DNA of 64,000 bases from Maritimibacter alkaliphilus. GTDB taxonomy: Bacteria > Pseudomonadota > Alphaproteobacteria > Rhodobacterales > Rhodobacteraceae. Numbering within the stretch: position 1 is the stretch's first letter; each line of letters starts with the position of its first letter. This document shows, one piece after another, positions 1 to 64,000 of the stretch. The position numbers and the translations under genes are program-made. The stretch is from NCBI RefSeq assembly GCF_019801605.1, contig NZ_JAHVIT010000002.1, forward strand, positions 1,426,001-1,490,000, read 5' to 3'. The notes below the pieces were generated by a model. That model was not told the DNA's origin. It saw only the letters and a list, made by a program, of their open reading frames with translations, and did no database searches.

Positions 1-1064
1 GCATCGTCGCGGCCCTGCACGGCATCCATGGCGTTCTGGATCAGGTTCATGACGATCTGCTGGATATGCCCCGGCGTGCCCTGCACCTTGAGAGAGGTCA
101 TGCCGGTGAAACTGGTGGTGAGGCCGCTTTTCGACCCGCGCTCGACCCAATGGGCAGCCACGCGGGCCAGCTCCACCAGATCGAAGGCCGAGACATTGCC
201 CGACCCTTCCGCCGAAAGACGCCGCAGGTCGGCCACGATGTCGCGCACCCGTTCGGCCCCGTCGCGGGCGCCGTCGATGGCCTGCCGCAGGTTGCGCAGG
301 GCGCGGTCGAGCTTCAGCTCCTCGCGCAGCGAGACGAGTTCCTCCCGAGAGGCCCCGGACTGGACGCGGTCGAAATAGGTCTCGAACCGGCCCACGTAGC
401 GCTCCAGCGCATGGGCATTGGCATAGACGAAGGAAATCGGGTTGTTCAGCTCATGGGCCACGCCCGCCAGCAGGCGGCCCAGAGAGGCGAGTTTCTCGTT
501 GCGCACCAGCTGCATCTGCGCCTGTTGCAGGGCGCGGTGGCTTTCCTCCAGCTCGGAATAGGCGCGGCGCAGCTCTCCCAGCGGGCGGCCCACGAGGACG
601 GCGCCGATCAGCCGGTGCCGGTCGTTGATCCGGGCGGAGAGGGTGAACTCGAAGGGGGAGGGCCCCTCGGTGGAGATCACGTTGGCCTCGAACCGCGTGT
701 TCGAGAGGGTCAGGCGCAGGTCGGTCAGGGCTTTCGCGATGGCCTCGCCCCGTTCGGTGCGGAAGATCTCGGCCACGGGACGCCCCACGAGGTCGGAGGC
801 CGCGCGCCCGGTGACGGTGCAGAGCGAGGCGCTGACCTCCTCGATGGTGCCGTCGCGGCCGACCACGGCCATGATCTCGCTGACGCTGTCGAGGACCGAG
901 GCGATGAAGCGGCGCAGCTCGTGCAGCTCTTCGCCCTGCCGTTCCAGCTGCTCCTGATGGGCGACCAGATCGGCATAGGTGCGGTCCACCGCGGCCAGCA
1001 CGTTGACCCAGGCCTCGTCGCTGAAATCGGTCGCTTCCGTGGATGTGTCGGTCCCGGGACCCAT
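1..1064 (-). CDS. PAS-domain sensor histidine kinase, HupT/HoxJ-like (3' end cut off by window edge)
   Basis: The minus-strand frame is open from an ATG at 1064 to the window edge, giving about 354 residues without a stop. An N-terminal coiled stretch is followed by a PAS domain (about residues 45-160) and a HisKA dimerisation domain. The phospho-acceptor is H204 in the motif VAHELNNPISFVYANAHAL, which resembles the H-box of HupT/HoxJ hydrogen-signalling kinases. The sequence stops inside the N-box (MNLIQNAMDAV), so most of the ATPase domain lies outside. No membrane segment is visible, so a soluble kinase is likely. No hydrogenase genes are in view, and the HupT likeness is a family resemblance rather than proof of function. 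Confidence 0.8.
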   Translation of the reverse strand, partial: MGPGTDTSTEATDFSDEAWVNVLAAVDRTYADLVAHQEQLERQGEELHELRRFIASVLDSVSEIMAVVGRDGTIEEVSASLCTVTGRAASDLVGRPVAEIFRTERGEAIAKALTDLRLTLSNTRFEANVISTEGPSPFEFTLSARINDRHRLIGAVLVGRPLGELRRAYSELEESHRALQQAQMQLVRNEKLASLGRLLAGVAHELNNPISFVYANAHALERYVGRFETYFDRVQSGASREELVSLREELKLDRALRNLRQAIDGARDGAERVRDIVADLRRLSAEGSGNVSAFDLVELARVAAHWVERGSKSGLTTSFTGMTSLKVQGTPGHIQQIVMNLIQNAMDAVQGRDD

Positions 1065-1461
1065 CGTTGCCCTTTCCCCCAGCTCCCCGCCCCATTTCAC
1101 CGGCGGGCGCCGTCGCGGTCTTCAAGATGTAGCCCCTCGCGCGCGGGAAATCTACGGGTGCGCCGCTTGGCTGGCCGTCCCGCAGGGCAGGGGGCGCGAC
1201 TCGGCGCCCTGCAGGGGGCTGCGAGGGGCGCGCGCGCATGGTGCGCGGGGAGACGCAGCCCTGCCGGGTGGAAAGCTGCCGTAGCGGCAGGCTGGCGCAG
1301 TGAACGATATTTGACCATTTGTGCGCCAACAAAAAAGAATCCTTCTGACACGAGGCGCGGCTTGACTTGATAGTGGCGCAAACGGCTCTACTGAAGGCAT
1401 CCCGAAACGCCGGGGCGACGCCGCCCCGGTTTCACTCACGCTTACTGGACAGGTTCGCGCC
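1065..1461. other. Divergent intergenic region with promoter candidates and a leader hairpin
   Basis: This 397-base gap separates the divergent kinase and transporter operon. Facing the operon there are two weak sigma-70-like candidates: TTGACC at 1311-1316 with AAGAAT at 1335-1340, and TTGACT at 1362-1367 followed by a poor -10. A GC hairpin (arms CCGGGGC and GCCCCGG, 1410-1429) lies 30 bases before the first start codon and would sit in the leader. I see no convincing small gene here. Confidence 0.3.
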
Positions 1462-2478
1462 ATGAAAAACCTTCTCACGGTCTCCCTCCTTGCCCTGACC
1501 GCCTCGGCAGCTGCCGCGCAGGCGGAAACGCTCACCATCTCGTGGTGGGGCTACAACGGCGACAAGCTCAACGAACTGCTGATCGAACCCTTCAAGGCCG
1601 AATGCGGCTGCGACGTGGTCTTCGAGACCGGCAACAACGCCGACCGCCTTGGCAAGCTGACCGCGCGCGGCGGCAAGGGCGTCGACCTGATCTACCTGAC
1701 CGACAGCTACAGCCAGGTCGGGATCGAGAACGGCGTCTTTCAGGAGTTCGACCGCTCCAAGCTGACCAACCTCGACGAGCTTTACGAAGTGGCCCGCGAC
1801 CCGCAGGGCGGCTATGGCCCGGCCTACACCGTGGGCCGCATCGGCATCGTCTACGACGCCGACAGCGTCGAGCCGATCACCTCGTGGAACGACCTGTGGC
1901 GTGATGACCTGGCCGGCAAGCTGTCGCTGCCGAACATCACCACCACCGCGGGCCCGATGGTCGTGGTGCGGGCCGGTGACCTTGCAGGCACCGACGCCTA
2001 CGAGGACGCGGACCCGGCCTTCGCCAAGATCGAAGAGCTGAAGCCGAACGTGGTGAAGAACTACAACACCGGCTCCGAGATGGTGAACCTTGCCTCCACC
2101 GGCGAGATCTCGGTGACCATGACGCAGGACTTCACCCTGCGCTCGCTGAAAGAGGCCGTGCCGGGTATGACCTGGGCCACGCTGGACGATGGCGACATCG
2201 CGGTGCTGAACACCGTGAACATCCCCACCGGCGCCGCGAACCCCGAACTGGCCTACAAGTTCGTCGACTTCCTGCTGTCCCATGACGTGCAGCAGGCACT
2301 GGCCGCGGCCGGTGTCGATGCGCCGATCAACAGCACCGTCGAACTGGCGCCGGAACAGGCCGCCATGTGGACCTACGGCGAAGAGGCGATCAACAGCCTG
2401 AACAAGATGGACTACGCCAAGATGAACGCGGCCAAGACCGAGTGGATCGATCGCTGGAACGAAATCTTCGGCATGTAA
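1462..2478 (+). CDS. ABC transporter periplasmic substrate-binding protein, PotD/PotF type
   Basis: This 338-residue protein begins with a Sec signal peptide (MKNLLTVSLLALTASAAAAQA) and continues as a periplasmic binding protein of the spermidine/putrescine (PotD/PotF) family. It is the first gene of a set with two permeases, an ATPase and three purine-degrading hydrolases, all on the plus strand. Family membership suggests a polyamine ligand, but the downstream enzymes make a purine base or nucleoside a better guess (inference). A strong hairpin follows the stop codon, as is common after highly expressed binding-protein genes, where it protects the 5' segment of the mRNA. Confidence 0.88.
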   Translation: MKNLLTVSLLALTASAAAAQAETLTISWWGYNGDKLNELLIEPFKAECGCDVVFETGNNADRLGKLTARGGKGVDLIYLTDSYSQVGIENGVFQEFDRSKLTNLDELYEVARDPQGGYGPAYTVGRIGIVYDADSVEPITSWNDLWRDDLAGKLSLPNITTTAGPMVVVRAGDLAGTDAYEDADPAFAKIEELKPNVVKNYNTGSEMVNLASTGEISVTMTQDFTLRSLKEAVPGMTWATLDDGDIAVLNTVNIPTGAANPELAYKFVDFLLSHDVQQALAAAGVDAPINSTVELAPEQAAMWTYGEEAINSLNKMDYAKMNAAKTEWIDRWNEIFGM

Positions 2479-2505
2479 TCCGGGCACATTTCGCCTAGAC
2501 TAACC

Positions 2506-2532
2506 GGGCACGGCGTTTTCCACGCCGTGCCC
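2506..2532 (+). other. Intercistronic hairpin after the binding-protein gene
   Basis: A perfect 10-base-pair stem (GGGCACGGCG at 2506-2515 and CGCCGTGCCC at 2523-2532) encloses a 7-base loop. No U-run follows, so it is unlikely to be a full terminator. Its place between the binding-protein gene and the permease gene fits an mRNA-stabilising or partial-termination element that lets the binding protein be made in excess. Confidence 0.6.
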
Positions 2533-2569
2533 TTCGCTCTTGATACGAAGACCAAGAAAGGCACCCCCA

Positions 2570-3397
2570 ATGCCTCGCAAGCTGCGGCCATGGCTCCTGT
2601 CCGCTCCGGCGCTCCTGCTGGTGCTGCTGTTCCTCGGCCTGCCGGTGCTCTCGACACTGGCCACCACCTTCGGCGACCCCAAGGGGCCGCTGGCGCAATA
2701 TGCCACCTTCTTCAACTCGCGCTTCCGGATGACCGTGCTCTGGCGCACGATGGAGGTCGCGCTGATCACCACCGCCGTCTCGGTCGTGGTGGGCTTCATC
2801 ACCGCTTGGGTGGTGGCACAGGCCCCCGCCCGGGTGAAGAGCCTGCTGATCATCGCCGCCGTCTTCCCGCTGCTGACCGGCGTGGTCGTGCGCAGCTTTG
2901 CCTGGCTGGTGATCCTCGGCAAGAACGGCATCCTGAATGACTTCCTGCTCTGGATCGGCGTGATCAGCGAGCCGCTGACCATGCTCTACACCAAGGGCTC
3001 GGTCATCGTGGCGATGATCTACCTCTTCGTGCCGCTGATGATCCTGACGCTTGTCGGCGTGCTGGAAGGCATCCCGCAGGACCTGACCGATGCGGCCGCC
3101 AGCCTCGGCGCGAAACCCGGCGCGGCCTTCCGGCAGGTGGTGCTGCCGCTGGCGGTGCCCGGCCTGATCGTGGGCTCGGTCCTCGTCTTCACGGGCTCCT
3201 TCACCTCCTACGCGACGCCGCAGCTGCTGGGGGGCGAGGGGCAGATGATGATGGGCACCTTCCTCTACCAGCGGGCCATGGTCACCTTCGACTGGGTCGG
3301 CGCCTCGACCATCGCCGCCGTCATGGTGGTGGTGACCCTGACCACCGTGCTGATCATGTCCAAGATCGCGCGCCGCGTGAACCCGATGGCGGGGTGA
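2570..3397 (+). CDS. ABC transporter permease, PotB type
   Basis: This 275-residue inner-membrane protein has about six hydrophobic helices and the binding-protein-dependent permease (EAA) region around DLTDAAASLGAKPGAAF. It forms the membrane channel with the next gene. I chose the ATG at 2570 because AAGAAAGG lies 8 bases upstream; a TTG at 2540 would extend the frame by ten residues but lies only 8 bases past the upstream hairpin. It is separated by 4 bases from the second permease gene. Confidence 0.87.
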   Translation: MPRKLRPWLLSAPALLLVLLFLGLPVLSTLATTFGDPKGPLAQYATFFNSRFRMTVLWRTMEVALITTAVSVVVGFITAWVVAQAPARVKSLLIIAAVFPLLTGVVVRSFAWLVILGKNGILNDFLLWIGVISEPLTMLYTKGSVIVAMIYLFVPLMILTLVGVLEGIPQDLTDAAASLGAKPGAAFRQVVLPLAVPGLIVGSVLVFTGSFTSYATPQLLGGEGQMMMGTFLYQRAMVTFDWVGASTIAAVMVVVTLTTVLIMSKIARRVNPMAG

Positions 3398-3401
3398 GAG
3401 C

Positions 3402-4190
3402 ATGAAACAACGTATCCATCCCCTCCTTGTCGCCTTCGCGGTGCTGGTCTTCTTCTTCCTGCTGGGGCCGCTGGTGATCATCCTCGGCTCCGCCGTGTCG
3501 GACACCAGCTACCTGACCTTCCCGCCGCAGGGGCTGACCCTGCGCTGGTTCTCCAACATCTTCGAGATCTCGGCCTTCGTGCGCACCATGAAGACCAGCT
3601 TCCTGCTGGCGGTGGGGGGCACCGCGCTCTCCATGGCGATCGGCATCCCGGCGGCCTATGCGCTGGCGCGGTTCCGGTTCCAGCTGCCGGCCTTCCTCGG
3701 CAACATCTACGTGCTGCCGATCCTGATCCCCGAGATCGTGCTGGGCTTCTCGCTGATGAAGACCGTGGCCATCGGGGCCGATGTCCCGATCATGCTGGCG
3801 CTGCTGCTGGGGCACGCGCTGATCGTGCTGCCCTATTGCGTGCGGGTCGTGGGCGCCTCGCTGAACTCCTTCGACTTCTCGATCGAGGAGGCGGCCGTCT
3901 CGCTCGGCTGCCCCCGGTGGAAGGCCTTCTTCACCGTGGTGCTGCCCAACGTCCGCGCGGGCATCATCGCGGGGTTCATCCTCGCCTTCATCACCTCCCT
4001 CAATGACGTCTCGGTCTCGATCTTCCTGACCGGCCCCGGCGTCTCCACCCTGCCGATCCAGCTTCTGGCCCATATGGAGCAGTTCTTCGACCCGACGATC
4101 GCGTCGGTCTCGGTTCTGCTTATGGGCGTGACCGTGGCCGTCATGGCCATTGTCGAGCGTACGCTCGGCCTGACTTTCCTGACAAAGTGA
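3402..4190 (+). CDS. ABC transporter permease, PotC type
   Basis: This 262-residue inner-membrane protein carries about six transmembrane segments. Its EAA loop (IEEAAVSLGCPRWKAFFTV) is the contact site for the ATPase. It follows the first permease by 4 bases and precedes the ATPase gene by 13, so the three are surely cotranscribed. Length and layout match PotC-like permeases of the PotABCD class. Confidence 0.87.
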   Translation: MKQRIHPLLVAFAVLVFFFLLGPLVIILGSAVSDTSYLTFPPQGLTLRWFSNIFEISAFVRTMKTSFLLAVGGTALSMAIGIPAAYALARFRFQLPAFLGNIYVLPILIPEIVLGFSLMKTVAIGADVPIMLALLLGHALIVLPYCVRVVGASLNSFDFSIEEAAVSLGCPRWKAFFTVVLPNVRAGIIAGFILAFITSLNDVSVSIFLTGPGVSTLPIQLLAHMEQFFDPTIASVSVLLMGVTVAVMAIVERTLGLTFLTK

Positions 4191-4203
4191 TGGGCGTTAC
4201 CAC

Positions 4204-5265
4204 ATGACCGTCTCCCTCTCTCTCGACAACGTCACCGCCCATTACGGCAGCACCAAGGTGCTGGAAGACCTCTCGCTCCACGTGGGCGAGGGCGAGCTGG
4301 TCTCGCTTCTGGGCTCCTCCGGTTGCGGCAAGACCACCACGCTGCGGCTGGTGGCGGGTTTCCTCGAACCGACCTCGGGCAGCATCAAGCTGGGCGAGCG
4401 TGACCTGACCCGCCTGCCGGCGCACGCCCGCAACATCGGGCTGGTGTTCCAGACCTATGCGCTCTTCCCGCACCTGACCGTGCGCGACAACGTGGCCTTT
4501 GGCCTGAAACAGCGTGGCGTGGGCGCGGCGGACCGCCGCAAACGCGCTGACGACATGATCGAGCGTGTCGGCCTCGGCCACCTCGCGGACCGGCACCCGG
4601 CCAACCTCTCGGGCGGTCAGCGTCAGCGGGTGGCGCTTGCCCGGGCCCTCGTGATCGAGCCGCCGCTGCTGATGTTCGACGAGCCGCTCTCGAACCTCGA
4701 TGCCAAGCTGCGGGTCGACATGCGGGTCGAGATCCGTCGCCTGCAACAGGCCAATGGCACCACCGCGCTCTACGTCACCCACGATCAGGAAGAGGCCTTC
4801 AGCATCTCCGACCGCGTGGCGATCATGAACGCGGGCAAGATCATGCAGCTGGACACGCCCGAGGTGCTCTACTCGCGTCCCGCAAACGCCTTCGTGGCGG
4901 ATTTCGTGGGCTTCGAGAACATGATCCCCATGCGCGCGATCTCCGAGGCCGGCGATGCCGTGCGGGCCGAGATGGCCGGCGGCGCGACCATTGACCTGCC
5001 CAAGGAGAAGTTCACCGTGCCCGCGCAGGACTTCATCCTCGCGACCCGGCCCGAGGGGCTGCTGGTGGCGGCAGAGGGGCAGGGCGTGCCGACCAAGCTG
5101 GGCCTGCGCACCTACCTTGGCCGCGCCTACCAGTACCAGTGCGACACGCCGGCAGGCGAGATCAAGGCCAACGGCCCGCTCTCGCAGCCCTTCGAAAGCG
5201 GCAGCAGTGCCGTGCTGGTCCCCCAGCCCGAGCAATGCTGCCTGCTGCCGACGGAGGCCGCGTGA
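4204..5265 (+). CDS. ABC transporter ATP-binding protein, PotA type
   Basis: This 353-residue ATPase energises the importer. Walker A (GSSGCGKTT, residues 37-45), the signature LSGGQRQR (from residue 135), Walker B (LLMFDEP) and the switch histidine (YVTHDQEE) are all present. A C-terminal TOBE-type regulatory domain follows from about residue 270. Its stop codon overlaps the GTG start of the amidohydrolase by 4 bases (GTGA), which ties transport and catabolism into one transcript. Confidence 0.9.
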   Translation: MTVSLSLDNVTAHYGSTKVLEDLSLHVGEGELVSLLGSSGCGKTTTLRLVAGFLEPTSGSIKLGERDLTRLPAHARNIGLVFQTYALFPHLTVRDNVAFGLKQRGVGAADRRKRADDMIERVGLGHLADRHPANLSGGQRQRVALARALVIEPPLLMFDEPLSNLDAKLRVDMRVEIRRLQQANGTTALYVTHDQEEAFSISDRVAIMNAGKIMQLDTPEVLYSRPANAFVADFVGFENMIPMRAISEAGDAVRAEMAGGATIDLPKEKFTVPAQDFILATRPEGLLVAAEGQGVPTKLGLRTYLGRAYQYQCDTPAGEIKANGPLSQPFESGSSAVLVPQPEQCCLLPTEAA

Positions 5266-6581
5266 CCCTTCTGACCAACGCCCGCATCCTGACCATGGAT
5301 GCGGGCCTGACGGAGCACGAGGCCGGCTGGCTTCGGATCGAGGGCGACCGGATCGTTGCCCTCGGCTCCGGCACCCCGCCCGGCGATGTTCCGGCGGAGG
5401 ATCATCACGACATGGGCGGCGACCTGATCCTGCCCGGCATGGTCAACCCGCATTGCCACATGCCCATGACGCTGTTCCGGGGTCTGGGCGAGGACGTGGA
5501 CGACCGGCTCTTCCGCTATATCCTGCCGCTGGAACGCGCCCTCGTGGATGCCGAGGTGGTGGAGATCGGATCGCGCCTCGCGGCGCTCGAGATGATCCGC
5601 GGTGGCGTGACCACGGTCGCGGACATGTACTACTTCGAGGACCGCATCGGCGCGGTGCTGAGCGAGGCCGGCATGCGCGGCGTCGTGGGCCAGACGCTGG
5701 CCGATTTCGCTGCCCCCGATCACGGCTCGATGGACGAGGGCTTTGCCCGGCTCGACGCGCTTGCCGATCTCTATGCCGATCACCCGCTGATCACCGCCTC
5801 CGCCGCGCCCCATGCGCCTTACTCCACGGGGCTCGAGACGATGACCCGCGTGGCCGCATGGAACGCGGACAAGGGCCTGCCGGTGCAGATGCATCTGGCC
5901 GAGACCAAGCCCGAGCTTGAGTGGGCCGAGAAGACCCATGGCTGCACCACGGTCGAGGTCGCGGATCGTGCGGGCCTGCTGACGCCGCAGCTCGTGGCTG
6001 CGCATTGCATGTACCCGAGTGAGGCCGACATGGACCTGATGGCCGAACGCGGCGTGAACGTGGCCTATAACGCGCGCTCCAACGGCAAGGCGGGCCGGGG
6101 CATTGCGCCCATCACCGCCCTGCGGGCGCGGGGCATCAAGGTGGGCATCGCCACCGACGGGCCGATGTCGGGCAATACGCTTGACCTCTTCAGCCAGTTC
6201 GGCCCGGCCACAATGTTCCAGAAGATCGCCGCCGGCACCCGGGGCGCGCTCCCTTGCGTCGACGTGATCCGCATGGCCACGATCGAGGGCGCGGCGACGC
6301 TGGGGATGGCCGAGAGCATCGGCTCTCTCGAACCGGGCAAGCAGGCGGATCTGATCCGCATCTCGCTGGACGATCCGCGCCTGCACCCGATCTACGACAT
6401 CTATTCCATGCTCACCTATGCCACGATGCCGTCGGACGTGCGCGCGACCATGGTCGCGGGCCGCTGGCTGATGCAGGACCGCGCAGTGACGACGGTGGAG
6501 GGGCCCAAGGCCCTCGCCGACGCATTGCAGGTCGCGCGCCGCTTCAAGGCGCGGATCGTGGAAATCGACAAGACCACCTGA
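5262..6581 (+). CDS. Metal-dependent amidohydrolase, TRZ/ATZ family (purine or adenosine-type deaminase)
   Basis: This 439-residue enzyme belongs to the cytosine-deaminase-like amidohydrolases that include guanine deaminase and methylthioadenosine/S-adenosylhomocysteine deaminase. Metal ligands are visible: H64 and H66 in NPHCHMP, the histidine of HLAET, the histidine of AAHCMY and the aspartate of ATDGPMSGN. I chose the GTG at 5262, which overlaps the ATPase stop, because the family N-terminus (LLTNARILTMD) starts there. A longer frame from 5139 overlaps the ATPase gene. Deamination of an imported purine nucleoside or base is the likely role, but the exact substrate cannot be read from sequence. 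Confidence 0.85.
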   Translation: MTLLTNARILTMDAGLTEHEAGWLRIEGDRIVALGSGTPPGDVPAEDHHDMGGDLILPGMVNPHCHMPMTLFRGLGEDVDDRLFRYILPLERALVDAEVVEIGSRLAALEMIRGGVTTVADMYYFEDRIGAVLSEAGMRGVVGQTLADFAAPDHGSMDEGFARLDALADLYADHPLITASAAPHAPYSTGLETMTRVAAWNADKGLPVQMHLAETKPELEWAEKTHGCTTVEVADRAGLLTPQLVAAHCMYPSEADMDLMAERGVNVAYNARSNGKAGRGIAPITALRARGIKVGIATDGPMSGNTLDLFSQFGPATMFQKIAAGTRGALPCVDVIRMATIEGAATLGMAESIGSLEPGKQADLIRISLDDPRLHPIYDIYSMLTYATMPSDVRATMVAGRWLMQDRAVTTVEGPKALADALQVARRFKARIVEIDKTT

Positions 6582-6590
6582 GGGAAGACC

Positions 6591-7490
6591 ATGCCCGCCA
6601 TCATCGACACGGACCCCGGCATCGACGACGCGATTGCCATCCTCCACGCCCTGCGGGTGCCCGATCTGGACATCCTCGCGCTGACCACCGTGGCGGGCAA
6701 TATCGGCCTCTCGGTCACCACCGGCAACGCGGGCCGTATCGTCGCCTGCGCGGGCGTGCCCACGCCGGTGCACGCGGGCGCTGCCGCACCGCTGGGGCGG
6801 GAGCCCCGGCCCGAGACCGGGGTGCACGGCACGGACGGTCTGGGCGGCGTGACCTTCCCCGCGCCTCTGGCAGAGCCTGCAAGCCGCGATGCCGTGGCCT
6901 ACATGGCCGAGGCGCTGATGGCGGCGGAGCCGAAGACCATCGACCTCCTCTGCCTCGCGCCGCTGACCAATGTGGCGCTGCTGCTGCGTCACCATCCCGA
7001 GGCCGCGGCCCGCATCCGCCGCATCATCGCCATGGGCGGCGCGGTGGACGAGCCGGGCAACATGGGCGCCGACAAGCGGGCCGAGTTCAACCTCGCCCAT
7101 GATCCCGAGGCGGCGGCAGAGGTGCTGCACGCGGGGCTCGACCTCGTGCTGATCCCTTTGGATGCCACCCGCCAGTTCCGCGCGAACGCCGATTTCATCG
7201 CCCGCCTGCGCACCGTGGGCACCGCTCCCTCCGTGGCCTGCGCCGATCTGATCGAGGCCTATTTCGCCCAGACCGAGGGGCAGACGCAGATCCGCGAAAG
7301 CCGCCCGCTGCACGATCCCTGCGTGCCGCTCTACGCGCTGCGGCCCGATCTCTTCCGGCTTGAGACGCGGTCCTTGCAGGTGGAGCCGGAAAGCGGCGCC
7401 CTCGTGCCCGGCCCCTACCAGATGCAGGTGGCCATGGGCGTCGATGCGGATGGCCTGCGGGACGCACTTGCGGAGGGGCTGGCATGCTGA
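6591..7490 (+). CDS. Nucleoside hydrolase (IUNH family)
   Basis: This 299-residue enzyme splits ribonucleosides into free base and ribose. The N-terminal calcium-binding signature DTDPGIDD (D6, D8, D12, D13) and the C-terminal HDPCVPLYAL motif with its conserved His-Asp are both present. It lies 9 bases after the amidohydrolase and overlaps the adenine deaminase by 7 bases. With these neighbours it would feed free adenine or hypoxanthine into purine salvage or breakdown. Base preference is not predictable. Confidence 0.9.
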   Translation: MPAIIDTDPGIDDAIAILHALRVPDLDILALTTVAGNIGLSVTTGNAGRIVACAGVPTPVHAGAAAPLGREPRPETGVHGTDGLGGVTFPAPLAEPASRDAVAYMAEALMAAEPKTIDLLCLAPLTNVALLLRHHPEAAARIRRIIAMGGAVDEPGNMGADKRAEFNLAHDPEAAAEVLHAGLDLVLIPLDATRQFRANADFIARLRTVGTAPSVACADLIEAYFAQTEGQTQIRESRPLHDPCVPLYALRPDLFRLETRSLQVEPESGALVPGPYQMQVAMGVDADGLRDALAEGLAC

Positions 7491-9331
7491 AGGACATCAC
7501 GGCGGCAAACGAGGCCGACCTGCGCCGCGAGCTGATCGAGGTCGCCCTGCTGCGCCGCCCGGCGGATACGCTGATGCGGGTGGGGGCGCTGCTGGACACC
7601 AACACCGGGCTCTGGCGCGAGGACATGGAACTGGCGATCTACGGCGGGCGCATCGCCTATGTCGGCCCGCGCGGCTCCTACCGGGGCGATGCGGCGGGGA
7701 CGGTGGACAAATCCGCGCTGCTGGCGGTGCCGGGTCTGGGCGAGGTGCACAAGCATATCGAAAGCTCCCACGTCACGCCGGAGTACGAGGCGGCGCTGGT
7801 GATCCCGCGTGGCAACACGTGGACCTGCGAGGCCAGCCACGAGTTCTCCAACGTGGTGCCCGACCGGACGCTGGATTTCTGGCTGGCGCCGCGCCGGGCC
7901 GGATCGCCGCTCAAGATCTTCCCGCTGCCCGGCTCTGCCGTGCCGCCGACCGCGTGGGAACATGGCGCGCATCTGGACGGCGTGGACCAGACCCGTTTCC
8001 TGAGCGAGAGCCTCGCCTGTCCGGGCCTCGACGAGGTGATGGACTGGCCCGCCGTGCGCGACCGCGACAACCCCGCCCATGACCGGCTGTGGTCGATGAT
8101 GCAGGCCACCTGGGAGGCCCGCGCCGTGGTCGAAGGCCATGCCGCCGGTATCCGCGACTTGCCAAACATCAACGCCTTCGCCGCCTCCGGCATCGCCTCG
8201 GACCACGAGGCATGGACGCCCGAGGAGGCCTTTGACAAGTTGCAGGCCGGCCTCTTCGTCGAGATCCGCATCCACACCGGGCCCGAGATCATCAAGGGCC
8301 TGCTGGAGATGGGCCTGACGGACTGGAGCCAGGTGGCGCTCGCCACCGACGACCGCCCCGCGCAGGAGGTGCTGGCCACCGGCGCGACCGACCGCAACGT
8401 GCGCATGGCGATCGAGGCCGGGCTTTCGCCGGAACAGGCGATCCAGCTGGTAACGATCAACCCCGCCCGCCACATGCGCCTGACGCCCTGGGTCGGTTCG
8501 CTGGCACCGGGGCGCTTTGCCGATATCGTGCTGCTCTCCGATCCGGAAAAATTCGTGATCGAGGAAGTCTGGGCCGAGGGGCGCCGCGCTTCCAAGGGGG
8601 ACGACTACCTGCTGCGGGTGCCGCAGATCGACTGGCCCGCCTGGGCGACGCAGAGCGTGAACATCGGCCGCCCCCTGACGGCCGAGGATTTCGCCATCCC
8701 CGCAGAGCCGGGCCGCGAGACCATGCAGGCCGCCGTGCTGCGCCCGTTCCACTGGACCGACGAGTTCCTCACCTTCGAAATGCCCGTGGCCGACGGCGAG
8801 GTGCAGCGCGATGCGGATCGCAACCTGACCAAGTTCGCCATCGTGGATCGCTACTCGGGGCAGGGGGCGGTGTCGAAGATGTTCTGGCTGGGCTGCGGCC
8901 CGCGGGACGCGGACACGGCGCTCTGCTGCTCCATGGCCCATGACAAGCATAACATCTGGTGCGTCGGCTCCTCCGACGCCGCCATGGCGCGGGCCGTGAA
9001 TGCCTGTGCCGAAATGGGCGGCGGCTGGGTGCTGGTGCATCGCGGCGCGGTGGTGGCCACCGTGCGCTACGAGGTGGCCGGCCTGATGACGGCACGGCCC
9101 GCGCAGGAGCTCGCGGCCGACATGGCGGCACTCTACGACGCGGGGGCGCAGGTGGAGTGGATGTTCGAACCCTCCTTCCACCCCCGCTGGGCTGAAGGCT
9201 TCCCCGAACGGCTGGCCTTTGCCACGCTGACCTGTTCGCCGTGGCGCTGGAACCTCGTGGCCCCCTCCGTCCATGCGCCGCAGGGCCTCGTGCAGGTCCA
9301 GACCGGGGAAACCCACCCCGTCGTCTGGTAA
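7484..9331 (+). CDS. ade: Adenine deaminase
   Basis: This 615-residue protein matches the adenine deaminase (Ade) family, which converts adenine to hypoxanthine. Visible family motifs are the metal-binding HKHIESS segment, GHAAGIRDLPNINAFAASGIASDHE as the second metal and substrate block (quoted here in two overlapping parts: GHAAGIRD and GIASDHE), and the aspartate of ATDDRP. The usual PGFIDAHVHIESS is altered to PGLGEVHKHIESS, marking a divergent member. It is the last gene of the transporter/purine operon. No clear intrinsic terminator follows. Confidence 0.85.
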   Translation: MLKDITAANEADLRRELIEVALLRRPADTLMRVGALLDTNTGLWREDMELAIYGGRIAYVGPRGSYRGDAAGTVDKSALLAVPGLGEVHKHIESSHVTPEYEAALVIPRGNTWTCEASHEFSNVVPDRTLDFWLAPRRAGSPLKIFPLPGSAVPPTAWEHGAHLDGVDQTRFLSESLACPGLDEVMDWPAVRDRDNPAHDRLWSMMQATWEARAVVEGHAAGIRDLPNINAFAASGIASDHEAWTPEEAFDKLQAGLFVEIRIHTGPEIIKGLLEMGLTDWSQVALATDDRPAQEVLATGATDRNVRMAIEAGLSPEQAIQLVTINPARHMRLTPWVGSLAPGRFADIVLLSDPEKFVIEEVWAEGRRASKGDDYLLRVPQIDWPAWATQSVNIGRPLTAEDFAIPAEPGRETMQAAVLRPFHWTDEFLTFEMPVADGEVQRDADRNLTKFAIVDRYSGQGAVSKMFWLGCGPRDADTALCCSMAHDKHNIWCVGSSDAAMARAVNACAEMGGGWVLVHRGAVVATVRYEVAGLMTARPAQELAADMAALYDAGAQVEWMFEPSFHPRWAEGFPERLAFATLTCSPWRWNLVAPSVHAPQGLVQVQTGETHPVVW

Positions 9332-9424
9332 CGCCACCCGTCAGGGCGCAAAATTGCTGAATAAATTCCGACCCTTGCCCGGGGGCGGGGCGGGCTATCC
9401 GATTGGTTGATTGACGCATGGGTT

Positions 9425-9449
9425 AATAATTCCCAAAATGGGAATTATT
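9425..9449. promoter_or_regulatory. Palindromic operator candidate upstream of the Rrf2 regulator
   Basis: Perfect 11-base arms (AATAATTCCCA at 9425-9435 and TGGGAATTATT at 9439-9449) are separated by three A residues. The dyad ends 20 bases before the ATG at 9470, where it would cover the -10 region or the transcription start. This is a natural position for autoregulation by the Rrf2 protein (inference). Confidence 0.6.
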
Positions 9450-9469
9450 TGCACGCAGTTGTCATCATC

Positions 9470-9955
9470 ATGCATCTTTCGAAGTTTACCGATTACGCCC
9501 TGCGCGTCTGCCTCTACCTCGGCGCCCATCCCGAGCGGCTGGTCCCGATCTCCGAGATGGCGCGCGCCCATGACCTGTCCCAGTCGAACCTGATGAAAGT
9601 CGTTCACCAGCTGGTCGAGGGCGGTTTCCTGACCAGCACCCGGGGCCGGTCGGGCGGCATCCGCCTTGCGCGGCCGCCCGCGGAGATCCGTCTCGGCGCC
9701 GTGACGCGATTCATGGAGGGCGACGGTGGCATGGTCGATTGTTCCTCCTGCATCCTGCGCGGCTCCTGCGGGCTGGTGCCTGCGCTGCACGAGGCGCGGA
9801 TGGCCTTCTACGCGGTGCTCGACAGCCAGACGCTGGACCGGGCGGTGAAATCGCACCCCCGTATGTTGCCGATCCTTCAGGCGGCCGGCGCGCGCGATGC
9901 CAGTTCGTCCCCGGCGCGCAGCCGCAAGCTGTCGGAGCCCACCCCGGTCAAATGA
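9470..9955 (+). CDS. Rrf2-family Fe-S transcription regulator, NsrR-like
   Basis: This 161-residue DNA-binding protein has the Rrf2 winged helix (MHLSKFTDYALRVCLYLG at the N-terminus, then the recognition region LSQSNLMKVVHQLVEGG). Three clustered cysteines, C91, C94 and C100, could ligate an iron-sulfur cluster as in the nitric-oxide sensor NsrR, where C91 is also the first ligand in E. coli; the spacing here (C-x2-C-x5-C) is tighter. I chose the ATG at 9470 because the Rrf2 N-terminus begins there, although the frame stays open to 9407. It sits next to nirB and may control it. Its own promoter carries a perfect palindrome. Confidence 0.82.
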   Translation: MHLSKFTDYALRVCLYLGAHPERLVPISEMARAHDLSQSNLMKVVHQLVEGGFLTSTRGRSGGIRLARPPAEIRLGAVTRFMEGDGGMVDCSSCILRGSCGLVPALHEARMAFYAVLDSQTLDRAVKSHPRMLPILQAAGARDASSSPARSRKLSEPTPVK

Positions 9956-10237
9956 GCCCGGCACCGGGCGCTGCGGCCCGGCAAGGCCCCCTCCCGTGAG
10001 CCGGGCCCCAAGGGCCCCGGAACCGGCACATCGCCGGGCCGAGTCGGCCTCTTCCTGACGTCGGAGCAGCGCCGAGAGGTCGGGGGAGGGGCCTCTGCCG
10101 CCGCGGTGTCATTCCGTCTCTGCCGGGCAAGCGGGCGGGTTTTTCGAGCCTTTGACCAAAATTTGACCTCAAATCGGACGATTTCCCCGGCGGAAGGGGA
10201 AATTCACGCTGCACCCGCACATGACGCTTGTGCGAAA

Positions 10238-10262
10238 ATACATGCTATGTCATTGCATGTAT
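10238..10262. promoter_or_regulatory. Palindromic regulator site upstream of nirB (CATGC-N9-GCATG)
   Basis: Arms ATACATGCTATG and CATTGCATGTAT flank a single central T at 10250, with one mismatch over twelve pairs. The outer geometry ATGC-N9-GCAT equals that of the NsrR consensus (ATGY-N9-RCAT), but the inner AT-rich part of that consensus is missing. A site with matching arms and flanks lies upstream of cysG at 35157-35175. It is 228 bases from the nirB start, so a long leader follows. Confidence 0.6.
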
Positions 10263-10338
10263 CAATCAAGGTGGAAACGCTTCCACCCACCAGCCGCAAT
10301 GGCGCGGCCATTTCCGTCAAAACGCCCGTATCGGGCAG

Positions 10339-10354
10339 GCAGCAACGATGCTGC
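10339..10354 (+). ncRNA. Hexaloop hairpin in the nirB leader (ANTAR-target-like)
   Basis: Stem GCAGC/GCTGC closes a six-base loop AACGAT with A at position 1 and G at position 4, the pattern recognised by ANTAR antiterminator proteins such as NasT. A short hairpin (10324-10336) lies 2 bases upstream, as in the two-hairpin ANTAR target, but its loop is not a hexaloop. The 3' arm competes with a longer stem at 10352-10393. The cysG leader has the same core, AGC-AAnGnT-GCT. Confidence 0.4.
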
Positions 10355-10393
10355 AGCTTCGTACCGACAGACTCGGTTCGTGGGAAAGCTGTG
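10352..10393 (+). other. Long competing stem in the nirB leader
   Basis: TGCAGCTT (10352-10359) can pair with AAGCTGTG (10386-10393, two G-U pairs), enclosing a second stem ACCGA/TCGGT with a 5-base loop. It shares bases 10352-10354 with the hexaloop hairpin, so the two are exclusive. No good U-run follows directly (the nearest TTTT is about 16 bases on), so I do not call it a terminator. Confidence 0.3.
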
Positions 10394-10477
10394 CATCCAA
10401 GCTTCTGCTTTTCCTGACAGAAATCGCCGCGGCCCGGACATCCGGTTCGCTCAGCCCAAGCAGACCGGAGACCTCAC

Positions 10478-12946
10478 ATGTCCAGGCAGCGACTCGTCAT
10501 CATCGGCAACGGCATGGCCCCTGGCCGGATGCTGGAACACCTCTTCGAGGCCAGCGACGCTTACGACGTCACGATCTTCAACGCGGAATCCCGCGTGAAC
10601 TACGACCGCATCATGCTCTCCCCCGTGCTGTCGGGCGAGAAGAGCTTCGACGACATCGTGATCCACGACGACGCATGGTATGCCTCGCATGGCATCACCC
10701 TGCACCGGGGTCAGAAGGTCGTCTCCATCGACCGCGACTCGCAGACCGTCACCAGCGAGGGCGGCATCACCGCCGGTTATGACAAGCTGGTCATCGCCAC
10801 CGGCTCGAACCCCTTCATCATCCCCGTGCCCGGCCACAAGCTGCCCGGCGTGGTGGCCTACCGTGACCTCGACGACGTGCAGGCGATGAAACGCGCCGCG
10901 GCGCTCGGCGGCCGCGCGGTGGTCATCGGCGGCGGCCTGCTGGGCCTCGAAGCGGCGGCGGGCCTGAAGGCGCAGGGCATGGACGTGACCGTGCTGCACC
11001 TGATGCCCACCCTGATGGAGCGTCAGCTGGACCCGGCGGCAGGCTACCTGCTGCAGAAGGAACTGGAAGGCCGCGGGATCGAAGTGCGCTGCGGCGCCAA
11101 CACCAAGCAGATCCTCGGCGAGGCGCAGGTTGAAGGCGTCGAGCTGGAAGACGGCACCGTGATCGACGCCTCCTTGGTGGTCATGGCAGTCGGCATCCGC
11201 CCGAACGTGCAGCTGGCGCAGGAGGCCGGTCTCGAGGTCGGCCGTGGCATCGTCACCGGCACCGACATGAAAACCTCGGACGCCAACATCTACTCCGTCG
11301 GGGAATGCGCCGAGGTGGAGGGCCGGGTCTATGGCCTCGTCGCGCCGCTCTACACCATGGCCAAGGTGGCCGCCGCGCATCTGGCCGGCGCCTCGGACGC
11401 CGCCTTCGCCCATGCGGAAACACCCACCAAGCTGAAGGTCACCGGCGTGAACCTTTACTCGGTCGGCGAATTCGGCGACGGGCCGGAGCTGGAGGACGTG
11501 GTCCTGCGCGACGCCAAGCGCGGCACCTACAAGCGCGTGATCCTGAAGGACAACAAGGTCGTCGGTGCCGTGCTCTACGGCGATGTGGCCGATGGCATGT
11601 GGTACAACGAACTGCTGAAGTCCGCCGACTGTGTCGAGGCCATGCGCGAGACGCTGATCTTCGGTCAGGCGCATCAGGGCGGCGGCGTGGCCGCGGACCC
11701 GCTGGCGGCGATCTCCAACCTGTCGGACGACGCGGAGATCTGCGGCTGCAACGGCATTTGCAAGGGCCAGATCGTCAATGCGATCAAGGACAAGGGCCTG
11801 ACCTCGCTGGCCGAAGTCCGCGCCCACACCAAGGCCTCCGCCTCCTGCGGGACCTGCACCGGGCTGGTCGAGGGCGTCATGGCCCTGACCCTGGGCGATA
11901 CCTTTGCCAAGAAGGCCGAGGGCATGTGCGGCTGCACCGATCTGGGCCACGGCGACGTGCGCCGCCTGATCGTGGCCAAGGAACTGAAATCCATCTCCGC
12001 CGTGATGCAGGAACTGGAGTGGAAATCCTCGGGCGGCTGCGCCAAGTGCCGTCCGGCGCTGAACTACTACCTCCTGTCCGACTGGCCGGGCGAATACGTC
12101 GACGACCAGCAGTCGCGCTTCATCAACGAGCGCGTGCACGCGAACATCCAGAAGGACGGCACCTATTCCGTCGTTCCCCGGATGTGGGGCGGCATGACCA
12201 CTGCGGGTGAGCTGCGCGCCATCGCCAACGTGGTGGACAAGTTCAACATCCCCGACGTGAAGGTCACGGGCGGCCAGCGGATCGACCTGCTGGGCGTCAA
12301 GAAAGAGGACCTGCCAGCCGTCTGGGCCGATCTGAACGCCGCTGGCATGATCTCGGGCCACGCCTACTCCAAGGGGCTGCGCACGGTGAAGACCTGCGTC
12401 GGCTCCACCTGGTGCCGGTTCGGCACGCAGGACAGCACCGGCCTCGGCATCAAGCTCGAGAAGTTCATGTGGGGTTCATGGACGCCCGCCAAGGTGAAGC
12501 TGGCGGTCACCGGCTGCCCGCGCAACTGCGCCGAGGCGACCTGCAAGGACATCGGCGTGATCTGCGTCGATAGCGGTTACCAGATCGTCTACGGCGGTGC
12601 CGCCGGCCTGCACATCCAGGGCACGACCGAACTGGGCACCGTGAAGACCGAGGACGAGGTGATCGAGATCGCCGGCGCCATGACCCAGATGTACCGCGAG
12701 CAGGGCTTCTACCTCGAGCGGATTTACAAGTGGGCCGACCGGGTCGGCTACGACACCGTCAAATCCGTCATCTTCGACGATCTGGAGAGCCGCCGCGCCT
12801 ACTACGAGCGCTTCGTCCACTCGCAGCAATTCGCACAGGTCGACCCCTGGTCCGAGCGCGTCTCGGGCGTCGACAAGCACGAGTTCAACCCGATGGCCGT
12901 CTTCGGCCTGCCCAACGACACCACCGTCCAGGAGCCCGCAGAATGA
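10478..12946 (+). CDS. nirB: NAD(P)H nitrite reductase large subunit
   Basis: This 822-residue cytoplasmic enzyme reduces nitrite to ammonium with NirD. The N-terminal third is a pyridine-nucleotide/FAD reductase. BFD-like [2Fe-2S] segments follow (CGCNGICKG near residue 422, CGTCTG near 458, and a second repeat with CGC and CAKC around 483-520). The C-terminal sulfite/nitrite reductase domain has the siroheme-[4Fe-4S] cysteines C-x5-C (CVGSTWC, about 641) and C-x3-C (CPRNC, about 681). Length is typical. Its stop overlaps the nirD start (ATGA). It needs siroheme, made by CysG at 35359-36744. Confidence 0.96.
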   Translation: MSRQRLVIIGNGMAPGRMLEHLFEASDAYDVTIFNAESRVNYDRIMLSPVLSGEKSFDDIVIHDDAWYASHGITLHRGQKVVSIDRDSQTVTSEGGITAGYDKLVIATGSNPFIIPVPGHKLPGVVAYRDLDDVQAMKRAAALGGRAVVIGGGLLGLEAAAGLKAQGMDVTVLHLMPTLMERQLDPAAGYLLQKELEGRGIEVRCGANTKQILGEAQVEGVELEDGTVIDASLVVMAVGIRPNVQLAQEAGLEVGRGIVTGTDMKTSDANIYSVGECAEVEGRVYGLVAPLYTMAKVAAAHLAGASDAAFAHAETPTKLKVTGVNLYSVGEFGDGPELEDVVLRDAKRGTYKRVILKDNKVVGAVLYGDVADGMWYNELLKSADCVEAMRETLIFGQAHQGGGVAADPLAAISNLSDDAEICGCNGICKGQIVNAIKDKGLTSLAEVRAHTKASASCGTCTGLVEGVMALTLGDTFAKKAEGMCGCTDLGHGDVRRLIVAKELKSISAVMQELEWKSSGGCAKCRPALNYYLLSDWPGEYVDDQQSRFINERVHANIQKDGTYSVVPRMWGGMTTAGELRAIANVVDKFNIPDVKVTGGQRIDLLGVKKEDLPAVWADLNAAGMISGHAYSKGLRTVKTCVGSTWCRFGTQDSTGLGIKLEKFMWGSWTPAKVKLAVTGCPRNCAEATCKDIGVICVDSGYQIVYGGAAGLHIQGTTELGTVKTEDEVIEIAGAMTQMYREQGFYLERIYKWADRVGYDTVKSVIFDDLESRRAYYERFVHSQQFAQVDPWSERVSGVDKHEFNPMAVFGLPNDTTVQEPAE

Positions 12947-13320
12947 ACGCCAGATTCACCAGCCCCAACGCTTCGCTTCTCGAGGGCGGCCAGAACACCG
13001 ATCTCGACTGGCGCCTGATCGGCACCATCGACGACATCCCCGCCCAGGGGGCGCGCTGCGTGAAGAACGGCGAGACCACCATCGCCGTCTTCCGGACCGC
13101 GGACGACCGCATCTTCGCACTTGAAGACAAATGCCCGCATCGCAACGGGCCGCTCAGCCAGGGGATCGTGCATGACGGTTGCGTCACCTGCCCCCTGCAC
13201 AACTGGGTCATCTCGCTCGAAACCGGCACCGCGCAGGGTGCCGACGAGGGCCGGACTGCCTCCTTCCCCGTCCGCCTCAGCGGTCGGGACATCTACCTCA
13301 ATCTGAAACCTGGCGCCTGA
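12943..13320 (+). CDS. nirD: Nitrite reductase small subunit with intact Rieske motif
   Basis: This 125-residue Rieske-fold partner of NirB begins at the ATG that overlaps the nirB stop by 4 bases. Unlike the E. coli NirD, which has lost its cluster ligands, this one keeps a full C-x-H (CPH) and C-x2-H (CPLH) pair spaced by 16 residues, so it could bind a [2Fe-2S] cluster. That ligand set is seen directly; that the cluster is present and conducts electrons is inference. Confidence 0.93.
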   Translation: MNARFTSPNASLLEGGQNTDLDWRLIGTIDDIPAQGARCVKNGETTIAVFRTADDRIFALEDKCPHRNGPLSQGIVHDGCVTCPLHNWVISLETGTAQGADEGRTASFPVRLSGRDIYLNLKPGA

Positions 13321-13356
13321 TCTCGGGCCCGCACTCTCTCGAAAAGGACTACGAAC

Positions 13357-14196
13357 ATGTCGTATATCGCTCCGAAGGAATTCGCGGCCAAGATGGTCGA
13401 CGCCGGCGAATCCAAGATCTTCATGTCCACCAAGGACACCCTGATCCGCGCATACATGGCGGGTGCCATCCTGGCGCTTGCCGCGGCCTTCGCCGTGACC
13501 ATCGCGGTCAACACCGGCAACTTCCTCGTCGCCTCTCTGCTCTTCCCGGTCGGCTTCTGCATGCTGTACCTGATGGGCTTCGACCTGCTGACCGGCGTCT
13601 TCACGCTGGCCCCGCTGGCCGTTATCGCCAAGCGTCCGGGCTGCACCTGGAAAGGCGTCCTCCGGAACTGGGGCCTCGTGTTCTGCGGCAACTTCGCAGG
13701 CGCCATGACCACCGCCATCCTGATGGCCGTCGTCTTCACCACCGGCTTCTCGACGGAACCGAACGCGGTTGGCCAGAAGATCGGGAGCATCGGTGAAGCC
13801 CGGACGCTCGGCTACGCCGCAGCCGGTGGGGCCGGCCTGCTGACGGTCTTCGTCCGCGCCGTGCTGTGCAACTGGATGGTCTCCACCGGTGTGGTCGCCG
13901 CGATGATGTCCTCCTCCACCGGCGGCAAGATCATGGCCATGTGGATGCCGATCCTCGTCTTCTTCTACCTCGGCTTCGAGCACTCGATCGTGAACATGTT
14001 CCTGTTCCCCTCGGGCATCATGCTGGGCGGTCAGTTCACCTGGTTCGACTACTTCGCCTACAACGAGATCCCCGTTGTCCTTGGCAACCTCGTCGGCGGC
14101 CTGACCTTCGTGGGCGGCATGATCTACGCCACGCACTTCCGGGAATCGCCGAAGCGCAACGCAGGCAAGGACGTGTCCGGCCTGCCGGCAGAGTAA
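13357..14196 (+). CDS. nirC: Formate/nitrite channel (FNT family)
   Basis: This 279-residue integral membrane protein has the six-helix FNT pattern with internal repeat (GAILALAAAFAVTIAVNTGN and a central RAVLCNWMVSTGV segment). It starts 36 bases after nirD and ends just before an intrinsic terminator, so it closes the nirBD transcript. Its place makes nitrite import or export the likely role. The symbol is given by context, since FocA-type formate channels share the fold. Confidence 0.85.
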   Translation: MSYIAPKEFAAKMVDAGESKIFMSTKDTLIRAYMAGAILALAAAFAVTIAVNTGNFLVASLLFPVGFCMLYLMGFDLLTGVFTLAPLAVIAKRPGCTWKGVLRNWGLVFCGNFAGAMTTAILMAVVFTTGFSTEPNAVGQKIGSIGEARTLGYAAAGGAGLLTVFVRAVLCNWMVSTGVVAAMMSSSTGGKIMAMWMPILVFFYLGFEHSIVNMFLFPSGIMLGGQFTWFDYFAYNEIPVVLGNLVGGLTFVGGMIYATHFRESPKRNAGKDVSGLPAE

Positions 14197-14208
14197 TCTC
14201 CCCTCCTT

Positions 14209-14237
14209 GGCCCCGCTTCGGCGGGGCCTCTTTTCTT
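14209..14237 (+). terminator. Intrinsic terminator of the nirBDC operon
   Basis: A perfect 8-base-pair stem (GGCCCCGC and GCGGGGCC) closes a TTCG tetraloop and is followed by TCTTTTCTTC. It starts 12 bases after the channel stop codon and ends 17 bases before the kinase-phosphatase start, so read-through into that gene is possible. Confidence 0.85.
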
Positions 14238-14253
14238 CACCGGAGCCGATCCC

Positions 14254-15978
14254 ATGCCAAAGGATACCGTTGCCCGCCCGTGCCTCACGGTGACGCTCGG
14301 CCAGTATTCCGGCGCGGGGCGCAAGCCGGAGAACCAGGATTTTCACGGTGCGCTGATCCCCTCTGGCAGCCCGCTGGCGTTGAAGGGGATCACCCTGGCC
14401 GTGGCCGACGGGATCTCTTCCAGCGCGGTCAGCGGGCAGGCGGCAGAGACCGCCGTGAAGGCCCTGCTGGACGATTACTACGCCACCCCCGACGCCTGGA
14501 CGACGCGCACCGCCGGGACCCGCGTCATCGCCGCCACCAACGCCTGGCTGCATGGGCAGAACACCTCCGTCGCCGATGTGAACGCGGGCCATGTCTGCAC
14601 CCTGTCGGCGCTGATCCTGAAGGGGCGCGAGGGCCATGTACTGCACGTGGGCGACAGCCGCGTGGCGCGGCTCTCGGGCGCCAGCCTCGAGGCGCTGACC
14701 GAGGATCACCGGCTGGTCCTCTCCCAGGCCGAGAACTACCTGGGCCGCGCCATGGGCGCCGCCCGCGAGGTCGAGGTCGACTATCGCCGCGTGAGCCTGG
14801 GCGAGGGCGATGTCTTCGTACTGACCACCGACGGCGTGCATGAGTTCATCACTGCCCGAGACGTGACCGCGGCCCTCGCCGCGCCGGACCTCGACACCGC
14901 CGCCCGGCAGCTGGCCGATGTGGCGCTGGAGCGGGGCAGCGACGACAACCTGACGGTGCAACTGCTGCGGGTCGAAAGCCTGCCCGAGGCCGGGGCCGAG
15001 CTGTCGCTGGACGCCGCCCGCCTGCCGGTGCCGCCGCTGCCGAAGGCGGGGGAGGTGATTGACGGCTTCCGCATCCTGCGCCCGCTGCACCAGACGGCCC
15101 GCAGCCACGTCTACCTTGCCGAGGACGGGCAGGGACAGCGCGTGGCGCTGAAGATCCCCGCCAGCGAGATGGCGCTGGACACCGATTACCTGCGCCGCTT
15201 CGTGCTGGAGGAATGGATCGCCCGCCGTCTTGCCTCGGCCCATGTGCTGCGCGCGGCAGAGGCGCCGGCACAGCGCAGCGCGCTCTACGTGGTCACCGAG
15301 TACGTGGAGGGCCAGACCCTGCGCGACTGGATGGCCGACCACCCGCGGCGGGATCTGGCGCAGGTGCGCGACATCGTCACCCAGATCGCCACCGGCCTGC
15401 GGGCGTTTCACCGCCGCGAGATGCGGCATCAGGATTTGCGGCCCGAGAACGTGATGATCGACCGGGAGGGAACGGTGAAGATCATCGACTTCGGCTCTGC
15501 CTCTGTTGCGGGGGTGGAGGAAGCCGCGCCGGACCTGTTGGGGGACATGCCCGGCACCTATCAGTACACCGCGCCGGAATACCTCTCGGGGCAGGGGGCG
15601 ACGTGGCGGGCGGATCAATACGCCCTCGGTGTCATCGCCTACGAGATGCTGACCGGGCGGCTGCCCTACGGGGCGCAGGTGGCCCGCGTGCGCAATGCGC
15701 GCGATCAGGCCCGCCTCAGCTACGTGCCCGCGCGGGACGCCGAAAACGGGCTGCCCGACTGGATGGATGTCGCGCTGAAACGCGCGGTGCATCCCGATCC
15801 GGCCCGCCGCTACGAGGCGCTTTCCGAATTCGTCGCGGACCTGCGCCGCCCCGGCGCCAGCTACCGGGCGGGGCGGCATGTGCCGCTGGCGGAACGCAAC
15901 CCGGTCCGCTTCTGGCAGGCGGTCTCGGCCGGGCTGGCGCTGCTCTGCGTCGTGCTCATGACCCGACTGGCGGGCTGA
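14254..15978 (+). CDS. PP2C protein phosphatase / Ser-Thr protein kinase fusion with C-terminal membrane anchor
   Basis: This 574-residue protein joins two opposing activities. Residues about 1-250 are a PP2C phosphatase (VADGISSS, VGDSRVARL, TDGVHEF, GSDDNLTVQLL carry metal-binding aspartates). Residues about 268-540 are a Hanks-type kinase: K300 in VALK, HQDLRPEN with D394, DFG at 412 and an APE segment. The glycine-rich loop is degenerate (LHQTARSHVYLAED). A hydrophobic helix near the C-terminus (FWQAVSAGLALLCVVLM) should anchor it in the membrane. Such fusions occur beside nirBD/nas genes, so a role in nitrate/nitrite metabolism is inferred; the target is unknown. Confidence 0.88.
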   Translation: MPKDTVARPCLTVTLGQYSGAGRKPENQDFHGALIPSGSPLALKGITLAVADGISSSAVSGQAAETAVKALLDDYYATPDAWTTRTAGTRVIAATNAWLHGQNTSVADVNAGHVCTLSALILKGREGHVLHVGDSRVARLSGASLEALTEDHRLVLSQAENYLGRAMGAAREVEVDYRRVSLGEGDVFVLTTDGVHEFITARDVTAALAAPDLDTAARQLADVALERGSDDNLTVQLLRVESLPEAGAELSLDAARLPVPPLPKAGEVIDGFRILRPLHQTARSHVYLAEDGQGQRVALKIPASEMALDTDYLRRFVLEEWIARRLASAHVLRAAEAPAQRSALYVVTEYVEGQTLRDWMADHPRRDLAQVRDIVTQIATGLRAFHRREMRHQDLRPENVMIDREGTVKIIDFGSASVAGVEEAAPDLLGDMPGTYQYTAPEYLSGQGATWRADQYALGVIAYEMLTGRLPYGAQVARVRNARDQARLSYVPARDAENGLPDWMDVALKRAVHPDPARRYEALSEFVADLRRPGASYRAGRHVPLAERNPVRFWQAVSAGLALLCVVLMTRLAG

Positions 15979-16008
15979 TCCGCCACCAACATCGCAGGAG
16001 GACAAGAG

Positions 16009-16476
16009 ATGAAAGACCTGGCACAGGCCGAAACCCTGACCCGAGAGGACGTCACCGCGCTGATCCTCGCCTCCAAGAAGGCGGCACTGCAGACCTGGGA
16101 AGGCATCGCCGAGGCCATCGGCATGTCCCCGGTCTGGACCCACTCGGCCTGCATGGGGATGAACGCCTTCCCGCGCGACAAGGCGGATGCCCTCGTCGCG
16201 CTGCTGGACCTGCCGGAGGCGGCGGCCGACCTGCTGGTCGAAAGCCCCACCAAGATCTGGGAGCAGACCGTCCCGACCGATCCCTGCATCTATCGCCTCT
16301 ACGAGATCGTCGGCGTCTACGGCCCCACGATCAAGGCGCTGATCCACGAGGGCTTCGGCGACGGGATCATGTCGGCCATCGACTTCGACATGCAGGTCAC
16401 CCGCGTGCCGCACGAGAAGGGCGACCGGGTGAAGATCGAGATGTCGGGCAAGTACCTGAGCTACAACGCCTGGTAA
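16009..16476 (+). CDS. cynS: Cyanate hydratase (cyanase)
   Basis: This 155-residue enzyme turns cyanate and bicarbonate into ammonia and carbon dioxide. It has the N-terminal helical domain and the C-terminal catalytic region with the conserved Arg, Glu and Ser (IYRLYEIVGVYGPTIKALI, then GIMSAIDF). Length is normal for cyanases. AGGAGG lies 8 bases before the start. It stands 30 bases after the kinase-phosphatase and extends the nitrogen-acquisition theme. No dedicated cyanate transporter is nearby. Confidence 0.95.
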   Translation: MKDLAQAETLTREDVTALILASKKAALQTWEGIAEAIGMSPVWTHSACMGMNAFPRDKADALVALLDLPEAAADLLVESPTKIWEQTVPTDPCIYRLYEIVGVYGPTIKALIHEGFGDGIMSAIDFDMQVTRVPHEKGDRVKIEMSGKYLSYNAW

Positions 16477-16488
16477 AAGCCCCGACGC

Positions 16489-16528
16489 GACCGCCGGCGG
16501 ATGGGGCCCGCCGGCGGTCCATTTGTTT
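16489..16528. terminator. Strong hairpin between convergent cynS and histidine kinase genes
   Basis: A perfect 12-base-pair stem (16489-16500 and 16508-16519) has a 7-base loop and is followed on the plus strand by CATTTGTTTT. It sits 12 bases past the cynS stop and 30 bases past the kinase stop, so it may serve both directions, better for cynS. Confidence 0.7.
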
Positions 16529-16557
16529 TCCGCGACCTGCCGCCGCGCGGGGGTGGG

Positions 16558-18537
16558 TCAATAGGCGTCGTCTTCCAGCGCCAGATCGGCCTCTGGCAGG
16601 AAGATGGTGAAACGGCTGCCCGCGCCGGGCGTGCTGTCCACCTCGATCCGCCCGCCCGCACGGCTCACCAGCGTCTGGCTGATGGAGAGGCCGAGGCCCG
16701 TGCCCTGCGCCTGCTTGGTGGTGAAGAACGGGTGGAAGATGCGCTGCATCGTCTCCGCTTCCATCCCGGTGCCGGTGTCCTCCACCGTGATCTCCACCCC
16801 GCCCGGGACCTCGGTCACGCCCAGTGTCAGCACGCCGCCCTCGGGCATGGCGTGCACGGCGTTGAGGATCAGGTTCACCATGATCTGCTGCAACTCCGTC
16901 CGGGCGATCAGCACGCGGCGGGTGCTTTCCAGCGCGGTGCGCAGCTCCACGCCCGCGCTTTCCGTCTGGTGCCGCGTCAGCACGAGGCAGTCGCGCACCA
17001 CCTCGTCGGGGCGGATCGCGTTGGCCGCACCGGAATATTCCTCGGGCTTGGCGAATTGCAGCAGCTTCGAAACGATGGCCCCGATGCGATAGACTTGGTC
17101 GTCGATCAGGTCGAACTCGGTCTTCACCGCATCGGCGTGGTCGTCCAGCAGGGCGCGGGCCACGTCCAGGTTGCCCTGGATCACGGCGATCGGGTTGTTG
17201 ATCTCATGGGCGACCGAGGCGGTGATCTCGCCCACGGCGGCCAGCTTCTCGGACAGGATCAGCCGCTCGGTCGTCTGTTCCAGCTTCTCGTTGGCGGCGC
17301 GCAGGTCGCGGGTGCGCTCCTCCACCTTCTGTTCAAGGCTCTCGGCCCAATCCCTGAGCTGGCGGTCGCGCTCCTGCACCTGATCCAGCAGGTCGTCGAG
17401 GTGGCCCGCCACCTGCGCGATCTCGCCGCTGTCGTCCTGCGGGCCATTGCGGGCCTCCATCTCGCCGGCCTCGACCCGGGCCATGGTCTGGGTCATCCGT
17501 TCCAGCGGACGGAAGATGCGCCCCGCCCATTGCAGGAAGATCGGCACCGAAAGCGCGGCGATCAGCAGGAAGAGCACGGTGACCGTCAGGACGGAGTTCG
17601 CCTTGGCCTGCAGGAACGGCGCCTCGAGAAACCCGACGTAGAGCATGCCGACGCGTTCGCCGAAGCTGTCGGTGATCGGCTGGTAGGCCGAGATGTACCA
17701 GTCGTTCACCACGAAGGCCCGATCGCGCCAGACCTGACCCTCGCCCAGCACCCGCTCACGCACCTCGGCGGAGACCCGGGTGCCGAGGGCGCGGACATTC
17801 TCGAAGAGACGCACGTTGGTCGAGACGCGCACATCGTCGAGGAAGAGCGTCGCGGTGCCCTGCGAGCCTTCGGGCAGGCTGCGGTCGCGGTAGACGAGGC
17901 CATTGATCGTGTCGATGAAATCGAGGTTCCGGTTCAGCAGTCGCCCGCCCACCAGCGCGCCCATGCGTCCGCCGGGCATCCGCACCGGGGCGGCGGAGTG
18001 GACGATCATGCCGCGGTCCTCGACGGGGCGGTCCGTGGGCACGGCATTGCGGGTGGGCACCATGGGGATCGCCGCGCGCCGGGCAAGGCCGGGAGCGAGC
18101 GCCTCCAGCGAGGGCGCGGGCAGCACGTCCACCGCGCTGCGGGCGTCGCCGTCGAGGGCGGCGCGGATCACCGGCCAGTCGCGGGGGGCGAAGCCGCGGG
18201 CGGTGCGGCTGCCGTCGGTGACATAGAGGAAATCGAGCGAGAGACGCCGCTTCTCGGCCTCCAGCAGGGCGGTGAAGGCCTCCGGATCGTCGAGGGCGTC
18301 GTGCAGGGCGACGGAGTGGGCGATCGCATCGAGCCGTTCGCCCGAGACGTCCACCAGCCGCCCGAGGTACTGTTCGGCAATGGTCAGGTCGCCGTTCACC
18401 TTGGTGATCAGGATATCGTCGATCCGGCCGGACCAGCGGATCATGGCACTGCCCAGCATCATGGGCAGCAGCACCAGCATCGGCAGCAGCGCAATGACCA
18501 GAAGCCGGACGCGCAGGGAGCGGAAGAGACGGTCCAC
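16558..18537 (-). CDS. Membrane sensor histidine kinase with periplasmic Cache-like domain
   Basis: This 659-residue protein begins at a GTG 3 bases after the response-regulator stop. It has an N-terminal transmembrane helix (about residues 12-32), a large periplasmic Cache-like sensor region, a second helix (about 310-335), HAMP, a coiled linker, HisKA with H444 (SVAHEINNPIAVIQ) and a complete ATPase domain (N-box VNLILNAVHAM, VEDTGTGM, GTGLGLSIS). Catalytic motifs are intact, so it should autophosphorylate. Its neighbour partner lacks the usual acceptor aspartate, so the phosphate may go elsewhere. The signal is unknown. Confidence 0.88.
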   Translation of the reverse strand: MDRLFRSLRVRLLVIALLPMLVLLPMMLGSAMIRWSGRIDDILITKVNGDLTIAEQYLGRLVDVSGERLDAIAHSVALHDALDDPEAFTALLEAEKRRLSLDFLYVTDGSRTARGFAPRDWPVIRAALDGDARSAVDVLPAPSLEALAPGLARRAAIPMVPTRNAVPTDRPVEDRGMIVHSAAPVRMPGGRMGALVGGRLLNRNLDFIDTINGLVYRDRSLPEGSQGTATLFLDDVRVSTNVRLFENVRALGTRVSAEVRERVLGEGQVWRDRAFVVNDWYISAYQPITDSFGERVGMLYVGFLEAPFLQAKANSVLTVTVLFLLIAALSVPIFLQWAGRIFRPLERMTQTMARVEAGEMEARNGPQDDSGEIAQVAGHLDDLLDQVQERDRQLRDWAESLEQKVEERTRDLRAANEKLEQTTERLILSEKLAAVGEITASVAHEINNPIAVIQGNLDVARALLDDHADAVKTEFDLIDDQVYRIGAIVSKLLQFAKPEEYSGAANAIRPDEVVRDCLVLTRHQTESAGVELRTALESTRRVLIARTELQQIMVNLILNAVHAMPEGGVLTLGVTEVPGGVEITVEDTGTGMEAETMQRIFHPFFTTKQAQGTGLGLSISQTLVSRAGGRIEVDSTPGAGSRFTIFLPEADLALEDDAY

Positions 18538-18540
18538 CTG

Positions 18541-19695
18541 TCAGACGCCGAGGTCGGCGCACCTCTGGTCGAGGCCGGCCCGCGACAGGCCGAGGCGGCG
18601 CGCGGCCGCGTCCCTGTCGCCGGAGGTCTCCTCCAGCACGCGGCGCAGGCGCGCGGCCCCGGGCAGGGTGAGCATCTCCAACGGCAGCTGGCCGAGGATC
18701 AGCGCCCGATCGAGGAAATTGCGCAGCTCCGGGATGTTGCCGGGCCAGTCATGGGCCAGCAGCGCATCCCGCGCGGGCCCGTTGAGGGGCAGGGCCGGGC
18801 GGCGGTGGTGATGGGCGAGATCCTCCATCAGCAGGTCTGCCAGAACGATCACGTCGCGGCCACGCGCGGCGAGCGGAGGCAGGGCGACCTCCTCGACCAC
18901 CAGCCCCGGGGGCAGGGTCGCCGGATCGCGCGGGCTGAGGATCGGGCGCAGGCCCCGCGCCTCCAGCTGTGCCAGCAGGGCGGGGGTGGGCTGCTCCACC
19001 AGCACGCTGCCGCCATGGGCGGCGGCCAGAAGCGCCTCGCCCGGCAGGCCTGCGAGATGCAGGAAGGGTCTGGCCGCGCGGGCCGAGGCGGCGTGCAGCA
19101 CGCGGGCGGCGGCCTCCTGTCCCGTGCCGGGGGCGCCGGTCAGCAGGACGGGCCCGTCATGACGAGCGAGCGCCTGCAGCCGGTCACGCAGTGCCGTGAT
19201 GGCGGGGGAGGTGCCGCAGAGGTCATGATCGCAGGGGGCGGTGCCCATGGCCTGTTCATGCCGCAGCAACACCACCTCGCGCCTGCGCCGTGCGTCGCGC
19301 AGGCAGCGCCGCACCACATGGAGCAGCTGGCTGGTGCGGAAGGGCTTCAGCACGAAATCGGCCGCGCCATGGCGCAGCGCCTCCTCCGCGCGGTCGAGGT
19401 CGGCATAGGCGGTGATCAGGATCGTCTCGGGGGCATCGGCGCTGGCCTGCTGCTCCGCCATCCACGCCTGCACCCGACGGCTGGGCGACAGGTTTGCCAG
19501 CAGCACGATGTCATAGCGCTCCCGCCCCAGCAGGGGGGCGGCCTCGGCGGTTTCGGCGGCATGGGCCACGGCTCGGCAGTAGGGGGTCAGCGCCTTCACG
19601 AGGAAATTGCGCATGCCCGGTTCGTCCTCGACGATCAGGATGCGCGCCTCGTGCAGTGGATCGAAAGCCTGCGTCTCGCGCGTTCCGTCTGGCAC
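18541..19695 (-). CDS. Degenerate NtrC-family response regulator lacking the phospho-acceptor Asp
   Basis: This 384-residue protein has a receiver (about 18-135), a shortened AAA+-like domain (about 165-335) and a Fis-type helix-turn-helix at the C-terminus. The usual acceptor Asp is Ala67 (codon GCA, YDIVLLANLSP), while the acid pocket (VEDE, residues 22-25) and the lysine of VLKPF remain. The P-loop lysine is Gln193 (GAPGTGQE), Walker B is degraded (GGSVLVEQ) and the GAFTGA sigma-54 loop is missing. So it probably acts without phosphorylation and without sigma-54, as known for HupR. I chose the GTG at 19695, preceded by GGAGGA; the upstream extension has no regulator features. Confidence 0.85.
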   Translation of the reverse strand: MPDGTRETQAFDPLHEARILIVEDEPGMRNFLVKALTPYCRAVAHAAETAEAAPLLGRERYDIVLLANLSPSRRVQAWMAEQQASADAPETILITAYADLDRAEEALRHGAADFVLKPFRTSQLLHVVRRCLRDARRRREVVLLRHEQAMGTAPCDHDLCGTSPAITALRDRLQALARHDGPVLLTGAPGTGQEAAARVLHAASARAARPFLHLAGLPGEALLAAAHGGSVLVEQPTPALLAQLEARGLRPILSPRDPATLPPGLVVEEVALPPLAARGRDVIVLADLLMEDLAHHHRRPALPLNGPARDALLAHDWPGNIPELRNFLDRALILGQLPLEMLTLPGAARLRRVLEETSGDRDAAARRLGLSRAGLDQRCADLGV

Positions 19696-19734
19696 GATGC
19701 TCCTCCATCTTCCCGATCCGCATACTGGCAAAGA

Positions 19735-19760
19735 AAAAGGGGGCCTTACAGCCCCCTTTT
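19735..19760 (-). terminator. Intrinsic terminator of the cyo-surf1 operon
   Basis: Read on the minus strand, a GGGGGC/GCCCCC stem with A and T flanks (arms 19735-19744 and 19751-19760) has a 6-base loop and ends in CCTTTTTCTTT. It begins 24 bases after the surf1 stop codon. Confidence 0.85.
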
Positions 19761-19784
19761 GCGTTCGTCCGGGTATGCGCGTTC

Positions 19785-20543
19785 TCAGCGACGGACCTCG
19801 CTGCGGATGAACATGCCCCATGCGAAAAGCACGAGGGCGGCAAGGGCGAACCACGTCAGCGCGTATTGCAGGTGCGCGTTGCGGAACTGGATCACCGTCT
19901 GGCCGCCACGGGGCCATGCCTCGGGCGCGCCGCGCTCTTCGTCGACGAAGTAGGGCGCGGCATTGTCGAAGCCCTTGGTGGCGGTGATCGAGGCGATGTC
20001 GCGGCGATACCAGAGCTGGTTTTCCGGGTCGTTCGCCCGGGAGAAGAGCCAGCCCTTGTCCTCGGGCATGCGCAGCAGGCCGGTCACGGTCACCTCGCCC
20101 TCGGGCGCCTGCCGGGTGGCGGGCGCTTTCAGGCGCTCGGGGACCATGCCGCGGTTGACCATGACGATGGTGCCATCATCGCGCGCCAGCGGGGTCATCA
20201 CCCAGTAGGAGGGGCCGAGGTCGGAGGGCACGTAGATCTGCACCTCCTCGTCGTTGAGGAAGGTGCCGGTCAGTTCGACGCGGGTGTACTCGCTGGCCTC
20301 TGCGCTGATCGAAGGCCAGTCGGCGGGGCCGGGAGCGGGGATCGGATCGGCATGCACACGGGCGTCCACGCGCTGGATCAGGTCCTCTTTCCAGCCCAGC
20401 CGGTGCACCTGCCAGACGCCGAGGCTGACGAAACCGGCGAGCCCTGCCGCCGCGACCAGCGAGACGAGCAGGGTCAAAACGAAGCGCAGCCCCCGTTGGG
20501 GGGCTGCGGCGTTGGTGTGATGCGGCTCTGCCACTGGGGTCAC
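19785..20543 (-). CDS. SURF1-family oxidase assembly protein
   Basis: This 252-residue protein has two hydrophobic helices, one near the N-terminus (FVLTLLVSLVAAAGLAGF) and one near the C-terminus (ALTWFALAALVLFAWGMFI), joined by a periplasmic domain. This is the SURF1 pattern of haem-copper oxidase assembly factors. The family helps insert haem into subunit I. It overlaps cyoD by 4 bases and is the last gene of the quinol oxidase operon, so it likely serves the bo3-type enzyme. Haem O synthase (CyoE) is not here. Confidence 0.88.
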   Translation of the reverse strand: MTPVAEPHHTNAAAPQRGLRFVLTLLVSLVAAAGLAGFVSLGVWQVHRLGWKEDLIQRVDARVHADPIPAPGPADWPSISAEASEYTRVELTGTFLNDEEVQIYVPSDLGPSYWVMTPLARDDGTIVMVNRGMVPERLKAPATRQAPEGEVTVTGLLRMPEDKGWLFSRANDPENQLWYRRDIASITATKGFDNAAPYFVDEERGAPEAWPRGGQTVIQFRNAHLQYALTWFALAALVLFAWGMFIRSEVRR

Positions 20544-20968
20544 CCCTGGGTGCCCGGCTCGGCCGGCGTTGCGGCCGGGTCGTCGACGGGGGTGTGGCCC
20601 TCGTGACCGTGGCTGCTGCCCGGCATCTCCATGGTCGGAGACATCTCGTGCATGGGCATCATGTTCTCGTTCATGTTGTGCATGACCCAGAGCGAGCCTG
20701 CCAGCACGATGCCGAGGATGACGACCGAGAAGACCGTCGCAGCCATGGTCCAGCCCTCTTCCACCGAGGAGTTGATGTGGAGGAAGTAGACCAGGTGCAC
20801 GATGATCTGGACCGCGCCGAGGCCCATGATGATGCCGACCAGCCAGTTACGCGGCAGATCGACTTCCATCATGACGAGGGCGAAGGGGATGATCGTCAGG
20901 AAGGCTGCAAGGCCGAAACCGACCATCAGCCGGCCCATGGTGCCGTGGGAATGTGCGTGATCACTCAT
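20540..20968 (-). CDS. cyoD: Cytochrome bo3 quinol oxidase subunit IV with His/Met-rich tail
   Basis: This 142-residue protein has three membrane helices as in CyoD, with the conserved IIVHLVYFLH segment. It is about 33 residues longer than the E. coli protein. The extra C-terminal tail is rich in Met and His (NENMMPMHEMSPTMEM, then SSHGHEGH) and should face the periplasm. The tail resembles copper-binding sequences, but that role is inference. It is sandwiched between cyoC (1-base overlap) and surf1 (4-base overlap). Confidence 0.92.
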   Translation of the reverse strand: MSDHAHSHGTMGRLMVGFGLAAFLTIIPFALVMMEVDLPRNWLVGIIMGLGAVQIIVHLVYFLHINSSVEEGWTMAATVFSVVILGIVLAGSLWVMHNMNENMMPMHEMSPTMEMPGSSHGHEGHTPVDDPAATPAEPGTQG

Positions 20969-21597
20969 CAGACAAGCCTCACCAGATAGACGAAGGAGAA
21001 GACCCCGATCCAGACCAGGTCGAGGAAGTGCCAGAACATCGACAGCGTCGAGAGGCGCTGCATGTTCGCCGAGGTCAGACCCTTCCAGTTCAGCTGGATG
21101 GTCAGCGTCACCAGCCAGATCAGACCGCCCGTCACGTGCAGGCCGTGGGTCCCCACGAGCACGAAGAAGGACGACAGGAAGGCCGACCGGTCAGGGCCCG
21201 CACCGATGTGGATCAGGTGATTGAACTCGTAGATCTCCATGGCGATGAAGCCGAGACCCAGGAGGCCGGTCACGATGAGCCAGAGGGTGGTGCCCTTCAG
21301 GTCGTGGGCTTCGGCGCGCAGCATGGCGATGCCGAAGGTGATCGAGGAGAACAGCAGCAGCGCGGTTTCCCAGGCCACGAAGCCGGGCTCGAACAGGTCA
21401 TGCGGGGCAGGGCCCCCGGCATAGCCATAGCCGAGCACGGCATAGGTGGCGAAGAGGCACCCGAAGATGATGCAGTCGCTCATCAGGTAGATCCAGAACC
21501 CGATGGGGGTCGGGCTGGCGTGGGCATGGTCCGCCGAGTGGGCGGGGCCGGCCGGACCCTCGATCCGGCCGGTGAGCGGGGTATCCAGCATGGTCAT
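20968..21597 (-). CDS. cyoC: Cytochrome bo3 quinol oxidase subunit III
   Basis: This 209-residue membrane protein has five hydrophobic helices and the haem-copper oxidase subunit III motifs ([16 protein letters not shown] [14 protein letters not shown], and [13 protein letters not shown]). Length matches CyoC. It overlaps cyoB by 4 bases and cyoD by 1 base, a tightly coupled arrangement. It supports subunit I but holds no redox centre. Confidence 0.94.
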
Positions 21598-23588
21598 GCC
21601 AGGGCTCCCTTCTGTTCGTGCTTGGCGACATCGGACTCAGGGATCCAGTAGTCGCGGTTATAGTTGAACGTGTGGGCGATCCCGATCGCGAGGCAGGCGA
21701 GGAAGGACACGATGGCAAGCCACCAGATGTACCAGACCATCGCGAAGCCGAGCACGAGCGCGAAGGCCGCGATCAGAACGCCGGTTGCGGTGTTCTTGGG
21801 CATGTGGATCGGTTCGTAGATTTCCGACCACTGGAAGCCTTCCTGCTTCATGCGCCACCATTCGTCACGACCGCGGACATGCACTTCCTGCGGGAAGTTG
21901 TAGGGCGCGGGCGGGCTTTGCATGGCCCATTCCAGCGTCCGGCCGTTCCACGGATCGGGACCACAGGCGAGCGCCTTGCGGTTCTTGATCGAGACGAAGA
22001 AGCCGATGAAGGTCGAGGCAATGCCGAGCGCGATCAGACCGGCACCGAAGGCGGCGACGATGAAGTAGATCTGCCAGGCGCTGTCCATGTAGGCGTTCAT
22101 GCGGCGGGTCACGCCCATCAGGCCGAGCGCGTAGAGCGGCATGAAGGCGAAGTAGAAGCCGATGCACCAGAACCAGAAGCTGCGCTTGCCCCAGCGGTCA
22201 TCGAGCTTGAAGCCGAAGGCCTTGGGCCACCAGAAGGTGACCGCCGCCATCACGCCGAAGACGACGCCGCCGATGATCACGTTGTGGAAGTGTGCAACGA
22301 GGAACAGGGTGTTGTGCAGCTGGAAGTCGACCGGGGGAACGGCCAGCAGAACGCCGGTCATGCCACCGATGGTGAAGGTCACCAGGAAGCCGACGGTCCA
22401 GAGCATGGGTACTTCGAACCGCACGCGGCCCTTGTACATGGTGAACAGCCAGTTGAAGATCTTCACACCCGTCGGCACGGCGATGATCATCGTCGTGATC
22501 CCGAAGAAGGTGTTCACGTTCGCGCCCGAGCCCATCGTGAAGAAGTGGTGCAGCCACACGACGAAGGACAGGACCATGATGCAGGCGGTTGCCCAGACCA
22601 TCGTCTTGTAGCCGAACAGCGGCTTGCCCGAGAAGGTCGACACGATTTCCGAGAACACGCCGAAGATCGGGATGATCAGGATGTAAACCTCGGGGTGGCC
22701 CCAGATCCAGATCAGGTTCACGTACATCATGGCGTTGCCGCCCATGTCGTTGGTGAAGAAGTGGGTGCCGAGGTAGCGGTCGAGGGTCAGCAGCGCCAGC
22801 GTCGCGGTCAGCACCGGGAAGGCGGCGACGATCAGGACGTTGGTGCACAGCGTGGTCCAGGTGAAGACCGGCATGTCGAAGAGCTTCATGCCCGGCGCGC
22901 GCATCTTGAAGATGGTCGCGACGAGGTTGATGCCCGACAAGGTCGTCCCCACACCGGCGATCTGCAGCGACCACAGGTAGTAGTCCACACCCGGCCCGGT
23001 CGAGAAGTCGGACCCGGACAGCGGCGGGAAGGCCAGCCAGCCGACACGGGCGAATTCACCGACGAAGAGCGAGATGTTCACCAGCAGGGCACCGGCCACC
23101 GTCATCCAGAACGAGAAGTTGTTCAGGAAGGGGAAGGCCACGTCGCGCGCGCCGATCTGGGCAGGCATGACGTAGTTCATGATGCCGGTGACGAATGCCA
23201 TCGCCACGAAGAAGATCATGATCACGCCATGGGCGGTGAAGACCTGGTCGAAGTGGTGCGGGGGCAGGTAGCCCTCGGCGCCGCCGGCGGCCATGGCCTG
23301 CTGGGCGCGCATCATCAGCGCGTCGGCAAAGCCGCGGATGAACATGATGAAGCCCAGGATCATGTACATGATCCCGATCTTCTTGTGGTCGATCGTGGTG
23401 ATCCAGTCCTTCCACAGCGGCACCCAGAGGCGATACTTCGTCAGGATCGCAAGCAGGATGAGGCCGCCGAGGACGATGGCGCCGAAGGTGCCGACGAGGA
23501 TCGGCTCGTGGTAGGGGATCCAGTCGAGGGTCAGGCGGCCGAAGATCGGCGTCCAGACCTCGGCCGGTTGTACGTGCTCAGTAGCCAT
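21594..23588 (-). CDS. cyoB: Cytochrome bo3 quinol oxidase subunit I
   Basis: This protein of about 664 residues is the catalytic subunit, carrying haem b, haem o3 and CuB. Visible metal-site motifs are the CuB/cross-link segment [11 protein letters not shown], the double histidine WLHHFFTMG and the haem-ligand helix [14 protein letters not shown] favour the ATG at 23588 (MATEHV), with AAGGAG 10 bases upstream; the ATG at 23597 would sit only 1 base after that site. The start lies inside the cyoA 3' end, so translation is coupled. Confidence 0.96.
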
Positions 23589-24672
23589 TTTGGGCATACT
23601 CCTTGGCGGCGTCAGAGGGGTGCGCCGTCTTGTTGTCTTCGTTCATCGACATGTCGTCGTGGCCGTGACCGTGGCTCTCGCCTTCCGACGCAGGGTCGAA
23701 GGGGATCGGGTTGCCGAAGCCGTCGATGCGGCGATAGCGGTCGTATTCGTAGGCCGCACCGTTGCCGAGGCCTTCGAGGCCGCCGCCGCCCTGCATGTCC
23801 TGCATCATCATGTCGCCCATGCAGACCTTGCCGTCCTGCACGCACAGGCCGACGATCCGCTGGAACAGGCCGTCCTCGACGTCCGAGTAGTAGGACACGG
23901 GCGCGGCGATGGTGGGCGCTTCCAGTTCAAGGTAGCTGGCGCGGGTCAGCGGGGTCTCGACGCCCTTGGCGTTGGACACCCATGCCGCGAAGTCCTGATC
24001 GCTCATCGCTTGGGTTTCGAAGGTCATCTGGGAGAAGCCGGGGCCCGAGTAGTGTGCCGAACGGCCCTGGTAGACGCCTTCGTGATCCGCGACGAGGTGC
24101 AGCTTGGTCTGCATCCCGGCCATGGAATAGACCATGCCGCCGAGCGCGGGGATCGACAGCGTGTTCATCACGGTGGAGGAGGACAGTTTGAACTCGACCT
24201 GACGGCCCGCTGGGATCGCCAGCTCGTTCACCGAGGCCACGCCGAACTGCGGGTAGATGAACAGCCATTTCCAGTCGAGCGACACGGCCTGAACCTCGAT
24301 CGCATCTTCTGCGGAGAGGTGTTCGATCGGTTTGTAGGGGTCGAGGCGGTGCGTGTAGATGTAGGTGTAAATGCCGAGGGCCGCCACGATCAGGATCGGA
24401 ACGCCCCAGATGACCACTTCCAGCGAGGTGGAGTGCTCGAACTCGGGATCATAGTCGCTCTGGTCTTCGCGACGGGCGCGGTACTTCCACGGGAAGTAGA
24501 CCGACATGATCAGCACGGGGATGATCACGATCAGCATCAGGAGGGTCGAGATGATCAGTAGATTGCGCTGCTCGAGGGCCACCCAGCCCGACGGGTTCAG
24601 CACGTCATACTGGCATCCCGAAAGCGCCAGCACAGCCAGCAGCAAAGGCGGGAGTTTCAGTCGTCTCAGCAA
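23578..24672 (-). CDS. cyoA: Cytochrome bo3 quinol oxidase subunit II, lipoprotein
   Basis: This 364-residue subunit starts at a TTG (24672) whose product has a lipoprotein signal ending in LALSGC, with lipidated Cys20. Two transmembrane helices follow, then the periplasmic cupredoxin-fold domain ([30 protein letters not shown]). The CuA ligands of cytochrome c oxidases are absent, as expected for a quinol oxidase. The C-terminus is about 50 residues longer than in E. coli and contains a His-rich patch ([12 protein letters not shown]). The frame is open farther upstream, but the signal peptide fixes the start. It is the first gene of cyoABCD-surf1. Confidence 0.9.
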
Positions 24673-25369
24673 TGTCTGTCTCTTTTTGTCCGGCCACGGC
24701 GGAGCAGGTCCGTCTGCCCGGAATGGAGGGTTCAGGGCGCGTCGCAAGGGGAGGGGCGCGTCCGCGGAATGGGCGTGGAATAAGCGCCGCGGCGCAGAAA
24801 CCGAAGGCGTCAATCGGCCGCAACTGCGCCGTAAGGCCCTGCGCTCCCATGCTTTTGAATTTTCGTCACGGCGGCGTGAGGTCTTCGCGACTGCAGCAAC
24901 TCGCCCCCATGTCCGTGGACGGTTTCGAGAAGGCGTGTCTGAAACTCTTGTTTTATTGACGCAAACAACCATCTCGCCGTCCCACTCATTCAGGGGGCGC
25001 GCCCGGGGGCACCGAAACAGACTCGCATTTCGTTCACGAAGCCCGTGAGGAGCCTCCCGAATTTGTCATACCGAGACTTCCGCAGCCGCATGGGAGATCT
25101 GCCCCGCTTCTGGGCGATTATTCAACCCTGGGTGGAAACGCCCCGCCCGGGCGCCGGGTGAGTCGTGCGCTGAGCGCTGTGGCGGCCCGAGTCAGGGCAG
25201 TGTCTGGGCCGGGAAATGGTGCCTGATCAGGGGCGGGCAGGGCGATCTGCTCACGGCCGGGCACCGCGTGTCGGGCGGCTGTCCGGGCCGATCTGAGAGC
25301 GGGTCGGGGGCCGGAACCGGGCGACTCCGGGGGGGGGCGGACGTCGTTCCGGTGCTGCTCCGGGCCATG
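24673..25369. other. Long intergenic region upstream of cyoA
   Basis: About 700 bases separate cyoA from the icd terminator. The stretch must hold the cyoA promoter, but I found no clear -35/-10 pair and no FNR-type dyad. An AT-richer patch lies at about 24940-24970. GC-rich imperfect repeats fill 25120-25350. Short open frames on both strands lack ribosome-binding sites and family features, so I call no gene. A regulatory RNA cannot be excluded. Confidence 0.3.
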
Positions 25370-25399
25370 AAAAACCCCCGCCGGCAGGACCGGCGGGGG
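25370..25399 (-). terminator. Intrinsic terminator of icd
   Basis: On the minus strand a perfect 10-base-pair stem (CCCCCGCCGG and CCGGCGGGGG, 5-base loop) is followed directly by TTTTT. It lies 55 bases past the icd stop codon. Confidence 0.9.
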
Positions 25400-25453
25400 C
25401 ATGATCTTCAAGCGATGGGGCAAGCGATGGGCCCGCCCCGTCAGTCGGCCAAG

Positions 25454-27658
25454 TCAGCCGATGATGCCGTTCAGCGTGGCCGAGGGACGCATCACCGCAG
25501 CGGTCTTCTCCGCGTCGGTGTGGTAGTAACCCCCGAGGTCCGCCGGGGCGCCCTGCACCGAGGCGATCTCGCCGGTGATGGTGGCTTCGCCTTCGGTCAG
25601 CGCCTTGGCGATCGGGGCGAAGTGGGCGGCCAGCTCGGTATCTTCGGTCTGGGTGGCCAGAGCCTGTGCCCAGTACATGGCGAAGAAGAAGTGGCTGTCG
25701 CGGTTGTCGGGCTCACCCACCTTGCGCGAGGGCGACTTGTTGTTGTCGAGGATGCCCTGCGTAGCGACATCCACGGCCTTGCCGAGTACACGGGCCTTCT
25801 CGTTGCCCTTGGCGTCGGCCAGGAACTTGAGGCTTTCCCCCAGTGCGCAGAACTCGCCGAGGCTGTCCCACCGCAGGTGGTTCTCTTCCTGCAGCTGCTG
25901 GACGTGCTTGGGAGCCGAGCCGCCTGCACCGGTCTCGAAGAGACCGCCGCCCTGCATCAGCTTCACGATCGAGAGCATCTTGGCCGAGGTGGCCAGCTCG
26001 AGGATCGGGAACAGGTCGGTCAGGTAGTCGCGCAGCACGTTGCCGGTGATGGCGATCGAGTTCTCACCCTTGGTGATGGTCTCGAAGGTCTTGGTGGTCG
26101 CCTTGGCGGGGGACATGATCAGGAACTTGTCCGCGACGCCCTTGGCCTCGAGGATCGGCTTCACGTACTTGATCAGCTCCGCGTCGTGGGCGCGGTCCTC
26201 GTCCAGCCAGAAGATGGCCTCGCAGCCCTCTGCCTTCTGACGTTCGATGGCCAGGTTCACCCAGTCCTCGATCGGTGCCTTGCGCGCCGAGGCGGAGCGC
26301 CAGATGTCGCCCGCTTCGACGGCGTGGCTGTGCAGCACGGTGCCGTCTTCCAGCACCATCTTCACGGTGCCGTCTTCCGGGATCTCGAAGGTCGTCGGGT
26401 GCGAGCCGTATTCTTCCGCCTTCTGCGCCATCAGGCCGATGTTCTGAACGGTGCCGGCGGTGGCCGGGTTCAGCTTGCCGTTGGCTTTGAAGAACTTGAT
26501 CGTCTCGTCGTAGACCGGCGCATAGGAGTTGTCGGGGATGACGCAGACGCAGTCATGCTCCTTGTTGTCCGGGCCCCAGCCCTTGCCGCCGGCGCGGATC
26601 AGCGCGGGCATCGAGGCGTCGATGATGACGTCGGAGGGGACGTGCAGGTTGGTGATGCCCTTGTCGGAGTTCACCATGTACATCGGCGGACGGGCCGCGG
26701 TGCACTCGTCGATGGCCGCCATGATCTCGGCGTTGTCCTTCACGCGGGCCAGCAGGTCGCCGAGGCCGGAGTTCGGGTTCACGCCGAGGGCTTTCATCTC
26801 GTCGCCGTACTTCTCGAAGACGGGCTTGAGCCATTCCTTGACCGCGTGGCCGAAGATGATCGGGTCCGAGACCTTCATCATCGTCGCCTTCAGGTGCAGG
26901 GAGAAGAGGACGCCTTCGTCCTTGGTCTTGGCGATTTCCTCGGCGAGGAAGGCATCGAGGGCCTTGGCCGACATGAAGGTCGCGTCGACGACGGTGCCCG
27001 CGGGGTAGGAGACGCCATCCTTCAGGACGGTCTCGCCGGCGGCCGTTTCCAGCACGATCTTGGCGGTCGCGGCGCCGTCGAGCGTGGCGGACACTTCGTT
27101 CGAGCAGAAGTCACCGCCCGACATGGAGGCGACGCGGGTCTTGCTGTCGGCAGACCAGTCGCCCATGCGGTGCGGGTTCGCCTTGGCGTAGTTCTTGACG
27201 GCGACGGCGGCGCGGCGGTCCGAGTTGCCTTCGCGCAGCACCGGGTTCACGGCAGAGCCCTTGATGGTGTCGTATTTCGCGCGGACGGCCTTCTCCTCGT
27301 CGGTCGAAGGCTCTTCCGGATAGTCGGGGAGGGCGTAGCCCTGCGCCTGCAGTTCCTTGACCGCGGCGACGAGTTGCGGGACCGAGGCCGAGATGTTCGG
27401 CAGCTTGATCACGTTCGCCTCGGGGGTCTTCACCAGTTCGCCGAGGATCGCAAGGTCATCGGGCTGGCGCTGCTCTTCCGTCAGGTAGTCCGGGAAGGTC
27501 GCGATGATGCGCCCGGCCAGCGAGATATCCTTGGTGCCCACCGAGACGCCTGCCGCAGCGGCGAAGGTCCGGATAATGGGCAGGAGCGAGGCGGAGGCCA
27601 GCTCCGGCGCTTCGTCCACCTTGGTATACACGATATCGGGGGTGTTCGGTTCAGCCAT
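25454..27658 (-). CDS. icd: Isocitrate dehydrogenase (NADP+), monomeric type
   Basis: This 734-residue protein is the large monomeric isocitrate dehydrogenase, which oxidises isocitrate to 2-oxoglutarate with NADP in the citric acid cycle. The N-terminus ([20 protein letters not shown]) and the SGGDFCSNE and [15 protein letters not shown] regions are typical of the family. Length is close to the usual 738-741. I chose the ATG at 27658; a TTG at 27667 would add three residues. It is monocistronic, with its own terminator, and not linked to the neighbouring operons. Confidence 0.95.
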
Positions 27659-27762
27659 GTTCTCCAAGCCTTTCTTGAGCCTGCAACGGCTCTATCCGAC
27701 CCTGTCGCTCAGGTCTACTGTCTGGGGGAGGGGATGCGACAATTCCCACGTAAAATGGCCGA

Positions 27763-28554
27763 TCAGAGGGGCACGACGACCGGGGATCCGCTCTCCGGAT
27801 CGGTCAGGATGCGGCAGGGAAGGTCGAAAACCGCCTCCACCGTGCGATTTGTGATCACATCCTGCGGAGCGCCCTGTGCGACGATCTCTCCCGCGCGCAG
27901 GGCGAGGATGTGATCGGCAAAACGGGCGGCCATGTTGAGGTCATGGACCACCACGATCACCGTCTTGCCGCGCACCTCCGACTGGTGGCGCAGCAGGCGG
28001 AAGATGTCGATCTGGTGGCGCGGGTCCAGCGCGCTGGTCGGTTCGTCCAGCAGCAGAGTTTCGCTGTCCTGCGCCAGCAGCATGGCAATCCACGCCCGCT
28101 GCCGTTGCCCGCCCGACAGCGCCGTCACCGGCCGGTGGGCGAGGTCGCTCAACCCGGTTTCCTCCAGCGCGGCCAAGGTGGCGGCCTCGTCCTGCGGCTC
28201 CCACTGGCGGAAGAGCCCCTGATGCGGTGTGCGCCCCTGCGCCACGAGGTCCTGTACCGTCAGCCCCTCGGGCGCGATCGGGTGCTGGGGCAGCAGGCCG
28301 ATGCGTTTCGCCCGGGCCTTGGGCGCCAGCGTGGCGATATCCGTGCCCTCCAGCAGGACCCGGCCCGCAGTGGGCGTGACGATCCGGGCGAGCGCCCGCA
28401 GCAGCGTGGATTTCCCGCAGCCGTTGGGCCCGAGGATCATCGTCACCTTGCCCTGCGGCAGGCTGACAGAGAGCCCGTCGAGCACCCTGTGCCGGTCCAG
28501 CGTGACGCTGAGCGCTTCGGTCTCCAACTGGGCGGTGCGGGTCATGTCCTTCAT
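27763..28554 (-). CDS. Iron-siderophore ABC transporter ATP-binding protein
   Basis: This 263-residue ATPase of the FecE/FepC/FhuC class has Walker A (GPNGCGKSTLL), signature LSGGQRQRAWIAM, Walker B (LLLDEPTSALD) and the switch histidine (VVHDLNMA). It starts at the ATG at 28554, overlapping the upstream permease stop by 4 bases (ATGA). It is the last gene of the iron operon and drives uptake of a ferric siderophore through the two permeases. The stop codon lies 105 bases from the icd start; I see no clear terminator between them. Confidence 0.9.
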   Translation of the reverse strand: MKDMTRTAQLETEALSVTLDRHRVLDGLSVSLPQGKVTMILGPNGCGKSTLLRALARIVTPTAGRVLLEGTDIATLAPKARAKRIGLLPQHPIAPEGLTVQDLVAQGRTPHQGLFRQWEPQDEAATLAALEETGLSDLAHRPVTALSGGQRQRAWIAMLLAQDSETLLLDEPTSALDPRHQIDIFRLLRHQSEVRGKTVIVVVHDLNMAARFADHILALRAGEIVAQGAPQDVITNRTVEAVFDLPCRILTDPESGSPVVVPL

Positions 28555-29594
28555 GAGGCGTCCTTTCGGGCGGGTCCGCGGCCCTGACGGCGGATTTGCC
28601 AGATCAGCACCGGCGCGCCGCAAAGCGCGGTGAAGATGCCCACCGGCAGCTGTGTCGGCGCGAAGGCGAGGCGCGCGGCCAGATCGGCGGCGGTGAGGAA
28701 GGTGGCGCCGAGCAGGGCGCTCAGCAGCAGGGCAGGGCCGCCGCCCGCCAACCGTCGCGCCACCGGGCCCGAGACGAAGGCCACGAAGGCGACCGGCCCC
28801 GCGACATAGACCGCAAGCGCGGTGGCCAGCACGCCCGTCAGCGCGGCGGCGACCCGCAGGGCGGTCAGCGGCAGGCCAAGAGAGGCCGCCACCTCGGCCC
28901 CGAGCGCCAGCCGCGCCATGCCGCGCTCCAGCAGGGCGGCGGCGAGGAGAAGGGCCGTGATCACGGGCAGGCCGAGGGTGAGTTCGGTGGGCCCCACGGC
29001 GTTGAGCGAACCCGCAAGCCAGCGGTAGGCGGCCTCGGCCTCCATCCCGGTGGCACGGGTCAGCAGATAATCCACGGCGGCATAGAGCATCAGGCCGATG
29101 CCCACGCCCACGAGGACGAAGCGCATCGGCTGCAAGCCGTCGCGCCATGCAAGGGCTGTGATCACAAGGGCCGTCAGCGCCACGCCCGCCACTGCGCCAC
29201 CTGCGACGGCAAGGCCGGTGGCGCCCATGAGGACGACGCTGGCGACCGCACCGAGGGCGGCGCCCGCGCTGAAGCCGATCAGGTCGGGCGAGGCGAGGTC
29301 ATTGCGGCTCAGCGTCTGGAAGAGCGCGCCCGCAAGGCCAAAGCCCGCCCCGGCGATCAGCGCCCCGGCGATCCGGGGCAGGCGCAGGCCGGTGACGATG
29401 AACTCCGCCATCGGGTCGGGGTCCGCCCCGAAGACACCCGCGATCTGCGCCAGCGTCAGGGGATAGTCGCCATGCATCATCCCCCAGAGCGCGAGGCCCG
29501 CCAGAAACGCCAGCAGCAGCGCCGCCGTCCGCAGCGCGGCCACCCGCAGGCGGAGCGAGAGGACGGGGGTCCGGAGGGTGAGGCTGCGGCTCAT
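28551..29594 (-). CDS. Iron-siderophore ABC transporter permease (FecCD family), second
   Basis: This 347-residue inner-membrane protein of the FecCD/BtuC family has about ten helices. Family motifs include LRLPRIAGALIAGAGFGLAG near the N-terminus and GPVAFVAFVSGPVARRL near the C-terminus. It overlaps both neighbours by 4 bases and pairs with the next permease as a heterodimeric channel. Confidence 0.9.
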   Translation of the reverse strand: MSRSLTLRTPVLSLRLRVAALRTAALLLAFLAGLALWGMMHGDYPLTLAQIAGVFGADPDPMAEFIVTGLRLPRIAGALIAGAGFGLAGALFQTLSRNDLASPDLIGFSAGAALGAVASVVLMGATGLAVAGGAVAGVALTALVITALAWRDGLQPMRFVLVGVGIGLMLYAAVDYLLTRATGMEAEAAYRWLAGSLNAVGPTELTLGLPVITALLLAAALLERGMARLALGAEVAASLGLPLTALRVAAALTGVLATALAVYVAGPVAFVAFVSGPVARRLAGGGPALLLSALLGATFLTAADLAARLAFAPTQLPVGIFTALCGAPVLIWQIRRQGRGPARKDAS

Positions 29595-30652
29595 CCGCGG
29601 GGCCTCCGCCGGGCGACGGCGACGAAGACCGGCCCGCCGAGCAGCGCCATCATGATGCCTGCCTGCACCTCGCCCGGGGGCAGGATCACCCGGCCCGCCG
29701 TATCCGCCAGCAGCAGGACGGCGGGGCCGATCAACAGGGTTGCGGGCAGCGCCCAGACGACGCGCGGCCCCACGAGGGCCCGGGCGAGATGCGGCGTGAC
29801 GAGGCCGAGGAAGCCGATGGGGCCTGCGAGCGCCGTGGCCGCGCCCGCCAGCACCACGGCGGCGGCGAGGGCCAGCAGCCGGGTCCGGGCGGGATGGGCG
29901 CCAAGCGCACCGGCCGTCTCCTCGCCAAGGGCGAGGCTGTCGAGGCTGCGCAGGGAGAGGACCGCCAGCAGCAGGCCTGCGAGGAAGAACGGCGCAAGCT
30001 CCGCCAGTTGCGCGGCGCGGGTGGCGCCGCCGCTGGCCAGCGAGCCGACCATCCAGAAGCGGTAGACCTCCAGCGTTTCCTGCGAGGACAGCAGTATTGC
30101 CGTGGTGCCTGCCCCGGCGAGCGCCGCGACGGCGACCCCGGCCAGCACCAGCCGTGCGGGGCCGGAGTGCAGCGGGCCGCTGAGCCCCAGCGGGACGACC
30201 ACGGCGGTGACGGCAGCCGCGCCCGCCAGCGAAGCCCAGCCAAGCGCCACGGTGCCGCCGAGCCCGAAGGCCCAGACCGCGATCACCACGGCCAGCCCGG
30301 CGCCGCTGGCCATGCCGAGGATGCCGGGATCGGCCAGCGGGTTGCGGGTGACGGATTGCATCATCAGCCCGGCGGTCGAGAGCGCCGCCCCCACCGCCAG
30401 CCCGGTCACGAGGCGCGGCAGGCGCAGCTCGCGGATCACCGTGGCCTCGGGCGAGAGGACGGTGGGATCGGTCAGCGCCGCCCAGACCTGTGCCGGCGTG
30501 ATCGCCCGGGCGCCGATCATCAGCGCGGCGAGGCAGGCCAGCAGGAGGAGCAGGCAGGCCAGGGCCAGCCGGGCGAGGCGGCGCTGGCGCGCGACGCGGC
30601 GCAGGTCGCGGGGCGCGGGAAGCGCCCCGGCGCTGAGCCCGCCGGTCGTCAT
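29591..30652 (-). CDS. Iron-siderophore ABC transporter permease (FecCD family), first
   Basis: This 353-residue inner-membrane protein shows the FecCD motifs LRLPRLVTGLAVGAALSTAG and GPIGFLGLVTPHLARALVG. About ten helices are predicted from its hydrophobic blocks. It overlaps the binding-protein gene and the second permease by 4 bases each, so the transport genes form one translationally coupled unit. Confidence 0.9.
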   Translation of the reverse strand: MTTGGLSAGALPAPRDLRRVARQRRLARLALACLLLLLACLAALMIGARAITPAQVWAALTDPTVLSPEATVIRELRLPRLVTGLAVGAALSTAGLMMQSVTRNPLADPGILGMASGAGLAVVIAVWAFGLGGTVALGWASLAGAAAVTAVVVPLGLSGPLHSGPARLVLAGVAVAALAGAGTTAILLSSQETLEVYRFWMVGSLASGGATRAAQLAELAPFFLAGLLLAVLSLRSLDSLALGEETAGALGAHPARTRLLALAAAVVLAGAATALAGPIGFLGLVTPHLARALVGPRVVWALPATLLIGPAVLLLADTAGRVILPPGEVQAGIMMALLGGPVFVAVARRRPRG

Positions 30653-31629
30653 GGCGCGAGGCCGGCCTCGACGCTGGAGGGCACCGGCGTGGCAGGGTCG
30701 CCGTCCAGCGCGGCCTCGATCATCGGCACCATCCGGTCCAGGACGTAAGGAAGGCTCAGCAGGCTGGCGTGGGAGAAGGCCGAGGCGAGCAGCGCATCGA
30801 CGGCCACCTCGCGGCCCTCGGTGTGGGCGCGCAATTCGGGCCGCAGGGCGAGGTCACGGATCGCCGCGACGTTCGCGGGGCTCACGAACCAGAGCAGCAG
30901 GTCCGCATCCAGCGGCGTGAGGTCCTCGTTCGAGAGCGTCATGGCAAAGGCCTCCGCGCCCGAGACGTCATCGACCGCCTGCGGCGTGCGGAAGCCGAGG
31001 CTGTCGAGGAACATCGAACGGATGTCCTTGGAGGTATAGGCGCCGGGGGCGTCATGGTAGAGGTAGGCGACCGTGGCCGTGGCGCCCTGCCAGTCGGGAT
31101 GGCTGGCGCGCAACGTGGCGGCGCGGTCCTCGATGGCCTTGACCTGCGCCTCGGCTTCGGCGGCGTGGCCGGTGATGAGGCCGGTGGTCCGGGCCAGCAA
31201 CTGCCAAGGCATGCCGTAGTCCTCGTAACCCTCCAGCGGGGGCACGACGGGGGCGATGCGGCTGAGCATCTCGTATTGCTGCCGCGAGATGCCGGACCAC
31301 ATCGCCTCGATCAGGTCGGGCTTGAGCGCGGCGATCTGCTCGAAGTTGATGTCGCCTTTCAGCAGCGTGGGCCGCGCCTCGCCAAGCGCGTCCTGTGCCC
31401 AGGGCCAGACGCCGCTTGGCTGGTTGCCGAACCAGTCGCGCAGGCCCACCGGCGTCACGCCGATGGCCAGCAGGTTGTCGTGGTTCAGAAAGGACAGCGT
31501 GACCACGCGCTGCGGCTGCGCCGGGATCTCGGTGGTGCCGTACTTGTGGGTGACGGTGAGGGGGAAGTCCTGCGCGGCCGCGGCAAGGGGGGCCAGCAGC
31601 AGGGCGAGAAGGGCAAGAATGCGGGGCAT
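30649..31629 (-). CDS. Iron-siderophore periplasmic binding protein
   Basis: This 326-residue protein starts with a Sec signal (MPRILALLALLLAPLAAAAQ) and is a FecB/FhuD-like class III binding protein (VVTLSFLNHDNLLAIGVTPVG, then ALKPDLIEAMW). It captures the ferric siderophore delivered by the TonB receptor. No lipobox is seen, so it is probably free in the periplasm. It lies 62 bases after the receptor gene, with a hairpin (31658-31685) between. Confidence 0.88.
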   Translation of the reverse strand: MPRILALLALLLAPLAAAAQDFPLTVTHKYGTTEIPAQPQRVVTLSFLNHDNLLAIGVTPVGLRDWFGNQPSGVWPWAQDALGEARPTLLKGDINFEQIAALKPDLIEAMWSGISRQQYEMLSRIAPVVPPLEGYEDYGMPWQLLARTTGLITGHAAEAEAQVKAIEDRAATLRASHPDWQGATATVAYLYHDAPGAYTSKDIRSMFLDSLGFRTPQAVDDVSGAEAFAMTLSNEDLTPLDADLLLWFVSPANVAAIRDLALRPELRAHTEGREVAVDALLASAFSHASLLSLPYVLDRMVPMIEAALDGDPATPVPSSVEAGLAP

Positions 31630-31657
31630 CTGGGTCTCCGGGGTGAGCGGAAGGAGA

Positions 31658-31685
31658 GGGCGCCCGCCGGCAGGGGCGGACGCCC
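31658..31685 (-). other. Hairpin between TonB receptor and binding-protein genes
   Basis: Two 5-base-pair stems (GGGCG/CGCCC and CCGCC/GGCGG) separated by one C-A mismatch enclose a 6-base loop. No U-run follows on the minus strand. It may attenuate transcription or set the ratio between receptor and importer. Confidence 0.4.
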
Positions 31686-31691
31686 GGAGCG

Positions 31692-33779
31692 TCAGAACTT
31701 CGTTGTCAGGGTCAGGGCCGCGGTCCGGCCTTCGCCGATGTAGCAGGCGCCCGAGCCGCAGGAGTTGACGTAGTACTCATCGGTCAGGTTGCGCACGGTG
31801 AAGGCCGCGTCGAACCGCTCCGTCTGGTAGCCGACCATGGCATCGTAGAGCGTGTAGGACGGGGTCTTCTGGGCGTCCGACCCATCCCAGGCCGCGCCGA
31901 CGTAACGCACGCCCGCGCCGAAGCGCCAGCCGGGCAGGGCGTCGGGGGTGTAGTTCACCCAGAGCGAGCCGAAGTTCTCGGGCACGGTGGCGATGCGGTA
32001 GCCGTCCGAATTCTCGGTATCGAGCCAGGAGAAGCCGAAATCGACCGAGACCTCGCCGAAGTCATGCTTGGCGCCCAGTTCGAGCCCCTTCACGTTCGCC
32101 TCGCCGGTCTGGATCTGGAAGCCCGGGTTGGTCGGATCGGTGATGGCGAGGTTCGACTTGGTCAGGTCGAAGGCCGCGACGGTCAGGATCGAGCGGGTGC
32201 CGGGCATCTGGTACTTCAGGCCCAGTTCCCACTGCTTGCCTTCGGTCGGCTCGAACTGGTTGCCCTCGGCATCGGTCCCGGCCACTTCCTGGGTGAAGCT
32301 CTCGGCGTAGGAGAGGTAGGGGCTCATCCCGTTCGGCGCTTCGTAGAGGATGGCAAAGCTCTTGGACCAGGCGTCGTCCTTCGCGCTCACCGTGTTGTCG
32401 GTGAAGGTGCCCGAGGTCTCGCCGGTCTCGATGTGGGCCCACCGCAGGCCGAGGTCCACGTGCAGCCGCTCGCCGAAGGTGGCGCGGTTCGTGGCATAGA
32501 CGCCGTATTCCTCGACCGTGGAGGCGGGGTAATCCGTCTGGTCGATGTCGGGATAGCCCGCGTAGACGGGGTTGTACGGGTCGATCGGCGCGATCTGTTC
32601 GCCGTAGCCATAGTCGCTGTCATAGAGCGCGCGGGAGTAGGAGGCCCCCAGCAGGGTCTTCATCCGCACGCCGTTCAGCGCCCATTGGCCCTTCAGGTTC
32701 ACGTCCGCGACCGTGTCTTCCAGCGTGTTGTGCGCGGAATAGAAGGTGCGGTTGATCGTGCCGTCCGCGTTGTAGCGGTAGTTGTCGTAGTTGTCGTAGG
32801 CCCACCAGGCGTGGTTGTAGTCCGACTCCGACTCGTGGTGGCGCAGGCGCGCGTCCAGGGTCCAGCCGTTCTCGAAATCATGTTCGACCATCGCGGTGAC
32901 CGATGTCTGCTCGGTGTTCAGCTTGTCGAAGCCCGGCTCGCCCACGAAGAGGCTGTCGGGCAGGCGCCCGCCGTAGGGCGAGTCGTAGAGCGTGCCCCAG
33001 GCCGAGGCGAACTGGATCAGCGGCTGGGTTTCGGTCTTCTGGTAGTTGAACAGCAGCTTGACCGTGGTCCGGTCCGTCGCGCGCCACGCGATCGAGGGCG
33101 CGAAGGCGAGGCTGTTGTCCTGCGTGTGATCGACCTGCGTGTCGCTGTCGCGCCAGAGCCCGACGATGCGGTAGGACAGCCGCCCGTCCGAGAGCGTGTC
33201 GGAGAAGTCGACGCCGATCTGCTTGCGGTTATGGGACCCGTACTGGAGCTGGACGATATTGTCGGCCGGCTGACCTGCGATCTTGGAGGTCGTGTCCACC
33301 ACGCCGCCGACCGATCCGTTGCCATAGAGCGCCGAGGCCGGGCCCTTCAGCGCCGCGACGCTGTCCAGCAGGAAGGTCTCGGGCTTCGTATCGTTGTAGT
33401 AGCCGAACCGCGATTGCAGCCCGTCATGGTAGGTCGAGGGGGCGAAGCCCCGGATGTTCGACCAGTCGGAGCGGTTGTCGAGGCCCCACTGGCCCGCCAC
33501 CACGCCCGGCGCATATTGCAGCGCCTGTTCGACGCTGGTCGCGCCGCGTTCGTTGATCTGCTCCTGCGTGATCACCGAGACCGACCGCGGCGTGGCCATG
33601 ATCGTCTCGCCGGTCTTGGTCACCCCGGCGGTGTCCTGCGGAATGGAGGGTCCGAAGAAACCTTCGCCCGCGGTGTCCCCCGACTCGACGGTGATGGTTT
33701 CAAGATTGATGGTCTCCTGCGCGGCCACGGCCTGCGCAGAGACCAGGAACGACAAGAGCGTCGCCTGTCCCAGCTTCAC
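31692..33779 (-). CDS. TonB-dependent siderophore receptor
   Basis: This 695-residue outer-membrane protein takes up a ferric siderophore with TonB energy. A signal peptide (VKLGQATLLSFLVSAQAVAAQ) leads into the plug domain (SVSVITQEQINERGATSVEQ, GPASALYGNGSVGG), then a 22-strand barrel ending in Phe (LTLTTKF). It resembles the FhuA/FpvA-like siderophore receptors. I chose the GTG at 33779, preceded by GGGGAG at 8 bases; the frame runs on to 33863, but that extension would read through the promoter. A TGA-N9-TCA box covers the probable -35 element. Confidence 0.92.
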   Translation of the reverse strand: MKLGQATLLSFLVSAQAVAAQETINLETITVESGDTAGEGFFGPSIPQDTAGVTKTGETIMATPRSVSVITQEQINERGATSVEQALQYAPGVVAGQWGLDNRSDWSNIRGFAPSTYHDGLQSRFGYYNDTKPETFLLDSVAALKGPASALYGNGSVGGVVDTTSKIAGQPADNIVQLQYGSHNRKQIGVDFSDTLSDGRLSYRIVGLWRDSDTQVDHTQDNSLAFAPSIAWRATDRTTVKLLFNYQKTETQPLIQFASAWGTLYDSPYGGRLPDSLFVGEPGFDKLNTEQTSVTAMVEHDFENGWTLDARLRHHESESDYNHAWWAYDNYDNYRYNADGTINRTFYSAHNTLEDTVADVNLKGQWALNGVRMKTLLGASYSRALYDSDYGYGEQIAPIDPYNPVYAGYPDIDQTDYPASTVEEYGVYATNRATFGERLHVDLGLRWAHIETGETSGTFTDNTVSAKDDAWSKSFAILYEAPNGMSPYLSYAESFTQEVAGTDAEGNQFEPTEGKQWELGLKYQMPGTRSILTVAAFDLTKSNLAITDPTNPGFQIQTGEANVKGLELGAKHDFGEVSVDFGFSWLDTENSDGYRIATVPENFGSLWVNYTPDALPGWRFGAGVRYVGAAWDGSDAQKTPSYTLYDAMVGYQTERFDAAFTVRNLTDEYYVNSCGSGACYIGEGRTAALTLTTKF

Positions 33780-33847
33780 TGTGTTTCTCCCCTGAGAGTG
33801 TCTTACCTGGCGGGATGGCTGGGTGGTACAGGGGGCGGTAGAGTAGC

Positions 33848-33862
33848 TGACTGTAATAGTCA
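33848..33862 (-). promoter_or_regulatory. Iron-responsive box candidate (TGA-N9-TCA) for the TonB receptor
   Basis: The dyad TGACTATTACAGTCA (minus strand) fits TGA-N9-TCA, the IRO / iron-Rhodo-box pattern bound by RirA-type regulators in alphaproteobacteria. It overlaps TTGACT, a good -35 hexamer, so a bound repressor would block the promoter. It also covers the stop codon of the upstream gene. A second box of the same form precedes that gene. Confidence 0.55.
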
Positions 33863-34942
33863 AGTATCGGCGGGGCTGCGGGTCCAGTAGCCTGCCACGT
33901 AATGTTGCCCGCGGGGCACGGCCCAGTCCGACCGCACCAGTTTGCGCAGCCGTTGGGCATCCGATGTCTCGCCGGCGAACCAGATGTGAGTCGCGGGGCC
34001 CCGTGCTGCGGCGGCCTCCGCCAGCGCGGCGGCGGCGCTTTCGCCCCGGCTGCGCAGCAGCAGCGTGAACCGGTCGATATGGCGCGCGGGCAGGCAGTCC
34101 GCCGCCTCGGGGTCCGCCAGTTCCAGCAGGATCAGGGGCGCGTCGCCATAGGCGGCGGCATCGAGGCTGCGCACCATGGCGGGCAGGGCGGTTTCGTCCC
34201 CGGCCATGATCAGGTCTGCCGTGGGCGCCAGCCAGCCGCCACCGGGCCCGGTCAGGCCGATGGTCCGCCGCGCCTCGGTGCCCGCCACCAGCCCCTCGGC
34301 CCAGTGACAGGTCGGGCCGTTGCCGTGGGTATAGACGTCGAACTCCAGCCAGCCCGCCTCGATGTCGAGCGCGATGATCGTGTAGGCCGGCGTATGCAGC
34401 GCGTCCGGGCCCTCGGGCCAGACAGTGCGGGCGTCGGCCCCCACGATCGGCCAGACCGGCACGCGGCCCGGGCGGGGCAGGCAGAGCCGGAAGTGCAGCC
34501 CGGTCTCCGCCAGCGGCGCCAGCCCGGTGCCCTTGAGGCGAATGCGGATGTAGTCGCGCGACAGGCGCCGCGCCTCCGCCACCTCCAGCAGGTGGAAGTT
34601 GCGCGGGTGCACGCCCACGGCCCGCGTCGCGTCATCGGACCAGCTGAGCTCGTCGATGGTCAGCCCTTCGGCATGGTGCTGAAGGAAGTGCAGGACCATG
34701 TCGCGCATCACCTGCAACATGCCCTCGTCCGCGGCGTTCAGATGCAACTCCAGCCCGCGCTCTGCCCCCTGCGCCGCCATCCGGCCATAGCCGGTGTCGC
34801 AGCTGAGTGCCTGTGCATCGCCCGACATCTGAAGGCCATGTTCCTCGCCCGCGTGGCGCAGGGCGGCCAGCAGGGCGTGGCCGTCCGGGGTGCGGCAGGT
34901 GGCGCTGAGATCGAAGGAAGACTGGGGCGACTGCGCGTTCAT
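33860..34942 (-). CDS. Siderophore-interacting protein with N-terminal DUF2218 domain
   Basis: This 360-residue protein has an N-terminal DUF2218-like domain (about residues 1-105, with GMLQVMRDMVLHFLQHHA) fused to a FAD-binding siderophore-interacting reductase (ViuB/SIP type, about 115-360; RDYIRIRLKGTG, GPGGGWLAPTADLIMAGDETALPA). It likely reduces and releases iron from the imported ferric siderophore in the cytoplasm. I chose the ATG at 34942 with AAAGGA upstream. It is the first gene of the iron block, 80 bases before the receptor. Confidence 0.88.
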   Translation of the reverse strand: MNAQSPQSSFDLSATCRTPDGHALLAALRHAGEEHGLQMSGDAQALSCDTGYGRMAAQGAERGLELHLNAADEGMLQVMRDMVLHFLQHHAEGLTIDELSWSDDATRAVGVHPRNFHLLEVAEARRLSRDYIRIRLKGTGLAPLAETGLHFRLCLPRPGRVPVWPIVGADARTVWPEGPDALHTPAYTIIALDIEAGWLEFDVYTHGNGPTCHWAEGLVAGTEARRTIGLTGPGGGWLAPTADLIMAGDETALPAMVRSLDAAAYGDAPLILLELADPEAADCLPARHIDRFTLLLRSRGESAAAALAEAAAARGPATHIWFAGETSDAQRLRKLVRSDWAVPRGQHYVAGYWTRSPADT

Positions 34943-35045
34943 GGCCGGGTCCTTTCGCAGAGGGAAGAGCAAACGGGGGCGGCACCCCCATGTACGCTTG
35001 CCTGATCGGGACCGGGCTGGCTGTCGCTCTCCTACAATTTCCGAC

Positions 35046-35060
35046 TGATTTGGTCAATCA
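35046..35060 (-). promoter_or_regulatory. Iron-responsive box candidate (TGA-N9-TCA) for the siderophore-interacting gene
   Basis: TGATTGACCAAATCA (minus strand) fits TGA-N9-TCA and contains TTGACC, a -35 hexamer followed at 17 bases by TAGGAG. It lies 104 bases before the start codon at 34942. The box-over-minus-35 layout is the same as at the TonB receptor promoter, which supports joint iron control. Confidence 0.55.
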
Positions 35061-35156
35061 TTGCGCTGCGCCAACGGCGGACCCCCGCCAGACGCCCCCG
35101 CACCGCTCTGCACCGGCCCGTATTGGCCTCGCGGCCCTGCGCTGTTGCTGAAAATC

Positions 35157-35175
35157 CATGCATCCTGGGTGCATG
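35157..35175. promoter_or_regulatory. Palindromic regulator site upstream of cysG (CATGC-N9-GCATG)
   Basis: CATGC at 35157-35161 and GCATG at 35171-35175 flank nine bases. The left flank GAAAATC and the right flank TAT match the nirB site (GAAAATA and TAT) almost exactly, while the nine central bases differ. The centre lies 193 bases before the cysG start. The repeat at two promoters of one pathway argues for a shared regulator. Confidence 0.6.
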
Positions 35176-35287
35176 TATGTCTGTCCGCGCTGTCGTTGCG
35201 TCAATTTCCTTGCGCGACTCGCCCTCATCGGCACAGATGGACCCAGCGGCAACGGCGCCGCCGATTTCCCTACATGACGGGACCTAT

Positions 35288-35301
35288 GAGCAAAGCTGCT
35301 C
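35288..35301 (+). ncRNA. Hexaloop antiterminator hairpin in the cysG leader (ANTAR-target-like)
   Basis: GAGC/GCTC closes a hexaloop AAAGCT with A at position 1 and G at position 4. The 12 bases from 35289 match the nirB leader hairpin at ten positions (AGC-AAnGnT-GCT). Its loop end and 3' arm (35295-35300) form the 5' arm of the following terminator, so only one can fold. This is the layout of ANTAR antitermination leaders (inference). Confidence 0.5.
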
Positions 35302-35336
35302 GATCCTCCGCTTCTCGCGGTGATCGGCGGCTTTTT
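35295..35336 (+). terminator. Leader terminator upstream of cysG (attenuator)
   Basis: GCTGCT pairs with GGCGGC (two G-U pairs); past a bulged C, GATC pairs with GATC, and CCGC pairs with GCGG around a TTCTC loop. TTTTT follows at 35332-35336. The hairpin ends 22 bases before the cysG ATG, so it can only act as an attenuator of cysG, not as the end of another gene on this strand. Confidence 0.6.
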
Positions 35337-35358
35337 GGCATTTGAACGGTGGTGCGAC

Positions 35359-36744
35359 ATGAAAAACTTCCCGATGTTCCTGCGGATGAACGGCCGGCGC
35401 GTGGTGATCTGCGGCGGGACCGAAGAGGCGGCGCGCAAGGCCCGCCTGATGCTCAAGACCGAGGCAGAACTTGTCATCGTGGCCGCGCGGCCCGAGCCGG
35501 AACTGGCCGCGCTGATCGCCAATGGCCGCGCCCGTGGCGTCGCCGAGGCCACGCCAGAGACCTTCGAAAACTCCGCCCTTGTCTTCATCGCCACCGGTGA
35601 CGAGGCCGAGGATCTGCGCCTGCGCGCCATGGCGCGGGCTGCCGGGGCCGTGGTCAACGTGGTGGACCGGCCCGAGTATTGCGACGCCTTCACCCCCTCC
35701 ATCGTGGACCGCGACCCGGTCGTCGTCGCCATCGGGACCGAGGGCGCGGCCCCGGTGCTGGGCCGGTCGATCAAGACGCAGGTGGAGGTGATGCTCTCGC
35801 CCCGCCTTGGCGGTTTCGTGGCGCTGGCCGGCCGCCTGCGCGACGCGGTGGCAGAGGCGATCCCGCAATCCCGCCGTCGTGCCTTCTGGGAAGCGGCCTT
35901 TTCCGGCGCCGCCTTCCGCGCCCATCTCGCGGGCCGCGAGCGCGAGGCCGCCCGCCTGCTGAAGACGGCCATCGCCACCGGCGAGGCGCCGGCCCCCGCG
36001 GGCCACATCGCCCTCGTCGGCGCGGGCCCCGGCGCGCGTGACCTGCTGACGTTGCGCGCGGTTGAACGGCTGCAACAGGCCGACGTCATCTTCTACGACC
36101 GCCTCGTCGACCCGGAGGTGCTGGAACTGGCCCGCCGCGACGCGGACCGGGTCTATGTCGGCAAGGAAGTGGGCGCCTGCGCCTGGCCGCAGGACAAGAT
36201 CGACCGGCTGATCGTGGCCGAGGCCGCCAGGGGCCGCCGCGTCGTGCGGCTGAAATCCGGCGATCCCTCGATCTTTGGCCGGGCCACGGAAGAGATCGAG
36301 GCCGCCCGCGCCGCAGGGATCGAGATCGAGATCGTGCCGGGCATCACCGCCGCCTCTGCCGCCGCCGCCTCGCTGCTGCGGCCCCTGACCGAGCGGGGCG
36401 AGACCGACACCTTCGCCGTGACCACCGGCACCTGCCGTCCCGGCGATGCGACCCCGGACCGCGAACGCCTCGCCCATCCCGGCACCTCGATGGCCTTCTA
36501 CATGGCGGTCGAGAAGGCGGGGCAGGTGCAGGGCGACCTGCTGGCCGGCGGCGCGCCCGCGGCCTGCCCGGTGGATATCGTCGCCTCCGCCTCCACGCCG
36601 AACGAGCGCCACGCCAGCACCACGCTGGGCGATCTCGCCGCCTGCATCGCGCGCGAGGGGCTGAAGAGTCCGGCGATCCTCTTCGTGCGCTATCCCAAGT
36701 CGCTGGCGGCGCAGATCGAGTCGGACGGGCGCAGCGCCGCGTAG
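35359..36744 (+). CDS. cysG: Siroheme synthase, trifunctional (precorrin-2 dehydrogenase/ferrochelatase and uroporphyrinogen-III methyltransferase)
   Basis: This 461-residue enzyme makes siroheme from uroporphyrinogen III. The N-terminal part (about 1-205) is the NAD-dependent dehydrogenase/ferrochelatase (MKNFPMFLRMNGRRVVICGG). The C-terminal part (about 214-455) is the SAM-dependent methyltransferase (LVGAGPGARDLLTLRAVERL, VVRLKSGDPSIFGRATEE, VPGITAASAAAA). I chose the ATG at 35359, since the earlier ATG at 35320 lies inside the leader terminator. Its product is the cofactor of NirB at 10478-12946, and the two share upstream control elements. Sulfite reductase would also use it. Confidence 0.93.
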   Translation: MKNFPMFLRMNGRRVVICGGTEEAARKARLMLKTEAELVIVAARPEPELAALIANGRARGVAEATPETFENSALVFIATGDEAEDLRLRAMARAAGAVVNVVDRPEYCDAFTPSIVDRDPVVVAIGTEGAAPVLGRSIKTQVEVMLSPRLGGFVALAGRLRDAVAEAIPQSRRRAFWEAAFSGAAFRAHLAGREREAARLLKTAIATGEAPAPAGHIALVGAGPGARDLLTLRAVERLQQADVIFYDRLVDPEVLELARRDADRVYVGKEVGACAWPQDKIDRLIVAEAARGRRVVRLKSGDPSIFGRATEEIEAARAAGIEIEIVPGITAASAAAASLLRPLTERGETDTFAVTTGTCRPGDATPDRERLAHPGTSMAFYMAVEKAGQVQGDLLAGGAPAACPVDIVASASTPNERHASTTLGDLAACIAREGLKSPAILFVRYPKSLAAQIESDGRSAA

Positions 36745-37110
36745 GGAAAAGAGAGGCAGGGGCCCGCAGAGGCCCGGGTAGACAACGTCGAAGTGGCCGC
36801 GTACCGCAAGGGCGCGGCCCTTTTGCTTTCGAATTGCCAAGGAATGCAGGGAATTGACCGTGAATTAGCGGGGAAAAGCATCAAGCCTGACGGCGACAAA
36901 CGGCTGCCCGAAGTCGCATCTATTCATGTGCCTGCAAAGATATCTTTCCACAACTTATTGAGTTTGTCCCCAACAAATTGCTTTACAGGTCCTGTCATCG
37001 GCACCACCATATTTGGTAAGGGAGCGGGGAAATCGCCCTGCCCCTAGAGCAGGCACCTAGCGCTTGGGGCGCTACCCGTCCCGGCGCTACAACAGAAATG
37101 AGGTGGCGCC
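36745..37110. other. Intergenic region between cysG and the YbjN-like gene
   Basis: This 366-base gap starts with the cysG terminator (36795-36826). An AT-richer stretch follows (about 36830-37020) and should hold the promoter of the next gene; TTGACC near 36852 is one weak -35 candidate. A small dyad AGCGC/GCGCT occurs near 37060. I see no gene in it. Confidence 0.35.
36795..36826 (+). terminator. Intrinsic terminator downstream of cysG
   Basis: GGCCGCG (36795-36801) pairs with CGCGGCC (36813-36819) around an 11-base loop, followed by CTTTTGCTTT. It lies about 50 bases past the cysG stop. Confidence 0.75.
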
Positions 37111-37611
37111 ATGGCTATGGCTGAAACGTTCCAGACGGAAGAAGTTCATCCGATCGACATCGTCGAGACACTGGCCGAATTCAACGAATGGGAATTCGAC
37201 CGGATCGCAGACGATCAGATCGCCATGGCGGTCGAAGGCCAATGGCGCACCTATTCCGTCACCCTCGCATGGTCCCCCTACGACGAGACCCTGCGCCTTG
37301 TCTGCACCTTCGAGATGGAACCGCCCGAGGACAAGGAAGCGGGCCTCTACGAACTGCTGAACAAGGTGAACGACCAGTGCTGGGCCGGCTCCTTCACCTA
37401 CTGGACCGAGCAGAAGATGATGGTCTTCCGCTATGGCCTGCTGCTGACCGGTGGCCAGATGGCCTCGCCGGAACAGATCGACATGCTGATCCGCGCCTCC
37501 GTCGGCTCGGCCGAGCGTTACTACCCCGCGTTCCAGCTTCAGGTCTGGGGCAACCGTACCGCCGAGGAAGCGCTGCAGGTCGCCATTGCAGAGGCCTACG
37601 GCCACGCGTAA
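37111..37611 (+). CDS. YbjN-domain protein of unknown function
   Basis: This 166-residue acidic, soluble protein matches the YbjN family (type III-chaperone-like fold). It has an N-terminal domain with EFNEWEFDRIADDQIAMAVEG and a central SYWTEQ-like SFTYWTEQKMMVFRYGLLL. A GAGGTGG ribosome-binding site precedes the ATG at 37111; a second ATG is two codons later. It lies 87 bases before proC on the same strand. The biochemical role is unknown. Confidence 0.8.
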   Translation: MAMAETFQTEEVHPIDIVETLAEFNEWEFDRIADDQIAMAVEGQWRTYSVTLAWSPYDETLRLVCTFEMEPPEDKEAGLYELLNKVNDQCWAGSFTYWTEQKMMVFRYGLLLTGGQMASPEQIDMLIRASVGSAERYYPAFQLQVWGNRTAEEALQVAIAEAYGHA

Positions 37612-37698
37612 ACATTTTCCCCGTACCCGTCGCCCCGGCCCGCGCCTCCGCGCCCGCCGGGGGGGCGCGACCTGAAACGGCGAGCGACCGGGGGAAAT

Positions 37699-38514
37699 AT
37701 GACACTAGAAATCGTTGCTGAACGCGGCCTTGTGCTTCTGGGCTGCGGCAAGATGGGCAGCGCCATGCTGGCCGGATGGCTCGAGGGCGGGCTGCCTGCC
37801 ACCTCCGTTTGGGTGATCGACCCGAACCCCTCCGACTGGCTGAAATCAACGGGCGTCCACATCAACACCGAGGTGCCCGCCGCGCCGGCTGTCGTGCTCG
37901 TGGCGGTGAAACCGCAGATGATGGGCGATGCCCTGCCGACGCTGGCAGCCATGGGCAACGGCGACACGCTGGTGATCTCCGTCGCCGCCGGAACCCCGAT
38001 TTCCAAGTTCGCCGAGGTCTTCGGCGCGCAGACGCCGATCGTCCGCGCCATGCCGAACACGCCCGCCGCCGTGGGCCGGGGCATCACCGCCATCATCGGC
38101 AACGCCAACGTCGGCGAGGCGGGCCTCGACCTGACCGAGGCGCTGCTCTCTGCCGTGGGGCAGGTGGTGCGGCTCGAGGATGAAAGCCAGATGGATGCGG
38201 TCACCGGTGTCTCCGGCTCCGGTCCGGCCTATGTCTTCCACCTGATCGAGACGCTCGCCGCCGCGGGCGAGGCACAGGGGCTCTCGCCCGAGCTGGCGCT
38301 GCAACTGGCCCGCGCGACCGTGGCCGGGGCAGGGGCGCTGGCCGAGGGCGTGGACGAGACGCCCGCGCAGCTCCGCATCAACGTGACCAGCCCGAACGGC
38401 ACCACGCAGGCCGCGCTGGAGGTGCTGATGGACGAGGCCGATGGCTTCCCCGCGCTGCTGAAGCGTGCGGTGAAGGCCGCGACGGAGCGATCGCGGGAAC
38501 TGGCGAATGGCTGA
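37699..38514 (+). CDS. proC: Pyrroline-5-carboxylate reductase
   Basis: This 271-residue enzyme performs the last step of proline synthesis with NAD(P)H. The Rossmann motif LLGCGKMGSAMLAGW is at the N-terminus, VRAMPNTPAAVGRGITAI is in the middle and the C-terminal dimer region has SGSGPAYVFHLIE and ELRINVTSPNGTT-like sequence (QLRINVTSPNGTTQAAL). GGGGGAAA precedes the ATG. Its stop overlaps the start of the next gene by 8 bases. Confidence 0.94.
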   Translation: MTLEIVAERGLVLLGCGKMGSAMLAGWLEGGLPATSVWVIDPNPSDWLKSTGVHINTEVPAAPAVVLVAVKPQMMGDALPTLAAMGNGDTLVISVAAGTPISKFAEVFGAQTPIVRAMPNTPAAVGRGITAIIGNANVGEAGLDLTEALLSAVGQVVRLEDESQMDAVTGVSGSGPAYVFHLIETLAAAGEAQGLSPELALQLARATVAGAGALAEGVDETPAQLRINVTSPNGTTQAALEVLMDEADGFPALLKRAVKAATERSRELANG

Positions 38515-38845
38515 TATCTCCTTCGACGACTTCCTCAAGGTCGACATCCGCGCGGGCCGCGTACTGCGCGCGGAGCCCTTCCCCGAGGCGCGCAAGCCGG
38601 CCATCAAGATGTGGATCGACTTCGGCCCCGAGATCGGCGAGCGCAAGACCTCGGCGCAGGTGACGAAACACTACACCCCCGAAAGCCTGACCGGCCGCAT
38701 GGTCATGGGCGTGGTGAACTTCCCGCCGCGCCAGATCGGGCCTTTCATGTCCGAGGTGCTGGTACTGGGCGTCTCCGACGCCGAGGGGGGCATCGTCCTG
38801 CTGGCCCCCGACCAGGAGGTGGCGCCCGGGGAGCGGATGCATTGA
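38507..38845 (+). CDS. tRNA-binding domain protein, CsaA-like
   Basis: This 112-residue protein is a free-standing tRNA-binding (OB-fold) domain like CsaA and the C-terminal part of methionyl-tRNA synthetase (VDIRAGRVLRAEPFPEARKP, MVMGVVNFPPRQIGPFMSE). CsaA has been described with chaperone and tRNA-binding activity. It overlaps proC by 8 bases and the following dehydrogenase by 4, so all three are translated together. The link to proline or glyoxylate metabolism is not clear. Confidence 0.88.
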   Translation: MADISFDDFLKVDIRAGRVLRAEPFPEARKPAIKMWIDFGPEIGERKTSAQVTKHYTPESLTGRMVMGVVNFPPRQIGPFMSEVLVLGVSDAEGGIVLLAPDQEVAPGERMH

Positions 38846-39798
38846 AACGGATCCTGATCACGCGGCCCCTGCCGGCCGCCGTCCTCGCCCGTGCCGAGGC
38901 CACCTACAACGTGGAACTGCGCGAGAAGAACGAGCCCATGAAACGGGCCGAGATGCGGGCCTCGCTGGCGCTCTACGACGGTGTGCTGATGACGCTGGGC
39001 GACAATTACGGCACCGAGGTCGTTGCAGATTCCGAACATCACCGGTGCAAGATCCTCGCGAATTTCGGCGTGGGCTTTAACCATATCGACATTTCGGCCG
39101 CCGCCGCCTCTGGTATCACCGTGACCAACACGCCCGGTGCGGTGACCGATGCCACCGCCGATATCGCGATGACGCTGATCCTCATGTCCTGCCGCCGCGC
39201 GGGCGAGGGCGAGCGTCTGGTGCGTGCCGGGCATTGGCAGGGCTGGTACCCGACCGAACTGCTGGGGCTCCACGTTACCGGCCGCACCGTCGGGATCGTG
39301 GGGATGGGCAACATCGGGCAGGCCATCGCGCGGCGCTGCCACCACGGCTTCGGCATGACCGTGAAGTACTTCAACCGCTCCCCGAAAGACGTTGGTTTCC
39401 CTGCCGAAAAGATCGAGAGCCTGACAGAGCTGGCGGCGTCGGTCGATATCCTCGTCGTTTCCGTGCCGGGCGGGGCGGACACGCGCCACCTGATCGACGC
39501 GCAGGTGCTGGCCGCGATGCAGCCCCATGCGCATCTGGTGAATATCGCCCGGGGCGAGATCGTCGAGGAAGCCGCGCTGATCGCGGCGCTGGAGGCCGGG
39601 CAGATCGCCGGCGCCGGGCTCGACGTCTACGAGTTCGAGCCCGAGGTGCCCGAGGCGCTGCGGAGCCGCGAGAACGTCACGCTGCTGCCCCATCTGGGCA
39701 CTGCCAGCGAAGAGGTCCGCACCGACATGGGGATGATGGCGCTCGATAACCTCGACGCCTTCTTTGCAGGCGAGACGCCTCCCAATGCGGTGACCTGA
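38842..39798 (+). CDS. D-isomer-specific 2-hydroxyacid dehydrogenase (glyoxylate/hydroxypyruvate reductase-like)
   Basis: This 318-residue NAD(P)-dependent enzyme has the nucleotide motif GIVGMGNIGQAIARR and the catalytic triad typical of the family: Arg in NIARGEIVEE, Glu in DVYEFEP and His in LLPHLGTAS. I chose the TTG at 38842 (MKRILITRPLP), overlapping the previous stop (TTGA) and preceded by GGGGAG. Sequence resemblance favours glyoxylate or hydroxypyruvate reduction, but related enzymes use other 2-oxoacids. Confidence 0.85.
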   Translation: MKRILITRPLPAAVLARAEATYNVELREKNEPMKRAEMRASLALYDGVLMTLGDNYGTEVVADSEHHRCKILANFGVGFNHIDISAAAASGITVTNTPGAVTDATADIAMTLILMSCRRAGEGERLVRAGHWQGWYPTELLGLHVTGRTVGIVGMGNIGQAIARRCHHGFGMTVKYFNRSPKDVGFPAEKIESLTELAASVDILVVSVPGGADTRHLIDAQVLAAMQPHAHLVNIARGEIVEEAALIAALEAGQIAGAGLDVYEFEPEVPEALRSRENVTLLPHLGTASEEVRTDMGMMALDNLDAFFAGETPPNAVT

Positions 39799-39808
39799 GC
39801 GCGGGTCA

Positions 39809-39997
39809 CCGGAAAATGCACATTTTCCGGACCGTTTTCTTCGAAGAAAACGGACTGGATCGAGGGCGGGGCGCCTGTGACAGGCGCTTTGCCTGCCGGT
39901 GAGGCCGGGCGCACCCGTTCGTGAGCGGGCACTGCCGCCGACGCCGGGCGGGAAGATCTATCGAAAAATCTTCCCAAAATTCTTCGAAGAAATTTGG
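39809..39997. repeat. Cluster of four palindromes between convergent genes
   Basis: Four dyads lie in 190 bases: CCGGAAAATG/CATTTTCCGG (39809-39830); a perfect 22-base palindrome with core TTCTTCGAAGAA (39832-39853); GGGAAGAT/ATCTTCCC (39950-39975); and a 24-base palindrome with one mismatch and the same core TTCTTCGAAGAA (39974-39997). They sit between the dehydrogenase (plus) and tdk (minus). They probably act as bidirectional termination or 3'-end protection, and the shared core suggests a dispersed repeat. Confidence 0.55.
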
Positions 39998-40000
39998 CGC

Positions 40001-40591
40001 CTACGCCTCGGCGGTGTCGCCCATCTCCTCGCGCCAGTGACGGCGGCAGAGGGAGACATAGGTCTCGTTCCCGCCGATCTGCACCTGCGCGCCTTCCCGC
40101 AGGGCCTTGCCGCTGCCGTCCCGGCGCACGACCATCGTTGCCTTGCGCCCGCAGTGGCAGATCGTGCGCACCTCGCGCATCTCGTCGGCCAGTGCCAGCA
40201 GGGCCGCGGAGCCCTCGAAGAGTTCGCCCAGGAAATCCACCCGCAGGCCGTAGCACATCACCGGCACGCGCAGGTCGTCCACGGCGCGGGCCAGCTGCCA
40301 GACCTGATCGCGTTCGAGGAACTGTGCCTCGTCCACGAAGACGCAGGCGCAGGGGCCTTCGGCCAGCCGGTCGCGGATGCGGGCAAAGAGGTTCTCGCCG
40401 GGGCCGAAGGTCTCGGCCTCGGCGCCGATGCCGATGCGCGACCCGATCCGGCCTGCGCCCGCGCGATTGTCGAGCCGTGCAGTCAGCAGGAAGGTCTGCA
40501 TCCCCCGCTCGCGGTAGTTGTGCGACGCCTGCAGCAGGATCGTCGATTTGCCCGCGTTCATGGTGGAGTAGTGGAAGTAGAGCTTGGCCAT
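40001..40591 (-). CDS. tdk: Thymidine kinase, type II
   Basis: This 196-residue enzyme phosphorylates thymidine for salvage. The P-loop is MNAGKSTILLQ, the Walker B-like catalytic segment is VFVDEAQFL, and the lasso/zinc region contains CHCGRKATMVVR and SLCRRHW, giving four candidate zinc-ligand positions (three Cys and one Cys/His). Length is typical. It faces the upstream dehydrogenase, with the palindrome cluster between. Confidence 0.94.
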   Translation of the reverse strand: MAKLYFHYSTMNAGKSTILLQASHNYRERGMQTFLLTARLDNRAGAGRIGSRIGIGAEAETFGPGENLFARIRDRLAEGPCACVFVDEAQFLERDQVWQLARAVDDLRVPVMCYGLRVDFLGELFEGSAALLALADEMREVRTICHCGRKATMVVRRDGSGKALREGAQVQIGGNETYVSLCRRHWREEMGDTAEA

Positions 40592-40689
40592 GGGCAGGGC
40601 ATAGCCGCAGAGCCGCGGGGCTGTCCAGATCGCTTGCGCGCTCCGATCCGCGGCGGGCGATCAGGGCCCGGGCCGCAAGACTGACGGCG

Positions 40690-40773
40690 TCAGATCAGCG
40701 GAACCAGCGGCACGTCGCAGCCCGCCAGGGCCATCAGTCCGAGGAGCAGGCCAAGGCGCGTGAGAAGGGTCAT
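40690..40773 (-). CDS. Tiny predicted lipoprotein (27 residues)
   Basis: An ATG at 40773, preceded by GGAG at 7 bases, opens a 27-codon frame. The product has a charged start, a hydrophobic stretch and the lipobox LMALAGC with lipidatable Cys19, leaving only eight residues (DVPLVPLI) after it. This is the pattern of entericidin-like or lysis-type small lipoproteins, but I do not recognise a family. It stands between carB and tdk on the same strand, after the carB terminator. Short length makes chance a real alternative. Confidence 0.4.
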   Translation of the reverse strand: MTLLTRLGLLLGLMALAGCDVPLVPLI

Positions 40774-40790
40774 GGGAGAACTCCGAAAGC

Positions 40791-40817
40791 AGAAGGGGCG
40801 CCCCGAAGGACGCCCCT
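40791..40817 (-). terminator. Probable carB terminator
   Basis: On the minus strand AGGGGCG and CGCCCCT (40811-40817 and 40794-40800) form a 7-base-pair stem with a 10-base loop, followed by TCTGCTTTC. It lies 58 bases past the carB stop. The U-run is weak. Confidence 0.55.
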
Positions 40818-40874
40818 GAAGTCTGTGCGATTATCCGGCCCGGGTCAAACAGAGTGGGCTCAGATAGGCCGGGT

Positions 40875-43800
40875 TCAGATCGACTGGAGGCTTGCCACTT
40901 CGATCTCGCCCTCGATCCGCGACTGCATCGCCTGAACGGCGGCTTTCGCGCCGGCGGCGGTGGTGAAGTAGGGGATCTTGTCATAGAGCGCGACCGAGCG
41001 GATTTCGCGGCTGTCGGAGACCGACTGCGCGCCTTCCGTCGTGTTCAGCACGAGGGCGATCTGGCCGTCCTTCAGCTGGTCCACGATGTTCGGACGGCCT
41101 TCGTAGACCTTGTTCACCGTCTCGCAGGCCACGGAGGCCCCGGCGAGCCAGGCGGCGGTGCCGCGGGTTGCCACGATGGTGAAGCCCATGGCCGCGAGCC
41201 CCTGTGCTGCCTCCAGCATCGAGGGCGTCTTGTCCTCGTCCCGGATCGACAGGAAGACGCGGCCTTCGGTCGGCAGGTCGGTGCCGGCGCCCAGCTGGGC
41301 CTTCAGGAAGGCGCGGGCGAAGGTGCGGTCATAGCCCATGACCTCGCCGGTGGAGCGCATTTCCGGCCCGAGGATCGTGTCGACGCCCGGGAAGCGGGCG
41401 AAGGGCAGCACGGCCTCTTTCACCGCGAAGCCGTCGATCTGGGGATCGACGAGGTCGAAGTTGCCCAGCTTCTCGCCGGCCATGACGCGCGAGGCGATGG
41501 AGGCGATGGGCGAGTTCACGGCCTTGGCGACGAAGGGCACGGTCCGCGAGGCGCGCGGGTTGACCTCGATCAGGTAGATCTCGCCGTCCTTCACCGCGAA
41601 CTGCACGTTCATCAGGCCGACGACGCCCAGTTCCAGCGCAAGGGCAGTGGACTGGCGCTTCAGCTCGGCGATGATCTCGGGGTCGAGCGAGTAGGGGGGC
41701 AGCGAGCAGGCGCTGTCGCCCGAGTGCACGCCGGCCTCCTCGATGTGCTGCATCAGGCCCGCCACATGCACCGTCTCGCCGTCGCAGAGCGCGTCCACGT
41801 CCAGCTCCGTCGCATTGGCGAGGTAGCTGTCGAGCAGCACGGGGCTGTCGCCCGAGACGACCACGGCGTCGCGGATGTAGCGCTTGAGGCCGTCCATGTC
41901 GCGGACGATCTCCATCGCGCGGCCACCGAGGACGTAGGAGGGGCGGATCACCAGCGGGAAGCCGATCTCCTCGGCGATCTTCAGCGCCTGTTCATCGGTC
42001 GAGGCGATGCCGTTCTTGGGCTGCTTCAGGCCCAGACGGTTCACAAGATCCTGGAACCGCTCGCGGTCCTCGGCCAGGTCGATGGCGTCGGGCGTGGTGC
42101 CGAGGATCGGGATGCCGGCCTCTTCCAGCGCATTGGCCAGCTTCAGGGGCGTCTGGCCGCCGAACTGGACGATGACACCGTGCAGGTTGCCCTTGGACTG
42201 TTCGACACGGAGGATTTCCATCACGTGCTCGAAGGTCAGCGGCTCGAAGTAGAGCCGGTCCGAGGTGTCGTAGTCGGTCGAGACGGTCTCGGGGTTGCAG
42301 TTGACCATGATGGTCTCGTACCCGGCGTCCGTCAGAGCGAAACAGGCGTGGCAGCAGCAGTAGTCGAACTCGATCCCCTGGCCGATCCGGTTCGGACCGC
42401 CGCCGAGGATGACGACCTTCTTGCGCTCGGAGGGACGCGCCTCGCATTCCACCTCGCCCATGACGGGCTCTTCGTAGGTGGAGTACATGTAGGGCGTCTG
42501 GGCCTCGAACTCGGCCGCGCAGGTGTCGATCCGCTTGAAGACGGCGGTGACGCCGAGGTTGTGACGCGCGCGGCGCACGTTGTCCTCGTCCCGGCCGGCC
42601 AGCTTGGCGAGGCGGGCGTCGGAGAAGCCCATCATCTTCAGCTTGCGCAGGCCTTCCTCGGTCACCGGCAGGCCGTTGACGGCCACTTCGGCCTCGGCGC
42701 GCATGATCTCGCGGATGCGGTCGAGGAACCACGGGTCGAAGGCGGTGGCCGCGGCGATCTCGTCGTTGGTCAGGCCATGACGCATCGCCTGCGCGATGAC
42801 GCGGATACGGTCGGGCGTCTGCTCGGAGAGCGCCTTGACCACGGCGGCCTTGTCGGGCGCGCCCTCGATCTCGATTTCGTCGAAGCCGGTCAGGCCGGTC
42901 TCCATCGAGGCAAGCGCCTTCTGCATCGATTCGTGGAAGGTCCGGCCGATGGCCATGGCCTCACCCACCGACTTCATGGCGGTGGTCAGGTGCGGCTTGG
43001 AGCCGGGGAACTTCTCGAAGGCAAAGCGCGGGATCTTGGTGACGACATAGTCGATGGTCGGCTCGAAGGAGGCGGGCGTGACCTTGGTGATGTCGTTGTC
43101 CAGCTCGTCCAGCGTGTAGCCCACGGCCAGCTTGGCCGCGATCTTGGCGATCGGGAAGCCGGTGGCCTTGGACGCGAGCGCCGAGGAGCGGCTGACGCGC
43201 GGGTTCATCTCGATCACGACCATGCGGCCGTCTTCGGGGTTGATCGCCCACTGCACGTTCGAGCCGCCGGTCTCCACGCCGATTTCGCGCAGCACGGCGA
43301 TCGAGCCGTTGCGCATGGCCTGGTATTCCTTGTCGGTCAGCGTCAGCGCGGGGGCCACGGTGATCGAGTCACCGGTGTGCACGCCCATCGGGTCCACGTT
43401 CTCGATCGAGCAGACGATGATCGCGTTGTCCGCCTTGTCGCGGACGACCTCCATCTCGAATTCCTTCCAGCCGAGGAGGGATTCGTCGACGAGGATCTGG
43501 CCCACGGGCGAGGCTTCCATGCCCGAGCGGCAGTAATGTTCGTAGTCGTCGCGGTTGTAGGCCACGCCACCGCCGGTCCCGCCAAGGGTGAAGGCGGGGC
43601 GGATGATCGCGGGCAAGCCGATGTGCTCCAGCGCGTCGATGGCGTCCTTCAGGCCCGAGGCGATGTCATGCTTGCCGTTGGCCATCTTGGGCGCGGTGAC
43701 GATGGTCGCCTTGGGGTTTTCCAGCCCGATGCGGTCCATGGCCTCGCGGAAGAGCTTGCGGTCCTCGGCCATCTCGATGGCGTCGCGGTTCGCGCCGATC

Positions 43801-44144
43801 AGCTCGACGTTGAACTTGTCCAGCACGCCCATGTCGGCCAGAGCCAGCGAGGTGTTGAGGCCCGTCTGGCCGCCCATGGTGGGCAGCAGCGCGTCGGGGC
43901 GCTCCTTCTCGATGATCTTGGCGACCACCTCGGGGGTAATCGGTTCGATGTAGGTCGCGTCTGCGAGGCCCGGATCGGTCATGATCGTGGCCGGGTTCGA
44001 GTTCACGAGGATGACGCGATAGCCTTCTTCGCGCAGGGCCTTGCAGGCCTGTGCCCCCGAGTAGTCGAATTCGCAGGCCTGTCCGATGATGATGGGACCT
44101 GCGCCGATGATCATGATCGATTTGATGTCTGTTCTCTTCGGCAT
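40875..44144 (-). CDS. carB: Carbamoyl-phosphate synthase large subunit
   Basis: This 1089-residue enzyme makes carbamoyl phosphate for arginine and pyrimidines. Its two homologous ATP-grasp halves are visible ([21 protein letters not shown] at the start; [21 protein letters not shown] at the second half), followed by the MGS-like allosteric domain ([20 protein letters not shown]). Length is slightly above the E. coli 1073. The small subunit gene carA is not in the window. The 130-base upstream gap to trpS shows no clear attenuator. Confidence 0.97.
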
Positions 44145-44276
44145 GTCCTGTACCCCGGCGGCAAATTGATGCGGGTTATAGTCAAAGCCCCCCCGGGCGC
44201 AAGGGGCCGCGGGCAGGGTCGGGGGCCTCGTTGTGCCCCCTGTGATTTATTCTGTCCCCCGAGGGGGATGCAGGCC

Positions 44277-45302
44277 TTAGCCGTGGACCATGCCCACGAT
44301 CTCCAGCGTGCGCTTGAGCACGGGCTGGGCGATTTCGCGGGCGCGATCGGCGCCACGGGTCAGAATCGAGTCGATTTCCTCGGGCGCTTCCATCAGCCGG
44401 GCCATCTCGGTCGAGATCGGCGAGAGCTTGGCTACGGCGAGGTCGGCGAGCATCGGCTTGAATTCCGAGAACTGCTTGCCGCCCACATCTGCCAGCACCT
44501 GCTCGACCGTCTGGTCGTTCAGCGCGGCGTAGATGTTGACGAGGTTGCGGGCCTCGGCACGTTCCTTCAGGCCCTCGGTCTCGGAGGGCAGGGCCTCCGG
44601 GTCGGTGCGGGCCTTGCGGATCTTGTTGGCGATGGCATCGGCGTCATCGGTCAGGTTGATCCGGCTCATGTCGGAGGGATCGGACTTCGACATCTTCTTG
44701 GTGCCGTCGCGCAGCGACATGACGCGGGTGGCGGCGCCCTCGATCACCGGCTCGGGCAGGGGGAAGAACTCGGTCCCGTAGTCGTGGTTGAACTTGATCG
44801 CGATGTCGCGGGTCAGTTCCACGTGCTGTTTCTGGTCCTCGCCCACGGGGACGTGGGTGGCATGGTAGAGCAGGATGTCCGCCGCCATCAGCGCCGGGTA
44901 GGCAAAGAGGCCGAGCGAGGCGTTCTGGCTGTTCTTGCCCGCCTTGTCCTTCCACTGGGTCATGCGCTGCATCCAGCCCATGCGGGCGACGCAGTTGAAA
45001 ATCCACCCCAGCTGGGCGTGTTCGCCGACCTGGCTCTGGTTGTAGAGGATCGACTTTTCCGGATCGACGCCCGAGGCGATGAAGCCTGCGGCCAGCTCGC
45101 GGGTCTGGCGGCGCAGGGCGTCGGGGTCCTGCCAGACGGTGATCGCGTGCATGTCGACCATGCAGTAGATCGTCTCGACCCCCTGATCCTGCGCATCGGC
45201 AAAGCGTTTCAGCGCCCCGAGGTAGTTGCCCAGGGTCAGGCCGCCGGAGGGCTGGATGCCCGAAAAGACGCGCGGGGTGAACTGGGGGGCGGCCTCGGTC
45301 AT
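44277..45302 (-). CDS. trpS: Tryptophanyl-tRNA synthetase
   Basis: This 341-residue class I synthetase charges tRNA-Trp. The HIGH-equivalent signature is [11 protein letters not shown] and the KMSKS loop is [10 protein letters not shown] chose the ATG at 45302 (MTEAAPQF), since the family N-terminus ([15 protein letters not shown]) follows closely; the frame is open further to 45371. The gene is divergent from the rhomboid-like gene. Confidence 0.96.
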
Positions 45303-45412
45303 GCTCTGGTCCTGTCTGGTTCGCTTGCTGGTCTGGATTTTCTGCCGCACCTCGCTTACCCATGCCCCCAATTATCGTCAAGGCGCTGAGCGCCCTTGCA
45401 GAGGAAGAGCCC

Positions 45413-46099
45413 ATGTATCAGTCCGGCCAAGAGAGCCCGATCAATCCCCTTCCGACGGTCGTGCTGCTGCTCTTCGCGGGCATCATGGCGATGGAGGTCG
45501 TGCTCAGCCTCGGAAGCTGGGGCGTGGTGGGGGGGCCGCAGGCCATCGGCTGGCGCCTGACGGCGATCCAGCGGTTCTCCTTCTCGGGCGAGATCTTCGA
45601 CTGGATGGTCGAGAACCGCCGCTTCCCGCCCGAGCACATGCTGCGCTTCGTGACCTATCCCTTCGTCCATCCCGCCTTCACCTCGGCGCTCTTCTCGGGC
45701 GTGATGCTGCTGGCGCTTGGCAAATGGGTGGGTGAGGTGATCCACGGGCTCGCGATGCTGGTGGTCTTCTTCGCCTCGGCCATCGTGGGTGCGCTGGCCT
45801 ACGGCTTTTTCACCGAGGACCCGATGCCGCTGATGGGGGCTTTCCCGCCGGTCTACGGGCTGATCGGGGTCTTCACCCACCTGATGTGGATCCGGCTGGG
45901 CCAGATCGGCCAGAAGCAGGCCCGGGCGTTTACGCTGATCGGCATGCTGATGGCGCTGCAACTGCTCTTCGGCCTGCTGTTCGGCGCGCATTCCGACTGG
46001 GTCGCGGACCTCGCGGGCTTCGTCACCGGCTTCGTGCTGACGCCGCTGCTGGTGCCCGGTGGCTTTGCCGCGCTGCTGGCCCGCCTGCGGCGCGAGTGA
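45413..46099 (+). CDS. Rhomboid-like membrane protein lacking catalytic residues
   Basis: This 228-residue protein has about six membrane helices and the rhomboid layout, but the active site is lost. The GxSG motif is GAFP (residues 142-145, Ser to Phe) and the helix with the catalytic His reads VADLAGFVTG where proteases have AHLxG (His to Asp). So it is probably an inactive rhomboid (iRhom/derlin-like in principle) rather than a protease. I chose the ATG at 45413 because AGAGGAAG precedes it; an ATG at 45362 has no such site. Function unknown. Confidence 0.8.
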   Translation: MYQSGQESPINPLPTVVLLLFAGIMAMEVVLSLGSWGVVGGPQAIGWRLTAIQRFSFSGEIFDWMVENRRFPPEHMLRFVTYPFVHPAFTSALFSGVMLLALGKWVGEVIHGLAMLVVFFASAIVGALAYGFFTEDPMPLMGAFPPVYGLIGVFTHLMWIRLGQIGQKQARAFTLIGMLMALQLLFGLLFGAHSDWVADLAGFVTGFVLTPLLVPGGFAALLARLRRE

Positions 46100-46126
46100 T
46101 CCGCGCCGCAGGGTTTTACGACATCC

Positions 46127-47773
46127 TCAGAACATCGCCGCCGGCACGATCGGCACGTAGCGGGCGAAGTGGCGGTTGCGCTTTTCCGGGAAGGGCATGG
46201 CGAAACCGTCGCGATCGTCGGGCTGCCGCGCCGCATTGGCCAGCGCCGCCTCGCGCCATGTGGTGACCCGGTCCACCGGCTTGCCTTCGCCGTGTGCACC
46301 CAGCCAGTTGCGCGCCAGCCGCTCACGCAGGGTGCGGATCGCCTCTGCATCGTGGAACATGACCGAGGCCTCGCTGTCCCAGAGCATCGACCGCCCGTTC
46401 AGGTTGGCAGAGCCCACGATCCCGGTGTGGTCGTCCACCAGCGTCACCTTGGAGTGGACGTAGACGATGCCCGCGCCTTCCACCGGCAGGTGTTCGCCCT
46501 CGGGCGCCCTGCGCGGCTGCACCGGCGAGACCACCGTCATGCGACGCCCGAAGGCCTTGCGCAGGATGCGCAGGCAGCGCAGCTGCAGCGCCTGCCCGTG
46601 GCGGGCGTCGACGCTGTAGTGCCCCTCGAAGATCACCCGCTCCGGCTCCGTCGGCAGGACGAGGACCAGCTCCAGCTCCGGTGACCGGGCGGCGGCCCCG
46701 GCGAGGGCGCGGGCCAGCGGCTCGTGGCGGAAGAACTGGGTCTCGAGATAGACATAGCGCTCGGCCCGCTCGAAGGCGGCCAGATGCGCGCTCACATGTT
46801 CCGAAACCGCTGTCTCGGGCGAGAAGCGGAACGGACCGGGGCAGCCGACCGAGAGGGTGCGCAGCAGGCTGGGGGCCTGCTCCTTGCCTGCCGCGGCCTC
46901 GTCGATGCGGCGCTCGATCCAGGGATCGGGGATCGTGTCGAGCGCATCCTCCTCCATCGACCCGGCCTCGGGCGAGAAGATGGTGCCGCCGTTGTGGCGC
47001 GCGCGCTCCCAGCAGGTCGCGAAGTGGCTGCGGATCTGCGGCACGATCTCGCCCGTCACCTGCATCGAGACATCGTGCCAGGTGTCGCGCGGGCGCTGGT
47101 TGTGGTCGGGCCCGTCCCAGCGGCGCTCGTCCACGTCGATGCCGCCGATGATCGCGCGGGCATTGTCGGCCACGGCGAACTTCTGGTGCAGCGTCACGGG
47201 CGCGATGAACCAGTCGCCGCCAAGGGCGCGGTGCTGCAACGGCGTCAGGGCATGGCCGGGTGCGCGTTTCAGGCTGCGCAGCTTGGATTTCACCTTGGGC
47301 AGGAAGATCCATTCATAGAGCGGCGCGGGGCGGCATTCGTGGATCGCGGTGATGATCTCTGCCTCCGGGGGCAGCCGCGCGGCGAAGATCCGGGCGCTGG
47401 CCCATGTGCCGCGGTGCAGGTCGGCGGTGAAGACCGGGTCGAAATCCGCCAGCAACAGCCGGACCTTCACGCCCTTGCGGGCCACGTGGTCCAGCAGGTC
47501 GGCCCATGTGACGAGGTCGAGCGCAAGCGCTTCCTCGCTGCGCAGGGCGGTGCGGGCATCGAAGATGCGGAACGACATCAGCAGTTCACGCTCCGCCGAG
47601 AGGGCGAGGCGCTCCAGTTCCGGGAACATCTCGGAGGCAGTGATGAGAGGCGCGAGCAACGGCGCCTCGGGCGCGGTCACGGCCGTGGCCGTGGCGCTTT
47701 CCGTTTCCTGCCGGAACACGCGGGCAAGCCGGTGGGCAAGGGAGGAGGGGAGGGGCAGTTGTCTGCGGGTCAT
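46127..47773 (-). CDS. Phospholipase D-family protein (two HKD motifs)
   Basis: This 548-residue protein has two phospholipase D catalytic motifs: LHQKFAVADNARAIIGG in the first half and VHSKVTLVDDHTGIVGSANLNG in the second (given as separate H-x-K-x4-D sites). There is no signal peptide and no clear membrane helix. It could be a cardiolipin-synthase-like or a phosphodiesterase enzyme; the PLD type with long central region (WDGPDHNQRPRDTWHDVS) fits a phospholipase. The ATG at 47773 is used; a frame running on to 49288 is antisense-free but only overlaps murJ out of frame. Confidence 0.85.
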   Translation of the reverse strand: MTRRQLPLPSSLAHRLARVFRQETESATATAVTAPEAPLLAPLITASEMFPELERLALSAERELLMSFRIFDARTALRSEEALALDLVTWADLLDHVARKGVKVRLLLADFDPVFTADLHRGTWASARIFAARLPPEAEIITAIHECRPAPLYEWIFLPKVKSKLRSLKRAPGHALTPLQHRALGGDWFIAPVTLHQKFAVADNARAIIGGIDVDERRWDGPDHNQRPRDTWHDVSMQVTGEIVPQIRSHFATCWERARHNGGTIFSPEAGSMEEDALDTIPDPWIERRIDEAAAGKEQAPSLLRTLSVGCPGPFRFSPETAVSEHVSAHLAAFERAERYVYLETQFFRHEPLARALAGAAARSPELELVLVLPTEPERVIFEGHYSVDARHGQALQLRCLRILRKAFGRRMTVVSPVQPRRAPEGEHLPVEGAGIVYVHSKVTLVDDHTGIVGSANLNGRSMLWDSEASVMFHDAEAIRTLRERLARNWLGAHGEGKPVDRVTTWREAALANAARQPDDRDGFAMPFPEKRNRHFARYVPIVPAAMF

Positions 47774-47826
47774 GCGGGGCTGTGGCCTCTGCTGTCTGGG
47801 TCGTCCAGACAACGCCTCAGCCCCGC
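47774..47826 (-). other. Nested inverted repeat between murJ and the phospholipase gene
   Basis: Outer arms GCGGGGCTG (47774-47782) and CAGCCCCGC (47818-47826) enclose an inner hairpin TGTCTGG/CCAGACA with a 5-base loop (47793-47811). It begins 21 bases past the murJ stop and abuts the phospholipase start codon. No U-run is present, so termination by this structure alone is doubtful; it may tune translation of the phospholipase. Confidence 0.4.
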
Positions 47827-47847
47827 AATTGTTTCCCGCGACTTGGC

Positions 47848-49386
47848 TCAGCGCCGCACGGCGGCACGGAAGTCCTTGAGACGGAAGGCGCCTATCAGCT
47901 GGCCCGCGCCGAAATAAACCGCCGAGCCCCAGAGGATCAGCAGCAGAACGGCGAGGTAGCGCAGCCCGGCGGTGTTCAGCCAGCCGTGCAGCACCATGTA
48001 GCCGGGCCAGAGCGCGGCACCCATGATCAGCGCCGCGGCGGTGATCCGCCAGATCCGGCGCCGGAACTGCGCGTCGAAGCGGGCGACTTCGCCCATGCCG
48101 CGGCTGCCGCGCACCAGCAGGCCGACCATGGCCCAGCCTGCCGCCGTGGTGGCGAGCGCGGTGGCCAGCCAGCCCATCATCGGCGCCAGACCCACGGCGA
48201 TGACCGCGTTCACGCCCATGGCCACGAGGGCATAGTAGAACGGCCGCCGCGTGTCTTCGCGGGCGAAGAAGAGCGGTTGCAGGATCTTCTGCAGCACGAA
48301 GGCCGGCAGGCCGAGGCCATAGATCGCCACGGCCATGGCGATCGCCTCGCTGTCGGTGCGCGTGGTTGCGCCGCGCTCGAAGAGGACGGCGACGAGGGGC
48401 AGGGGGATCACCACCAGCGCCACGGCGCAGGGGATGGTGAGGGCGAGGCTGATCTCGCCGGCCCGCGACAGCGCATGGCGCGCGCCGCTGTCGTCCCGGG
48501 CCTTCAGGCGGCGCGACAGGTCGGGCAGCAGCACGACACCCACGGCGATCCCCACCACGCCGAGCGGCAGCTGGTAGAGACGGTCGGCGGCGTAGAGCCA
48601 GCCCACCGCGCGGTCGAAGTAGGAGGCGACCTGCTGGCCCACCAGCAGGTTGATCTGCACCACGCCCCCGGCGAGGCAGGCGGGAATGGCGATCCGCACG
48701 AGGCGCTTCATCTCGGGTGTCAGGCGCGGGCGCCGGGGCCGGATGCGCAGGCCCGCACGGCCCACGGCGGTCCAGACCAGCACCATCTGCGCGACGCCGG
48801 CCACCGGGATCGCCCAGATCAGCCATTGCGCCACGTCCCCGCCCACGAGGATGCCGATGCCCATGGAGGCGACCAGCAGCACGTTCAGCAGCACCGGCGC
48901 GGCCGCGGCGGCGGCAAACCGGCCCGAGGCATTCAGCACGCCCGAGAGCAGCGCCGCGAGGGAGATGAAGAGGATATAGGGGAAGGCGATGCGCCCGAAG
49001 TCCACCGCCAGCGGGAATTGCGCCTGACCGGCAAAGCCGGAGGCAAGGGCAAGGATCAGCCACGGCATGAAGAGCTGCGCCACCAACGTCAGCAGGATCA
49101 GCACCATGGCCAGCCCCGACATCGCCTGCGAGGCAAAGCCCTCGGCGTCCTCGCCGCCTTCCAGCTTCTTCGAGAACATCGGCACGAAGGCCATGTTGAA
49201 GGCGCCTTCGGCGAAGAAGCGGCGGAACATGTTGGGCAGCCGGAAGGCCACCACGTAGGCCTCGTAGGCCGGGCCCGTGCCCAGCCATGCGAGGATCATC
49301 GCATCACGGACAAAGCCCAGCACCCGGCTGAGCATGGTCCACATCCCGACGGTGAAAAGGCCCGAGGCCAGCCGGATCGGCTTCAA
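47848..49386 (-). CDS. murJ: Lipid II flippase
   Basis: This 512-residue inner-membrane protein of the MurJ/MviN family has about fourteen helices and moves lipid II across the membrane for peptidoglycan synthesis. The N-terminus (SGLFTVGMWTMLSRVLGFVRD) and the MFRRFFAEGAFNMAFVPMF segment are characteristic. It overlaps the glnD stop by 4 bases (ATGA), a pairing of glnD and murJ frequent in alphaproteobacteria. Confidence 0.95.
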   Translation of the reverse strand: MKPIRLASGLFTVGMWTMLSRVLGFVRDAMILAWLGTGPAYEAYVVAFRLPNMFRRFFAEGAFNMAFVPMFSKKLEGGEDAEGFASQAMSGLAMVLILLTLVAQLFMPWLILALASGFAGQAQFPLAVDFGRIAFPYILFISLAALLSGVLNASGRFAAAAAAPVLLNVLLVASMGIGILVGGDVAQWLIWAIPVAGVAQMVLVWTAVGRAGLRIRPRRPRLTPEMKRLVRIAIPACLAGGVVQINLLVGQQVASYFDRAVGWLYAADRLYQLPLGVVGIAVGVVLLPDLSRRLKARDDSGARHALSRAGEISLALTIPCAVALVVIPLPLVAVLFERGATTRTDSEAIAMAVAIYGLGLPAFVLQKILQPLFFAREDTRRPFYYALVAMGVNAVIAVGLAPMMGWLATALATTAAGWAMVGLLVRGSRGMGEVARFDAQFRRRIWRITAAALIMGAALWPGYMVLHGWLNTAGLRYLAVLLLILWGSAVYFGAGQLIGAFRLKDFRAAVRR

Positions 49387-52145
49387 GACCGGGCCCTTTC
49401 CTGGCCATCCCGGATGGCCTGTTGCAGGGCTTTCTCAAGCGCGCGGCGCTTGCTCTCGGAGTGGAGTTTCAATCCGAAGACATCCTTGACGTAGAAGGTA
49501 TCGACCACCTGTTCGCCGAAGGTGGCACAGACGGTCTGGAAGATCTGGATATGCGAGGCGGCCAGCGTCCGCGCCAGATCGTAGAGCAGGCCCGGCCGGT
49601 CGCGGGTGTCCACCTCGATGATCGTGTAGATCTCGGAGCCCTCGTTGTCGAAGGCGATGGAGGTGTTCACCCGGAAGGCGCGTTCGCGCTTCTTGATCTT
49701 GTCGCGGTCCTTGATCGCATCGCGCGCCACCACTTCGCCCTTGAGGGTCTTGTGGATCATCTGGGTCAGGCGTTTCAGGCGGCTGGCCTCGTAGGGATGG
49801 CCGTCCTGATCCTGTATCCAGAAGGCCGCCGTGGCATAGCCGTCCTTGGAGGTATAGGACCGCGCATCCACCACGTTGGCCCCCACGAGGGCGAGCGCCC
49901 CCGACAGGCGGGCGAAGATTCCGGGGTGATCCGCCATGGCAAAGAGCGCGCGGGTCGCGTCGCGGTCTTCGTCCGGGTGCAGGTCGATGGCGATCTCGTC
50001 CGGGCCCAGCGTACGCAGCATGCGGGCGAATTCCGCATGAGCGGTCACGTGCAGGCCCTGCCAGTAGGGCGGGTAGTGCCGCTTGACCTCGACGGCGAGG
50101 TCCTCCCGGGGCCAGTCCTTCAGCGCATCGCGCAGCGAGGCCACGGCCTCTTCGCCGCGCCGGGTGCGGTTGAGCTCTTCCAGCCCGGTTTCCATGGCCC
50201 GCTTGGTCTGGCGGTAGAGCGAACGCAGCAGCGCCGCCTTCCAGTTATTCCACGTCGTCGGGCTGACGCCGCGGATGTCGCAGACCGTCAGAACCGTCAG
50301 CAGGTCCAGCCGCTTGACCGTCTGCACCGCCTTGGCGAAGTCGCGCACGGTGCGGGGGTCCGCGATGTCGCGTTTCTGCGCCATGTCGGACATCAGCAGG
50401 TGATAGCGCACCAGCCATTCCACGGTGGCGGATTCCTCGGGCGTGAGGCCGAGGCGCGGGGCCACCTTGCGGGCGATCTTGGCGCCAAGGACGGCGTGAT
50501 CCTCGTCCCGGCCCTTGCCGATGTCATGCAGCATCAGCGCGACGTAGAGCACCTTGCGGTTGACCCCGTCCGCGAGGATCGTCGAGGCGACGGGCAGTTC
50601 CTCGCGCAGTTCGCCGTGTTCGATCTGGGCCAGCGTGCGGATGCACTGGATGGTGTGCTCGTCCACCGTGTAGGCGTGATACATGTTGAACTGCATCATC
50701 GCCACGATGGGCTCGAACTCGGGGATGAAGGCGGCGAGCACGCCGAGCTCGTTCATCCGCCGAAGCGAGCGTTCCGGGTTCCCGTGCTTGAGCAGCAGGT
50801 TGAGGAAGATCTCCTGCGCCTCGGGGGTGTTGCGCATGTCCTCGTCGATCAGTTTCAGGTTCGCGGAGACAAGGCGCATGGCATCCGGATGGATCAGCAG
50901 CCCGGTGCGCAGCCCCTCGTCGAAGAGCCGCAGCAGGTTCAGCTTGTCCGCGAGGAAGGCCTCCTCGTCGCCGATCGCCAGCCGGTTGTGCACCGTGGCA
51001 TAGGGCGGCTTGACCTTGGGCGCGCGCCGGAAGAGCCGCTGCAGCAGGGGCTCTGTCTTGACGTGGGTCGCTTCCAGCTTGGTCAGGAAGATGCGGGTCA
51101 GGTCGCCCACCTGCGTGGCGTGGCGGAAATAAGCCTGCATGAAATGCTCGACCGCGCGACGCCCGCCCTTGTCGACATAGCCCATGCGCTCGGCCACCTG
51201 CACCTGCATGTCGAAGGTGAGCTGGTCCATGGGCCGTTCGGCGATCAGGTGCAGGTGACAGCGCACCGCCCAGAGGAAATCCTCGGCGGCGCGGAAGGTG
51301 CGGTATTCCTCGTCGGTGAAGACCCCGAGGCGCACGAGATCCTGCACTGACTGCACGCCGTGGACATACTTCGCGATCCAGTAGAGCGACTGCAGGTCGC
51401 GCAGGCCGCCCTTGCCCTCCTTCACGTTGGGCTCCACCACGTAGCGCTGTCCACCCTGCTTGCGGTGGCGCGCGGCGCGTTCCTCCAGCTTGGCCTCGAT
51501 GAAATCGCTTTCGGTGCCGCTGAACAGTTCGGTCCAGAGCCGGCTTTCCAGCTCCAGCCCCAGCTTGCCGTCGCCGGCCAGCAGGCGGGATTCCATCAGC
51601 GCGGTGCGGATCGTGTAATCCTCCGCGCCCATCTTCAGGCAATCCTTGATGGTGCGCGAGGAGTGCCCGACCTTCAGGTGCAGATCCCAGAAGATGTAGA
51701 GCAGCGTCTCGATCAGGCTCTCGAGCCAGGGGGTGATCTTGTGATGGGCGAGGAACAGCAGGTCCACGTCGGACTGCGGTGCCATCTCGCCACGGCCATA
51801 GCCGCCCACGGCGCAGACCGCGAAGACGGTGGGCTTGCCCTTTTCCTGCGGCGTGATGTGGTGGACGGTGGCGCTCAACGCGGTGCGGATCACGCAGTCC
51901 ATCAGCCAGGAGTAGGCGGCCGTGGTGGCGCGGCTGTCGAAGGGATGGGCGGCGAAGGCGGCGGCAATGGTGGTGCGGCCCTCGGTCAGGGCCTCCTGCA
52001 ACAGGGGCACGAGGACGTCGCGGAACGGCTTGCCGCCGCCGGTCTCCTCGAGGGCCTTCGCGATACGGGCATCCATGGCGCCCTGGTCGAAAATCGTCTC
52101 GGCCGGACAAATCAGATCGTCCGGCCGTTCCATCGTAAGTGTCAT
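49383..52145 (-). CDS. glnD: Bifunctional PII uridylyltransferase/uridylyl-removing enzyme
   Basis: This 920-residue nitrogen sensor modifies PII in response to glutamine. Domains in order: nucleotidyltransferase with GGYGRGEMAPQSDVDLLF (about 125-145), an HD domain with LMLHDIGKGRDEDHAVLG (about 530-550) for deuridylylation, and two C-terminal ACT domains (about 725-800 and 840-915) that bind glutamine. Length is usual for alphaproteobacteria. It would govern Ntr-type control of the nitrogen genes elsewhere in the window (known pathway, inferred link). Confidence 0.96.
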   Translation of the reverse strand: MTLTMERPDDLICPAETIFDQGAMDARIAKALEETGGGKPFRDVLVPLLQEALTEGRTTIAAAFAAHPFDSRATTAAYSWLMDCVIRTALSATVHHITPQEKGKPTVFAVCAVGGYGRGEMAPQSDVDLLFLAHHKITPWLESLIETLLYIFWDLHLKVGHSSRTIKDCLKMGAEDYTIRTALMESRLLAGDGKLGLELESRLWTELFSGTESDFIEAKLEERAARHRKQGGQRYVVEPNVKEGKGGLRDLQSLYWIAKYVHGVQSVQDLVRLGVFTDEEYRTFRAAEDFLWAVRCHLHLIAERPMDQLTFDMQVQVAERMGYVDKGGRRAVEHFMQAYFRHATQVGDLTRIFLTKLEATHVKTEPLLQRLFRRAPKVKPPYATVHNRLAIGDEEAFLADKLNLLRLFDEGLRTGLLIHPDAMRLVSANLKLIDEDMRNTPEAQEIFLNLLLKHGNPERSLRRMNELGVLAAFIPEFEPIVAMMQFNMYHAYTVDEHTIQCIRTLAQIEHGELREELPVASTILADGVNRKVLYVALMLHDIGKGRDEDHAVLGAKIARKVAPRLGLTPEESATVEWLVRYHLLMSDMAQKRDIADPRTVRDFAKAVQTVKRLDLLTVLTVCDIRGVSPTTWNNWKAALLRSLYRQTKRAMETGLEELNRTRRGEEAVASLRDALKDWPREDLAVEVKRHYPPYWQGLHVTAHAEFARMLRTLGPDEIAIDLHPDEDRDATRALFAMADHPGIFARLSGALALVGANVVDARSYTSKDGYATAAFWIQDQDGHPYEASRLKRLTQMIHKTLKGEVVARDAIKDRDKIKKRERAFRVNTSIAFDNEGSEIYTIIEVDTRDRPGLLYDLARTLAASHIQIFQTVCATFGEQVVDTFYVKDVFGLKLHSESKRRALEKALQQAIRDGQERARS

Positions 52146-52168
52146 CTAGTGGATCGTCTCCGAAAGGA

Positions 52169-53347
52169 TCAGAAGCCGAACCCGCCGAAGGCGCGCGGGG
52201 CGGCGTCGATCACCACGACCTGGCCGTCCCGGACTGTCGCCACGGCGAGGCCGCGTTCGTTGGTGCCGTTGCCCAGCAGGCGGAACACGCCGCCCACGCC
52301 CTGGAACCCGGCGGATTGGGTCAGCGCCTGGCCGGTCAGCGCGTCGCCGCGGCCCTGCTTCACGAGCGCGCCGATGGCCGCGATACCGTCATAGGCGAGC
52401 GAGCCGATCGGGTGCGGCTGGCCGCCGTAGGCCGCCGCATAGCGCGACGAGAACTGCTGCGACAGGTTGGGGTCGGGCATGGCGAACCAGCCGCCCTGTA
52501 CGCCGGGCAGTTCCAGCGTCTGGGGCGGGATGTCCCAGCGGGTCAGGCCGATGAACTGCGTCGCGGCGGGCGAGACGCCCTGTTCCGGCAGCAGCTGGCT
52601 GAAGAGCGGCAGCGCGCCCGAGGTGTCGGCGGTCAGGAAGATCGCGTCGGCGCCCTGGTCCACGGCGGATTTCACCCGCGGCACGGCACTCATCACGCCC
52701 TGCTGCGAGAATTCGTAGGTGACGCTGCTGGCGACGTTGACGCCGGCGGTCTGGGCAGCCGACTGGATCGCCTGCTGGCCCAGCTGGCCGGCCAGGTTGG
52801 TCGAGGCGACCACGACGATGTTCTGCTTGCCCTGGTCCTTGGCATAGCGCGCCAGCCGGTTGGCCGTGTTCTGGAACGTCGGGCCGAGGATGAAGACGTT
52901 GCCGCCCGCCACGGTGGGGTTGTTCGAGAAGGCCAGCACGTTGACGCCACGTTGCGCGGCGACGATGCCCACGGCATTCGCGCTCTCGCCGTAGACCGGG
53001 CCGAGGATGATCTTGGCACCGTCGTCGATCGCCTTGGAGGCGATGCTCTGCGCCGTGGCCGCATTGCCGGCGGTGTTGTAGACCCGCAGGTCGATCTGCA
53101 CGCCGTCCAGGTCGTTCGCCGCGAGGCGGGCCGCGTTTTCAAGGCTTTGCGCCAGAACGTCATCACCCGAACTGCCAGACCCGCGAGGGACGAGAAGGGC
53201 GACGGGGACGGGGGCGGAGGTGTTGATCGACGGGCCCGTGGACCCCCCGCTCATGGAAACCGGCTCACAGGCGGCGAGCGTCAGGGCGGCGACACCCGCG
53301 GTGATGCTGGCAAACGCCTTGCGGGCGGCGCGCGGAAGGGCGAACAT
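52169..53347 (-). CDS. Penicillin-binding-protein activator-like lipoprotein (LpoA-type periplasmic binding fold)
   Basis: This 392-residue lipoprotein has a lipobox ending in LTLAAC with Cys27 and then a periplasmic-binding-protein fold (PVALLVPRGSG, KIILGPVYGESANAV, VLAFSNNP). This matches the LpoA-type activators of peptidoglycan synthases. I chose the ATG at 53347, preceded by GAGGAG; the frame runs on to 53455 without a signal peptide. It is divergent from rsmI, the same pairing as lpoA-rsmI in gammaproteobacteria, which supports the call. An amino-acid binding protein is the alternative. Confidence 0.78.
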   Translation of the reverse strand: MFALPRAARKAFASITAGVAALTLAACEPVSMSGGSTGPSINTSAPVPVALLVPRGSGSSGDDVLAQSLENAARLAANDLDGVQIDLRVYNTAGNAATAQSIASKAIDDGAKIILGPVYGESANAVGIVAAQRGVNVLAFSNNPTVAGGNVFILGPTFQNTANRLARYAKDQGKQNIVVVASTNLAGQLGQQAIQSAAQTAGVNVASSVTYEFSQQGVMSAVPRVKSAVDQGADAIFLTADTSGALPLFSQLLPEQGVSPAATQFIGLTRWDIPPQTLELPGVQGGWFAMPDPNLSQQFSSRYAAAYGGQPHPIGSLAYDGIAAIGALVKQGRGDALTGQALTQSAGFQGVGGVFRLLGNGTNERGLAVATVRDGQVVVIDAAPRAFGGFGF

Positions 53348-53435
53348 GGGAGACTCCTCGGATCCGTGGCTCGGGTCGGCCCCTTGGGGGCATATCTCCA
53401 GAGGATAATAGACGCATCGTAAACGGGGTCCAGCG

Positions 53436-54323
53436 ATGAATGGCACAGTTTCCAAACCGGCGGGTGCATACCTGCCGCAATCCCTCGCGCCCGGGCTCTA
53501 CCTCGTGGCGGTGCCCATCGGGACGGCACGGGACATCACCCTGCGGGCCCTCGACATCCTCGCCAGCGCAGACGTGATCGCGGCCGAAGACACCCGTTCC
53601 ATGCGGCACCTGCTGGAAATCCACGGTGTGCCCCTCGGCGACCGGCCGCTGCTGGCTTATCATGACCACAACGGCGCGCAGGTGCGCCCGAGGCTGCTGC
53701 AGGCGCTGGCCGAGGGCAAATCCGTGGCCTATGCCTCCGAGGCGGGTACGCCCATGGTGGCCGACCCCGGCTTCGACCTCGCCCGGGCGGCGCGGGCCGA
53801 AGGCGTGGCCGTGACCTCGGCGCCCGGCGCCTCCGCTGTGATCACGGCCCTGACGCTGGCCGGCCTGCCGACGGACCGGTTTCTCTTTGCCGGCTTCCTG
53901 CCCAATGCCAGCGGACAGCGGAAATCGGCGATGACGGACCTGGCCGGCGTGCCCGCGACGCTGGCCTTTTACGAATCGCCGAAGCGGATCGCCGCCATGC
54001 TGCGCGACGCGGCCGAGGTTCTGGGCGGCGACCGGCAGGCCGCCGTCTGCCGCGAGTTGACCAAGAAATTCGAGGAAGTGCTGACCGGCACGCTCGATGA
54101 ACTGGCCGCCACCTGCGCCGAGCGCAGCCTGAAGGGCGAGATCGTGGTGCTGGTGGATCGCGGGAAGAAGGCAAATATTAGCGAATCTGACTTAGACCAG
54201 ATTCTGACCGAGGCGCTGGAGGATATGAGCGTCCGGGATGCGGCGGATATGGTGGCCTCGGATACCGGACTGCCGCGTCGCAAGGTGTACCAGAGGGCGC
54301 TCGCCCTCGAGAAGGCGAAGTAG
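53436..54323 (+). CDS. rsmI: 16S rRNA 2'-O-ribose C1402 methyltransferase
   Basis: This 295-residue SAM-dependent enzyme methylates the 2'-O of C1402 in 16S rRNA. Family motifs are LYLVAVPIGTARDITLRAL, IAAEDTRSMRHLL, AGTPMVADPGFDL and SAPGASAVITALTLAGLP. Length is normal. The cluster LpoA-like/rsmI/yraN/gshB is a conserved arrangement. Confidence 0.95.
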   Translation: MNGTVSKPAGAYLPQSLAPGLYLVAVPIGTARDITLRALDILASADVIAAEDTRSMRHLLEIHGVPLGDRPLLAYHDHNGAQVRPRLLQALAEGKSVAYASEAGTPMVADPGFDLARAARAEGVAVTSAPGASAVITALTLAGLPTDRFLFAGFLPNASGQRKSAMTDLAGVPATLAFYESPKRIAAMLRDAAEVLGGDRQAAVCRELTKKFEEVLTGTLDELAATCAERSLKGEIVVLVDRGKKANISESDLDQILTEALEDMSVRDAADMVASDTGLPRRKVYQRALALEKAK

Positions 54324-54356
54324 GCCACGCCGGGAAGCGCAGGGAAAGGCCGGATC

Positions 54357-54773
54357 ATGAGCTATGAAGCCCATTGGGATGTGTCAGAGGCCCGGCCGGT
54401 CTCTCCTGCGCGGCGCGCCCGTGGTCGCGCGGCCTATCAGAACGGGGCGGCGGCGGAGGAGAGCGTCCTGCGCCACTACCTGCGTGGCGGGGCCCGGCTG
54501 ATGGCGCAGCGGTTTCGCGGCAAGCGCGGCGAGATCGATCTCGTCCTGCGCGACGCTACGGGGCTGATCTTCGTCGAGGTGAAACAGGGCCCGGATTTCG
54601 ACCGTGCCGCAAGCCGCCTGCGCCCGGCGCAGATGCGTCGCATCGAGGCGGCGGCGCTGGAATACCGCGGACGGTTCCGGAACGCGGACTTCATCGACAT
54701 GCGCATCGATGTTGCGCTCGTGAACGGGCAGGGCGCGGTACAGGTGCTGGAGAACGCTTTCGCCTACTGCTGA
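54357..54773 (+). CDS. yraN: YraN/UPF0102 family nuclease-like protein
   Basis: This 138-residue protein has the UPF0102 restriction-endonuclease-like core (AAAEESVLRHYLRGGARLMAQ, then RGKRGEIDLVLRD and IFVEVKQGPDF), which carries the D-x(n)-E-x-K catalytic pattern. It has an N-terminal extension of about 25 residues. It lies 33 bases after rsmI. Biological role is unproven; a part in DNA processing is inferred from the fold. Confidence 0.9.
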   Translation: MSYEAHWDVSEARPVSPARRARGRAAYQNGAAAEESVLRHYLRGGARLMAQRFRGKRGEIDLVLRDATGLIFVEVKQGPDFDRAASRLRPAQMRRIEAAALEYRGRFRNADFIDMRIDVALVNGQGAVQVLENAFAYC

Positions 54774-55010
54774 TCCGGTGAGTTGACTGCCTCCGTGCGT
54801 GGGCTGCGACTTTCAGGTCCGTCGCGGAAGAGGCGCTGGCGGCGGCTGCGGGAACTTGCGGACGGGCTGGTCTGCGCCTCTTTCGGTCAGGCCGGCCGCG
54901 ATGCGCTGCGCTGACTTCCTGCTTGGCCGTCCATCTTCTCCGGGCCCATTGCACCCCCCGGTGACTTCGGCCAATAGTCTCTCCGAACCATCCTGACGAG
55001 GAGAGTGCGC

Positions 55011-55946
55011 ATGAAAGTCGCCATCCAGATGGACCCGATCGGGCCCATCAACATCGACGCCGACACCACCTTCCGGCTGGCGGAGGAGGCGCAGGCCCGC
55101 GGGCACGAACTCTTCTACTACACCCCGGACAAGCTGGCCTATGAAGAGGGCAGGATCACCGCGCGCGGCTGGCCGCTGACGGTGCAGCGGGTGCAGGGCG
55201 ATCACTTCCGCCTGGGCGAGGAACAGGTCGTGGACCTGTCCACCTTCGACGTGGTCTGGCTGCGGCAGGACCCGCCATTCGACATGTTCTACATCACCAC
55301 CACCCACCTGCTGGATCGCATCCACCCCAAGACGCTGGTGGTGAACGATCCCTTCTGGGTCCGGAACTACCCCGAGAAGCTGCTGGTCCTCGACTTCCCG
55401 CAGCTGACCCCGCCGACGACCATCGCCCGGGACATCGGCACGATCCGTGCCTTCAAGGAAAAGCACGGCGACATCATCCTGAAGCCGCTTTACGGCAACG
55501 GCGGCGCGGGGGTCTTCCGGCTCACCGAGTCCGACCGCAACCTCTCCTCGCTGCACGAGCTGTTCACCGGCTTCTCGCGTGAGCCGCTGATCGTGCAGAA
55601 GTATCTGCCGGCGGTGTCCAAGGGCGACAAGCGGGTGATCCTCGTGGACGGCGAGCCCGGCGGTGCGATCAACCGCGTCCCGGCCGAGGGCGAGACCCGC
55701 TCGAACATGCATGTGGGCGGGCGTCCCGAGAAGGTGGCCCTGACCGAGCGCGATCTCGAGATTTGCCGCACCATCGGGCCGCGGCTGAAGGAAAAAGGCC
55801 AGGTCCTCGTCGGGATCGACGTGATCGGCGACTGGCTGACGGAAATCAACGTGACCTCGCCCACGGGTATACAGGAACTGGAGCGCTTTGACGGCACCAA
55901 TGTCGCGGCGCTGGTCTGGGAGGCGATCGAGGCCAAGCGGGCCTGA
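55011..55946 (+). CDS. gshB: Glutathione synthetase
   Basis: This 311-residue ATP-grasp ligase joins gamma-glutamylcysteine and glycine. The N-terminus [20 protein letters not shown], the [12 protein letters not shown] segment, and the ATP-grasp region ([35 protein letters not shown]) are diagnostic. I chose the ATG at 55011 with GAGGAGA upstream. The 237-base gap before it contains no recognisable gene. Confidence 0.96.
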
Positions 55947-56001
55947 TCTTTTCCTCGTGGCCGTCGCTGGCCCGTGTTGGCAAGGCGCTGACAGATTTTT
56001 G

Positions 56002-56029
56002 AAAAGGCCGCCCTTGGGTGGCCTTTTTT
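56002..56029 (+). terminator. Intrinsic terminator of gshB
   Basis: AAAAGGCCGCCC pairs with GGGTGGCCTTTT (one G-U pair) around a short loop, running into TTTTTT at 56024-56029. It lies 56 bases after the gshB stop. Confidence 0.85.
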
Positions 56030-56065
56030 CTTGTCGGTTCAGGCGTGCGGCGCCAGCCGTTTCCC

Positions 56066-56185
56066 GGCACCCCGGCACCCCGGCACCCCGGCACCCCGGC
56101 ACCCCGGCACCCCGGCACCCCGGCACCCCGGCACCCCGGCACCCCGGCACCCCGGCACCCCGGCACCCCGGCACCCCGGCACCCC
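56066..56185. repeat. Perfect 8-bp tandem repeat, 15 copies of GGCACCCC
   Basis: Fifteen uninterrupted copies of GGCACCCC fill 120 bases between gshB and the comM stop codon (16 bases away). On the minus strand this reads GGGG-TGCC repeated, so the comM transcript 3' end would carry fifteen GGGG runs with 4-base spacers, a strong G-quadruplex pattern. Perfect identity of the copies points to recent slippage expansion and likely length variation between strains. Confidence 0.95.
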
Positions 56186-56200
56186 GGCCAGATCGCTCGG

Positions 56201-57715
56201 TTACTCCGGGGCCTCCGTCGCCAGCCGGAAGCTGAGCGCCTCGGCGACATGGGGGGCGCGGATGTCGGTCTCCGCCGCGAGGTCGGCGATGGTGCGCGCC
56301 ACGCGCAGGACGCGGTGATAACCCCGCGCCGTGAGGCGAAACCGCTCCGAGGCGCGTAGGAGCAGGGCCTTGCCTTCGGGATCGGGCGTGGCGATCTCCT
56401 CGAGCACCCGCCCCTCGGCGTCGGAATTCTGGCGCAGCTCCGGGTGCGCGGCGAACCGCTGTGCCTGCAGGCTGCGGGCGGCGGCGACGCGGGCGGCGAC
56501 CTCGGCAGAGCCTTCGCCGGCTGCGGGCAGGTCGAGGTCGTGGACGGCGACCGGGGGCACTTCGACCCGCAGGTCGAACCGGTCCATCAGCGGGCCTGAA
56601 ACCTTGCCGAGGTAATCGCGCCCGCAGTCGGGCACACGGGCGCAGGCACGCTCGGGGTCGGCCATGTAGCCGCAGCGGCAGGGATTGGCGGCGGCCACCA
56701 GCAGGAAGCGGCAGGGGTAGCGCACGTGGGCGGCGGCGCGGCTGACCATGACCTCGCCGGTTTCGACCGGCTGGCGCAGGGTGTCGAGTACGGCGCGCCC
56801 GAACTCGGGCAGTTCGTCGAGGAAGAGCACCCCGTTGTGCGCGAGCGAGACCTCGCCCGGTTTCGCGCCACGCCCGCCGCCGATCACCGCGGCCATGCTC
56901 GCGGTGTGGTGCGGGCTGCGGAAGGGACGCTGACGCGAGAGCCCGCCCTCGGGCAGGGCGCCGGCGATGGACTGGATCATCGAGGTTTCCAGCGCCTCCT
57001 GCGGGGAGAGATCGGGCAGGAGGCCGGGCAACCGGGCGGCGAGCATGGATTTTCCAGCCCCCGGAGGGCCGGAGAGGAAGAGGTGGTGACGCCCGGCGGC
57101 GGTGATCTCCAGCGCGCGCTTGGCCCGTTCCTGCCCTTTCACGTCGCGCAGGTCGCGGAAGGCGGCGGGGGCGGTCACTTCGCCCGGGCGGGCGGCGGGC
57201 AGTTCCTGCTGTCCGGTGAGATGCCGCACGAGGGCGGGCAGGTCGGGCGCGGCAATGACCCGCGTGCCCGCGCTCCAGGCGGCCTCGGCGCCGCAGGCGG
57301 CGGGGCAGAGCAGGGCGCGCTCCTCCTCGGCCGCGGCGAGGGCCGCGGGCAGTGCACCGGGCACCGCGACGAGGGCTCCGTCGAGGGTGAGTTCGCCAAG
57401 CGCCACGTGGGTTTCCAGCATGTCCGGCGGCAGGATGCCGATCGCGGCCAGCAGGGCGAGCGCGATGGGCAGGTCGAAATGGCTGCCCTCCTTGGGCAGC
57501 GAGGCGGGCGAGAGGTTCACGGTGATCCGCTTGGTGGGCAGGGCAATCCGCATCGCCTGCAGCGCGGTGCGCACCCGGTCGCGGGCTTCGGAGACGGCCT
57601 TGTCCGGCAGTCCCACGAGGGCAAAGCCCGGCAGTCCCGGCGTCAGGGCGCATTGCACCTCGACCAGCCGGGCCTCGATCCCGTCGAAGGCCACGCTGTA
57701 GGCCGTCACCGCCAT
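56201..57715 (-). CDS. comM: YifB/ComM-family Mg-chelatase-like AAA+ ATPase
   Basis: This 504-residue protein has an N-terminal Lon-like domain (VEVQCALTPGLPGFALVGLPD), an AAA+ core with Walker A GPPGAGKSMLAARL, Walker B VLFLDELPEF, and a zinc-binding segment (NPCRCGYMADPERAC, then CGRDYLGKVSGPLMDRFDL). ComM is a hexameric helicase that helps branch migration in natural transformation. Its stop codon lies just before the tandem repeat, so its mRNA end includes those repeats unless a terminator acts earlier; none is seen. Confidence 0.93.
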   Translation of the reverse strand: MAVTAYSVAFDGIEARLVEVQCALTPGLPGFALVGLPDKAVSEARDRVRTALQAMRIALPTKRITVNLSPASLPKEGSHFDLPIALALLAAIGILPPDMLETHVALGELTLDGALVAVPGALPAALAAAEEERALLCPAACGAEAAWSAGTRVIAAPDLPALVRHLTGQQELPAARPGEVTAPAAFRDLRDVKGQERAKRALEITAAGRHHLFLSGPPGAGKSMLAARLPGLLPDLSPQEALETSMIQSIAGALPEGGLSRQRPFRSPHHTASMAAVIGGGRGAKPGEVSLAHNGVLFLDELPEFGRAVLDTLRQPVETGEVMVSRAAAHVRYPCRFLLVAAANPCRCGYMADPERACARVPDCGRDYLGKVSGPLMDRFDLRVEVPPVAVHDLDLPAAGEGSAEVAARVAAARSLQAQRFAAHPELRQNSDAEGRVLEEIATPDPEGKALLLRASERFRLTARGYHRVLRVARTIADLAAETDIRAPHVAEALSFRLATEAPE

Positions 57716-57832
57716 TCCGGCGCCTCCCCTGCACTTTGGGCGCTGCTTTCGGCGCCCGCGCTCCGGCCCCCGCGTGGGGGCCTTGCATGTCGGGCAGGGT
57801 AGGGCCGGAAAGGTTGGTTAATGGTTAACGCG

Positions 57833-58708
57833 TCACCGGAGCAAGGCCATGGTGGCGGGCCATGCGGCGGGGTCGTTTACCGTCTTGTCGCGGCAGGTGG
57901 GGTTGCAGAAGCCGATCACCTTGCCGTCGATCTCGGCGAAATCGGTGACTGGATCCCCGGAATAGGGGCAGGTCTCGTTGATCGAGGGGCCGCTGGCGAC
58001 GGCCCGGGCGGGGATCGGCGCGGGGCCGGGCCATGGCCCGGTGGGCAGCGGCTTGGCGTAGGGCACGGGGTCGTAGGTGACGGTGAGGCCGAGGGCGCGC
58101 CACTGGCGGAATTTCTCCTCCTCCAGCGTGAGGCGGACATAGGCGGCGGCCTCCTCGCCGACGGGCAGGGCGTAGCCCGCGATCCGCGCCGCGACAGGGG
58201 CATAGAAGACATCGGCCAGAGAGTAGCGGCCGAAGAGCCACGGGCCCTCGGCGCCAAATTGGCGGCGCGCCAGCGACCAGAGCCCCTGCAGGCGGTCGAG
58301 GTCCTTCTGCACGGCAGCCGAGACCTCGAAGCCCTTGTATTGATAGAGCAACTGGCAGGGGCATTCGTCACGCAGGGCGTTGAACCCGGCGTGCATTTCC
58401 GCCACCAGCCAGCGGGCGAAGGCCCGGGCGGCGGGCTCTTCTGGCCAGAGACCGGCCTCGGGGTGGCGTTCTGCCAGCATCTCGGCCATGGCGAGGGTTT
58501 CGCCCAGCACGATGCCCTCGGGGCTGCGCATGACGGGCACGAGGCGGGCGGGGGCGAGGCCGGCGTCGGCGAGGTCCTGCGCCATGGTGCCGGAGTAGAG
58601 GCCGATCATCCGCGAGGTGACCGGCAGGCCGAATTTCACGAACATCAACCAGCCCCGCAGGGACCAGCTGGAGAAGGCGCGATCGGCGATGAAAAGCTCG
58701 TAGGTCAT
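57833..58708 (-). CDS. Glutathione S-transferase-like protein with C-terminal cysteine motif
   Basis: This 291-residue protein has a GST N-terminal thioredoxin-like domain (LFIADRAFSSWSLRGWLMF), a helical C-terminal GST domain (about 85-205), and an extra C-terminal part (about 235-291) with CPYSGDPVTDF and GFCNPTCRDK. That extension has the C-P-x-S-G and F-C-x-x-x-C pattern of YHS/TRASH-like metal-binding domains. The fusion is seen in the sequence; metal binding is inference. Substrate unknown. Confidence 0.82.
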   Translation of the reverse strand: MTYELFIADRAFSSWSLRGWLMFVKFGLPVTSRMIGLYSGTMAQDLADAGLAPARLVPVMRSPEGIVLGETLAMAEMLAERHPEAGLWPEEPAARAFARWLVAEMHAGFNALRDECPCQLLYQYKGFEVSAAVQKDLDRLQGLWSLARRQFGAEGPWLFGRYSLADVFYAPVAARIAGYALPVGEEAAAYVRLTLEEEKFRQWRALGLTVTYDPVPYAKPLPTGPWPGPAPIPARAVASGPSINETCPYSGDPVTDFAEIDGKVIGFCNPTCRDKTVNDPAAWPATMALLR

Positions 58709-58817
58709 CGGAAACTCCGCTGAAACGCTGCTGTGGACTGCCCGGAAGGCTAGCCCGTGCTGCAGTGCCGCAAAAGCGGTGTTTCGTGGGGAGGACCATC
58801 ACGGGTGGTGATGAAGG

Positions 58818-58838
58818 GGGCGTTCATCATGAACGCCC
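58818..58838. repeat. Perfect palindrome in the gap between the GST-like and phosphatase genes
   Basis: GGGCGTTCAT and ATGAACGCCC flank a single central C (10-1-10). It lies about 110 bases upstream of the GST-like start and 255 bases upstream... of no plus-strand gene. The 282-base gap has no other clear feature. It could be an operator for the GST-like gene or a terminator-like stem. Confidence 0.4.
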
Positions 58839-58990
58839 GAGGTCCTTACCTGCGCAATTGTCAGCGCGGGCCCGCAGGGGTGTTCCAGTAGCGGCGCCTA
58901 TGGCGCGGACTTGTCCAGGCCTCTGAGGCGGCCAGAGGCGCAATATAGGCCATCGCCACCGGGCCCACTCGCCGTCCGCCCGACACCCCC

Positions 58991-59563
58991 TCAGGGCACG
59001 TGGTTGATCCGGACCAGTTCCCACCCGTTGCCGGTCAGGCGCAATTCGGTCGCGGAGAGCGGATCAACCTTGTGGCCGATGGCCTCGCGCGGGGGCAAGC
59101 CGGTGGCATGGGCGACATGGCAGAGGATGGCGCCCATGTGGGCCACGATGACGAGGTCGCCGGGGGTCTCCAGCAGCGCGTCGACAGCGCGGGCGACGCG
59201 GGCGGTCAGGTCCTGCCAGCTTTCGCCGCCGGGCGGGCAGGCGCTGCCGGGATCGGTCCAGAAGGCGCGGGAGAGGTGGGGGTGGCTTTCCATCACCTCG
59301 CCCGCGCGCCGCATCTCCCAGTCGCCGAAGTGCATTTCCCGCAAGGCGGGGTCATGGGGCAGGCGGGCGCGATCCCCTTGAAGGACGTCGGCGGTGGTGA
59401 CGGCGCGGGTCAGGTCGGAGGAGACGATGCGGGCCGCGTCGGGCAGCCAGTCGGAGAGCCGCGTGATCCGCGCGGTATCCGACAGATCGGCGGGCAGGTC
59501 GGTCCAGCCGACCATGCCGCGGGCGTGGGTAGGCCCGTGGCGGACCCAGATCAGCCGTCGCAT
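58991..59563 (-). CDS. Histidine phosphatase family protein, probable alpha-ribazole phosphatase (CobC-like)
   Basis: This 190-residue protein is a phosphoglycerate-mutase-like phosphatase with the catalytic RHG motif (IWVRHGPTHARG) and second histidine in VIVAHMGAIL. It overlaps cobU by 13 bases. That neighbour suggests alpha-ribazole-5'-phosphate removal in cobalamin assembly. The family is broad, so the substrate is inferred from context. Confidence 0.82.
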   Translation of the reverse strand: MRRLIWVRHGPTHARGMVGWTDLPADLSDTARITRLSDWLPDAARIVSSDLTRAVTTADVLQGDRARLPHDPALREMHFGDWEMRRAGEVMESHPHLSRAFWTDPGSACPPGGESWQDLTARVARAVDALLETPGDLVIVAHMGAILCHVAHATGLPPREAIGHKVDPLSATELRLTGNGWELVRINHVP

Positions 59564-60078
59564 GACGCCCCCTTCAGCACGCGCGGCAGGCCTACGGTGA
59601 CCTGCACCACCGTCCCCGCCGCCTGTGCCAGCCGGATGTTGAGCCGCCCCTGTGCCTCGCGGAAGCGGCGGGCGAGGGCGTTTTCCGGAACAATGCCCTG
59701 GCCCACCTCGTTGGTGACGACGCAGACCTGCGCCGGGCAGGCGGCAAGGGCCGCGATCAGCGCGTCTTCGGCGGCGGCGAGATCATGATCGGCGAGCATG
59801 TGATTGGTCAGCCAGAGCGTCGCGCAATCCACCAGCACCGCGCTGTCCCCGGGCAGGGCGCGCAGCGCTGCGGCGAGGTCGAAGGGCGCCTCGATCACCG
59901 TCCAGTCGGCCCCCCGGCGGGCGGCATGGGCGGAAATCTTCGCGCGCATCTCGTCATCCCAGACCTGCGCGGTGGCGATGTAGGTCAGCGGTTTGCCCGT
60001 GTTTTTCATGGCGTTTTCGGCGTAGGCGGACTTGCCCGACGCTGCGCCTCCGACCACCAGCAGAAAAAAATTGCCCAT
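59551..60078 (-). CDS. cobU: Adenosylcobinamide kinase / adenosylcobinamide-phosphate guanylyltransferase
   Basis: This 175-residue bifunctional enzyme activates adenosylcobinamide late in cobalamin synthesis. The P-loop is VVGGAASGKSAYAEN, and WTVIEAPFDLA, DCATLWLTN and VTNEVGQGIVPENALARRFRE are CobU/CobP signatures. I chose the ATG at 60078; an ATG at 60087 would add MAN. It overlaps the phosphatase gene and is divergent from rpoH. Confidence 0.92.
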   Translation of the reverse strand: MGNFFLLVVGGAASGKSAYAENAMKNTGKPLTYIATAQVWDDEMRAKISAHAARRGADWTVIEAPFDLAAALRALPGDSAVLVDCATLWLTNHMLADHDLAAAEDALIAALAACPAQVCVVTNEVGQGIVPENALARRFREAQGRLNIRLAQAAGTVVQVTVGLPRVLKGASCDG

Positions 60079-60094
60079 ATTCGCCATTCTTTGG

Positions 60095-60120
60095 TGAACC
60101 AAACCGCCTCTTCGTGCGTT
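60095..60120 (+). promoter_or_regulatory. ECF-type promoter candidate for rpoH
   Basis: TGAAC at 60095-60099 is followed after 17 bases by CGTT at 60117-60120, close to the GGAAC-N16/17-CGTT pattern of alphaproteobacterial EcfG-type sigma factors, with one mismatch in the -35. It lies 59 bases before the rpoH start. RpoHII genes are known to be controlled by ECF sigma factors, which fits, but the match is weak. Confidence 0.3.
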
Positions 60121-60178
60121 TCGCAGGTGTAGCACAAAACAAAGGACGCTCCATGCGTCCAAGACACCGGGGGGTGCC

Positions 60179-61057
60179 ATGCCGCTGGATAATCCGAACG
60201 ACCTGTCCCTGTCACGCCGTGCCATGAAGGCCGAGCTTCTCGACGCGGAGACCGAGCTGGACTTGGCCCGCGCCTGGAGGGACCGGCGGGATGAAGCGGC
60301 ACTGCATCGCCTCGTCACGGCCTACATGCGTCTCGCGATTTCGATGGCCTCGAAGTACCGCCGTTACGGCGCCTCGATGAACGACCTGATCCAGGAAGCG
60401 GGGCTGGGCCTGATGAAGGCGGCAGACAAGTTCGACCCGGATCGCGGTGTGCGCTTCTCAACCTATGCCGTCTGGTGGATCAAGGCCTCGATTCAGGACT
60501 TCGTGATGCGTAACTGGTCCATGGTGCGGACCGGCTCTACCTCGTCGCAGAAGTCGCTGTTCTTCAATATGCGCCGGGTGCAGGCCCGTCTGGAGCGCGA
60601 GGCCCTGTCGCGGGGCGAGAACCTCGACGGCCACCAGATGCGCCACATGATCGCGACCGAAGTGGGTGTGCCGCTGCGCGACGTGGAGATGATGGAAGGC
60701 CGCCTGTCGGGCTCCGACTTCTCGCTGAACGCCACGCAGTCCGCCGATGACGAGGGCCGCGAGTGGATCGAGACGCTGGAAGACGACAGCGTTCAGGCCG
60801 CCGACAGCGTGGCCGAGGATCACGACCGTGGCCTGCTGCGTGGCTGGCTGGCGCAGGCGATGTCGGACCTGAACCCACGGGAGCAGCTGATCGTGCGCGA
60901 ACGCAAGCTGCGCGACGATCCCCGCACGCTGGAAAGCCTCGGGACCGAACTGGGGCTGAGCAAGGAACGGGTGCGTCAGCTGGAGGCTGGCGCCTTCAAG
61001 AAGATGCGCCGCATGCTGGAGCAGAACGGCACGGTGGCGCACGACCTGCTGCACTGA
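60179..61057 (+). CDS. rpoH: RNA polymerase sigma-32 factor, RpoHII type
   Basis: This 292-residue alternative sigma factor directs heat-shock or oxidative-stress genes. Region 2 is clear (LVTAYMRLAISMASKYRRYG, DLIQEAGLGLMKAADKFDP, FSTYAVWWIKASIQDFVMRN), the RpoH box variant is SQKSLFFNMRR, and region 4 ends with LGTELGLSKERVRQLEAGAF. Sequence and the SLFFNMR variant suggest the RpoHII paralogue that responds to singlet oxygen in Rhodobacter (family knowledge). It is monocistronic, with its own terminator. Confidence 0.92.
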   Translation: MPLDNPNDLSLSRRAMKAELLDAETELDLARAWRDRRDEAALHRLVTAYMRLAISMASKYRRYGASMNDLIQEAGLGLMKAADKFDPDRGVRFSTYAVWWIKASIQDFVMRNWSMVRTGSTSSQKSLFFNMRRVQARLEREALSRGENLDGHQMRHMIATEVGVPLRDVEMMEGRLSGSDFSLNATQSADDEGREWIETLEDDSVQAADSVAEDHDRGLLRGWLAQAMSDLNPREQLIVRERKLRDDPRTLESLGTELGLSKERVRQLEAGAFKKMRRMLEQNGTVAHDLLH

Positions 61058-61084
61058 TCCTTGCCTGACTTGACCTTGAGCGAG

Positions 61085-61103
61085 GGCCCCCGCGGGGGCC
61101 TTT
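61085..61103 (+). terminator. Intrinsic terminator of rpoH
   Basis: GGCCCC and GGGGCC form a GC-only stem around CGCG, followed by a short TTT. It lies 27 bases after the rpoH stop. Confidence 0.6.
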
Positions 61104-61265
61104 GTCATGTCTGGTGTCATGTCCGGGGTCATGATGAGGTCTGCGCCTGCTGACCCCGCGACGCCCGGGCCCCTGGCCGGCTTGTCGCTTGTCTCTGCCG
61201 GGGCTTGCCCCTATCGTCCGCCCGCATCCGGCCCGTTGGAGGGCCGTCGAAAGAGGGGGCGAGCC

Positions 61266-62468
61266 TTGCTGACATCCAAGCGCATCCTGCTGGTCATCGC
61301 GGGCGGTATCGCCGCCTACAAGTCGCTAGACCTGATCCGCCGCCTGCGCGAACGCGGGGCCAGCGTCACGCCGGTGCTGACCAGGGCGGCAGAGGAATTC
61401 GTCACGCCGCTCTCGGTCTCGGCGCTGGCCGGAGCCAAGGTCTATCGCGATCTCTTCGACCTGACCGACGAGGCGGAGATGGGCCATATCGAGCTCTCCC
61501 GCTCTGCCGACCTGATCCTCGTGGTGCCCGCCACCGCGGACCTGATGGCCCGGATGGCAACCGGGCGGGCGGATGACCTTGCCTCGACGCTGCTGCTGGC
61601 GACCGACACGCCCGTCATGGTGGTGCCCGCCATGAACGTGCGGATGTGGACCCACCCGGCCACGCAGCGCAACCTTGCCACGCTGAAGGGCGACGGCATC
61701 GACATTGTCGGGCCGGTCGAGGGCTCCATGGCCTGCGGCGAATTCGGCCCCGGCCGGATGAGCGAGGTGCCCGAGATCCTTGCCACCGTTGAAGATTTCT
61801 TTGCCGAGGGGCCGCTGAAAGGCCGCCGTATCCTCGTCACCTCCGGGCCCACCCATGAGCCGATCGACCCGGTGCGCTACATCGCCAACCGCTCCTCCGG
61901 GGCGCAGGGCACGGCGATTGCCGCGGCGCTGGCCGCGCTGGGCGCCGAGGTGGTCTTCGTCACCGGCCCCGCCGACGTGCCCCCGCCTTCGGGTGTGCAG
62001 GTGGTGAAGGTGCAGAGCGCCCGCGAGATGCTGGAGGCGGTGCAGGCCGCGCTGCCCGTGGAGGCGGCCGTCTTTGCCGCCGCGGTGGCGGACTGGCGCG
62101 TCGCCTCTGCCAGCGGGTCCAAGATCAAGAAACAGCCGGGCGGCGCGCTACCGGTGCTGGAGTTCGCCGAGAACCCCGACATCCTTGCCACCGTCAGCCA
62201 GATGGGGCAGGGCCGTCCGCCGCTGGTGGTGGGCTTTGCCGCCGAGACCGACGACGTGGTGGCCAATGCCACCGCCAAGCGCGCGCGCAAGGGCTGCGAC
62301 TGGATCGTCGCCAATGACGTGCGCCCCGAGACCGGGATCATGGGCGGCTCAGAGAACGCCGTAGTCCTCATCACCGACACCGGGTCCGAGGACTGGCCCC
62401 GCATGACCAAGGAGGCGGTGGCCACGCGCCTTGCCGCCCGTATCGCCGAGACGCTGGAGACCGAATGA
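61266..62468 (+). CDS. coaBC: Phosphopantothenoylcysteine synthetase/decarboxylase
   Basis: This 400-residue bifunctional flavoprotein performs two steps of coenzyme A synthesis. The CoaC half (about 1-185) has [20 protein letters not shown] and [19 protein letters not shown]; the CoaB half (about 186-400) has [24 protein letters not shown] and KIKKQPGG. I chose the TTG at 61266, preceded by GAGGGGG, since the family starts here; the frame is open back to 61107 with no family sequence. It overlaps dut by 4 bases. Confidence 0.94.
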
Positions 62469-62941
62469 CCGCCCCCATCCCCGTGAAGCTGCAACGGCTG
62501 CCCGAGGCCGACGCCACGATCCCGCTGCCCGCCTACGAGACGACCGGCGCCGCGGGCGCAGACCTGCGCGCCAACCTGCCCGAGGCCGACCGTGCCGCGG
62601 GCATCACGCTGGCCCCGGGGGGGCGCGCCCTGATCCCCACCGGCCTGCGGCTGGAGATCCCCGAAGGCTACGAGATCCAGATCCGCCCGCGCTCGGGTCT
62701 TGCGCTGAAGCACGGGATCACCCTGCCGAACACGCCGGGCACGATCGACAGCGACTATCGCGGTCCCCTTGGCGTGATCCTGATGAACGCGGGGCAGGAG
62801 CCCTTCACCGTCGCCCATGGCGACCGCGTCGCGCAGGCCGTGCTGGCCCCCGTGGTGCAGGCGGCCTTTGCGCTGGTCGAGGAGGCCCTGAGCGAGACCG
62901 CGCGGGGCGAGGGCGGCTTCGGCTCCACCGGGCGGGGCTGA
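62465..62941 (+). CDS. dut: dUTP diphosphatase
   Basis: This 158-residue enzyme hydrolyses dUTP to dUMP. Motifs 1-5 are visible: [54 protein letters not shown] and [11 protein letters not shown]. The start overlaps the coaBC stop (ATGA). The coaBC-dut pairing is common in proteobacteria. Confidence 0.96.
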
Positions 62942-62951
62942 GGCGGGGCGG

Positions 62952-64000
62952 ATGGCGCTGATCCTCGGCCTCTGCGTCCTGCTCTACGCACTGGCGGCGC
63001 TGCTGCGCCTGCCGCCTGCGCTGCGGTGGGCACTGCCGCTGGGGCTCTATGCCTTGACGCTGCTCATCCACGTGACCCTGCCCGAAGGCCATGCGCTGCG
63101 GGCTGCCACCGGCGGCAGCGCGGTGCCGTGGCTCTTCCTCGGTGCCACGGCTGCCGTGGTGCTGATCTACCGCGAGGGCCTGCGCCGCCTGCGCGCCAAG
63201 GTCGCCGCGAAGGATGCCGCGACCGCCGCCGAGGCCCCCGCACAGGGCCCGTTTAGCGCCAGCGAGTTGGACCGCTATTCCCGCCACATCATCCTGCGTG
63301 ACATCGGCGGCACCGGGCAGCGCCGCCTGAAGGACGCCCGGGTGCTGGTGATCGGGGCCGGGGGACTGGGGGCGCCTGCGCTGCTCTACCTCGCCGCGGC
63401 GGGCGTGGGCCGCATCGGGGTGATCGACAACGACGTGGTGGAGGGTACCAACCTGCAACGGCAGGTGATCCATCGCGACGCGGACATCGGCACGCCCAAG
63501 GCGCTGTCTGCCGCGCGGGCCATGGAGGCGCTGAACCCTTTCATCGAGGTGCGCCCCTACAACCGGGCCCTGACCGAGGAGATCGCCGCCGATCTCTTTG
63601 CCGACTATGACCTGATCCTCGACGGTACCGACAATTTCGCCACCCGCTACCTCGCCAACCGCGTGGCGGTGGCGCAGGGCAAGCCGCTCGTCTCGGGCGC
63701 GCTGTCGCAATGGGAGGGGCAGGTCAGCACCTACGACCCCGCCAAGGGCGCGCCCTGCTACCAGTGCATCGTCCCGCAGGAACCCCCCGCCGAACTGGCC
63801 CCCGCCTGTGCCATCGCGGGCGTGCTGGGGCCGCTGCCCGGCGTCGTCGGCTCGATGATGGCGGTGGAGACGGTCAAGCTGATCACCCGGGCCGGGCAGG
63901 ACCTGCGCGGCCGGATGATAATCTATGACGCACTCTGGAACGAGACCCGCCAGATCACCCTCAAGCCACGCCCGCATTGCCCGGTTTGCGGAACCGGGGG
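62952..64000 (+). CDS. HesA/MoeB/ThiF-family adenylating enzyme with N-terminal membrane helices (cut by window edge)
   Basis: The frame runs from an ATG at 62952 to the window end (349 codons, no stop). Residues about 1-75 form two or three hydrophobic helices (MALILGLCVLLYALAALLRL and SAVPWLFLGATAAVVLIY), followed by an E1-like adenylation domain from about residue 105 (YSRHIILRDIG, VLVIGAGGLGAPALLYLAAAGVG split by the Rossmann GAGGLG). Cysteine pairs CYQC and CPVC should bind zinc. It activates a MoaD/ThiS-type sulfur carrier (family knowledge). It follows dut by 10 bases. The membrane anchor is unusual compared with soluble E. coli MoeB. Confidence 0.85.
   Translation, partial: MALILGLCVLLYALAALLRLPPALRWALPLGLYALTLLIHVTLPEGHALRAATGGSAVPWLFLGATAAVVLIYREGLRRLRAKVAAKDAATAAEAPAQGPFSASELDRYSRHIILRDIGGTGQRRLKDARVLVIGAGGLGAPALLYLAAAGVGRIGVIDNDVVEGTNLQRQVIHRDADIGTPKALSAARAMEALNPFIEVRPYNRALTEEIAADLFADYDLILDGTDNFATRYLANRVAVAQGKPLVSGALSQWEGQVSTYDPAKGAPCYQCIVPQEPPAELAPACAIAGVLGPLPGVVGSMMAVETVKLITRAGQDLRGRMIIYDALWNETRQITLKPRPHCPVCGTG

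Follow-up and report, generated by a model that had tools for sequence, protein, structure and literature searches.

Regulators of the Rrf2 family and the NasS-NasT antitermination system are the closest described systems for the locus analysed here. In NsrR, Asp8 is a cluster ligand, the RirA box is TGA-N9-TCA, and the leaders targeted by NasT (ANTAR) follow a rule of two hairpins whose hexaloops carry A at position 1 and G at position 4. The NsrR motif has been described as gATGyAT-N5-ATrCATc, with a Neisseria variant changed at G4/C16, and a single alphaproteobacterial nsrR was noted in 2005 in the available part of the same source (PMC1274295). According to that part, an NsrR-type gene lies within the nitrate-assimilation genes of a member of the Rhodobacterales, Rhodobacter capsulatus E1F1, a setting like the present one; the predicted target there is, however, hcp, and nirB and cysG are not named as targets (PMC1274295). 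For Paracoccus denitrificans, two NsrR homologues, one of them beside hmp, appear in the available text of PMC5588039 and PMC5339346, and NasT and the nasA leader are covered in that of PMC5424462 and PMC4724949. In B. cereus, nitrite reductase and siroheme genes are NO-induced, as given in an excerpt of PMC8151001. Searches of open-licence PubMed Central full text brought up, judged from titles and available passages, no description of the regulon presented below or of an NsrR/NasT pairing, and the corresponding passages of PMC12774639 and PMC4344238 contain nothing on a nirB-cysG Rrf2 regulon.

The 64-kb window (the whole stretch of DNA analysed) encodes on its plus strand an Rrf2-family regulator, rrf2 (9470..9955), which is NsrR/RirA-like and has Asp8 and three cysteines (C-x2-C-x5-C). 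It is followed on the same strand by nirB (10478..12946; TIGR02374, 872.8 bits, cut-off 578.35) for the large subunit of the siroheme nitrite reductase, nirD (12943..13320) for the Rieske-type small subunit, nirC (13357..14196) for a formate/nitrite transporter, and a gene for a PP2C phosphatase and Ser/Thr kinase fusion (14254..15978), which adjoins nirC here and in several relatives. The siroheme synthase gene cysG (35359..36744, plus strand; NF007922, 506.3 bits, cut-off 400) has a siderophore-interacting reductase gene divergent from it. The genome set used for comparison includes 149 family genomes and 22 genus genomes, the genome under study being counted in both; G159 is its nearest relative in the set, with a NirB 97% identical.

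The element GAAAAT-n-CATGC-N9-GCATG-TAT was found at 10234-10262 on the nirB side and at 35150-35178 on the cysG side, in agreement with the earlier note, which had described the same element at both genes. The putative nirB operator, ATACATGC-TATGTCATT-GCATGTAT (10238..10262, no strand assigned), spans -240 to -216 relative to the nirB start at 10478 and has same-place sites in G159, G166 and Alloyangia. The putative cysG operator, ATCCATGC-ATCCTGGGT-GCATGTAT, spans -205 to -181 relative to the cysG start at 35359 and has same-place sites before the cysG of G159, G162 and Chachezhania. These spans correct the earlier placement; the second site lies at 35154-35178 (no strand assigned), and at both genes an RNA leader lies between site and start. 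The central nine bases of the two palindromes agree at 2/9 positions, as expected if, as had been argued, this is not copied DNA; the 25-mers are symmetric at 22/25 (nirB) and 20/25 (cysG) positions, so part of the centre, which had been called variable and does differ between the sites, is itself symmetric.

The bare core CATGC-N9-GCATG has exactly two matches in the window and 17 in the 4.91-Mb genome (reversed control, 0); with at most one mismatch, the window contains eight matches against a shuffle mean of 4.9, and 13/100 shuffles were as high. This core is weak evidence, too common to convince alone. Exact matches to AATnCATGC-N9-GCATGTAT are found genome-wide at the nirB and cysG places only; this pattern was picked post hoc, so the comparative tests carry the weight. 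A consensus promoter scan found nothing promoter-like at either the nirB or the cysG site. Readings of the palindrome as a LysR T-N11-A, NtrC or sigma-54 element were dropped because of wrong spacing, judged by eye against the consensus sequences.

A further palindrome, AATAATTCCCAAAATGGGAATTATT (9425..9449, no strand assigned), is an 11-3-11 inverted repeat about 45 bp before rrf2 and the putative operator of the regulator gene itself. It has the 8-N9-8 geometry of the nirB and cysG sites but ATTC..GAAT arms, and the region's single promoter-like match (9411-9439) overlaps it. The outer arms of this site are kept in G159, where the inner bases are changed and the DNA further upstream has diverged.

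The Rrf2 domain of the regulator was recognized by PF02082 (E 1.1e-29, 103.7 bits, cut-off 30), and its best solved-structure match is the NsrR chain 5n07 from S. coelicolor (E 2.1e-15). Asp8 and the three cysteines are present in 17/17 aligned sequences, with a spacing of C-x2-C-x5-C in 15 of them and C-x5-C-x5-C in the other two (S. coelicolor NsrR and Methylobacterium). An iron-sulphur cluster is probably present in the protein. It scored 93.8 bits with the NsrR equivalog model NF008240 (cut-off 182) and 100.7 bits with the RirA model NF008886 (cut-off 193), the latter being its best NCBIfam equivalog match, below the cut-off in both cases. Like NsrR regulons, the system presented here has the Rrf2 fold, Asp8 with three cysteines and predicted autoregulation; the outer AT(G/T)C-N9-G(C/A)AT fits the NsrR consensus, and the change at G4/C16 in Neisseria, as given in the available part of PMC1274295, is matched by the T variant. 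Unlike in NsrR regulons, the inner AT-rich bases are not conserved, their positions being flat over 28 collected sites, which agrees with their absence as noticed earlier; the cysteines are spaced C-x2-C-x5-C instead of C-x5-C-x5-C, and, in place of hmp/hcp, genes for assimilatory nitrite reduction, siroheme synthesis and nitrite transport are the predicted targets. Judged by its sequence, the protein appears to work like NsrR, the name 'NsrR' not being secured: the likeness seen earlier holds for the outer half-sites and ends at the curated cut-offs of both models.

The protein could instead be a RirA-like sensor of iron or of Fe-S, not of NO, sparing iron by limiting siroheme and the Fe-S nitrite reductase. 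RirA belongs to the Rrf2 family too, its model scores slightly above that of NsrR, and the siderophore-interacting reductase gene lies divergent from cysG; both model scores are, however, under their cut-offs, the best solved relative is NsrR, the sites at rrf2, nirB and cysG (ATTC/ATGC-N9-GAAT/GCAT) differ from the RirA box, and the predicted targets are not iron uptake genes. The Paracoccus homologue has been named both ways: in the available part of PMC9409073, Pden_1690 of P. denitrificans goes under the name rirA, is assigned TGCAATCAGGATGCAT as a putative Fur box and is up under low iron, whereas the gene lies divergent from an hmp-like gene and is called nsrR1 in the text available from PMC5588039. 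The putative Fur box of PMC9409073 overlaps the palindrome found in L160. Overall, iron sensing by this protein is rather unlikely.

The comparison with relatives used two site scans, one with AT(G/T)C-N9-G(A/C)AT having six or more symmetric arm positions, and the other with a matrix from nine rrf2-adjacent sites, which included the nirB site of the genome under study and no cysG site. The exact element is not conserved: CATGC-N9-GCATGTAT was found in only 9/149 family genomes (the one under study included); ATGC-N9-GCATGTAT was found in 14/22 genus genomes, and among the listed places of both forms, at least the nirB and cysG sites analysed here and the nirB site of G159 were identified as regulon sites. 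In Pseudooceanicola, Salipiger, Alloyangia and Chachezhania, the relaxed form AAnCAT(T/G)C-N9-G(A/C)ATGnTT recurs at corresponding positions ahead of nirB/nirD/nirC and cysG/cobA. The third half-site base in the relatives is more often T than G, and the GAAAAT flank falls outside the common motif. The link drawn earlier was thus largely right and its motif, as written, too narrow: conservation upstream of orthologues failed for the exact element and was found for the relaxed form, which recurs at nir and cysG loci and at 5/9 nasS genes.

The near rrf2 orthologues (loci L151-L158) belong to Salipiger, Chachezhania, Alloyangia, Maritimibacter and a MAG. Six of the eight loci (L151, L152, L153, L155, L156 and L157) have a site upstream of rrf2, at a distance of 43-62 bp, and another after it, several of these being training sites; L154 and L158 have rrf2 and no site scoring at least 12. 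The gene after rrf2 is nirB in L151 and L157 and nirC in L152, L153 has nirD with just a short nirB piece, L156 has part of nirD and then nirC, and the gene order in G154 is cysG-rrf2-nirC. Because rrf2 adjoins nirB, nirD, nirC or cysG in relatives, and has a like site of its own, the adjacent Rrf2 protein is likely the regulator reading the nirB and cysG sites, as the earlier note had considered.

The nirB site at -240 has counterparts at -245 in G166 (score 15.9, untrained) and at about -239 in Alloyangia (a training site, ATTC-type). The G159 site, at -241, is identical, and the near-identical whole leader makes this match weak evidence. In Salipiger and G162, sites lie upstream of nirC/nirD. 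No site was found at any of the 17 loci of the other nirB type (61-65% identical) or at the two half-length loci, where the best score was 1.1.

A rival reading, in which some other regulator binds the palindromes and the adjacent Rrf2 protein recognizes no more than the ATTC-type site of its own gene, is improbable. The arms at rrf2 (ATTC..GAAT) do differ from those at nirB and cysG (ATGC..GCAT), and the nirB site, when left out of the matrix, scored 5.8, less than the 10.8 of an unrelated place in the window; this low value arises because the other training sites are T-type. However, 10 of the 28 collected sites, a set partly selected by the matrix, are mixed, their two half-sites being of different types (T and G), including the rrf2 sites of S. 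pentaromativorans and L156, and the nirB site of Alloyangia, at an equal distance from the gene, is ATTC-type. The Rrf2 homologues of Paracoccus, Sphingomonas and Roseomonas (48-54% identical) have CATGC/GCAT-type sites upstream of their own genes, that of P. denitrificans (48%) having AAACATGC-N9-GCATGTTT between its own gene and the divergent hmp-like gene; together with the mixed sites, these link the T-type and G-type forms. A different reader could also come from the other Rrf2 copies in the genome, one of which is 68% identical to the rrf2 product, but near this paralogue only a divergent site was found (AAAGATTCCGTTTTCATGAAAGCAT, score 14.1). Also in favour of another regulator, G162 has sites, exactly two of them strict (before cysG and before nirC), but at a threshold of E 1e-20 no rrf2 was found in this genome, which is 66% complete.

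For cysG/cobA, 5/43 loci scored at least 12 (13.0 in the genome under study, 12.5 in G159, 14.1 in G162, 19.0 in Chachezhania and 14.6 for the cobA of S. pentaromativorans), and eight reached p 0.01 or better against 100 simple shuffles, the less convincing ones being L087 (11.1), L090 (9.0) and L251 (11.1). In G154, the cysG directly before rrf2 has no operator (-2.5), and a weak site (11.7) lies before nirC. In G166, a site scoring 30.9 precedes a broken cysG piece by about 155 bp; broken rrf2 pieces and an intact nirB follow, and these broken pieces may be an assembly error. With the same geometry before rrf2, nirB/nirD/nirC and cysG/cobA in related genera, the palindromes are genuine and, on this comparative evidence, predicted to be operators, which sustains the proposal of an operator shared by nirB and cysG.

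The strict pattern WWWNATKC-N9-GMATNWWW has three sites in the genome under study (rrf2, nirB and a DUF1326 gene), and its cysG site is outside this form. Across eight genomes, 20 strict sites were found, with a reversed control of 0 in all eight; 12 are at rrf2/nir/cysG loci and eight elsewhere, the latter speaking against the operator explanation. The site before the DUF1326 gene (C2:689555, AATTATTCACGATTCGTGAATAAAT) was set aside, its longer inner palindrome suggesting another regulator. An untrained site was also found after the nasS-like ORF in 5/9 main ANTAR loci, with scores of 19.6 in the genome under study, 17.9 in G162, 16.2 in Alloyangia, 16.0 in S. pentaromativorans and 13.1 in G159. 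The other four main loci have no nasS site scoring at least 13 (10.7 in G154, 4.1 to 6.8 in the other three), and four further ANTAR loci scored 2.7 or less. The Rrf2 regulon in this genome probably includes the nas genes (C2:1139-1150 kb); nasS and the nas operon are named from their place next to the ANTAR gene and from a NirB-like half that is 52% identical.

The main addition to the earlier note, which missed the rrf2 operator at 9425-9449, the nas site and the NasT-type leaders, is this RNA layer. Directly after the nirB operator there is a hairpin GGTGGA-AACGCT-TCCACC (10270..10287), followed by nirB leader hairpin 1, GCCGC-AATGGC-GCGGC (10293..10308), and hairpin 2, GCAGC-AACGAT-GCTGC (10339..10354). 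The cysG leader has hairpin 1, GCGGC-AACGGC-GCCGC (35246..35261), and hairpin 2, GAGC-AAAGCT-GCTC (35288..35301), all on the plus strand. In both leaders, these numbered hairpins have hexaloops with A at position 1 and G at position 4, as in the two-hairpin rule for NasT targets. Hairpin 2 of cysG overlaps, and is mutually exclusive with, a predicted terminator stem-loop running into TTTTT (35292..35334, plus strand); the terminator fold has a z of -1.70, with 14/200 shuffles as stable, and a consensus terminator scan gave no plus-strand terminator at cysG. The nirB leader fold is stable (z -4.17), but hairpin 1 does not form in it and no terminator is evident; the nirB leaders have no TTTTT run.

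At least two hexaloop hairpins are present in 14/15 examined leaders and one in the remaining leader, where shuffles expect 0.04-0.29; one of the 15, a Maritimibacter nirB locus, has no operator. In the alignment of leader segments, which had been picked with the hairpin finder, 99.2% of cells pair. Three pairs changed on both sides, all in hairpin 1 (11/500 shuffles had as many; slid controls, 0-1), and hairpin 2 has no double change. Among the 15 full-length genus cysG loci (of 19, four shorter ones being excluded), all have at least one such hairpin in the expected place and seven have both; outside the genus, three of six cysG loci have both and three have none there. The background in coding DNA is 0.22 hairpins per 400 bases. 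No Rfam match at gathering thresholds was found in the window. The RNA model R1 had 15 matches in seven genomes, of which 12 were used to build it and three are weak (E 0.05-0.09), and did not report the nas leader of the genome under study among the best 150 candidates scored per genome; this model adds little beyond the alignment.

The genome encodes one ANTAR protein, NasT-like (PF03861, E 1.1e-20), and its nasT and putative nasS genes are side by side. A two-hairpin leader upstream of assimilation genes and adjoining nasT and nasS are also described for the NasS-NasT control of nasA in P. denitrificans, in the available part of PMC5424462; unlike in that system, predicted leaders stand here in front of cysG and of a separate nirBDC operon as well, with a putative DNA operator upstream of each.

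A clear operator is present at only 3/15 full-length genus cysG orthologues, and the leader is on all 15; the leader therefore looks older and wider than the operator, which appears to be the younger layer. The same counts, together with the weaker G159 cysG palindrome (symmetric at 14/25 positions), could be taken to mean that the palindromes are chance or promoter parts, with only the NasT leaders co-regulating nirB and cysG. Several results make this very improbable: sites recur at matched positions in other genera, the strict pattern has no match in its reversed control, rrf2 has sites before it and no leader shown, the other-type nirB loci are without sites (17/17), and the cysG half-sites are kept between the genome under study and G159 despite diverged flanks.

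Here, the palindromes are explained as Rrf2 operators that act together with NasT-type leaders, placing nitrite reductase and siroheme under two conditions, and this joint explanation is quite probable. From the sites, their recurrence and neighbourhood, the leaders and the ANTAR gene, we infer binding by the Rrf2 protein, repression, a sensed signal and working leaders. The regulator would most likely repress its own gene, nirBDC, cysG and probably the nas genes; nitric oxide derived from nitrite, or loss of the cluster, would disable it and open the promoters. The transcript would then cross a NasT-type leader and terminate unless nitrate or nitrite had released NasT, the antiterminator. Production of nitrite reductase would thus be coupled to that of its siroheme cofactor, under two conditions.

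A more specific reading, somewhat short of an even chance, combines three parts. The regulator would represent an Rrf2 lineage of its own, which the curated models assign to neither NsrR nor RirA, dedicated to assimilatory nitrite use in Rhodobacterales and added on top of an older NasT antitermination regulon as an AND gate. It would accept T or G interchangeably at one half-site position and ignore the nine central bases. The gating, by Fe-S/NO at the promoter and by nitrate/nitrite at the leader, would extend to nitrite reductase, the synthase of its cofactor, nitrite transport and the nas genes.

If this holds true, one compact regulon would tie a siroheme enzyme to its cofactor supply and to nitrite import, and the same transcripts would be under two paired switches, Rrf2 at the DNA level and NasT at the RNA level. 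The natural sites with interchangeable half-sites could be used to dissect DNA choice by Rrf2 proteins. In marine alphaproteobacteria, NsrR-type control would then extend from NO detoxification to nitrite assimilation.

A third hairpin, GGTGGA-AACGCT-TCCACC (window 10270-10287), lies immediately 3' of the predicted nirB operator and also has the A1/G4 hexaloop of NasT-type leaders; it is present in the genome of M. alkaliphilus and in G159, its nearest relative in the set. The gene next after nirC (14254-15978) encodes a PP2C phosphatase–Ser/Thr kinase fusion protein, which also follows nirC in G166, G154 and the rrf2 orthologue loci L153, L156 and L157. In G166 (Pseudooceanicola; L326, G166:C1:76000-88000), pieces of cysG and rrf2, both broken, were found at about 6438-7259, with a strong predicted operator upstream of the cysG piece and an intact nirB-nirD-nirC-kinase row immediately downstream.

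In the window, a siderophore-interacting reductase gene (33860-34972) is divergent from cysG; therefore, the predicted cysG operator could act on both genes, making the reductase a possible further target.

Immediately upstream of a DUF1326 gene of M. alkaliphilus is the palindrome AATTATTCACGATTCGTGAATAAAT (G000:C2:689555-689579; L283:1501-1525), near-identical in G159, which fits the strict pattern, yet its inner palindrome is longer. A second Rrf2 copy in the same genome (G000:C2:152453-152881, L231; 68% identical) has Mrp-type antiporter and FAD-oxidoreductase genes in its vicinity, and the only site nearby is divergent (score 14.1). In G318, a strict site (L281:1501-1525) is flanked by a GGACT-domain gene and by a different Rrf2 gene (37% identical), a hint that other Rrf2 proteins may also read similar half-sites.
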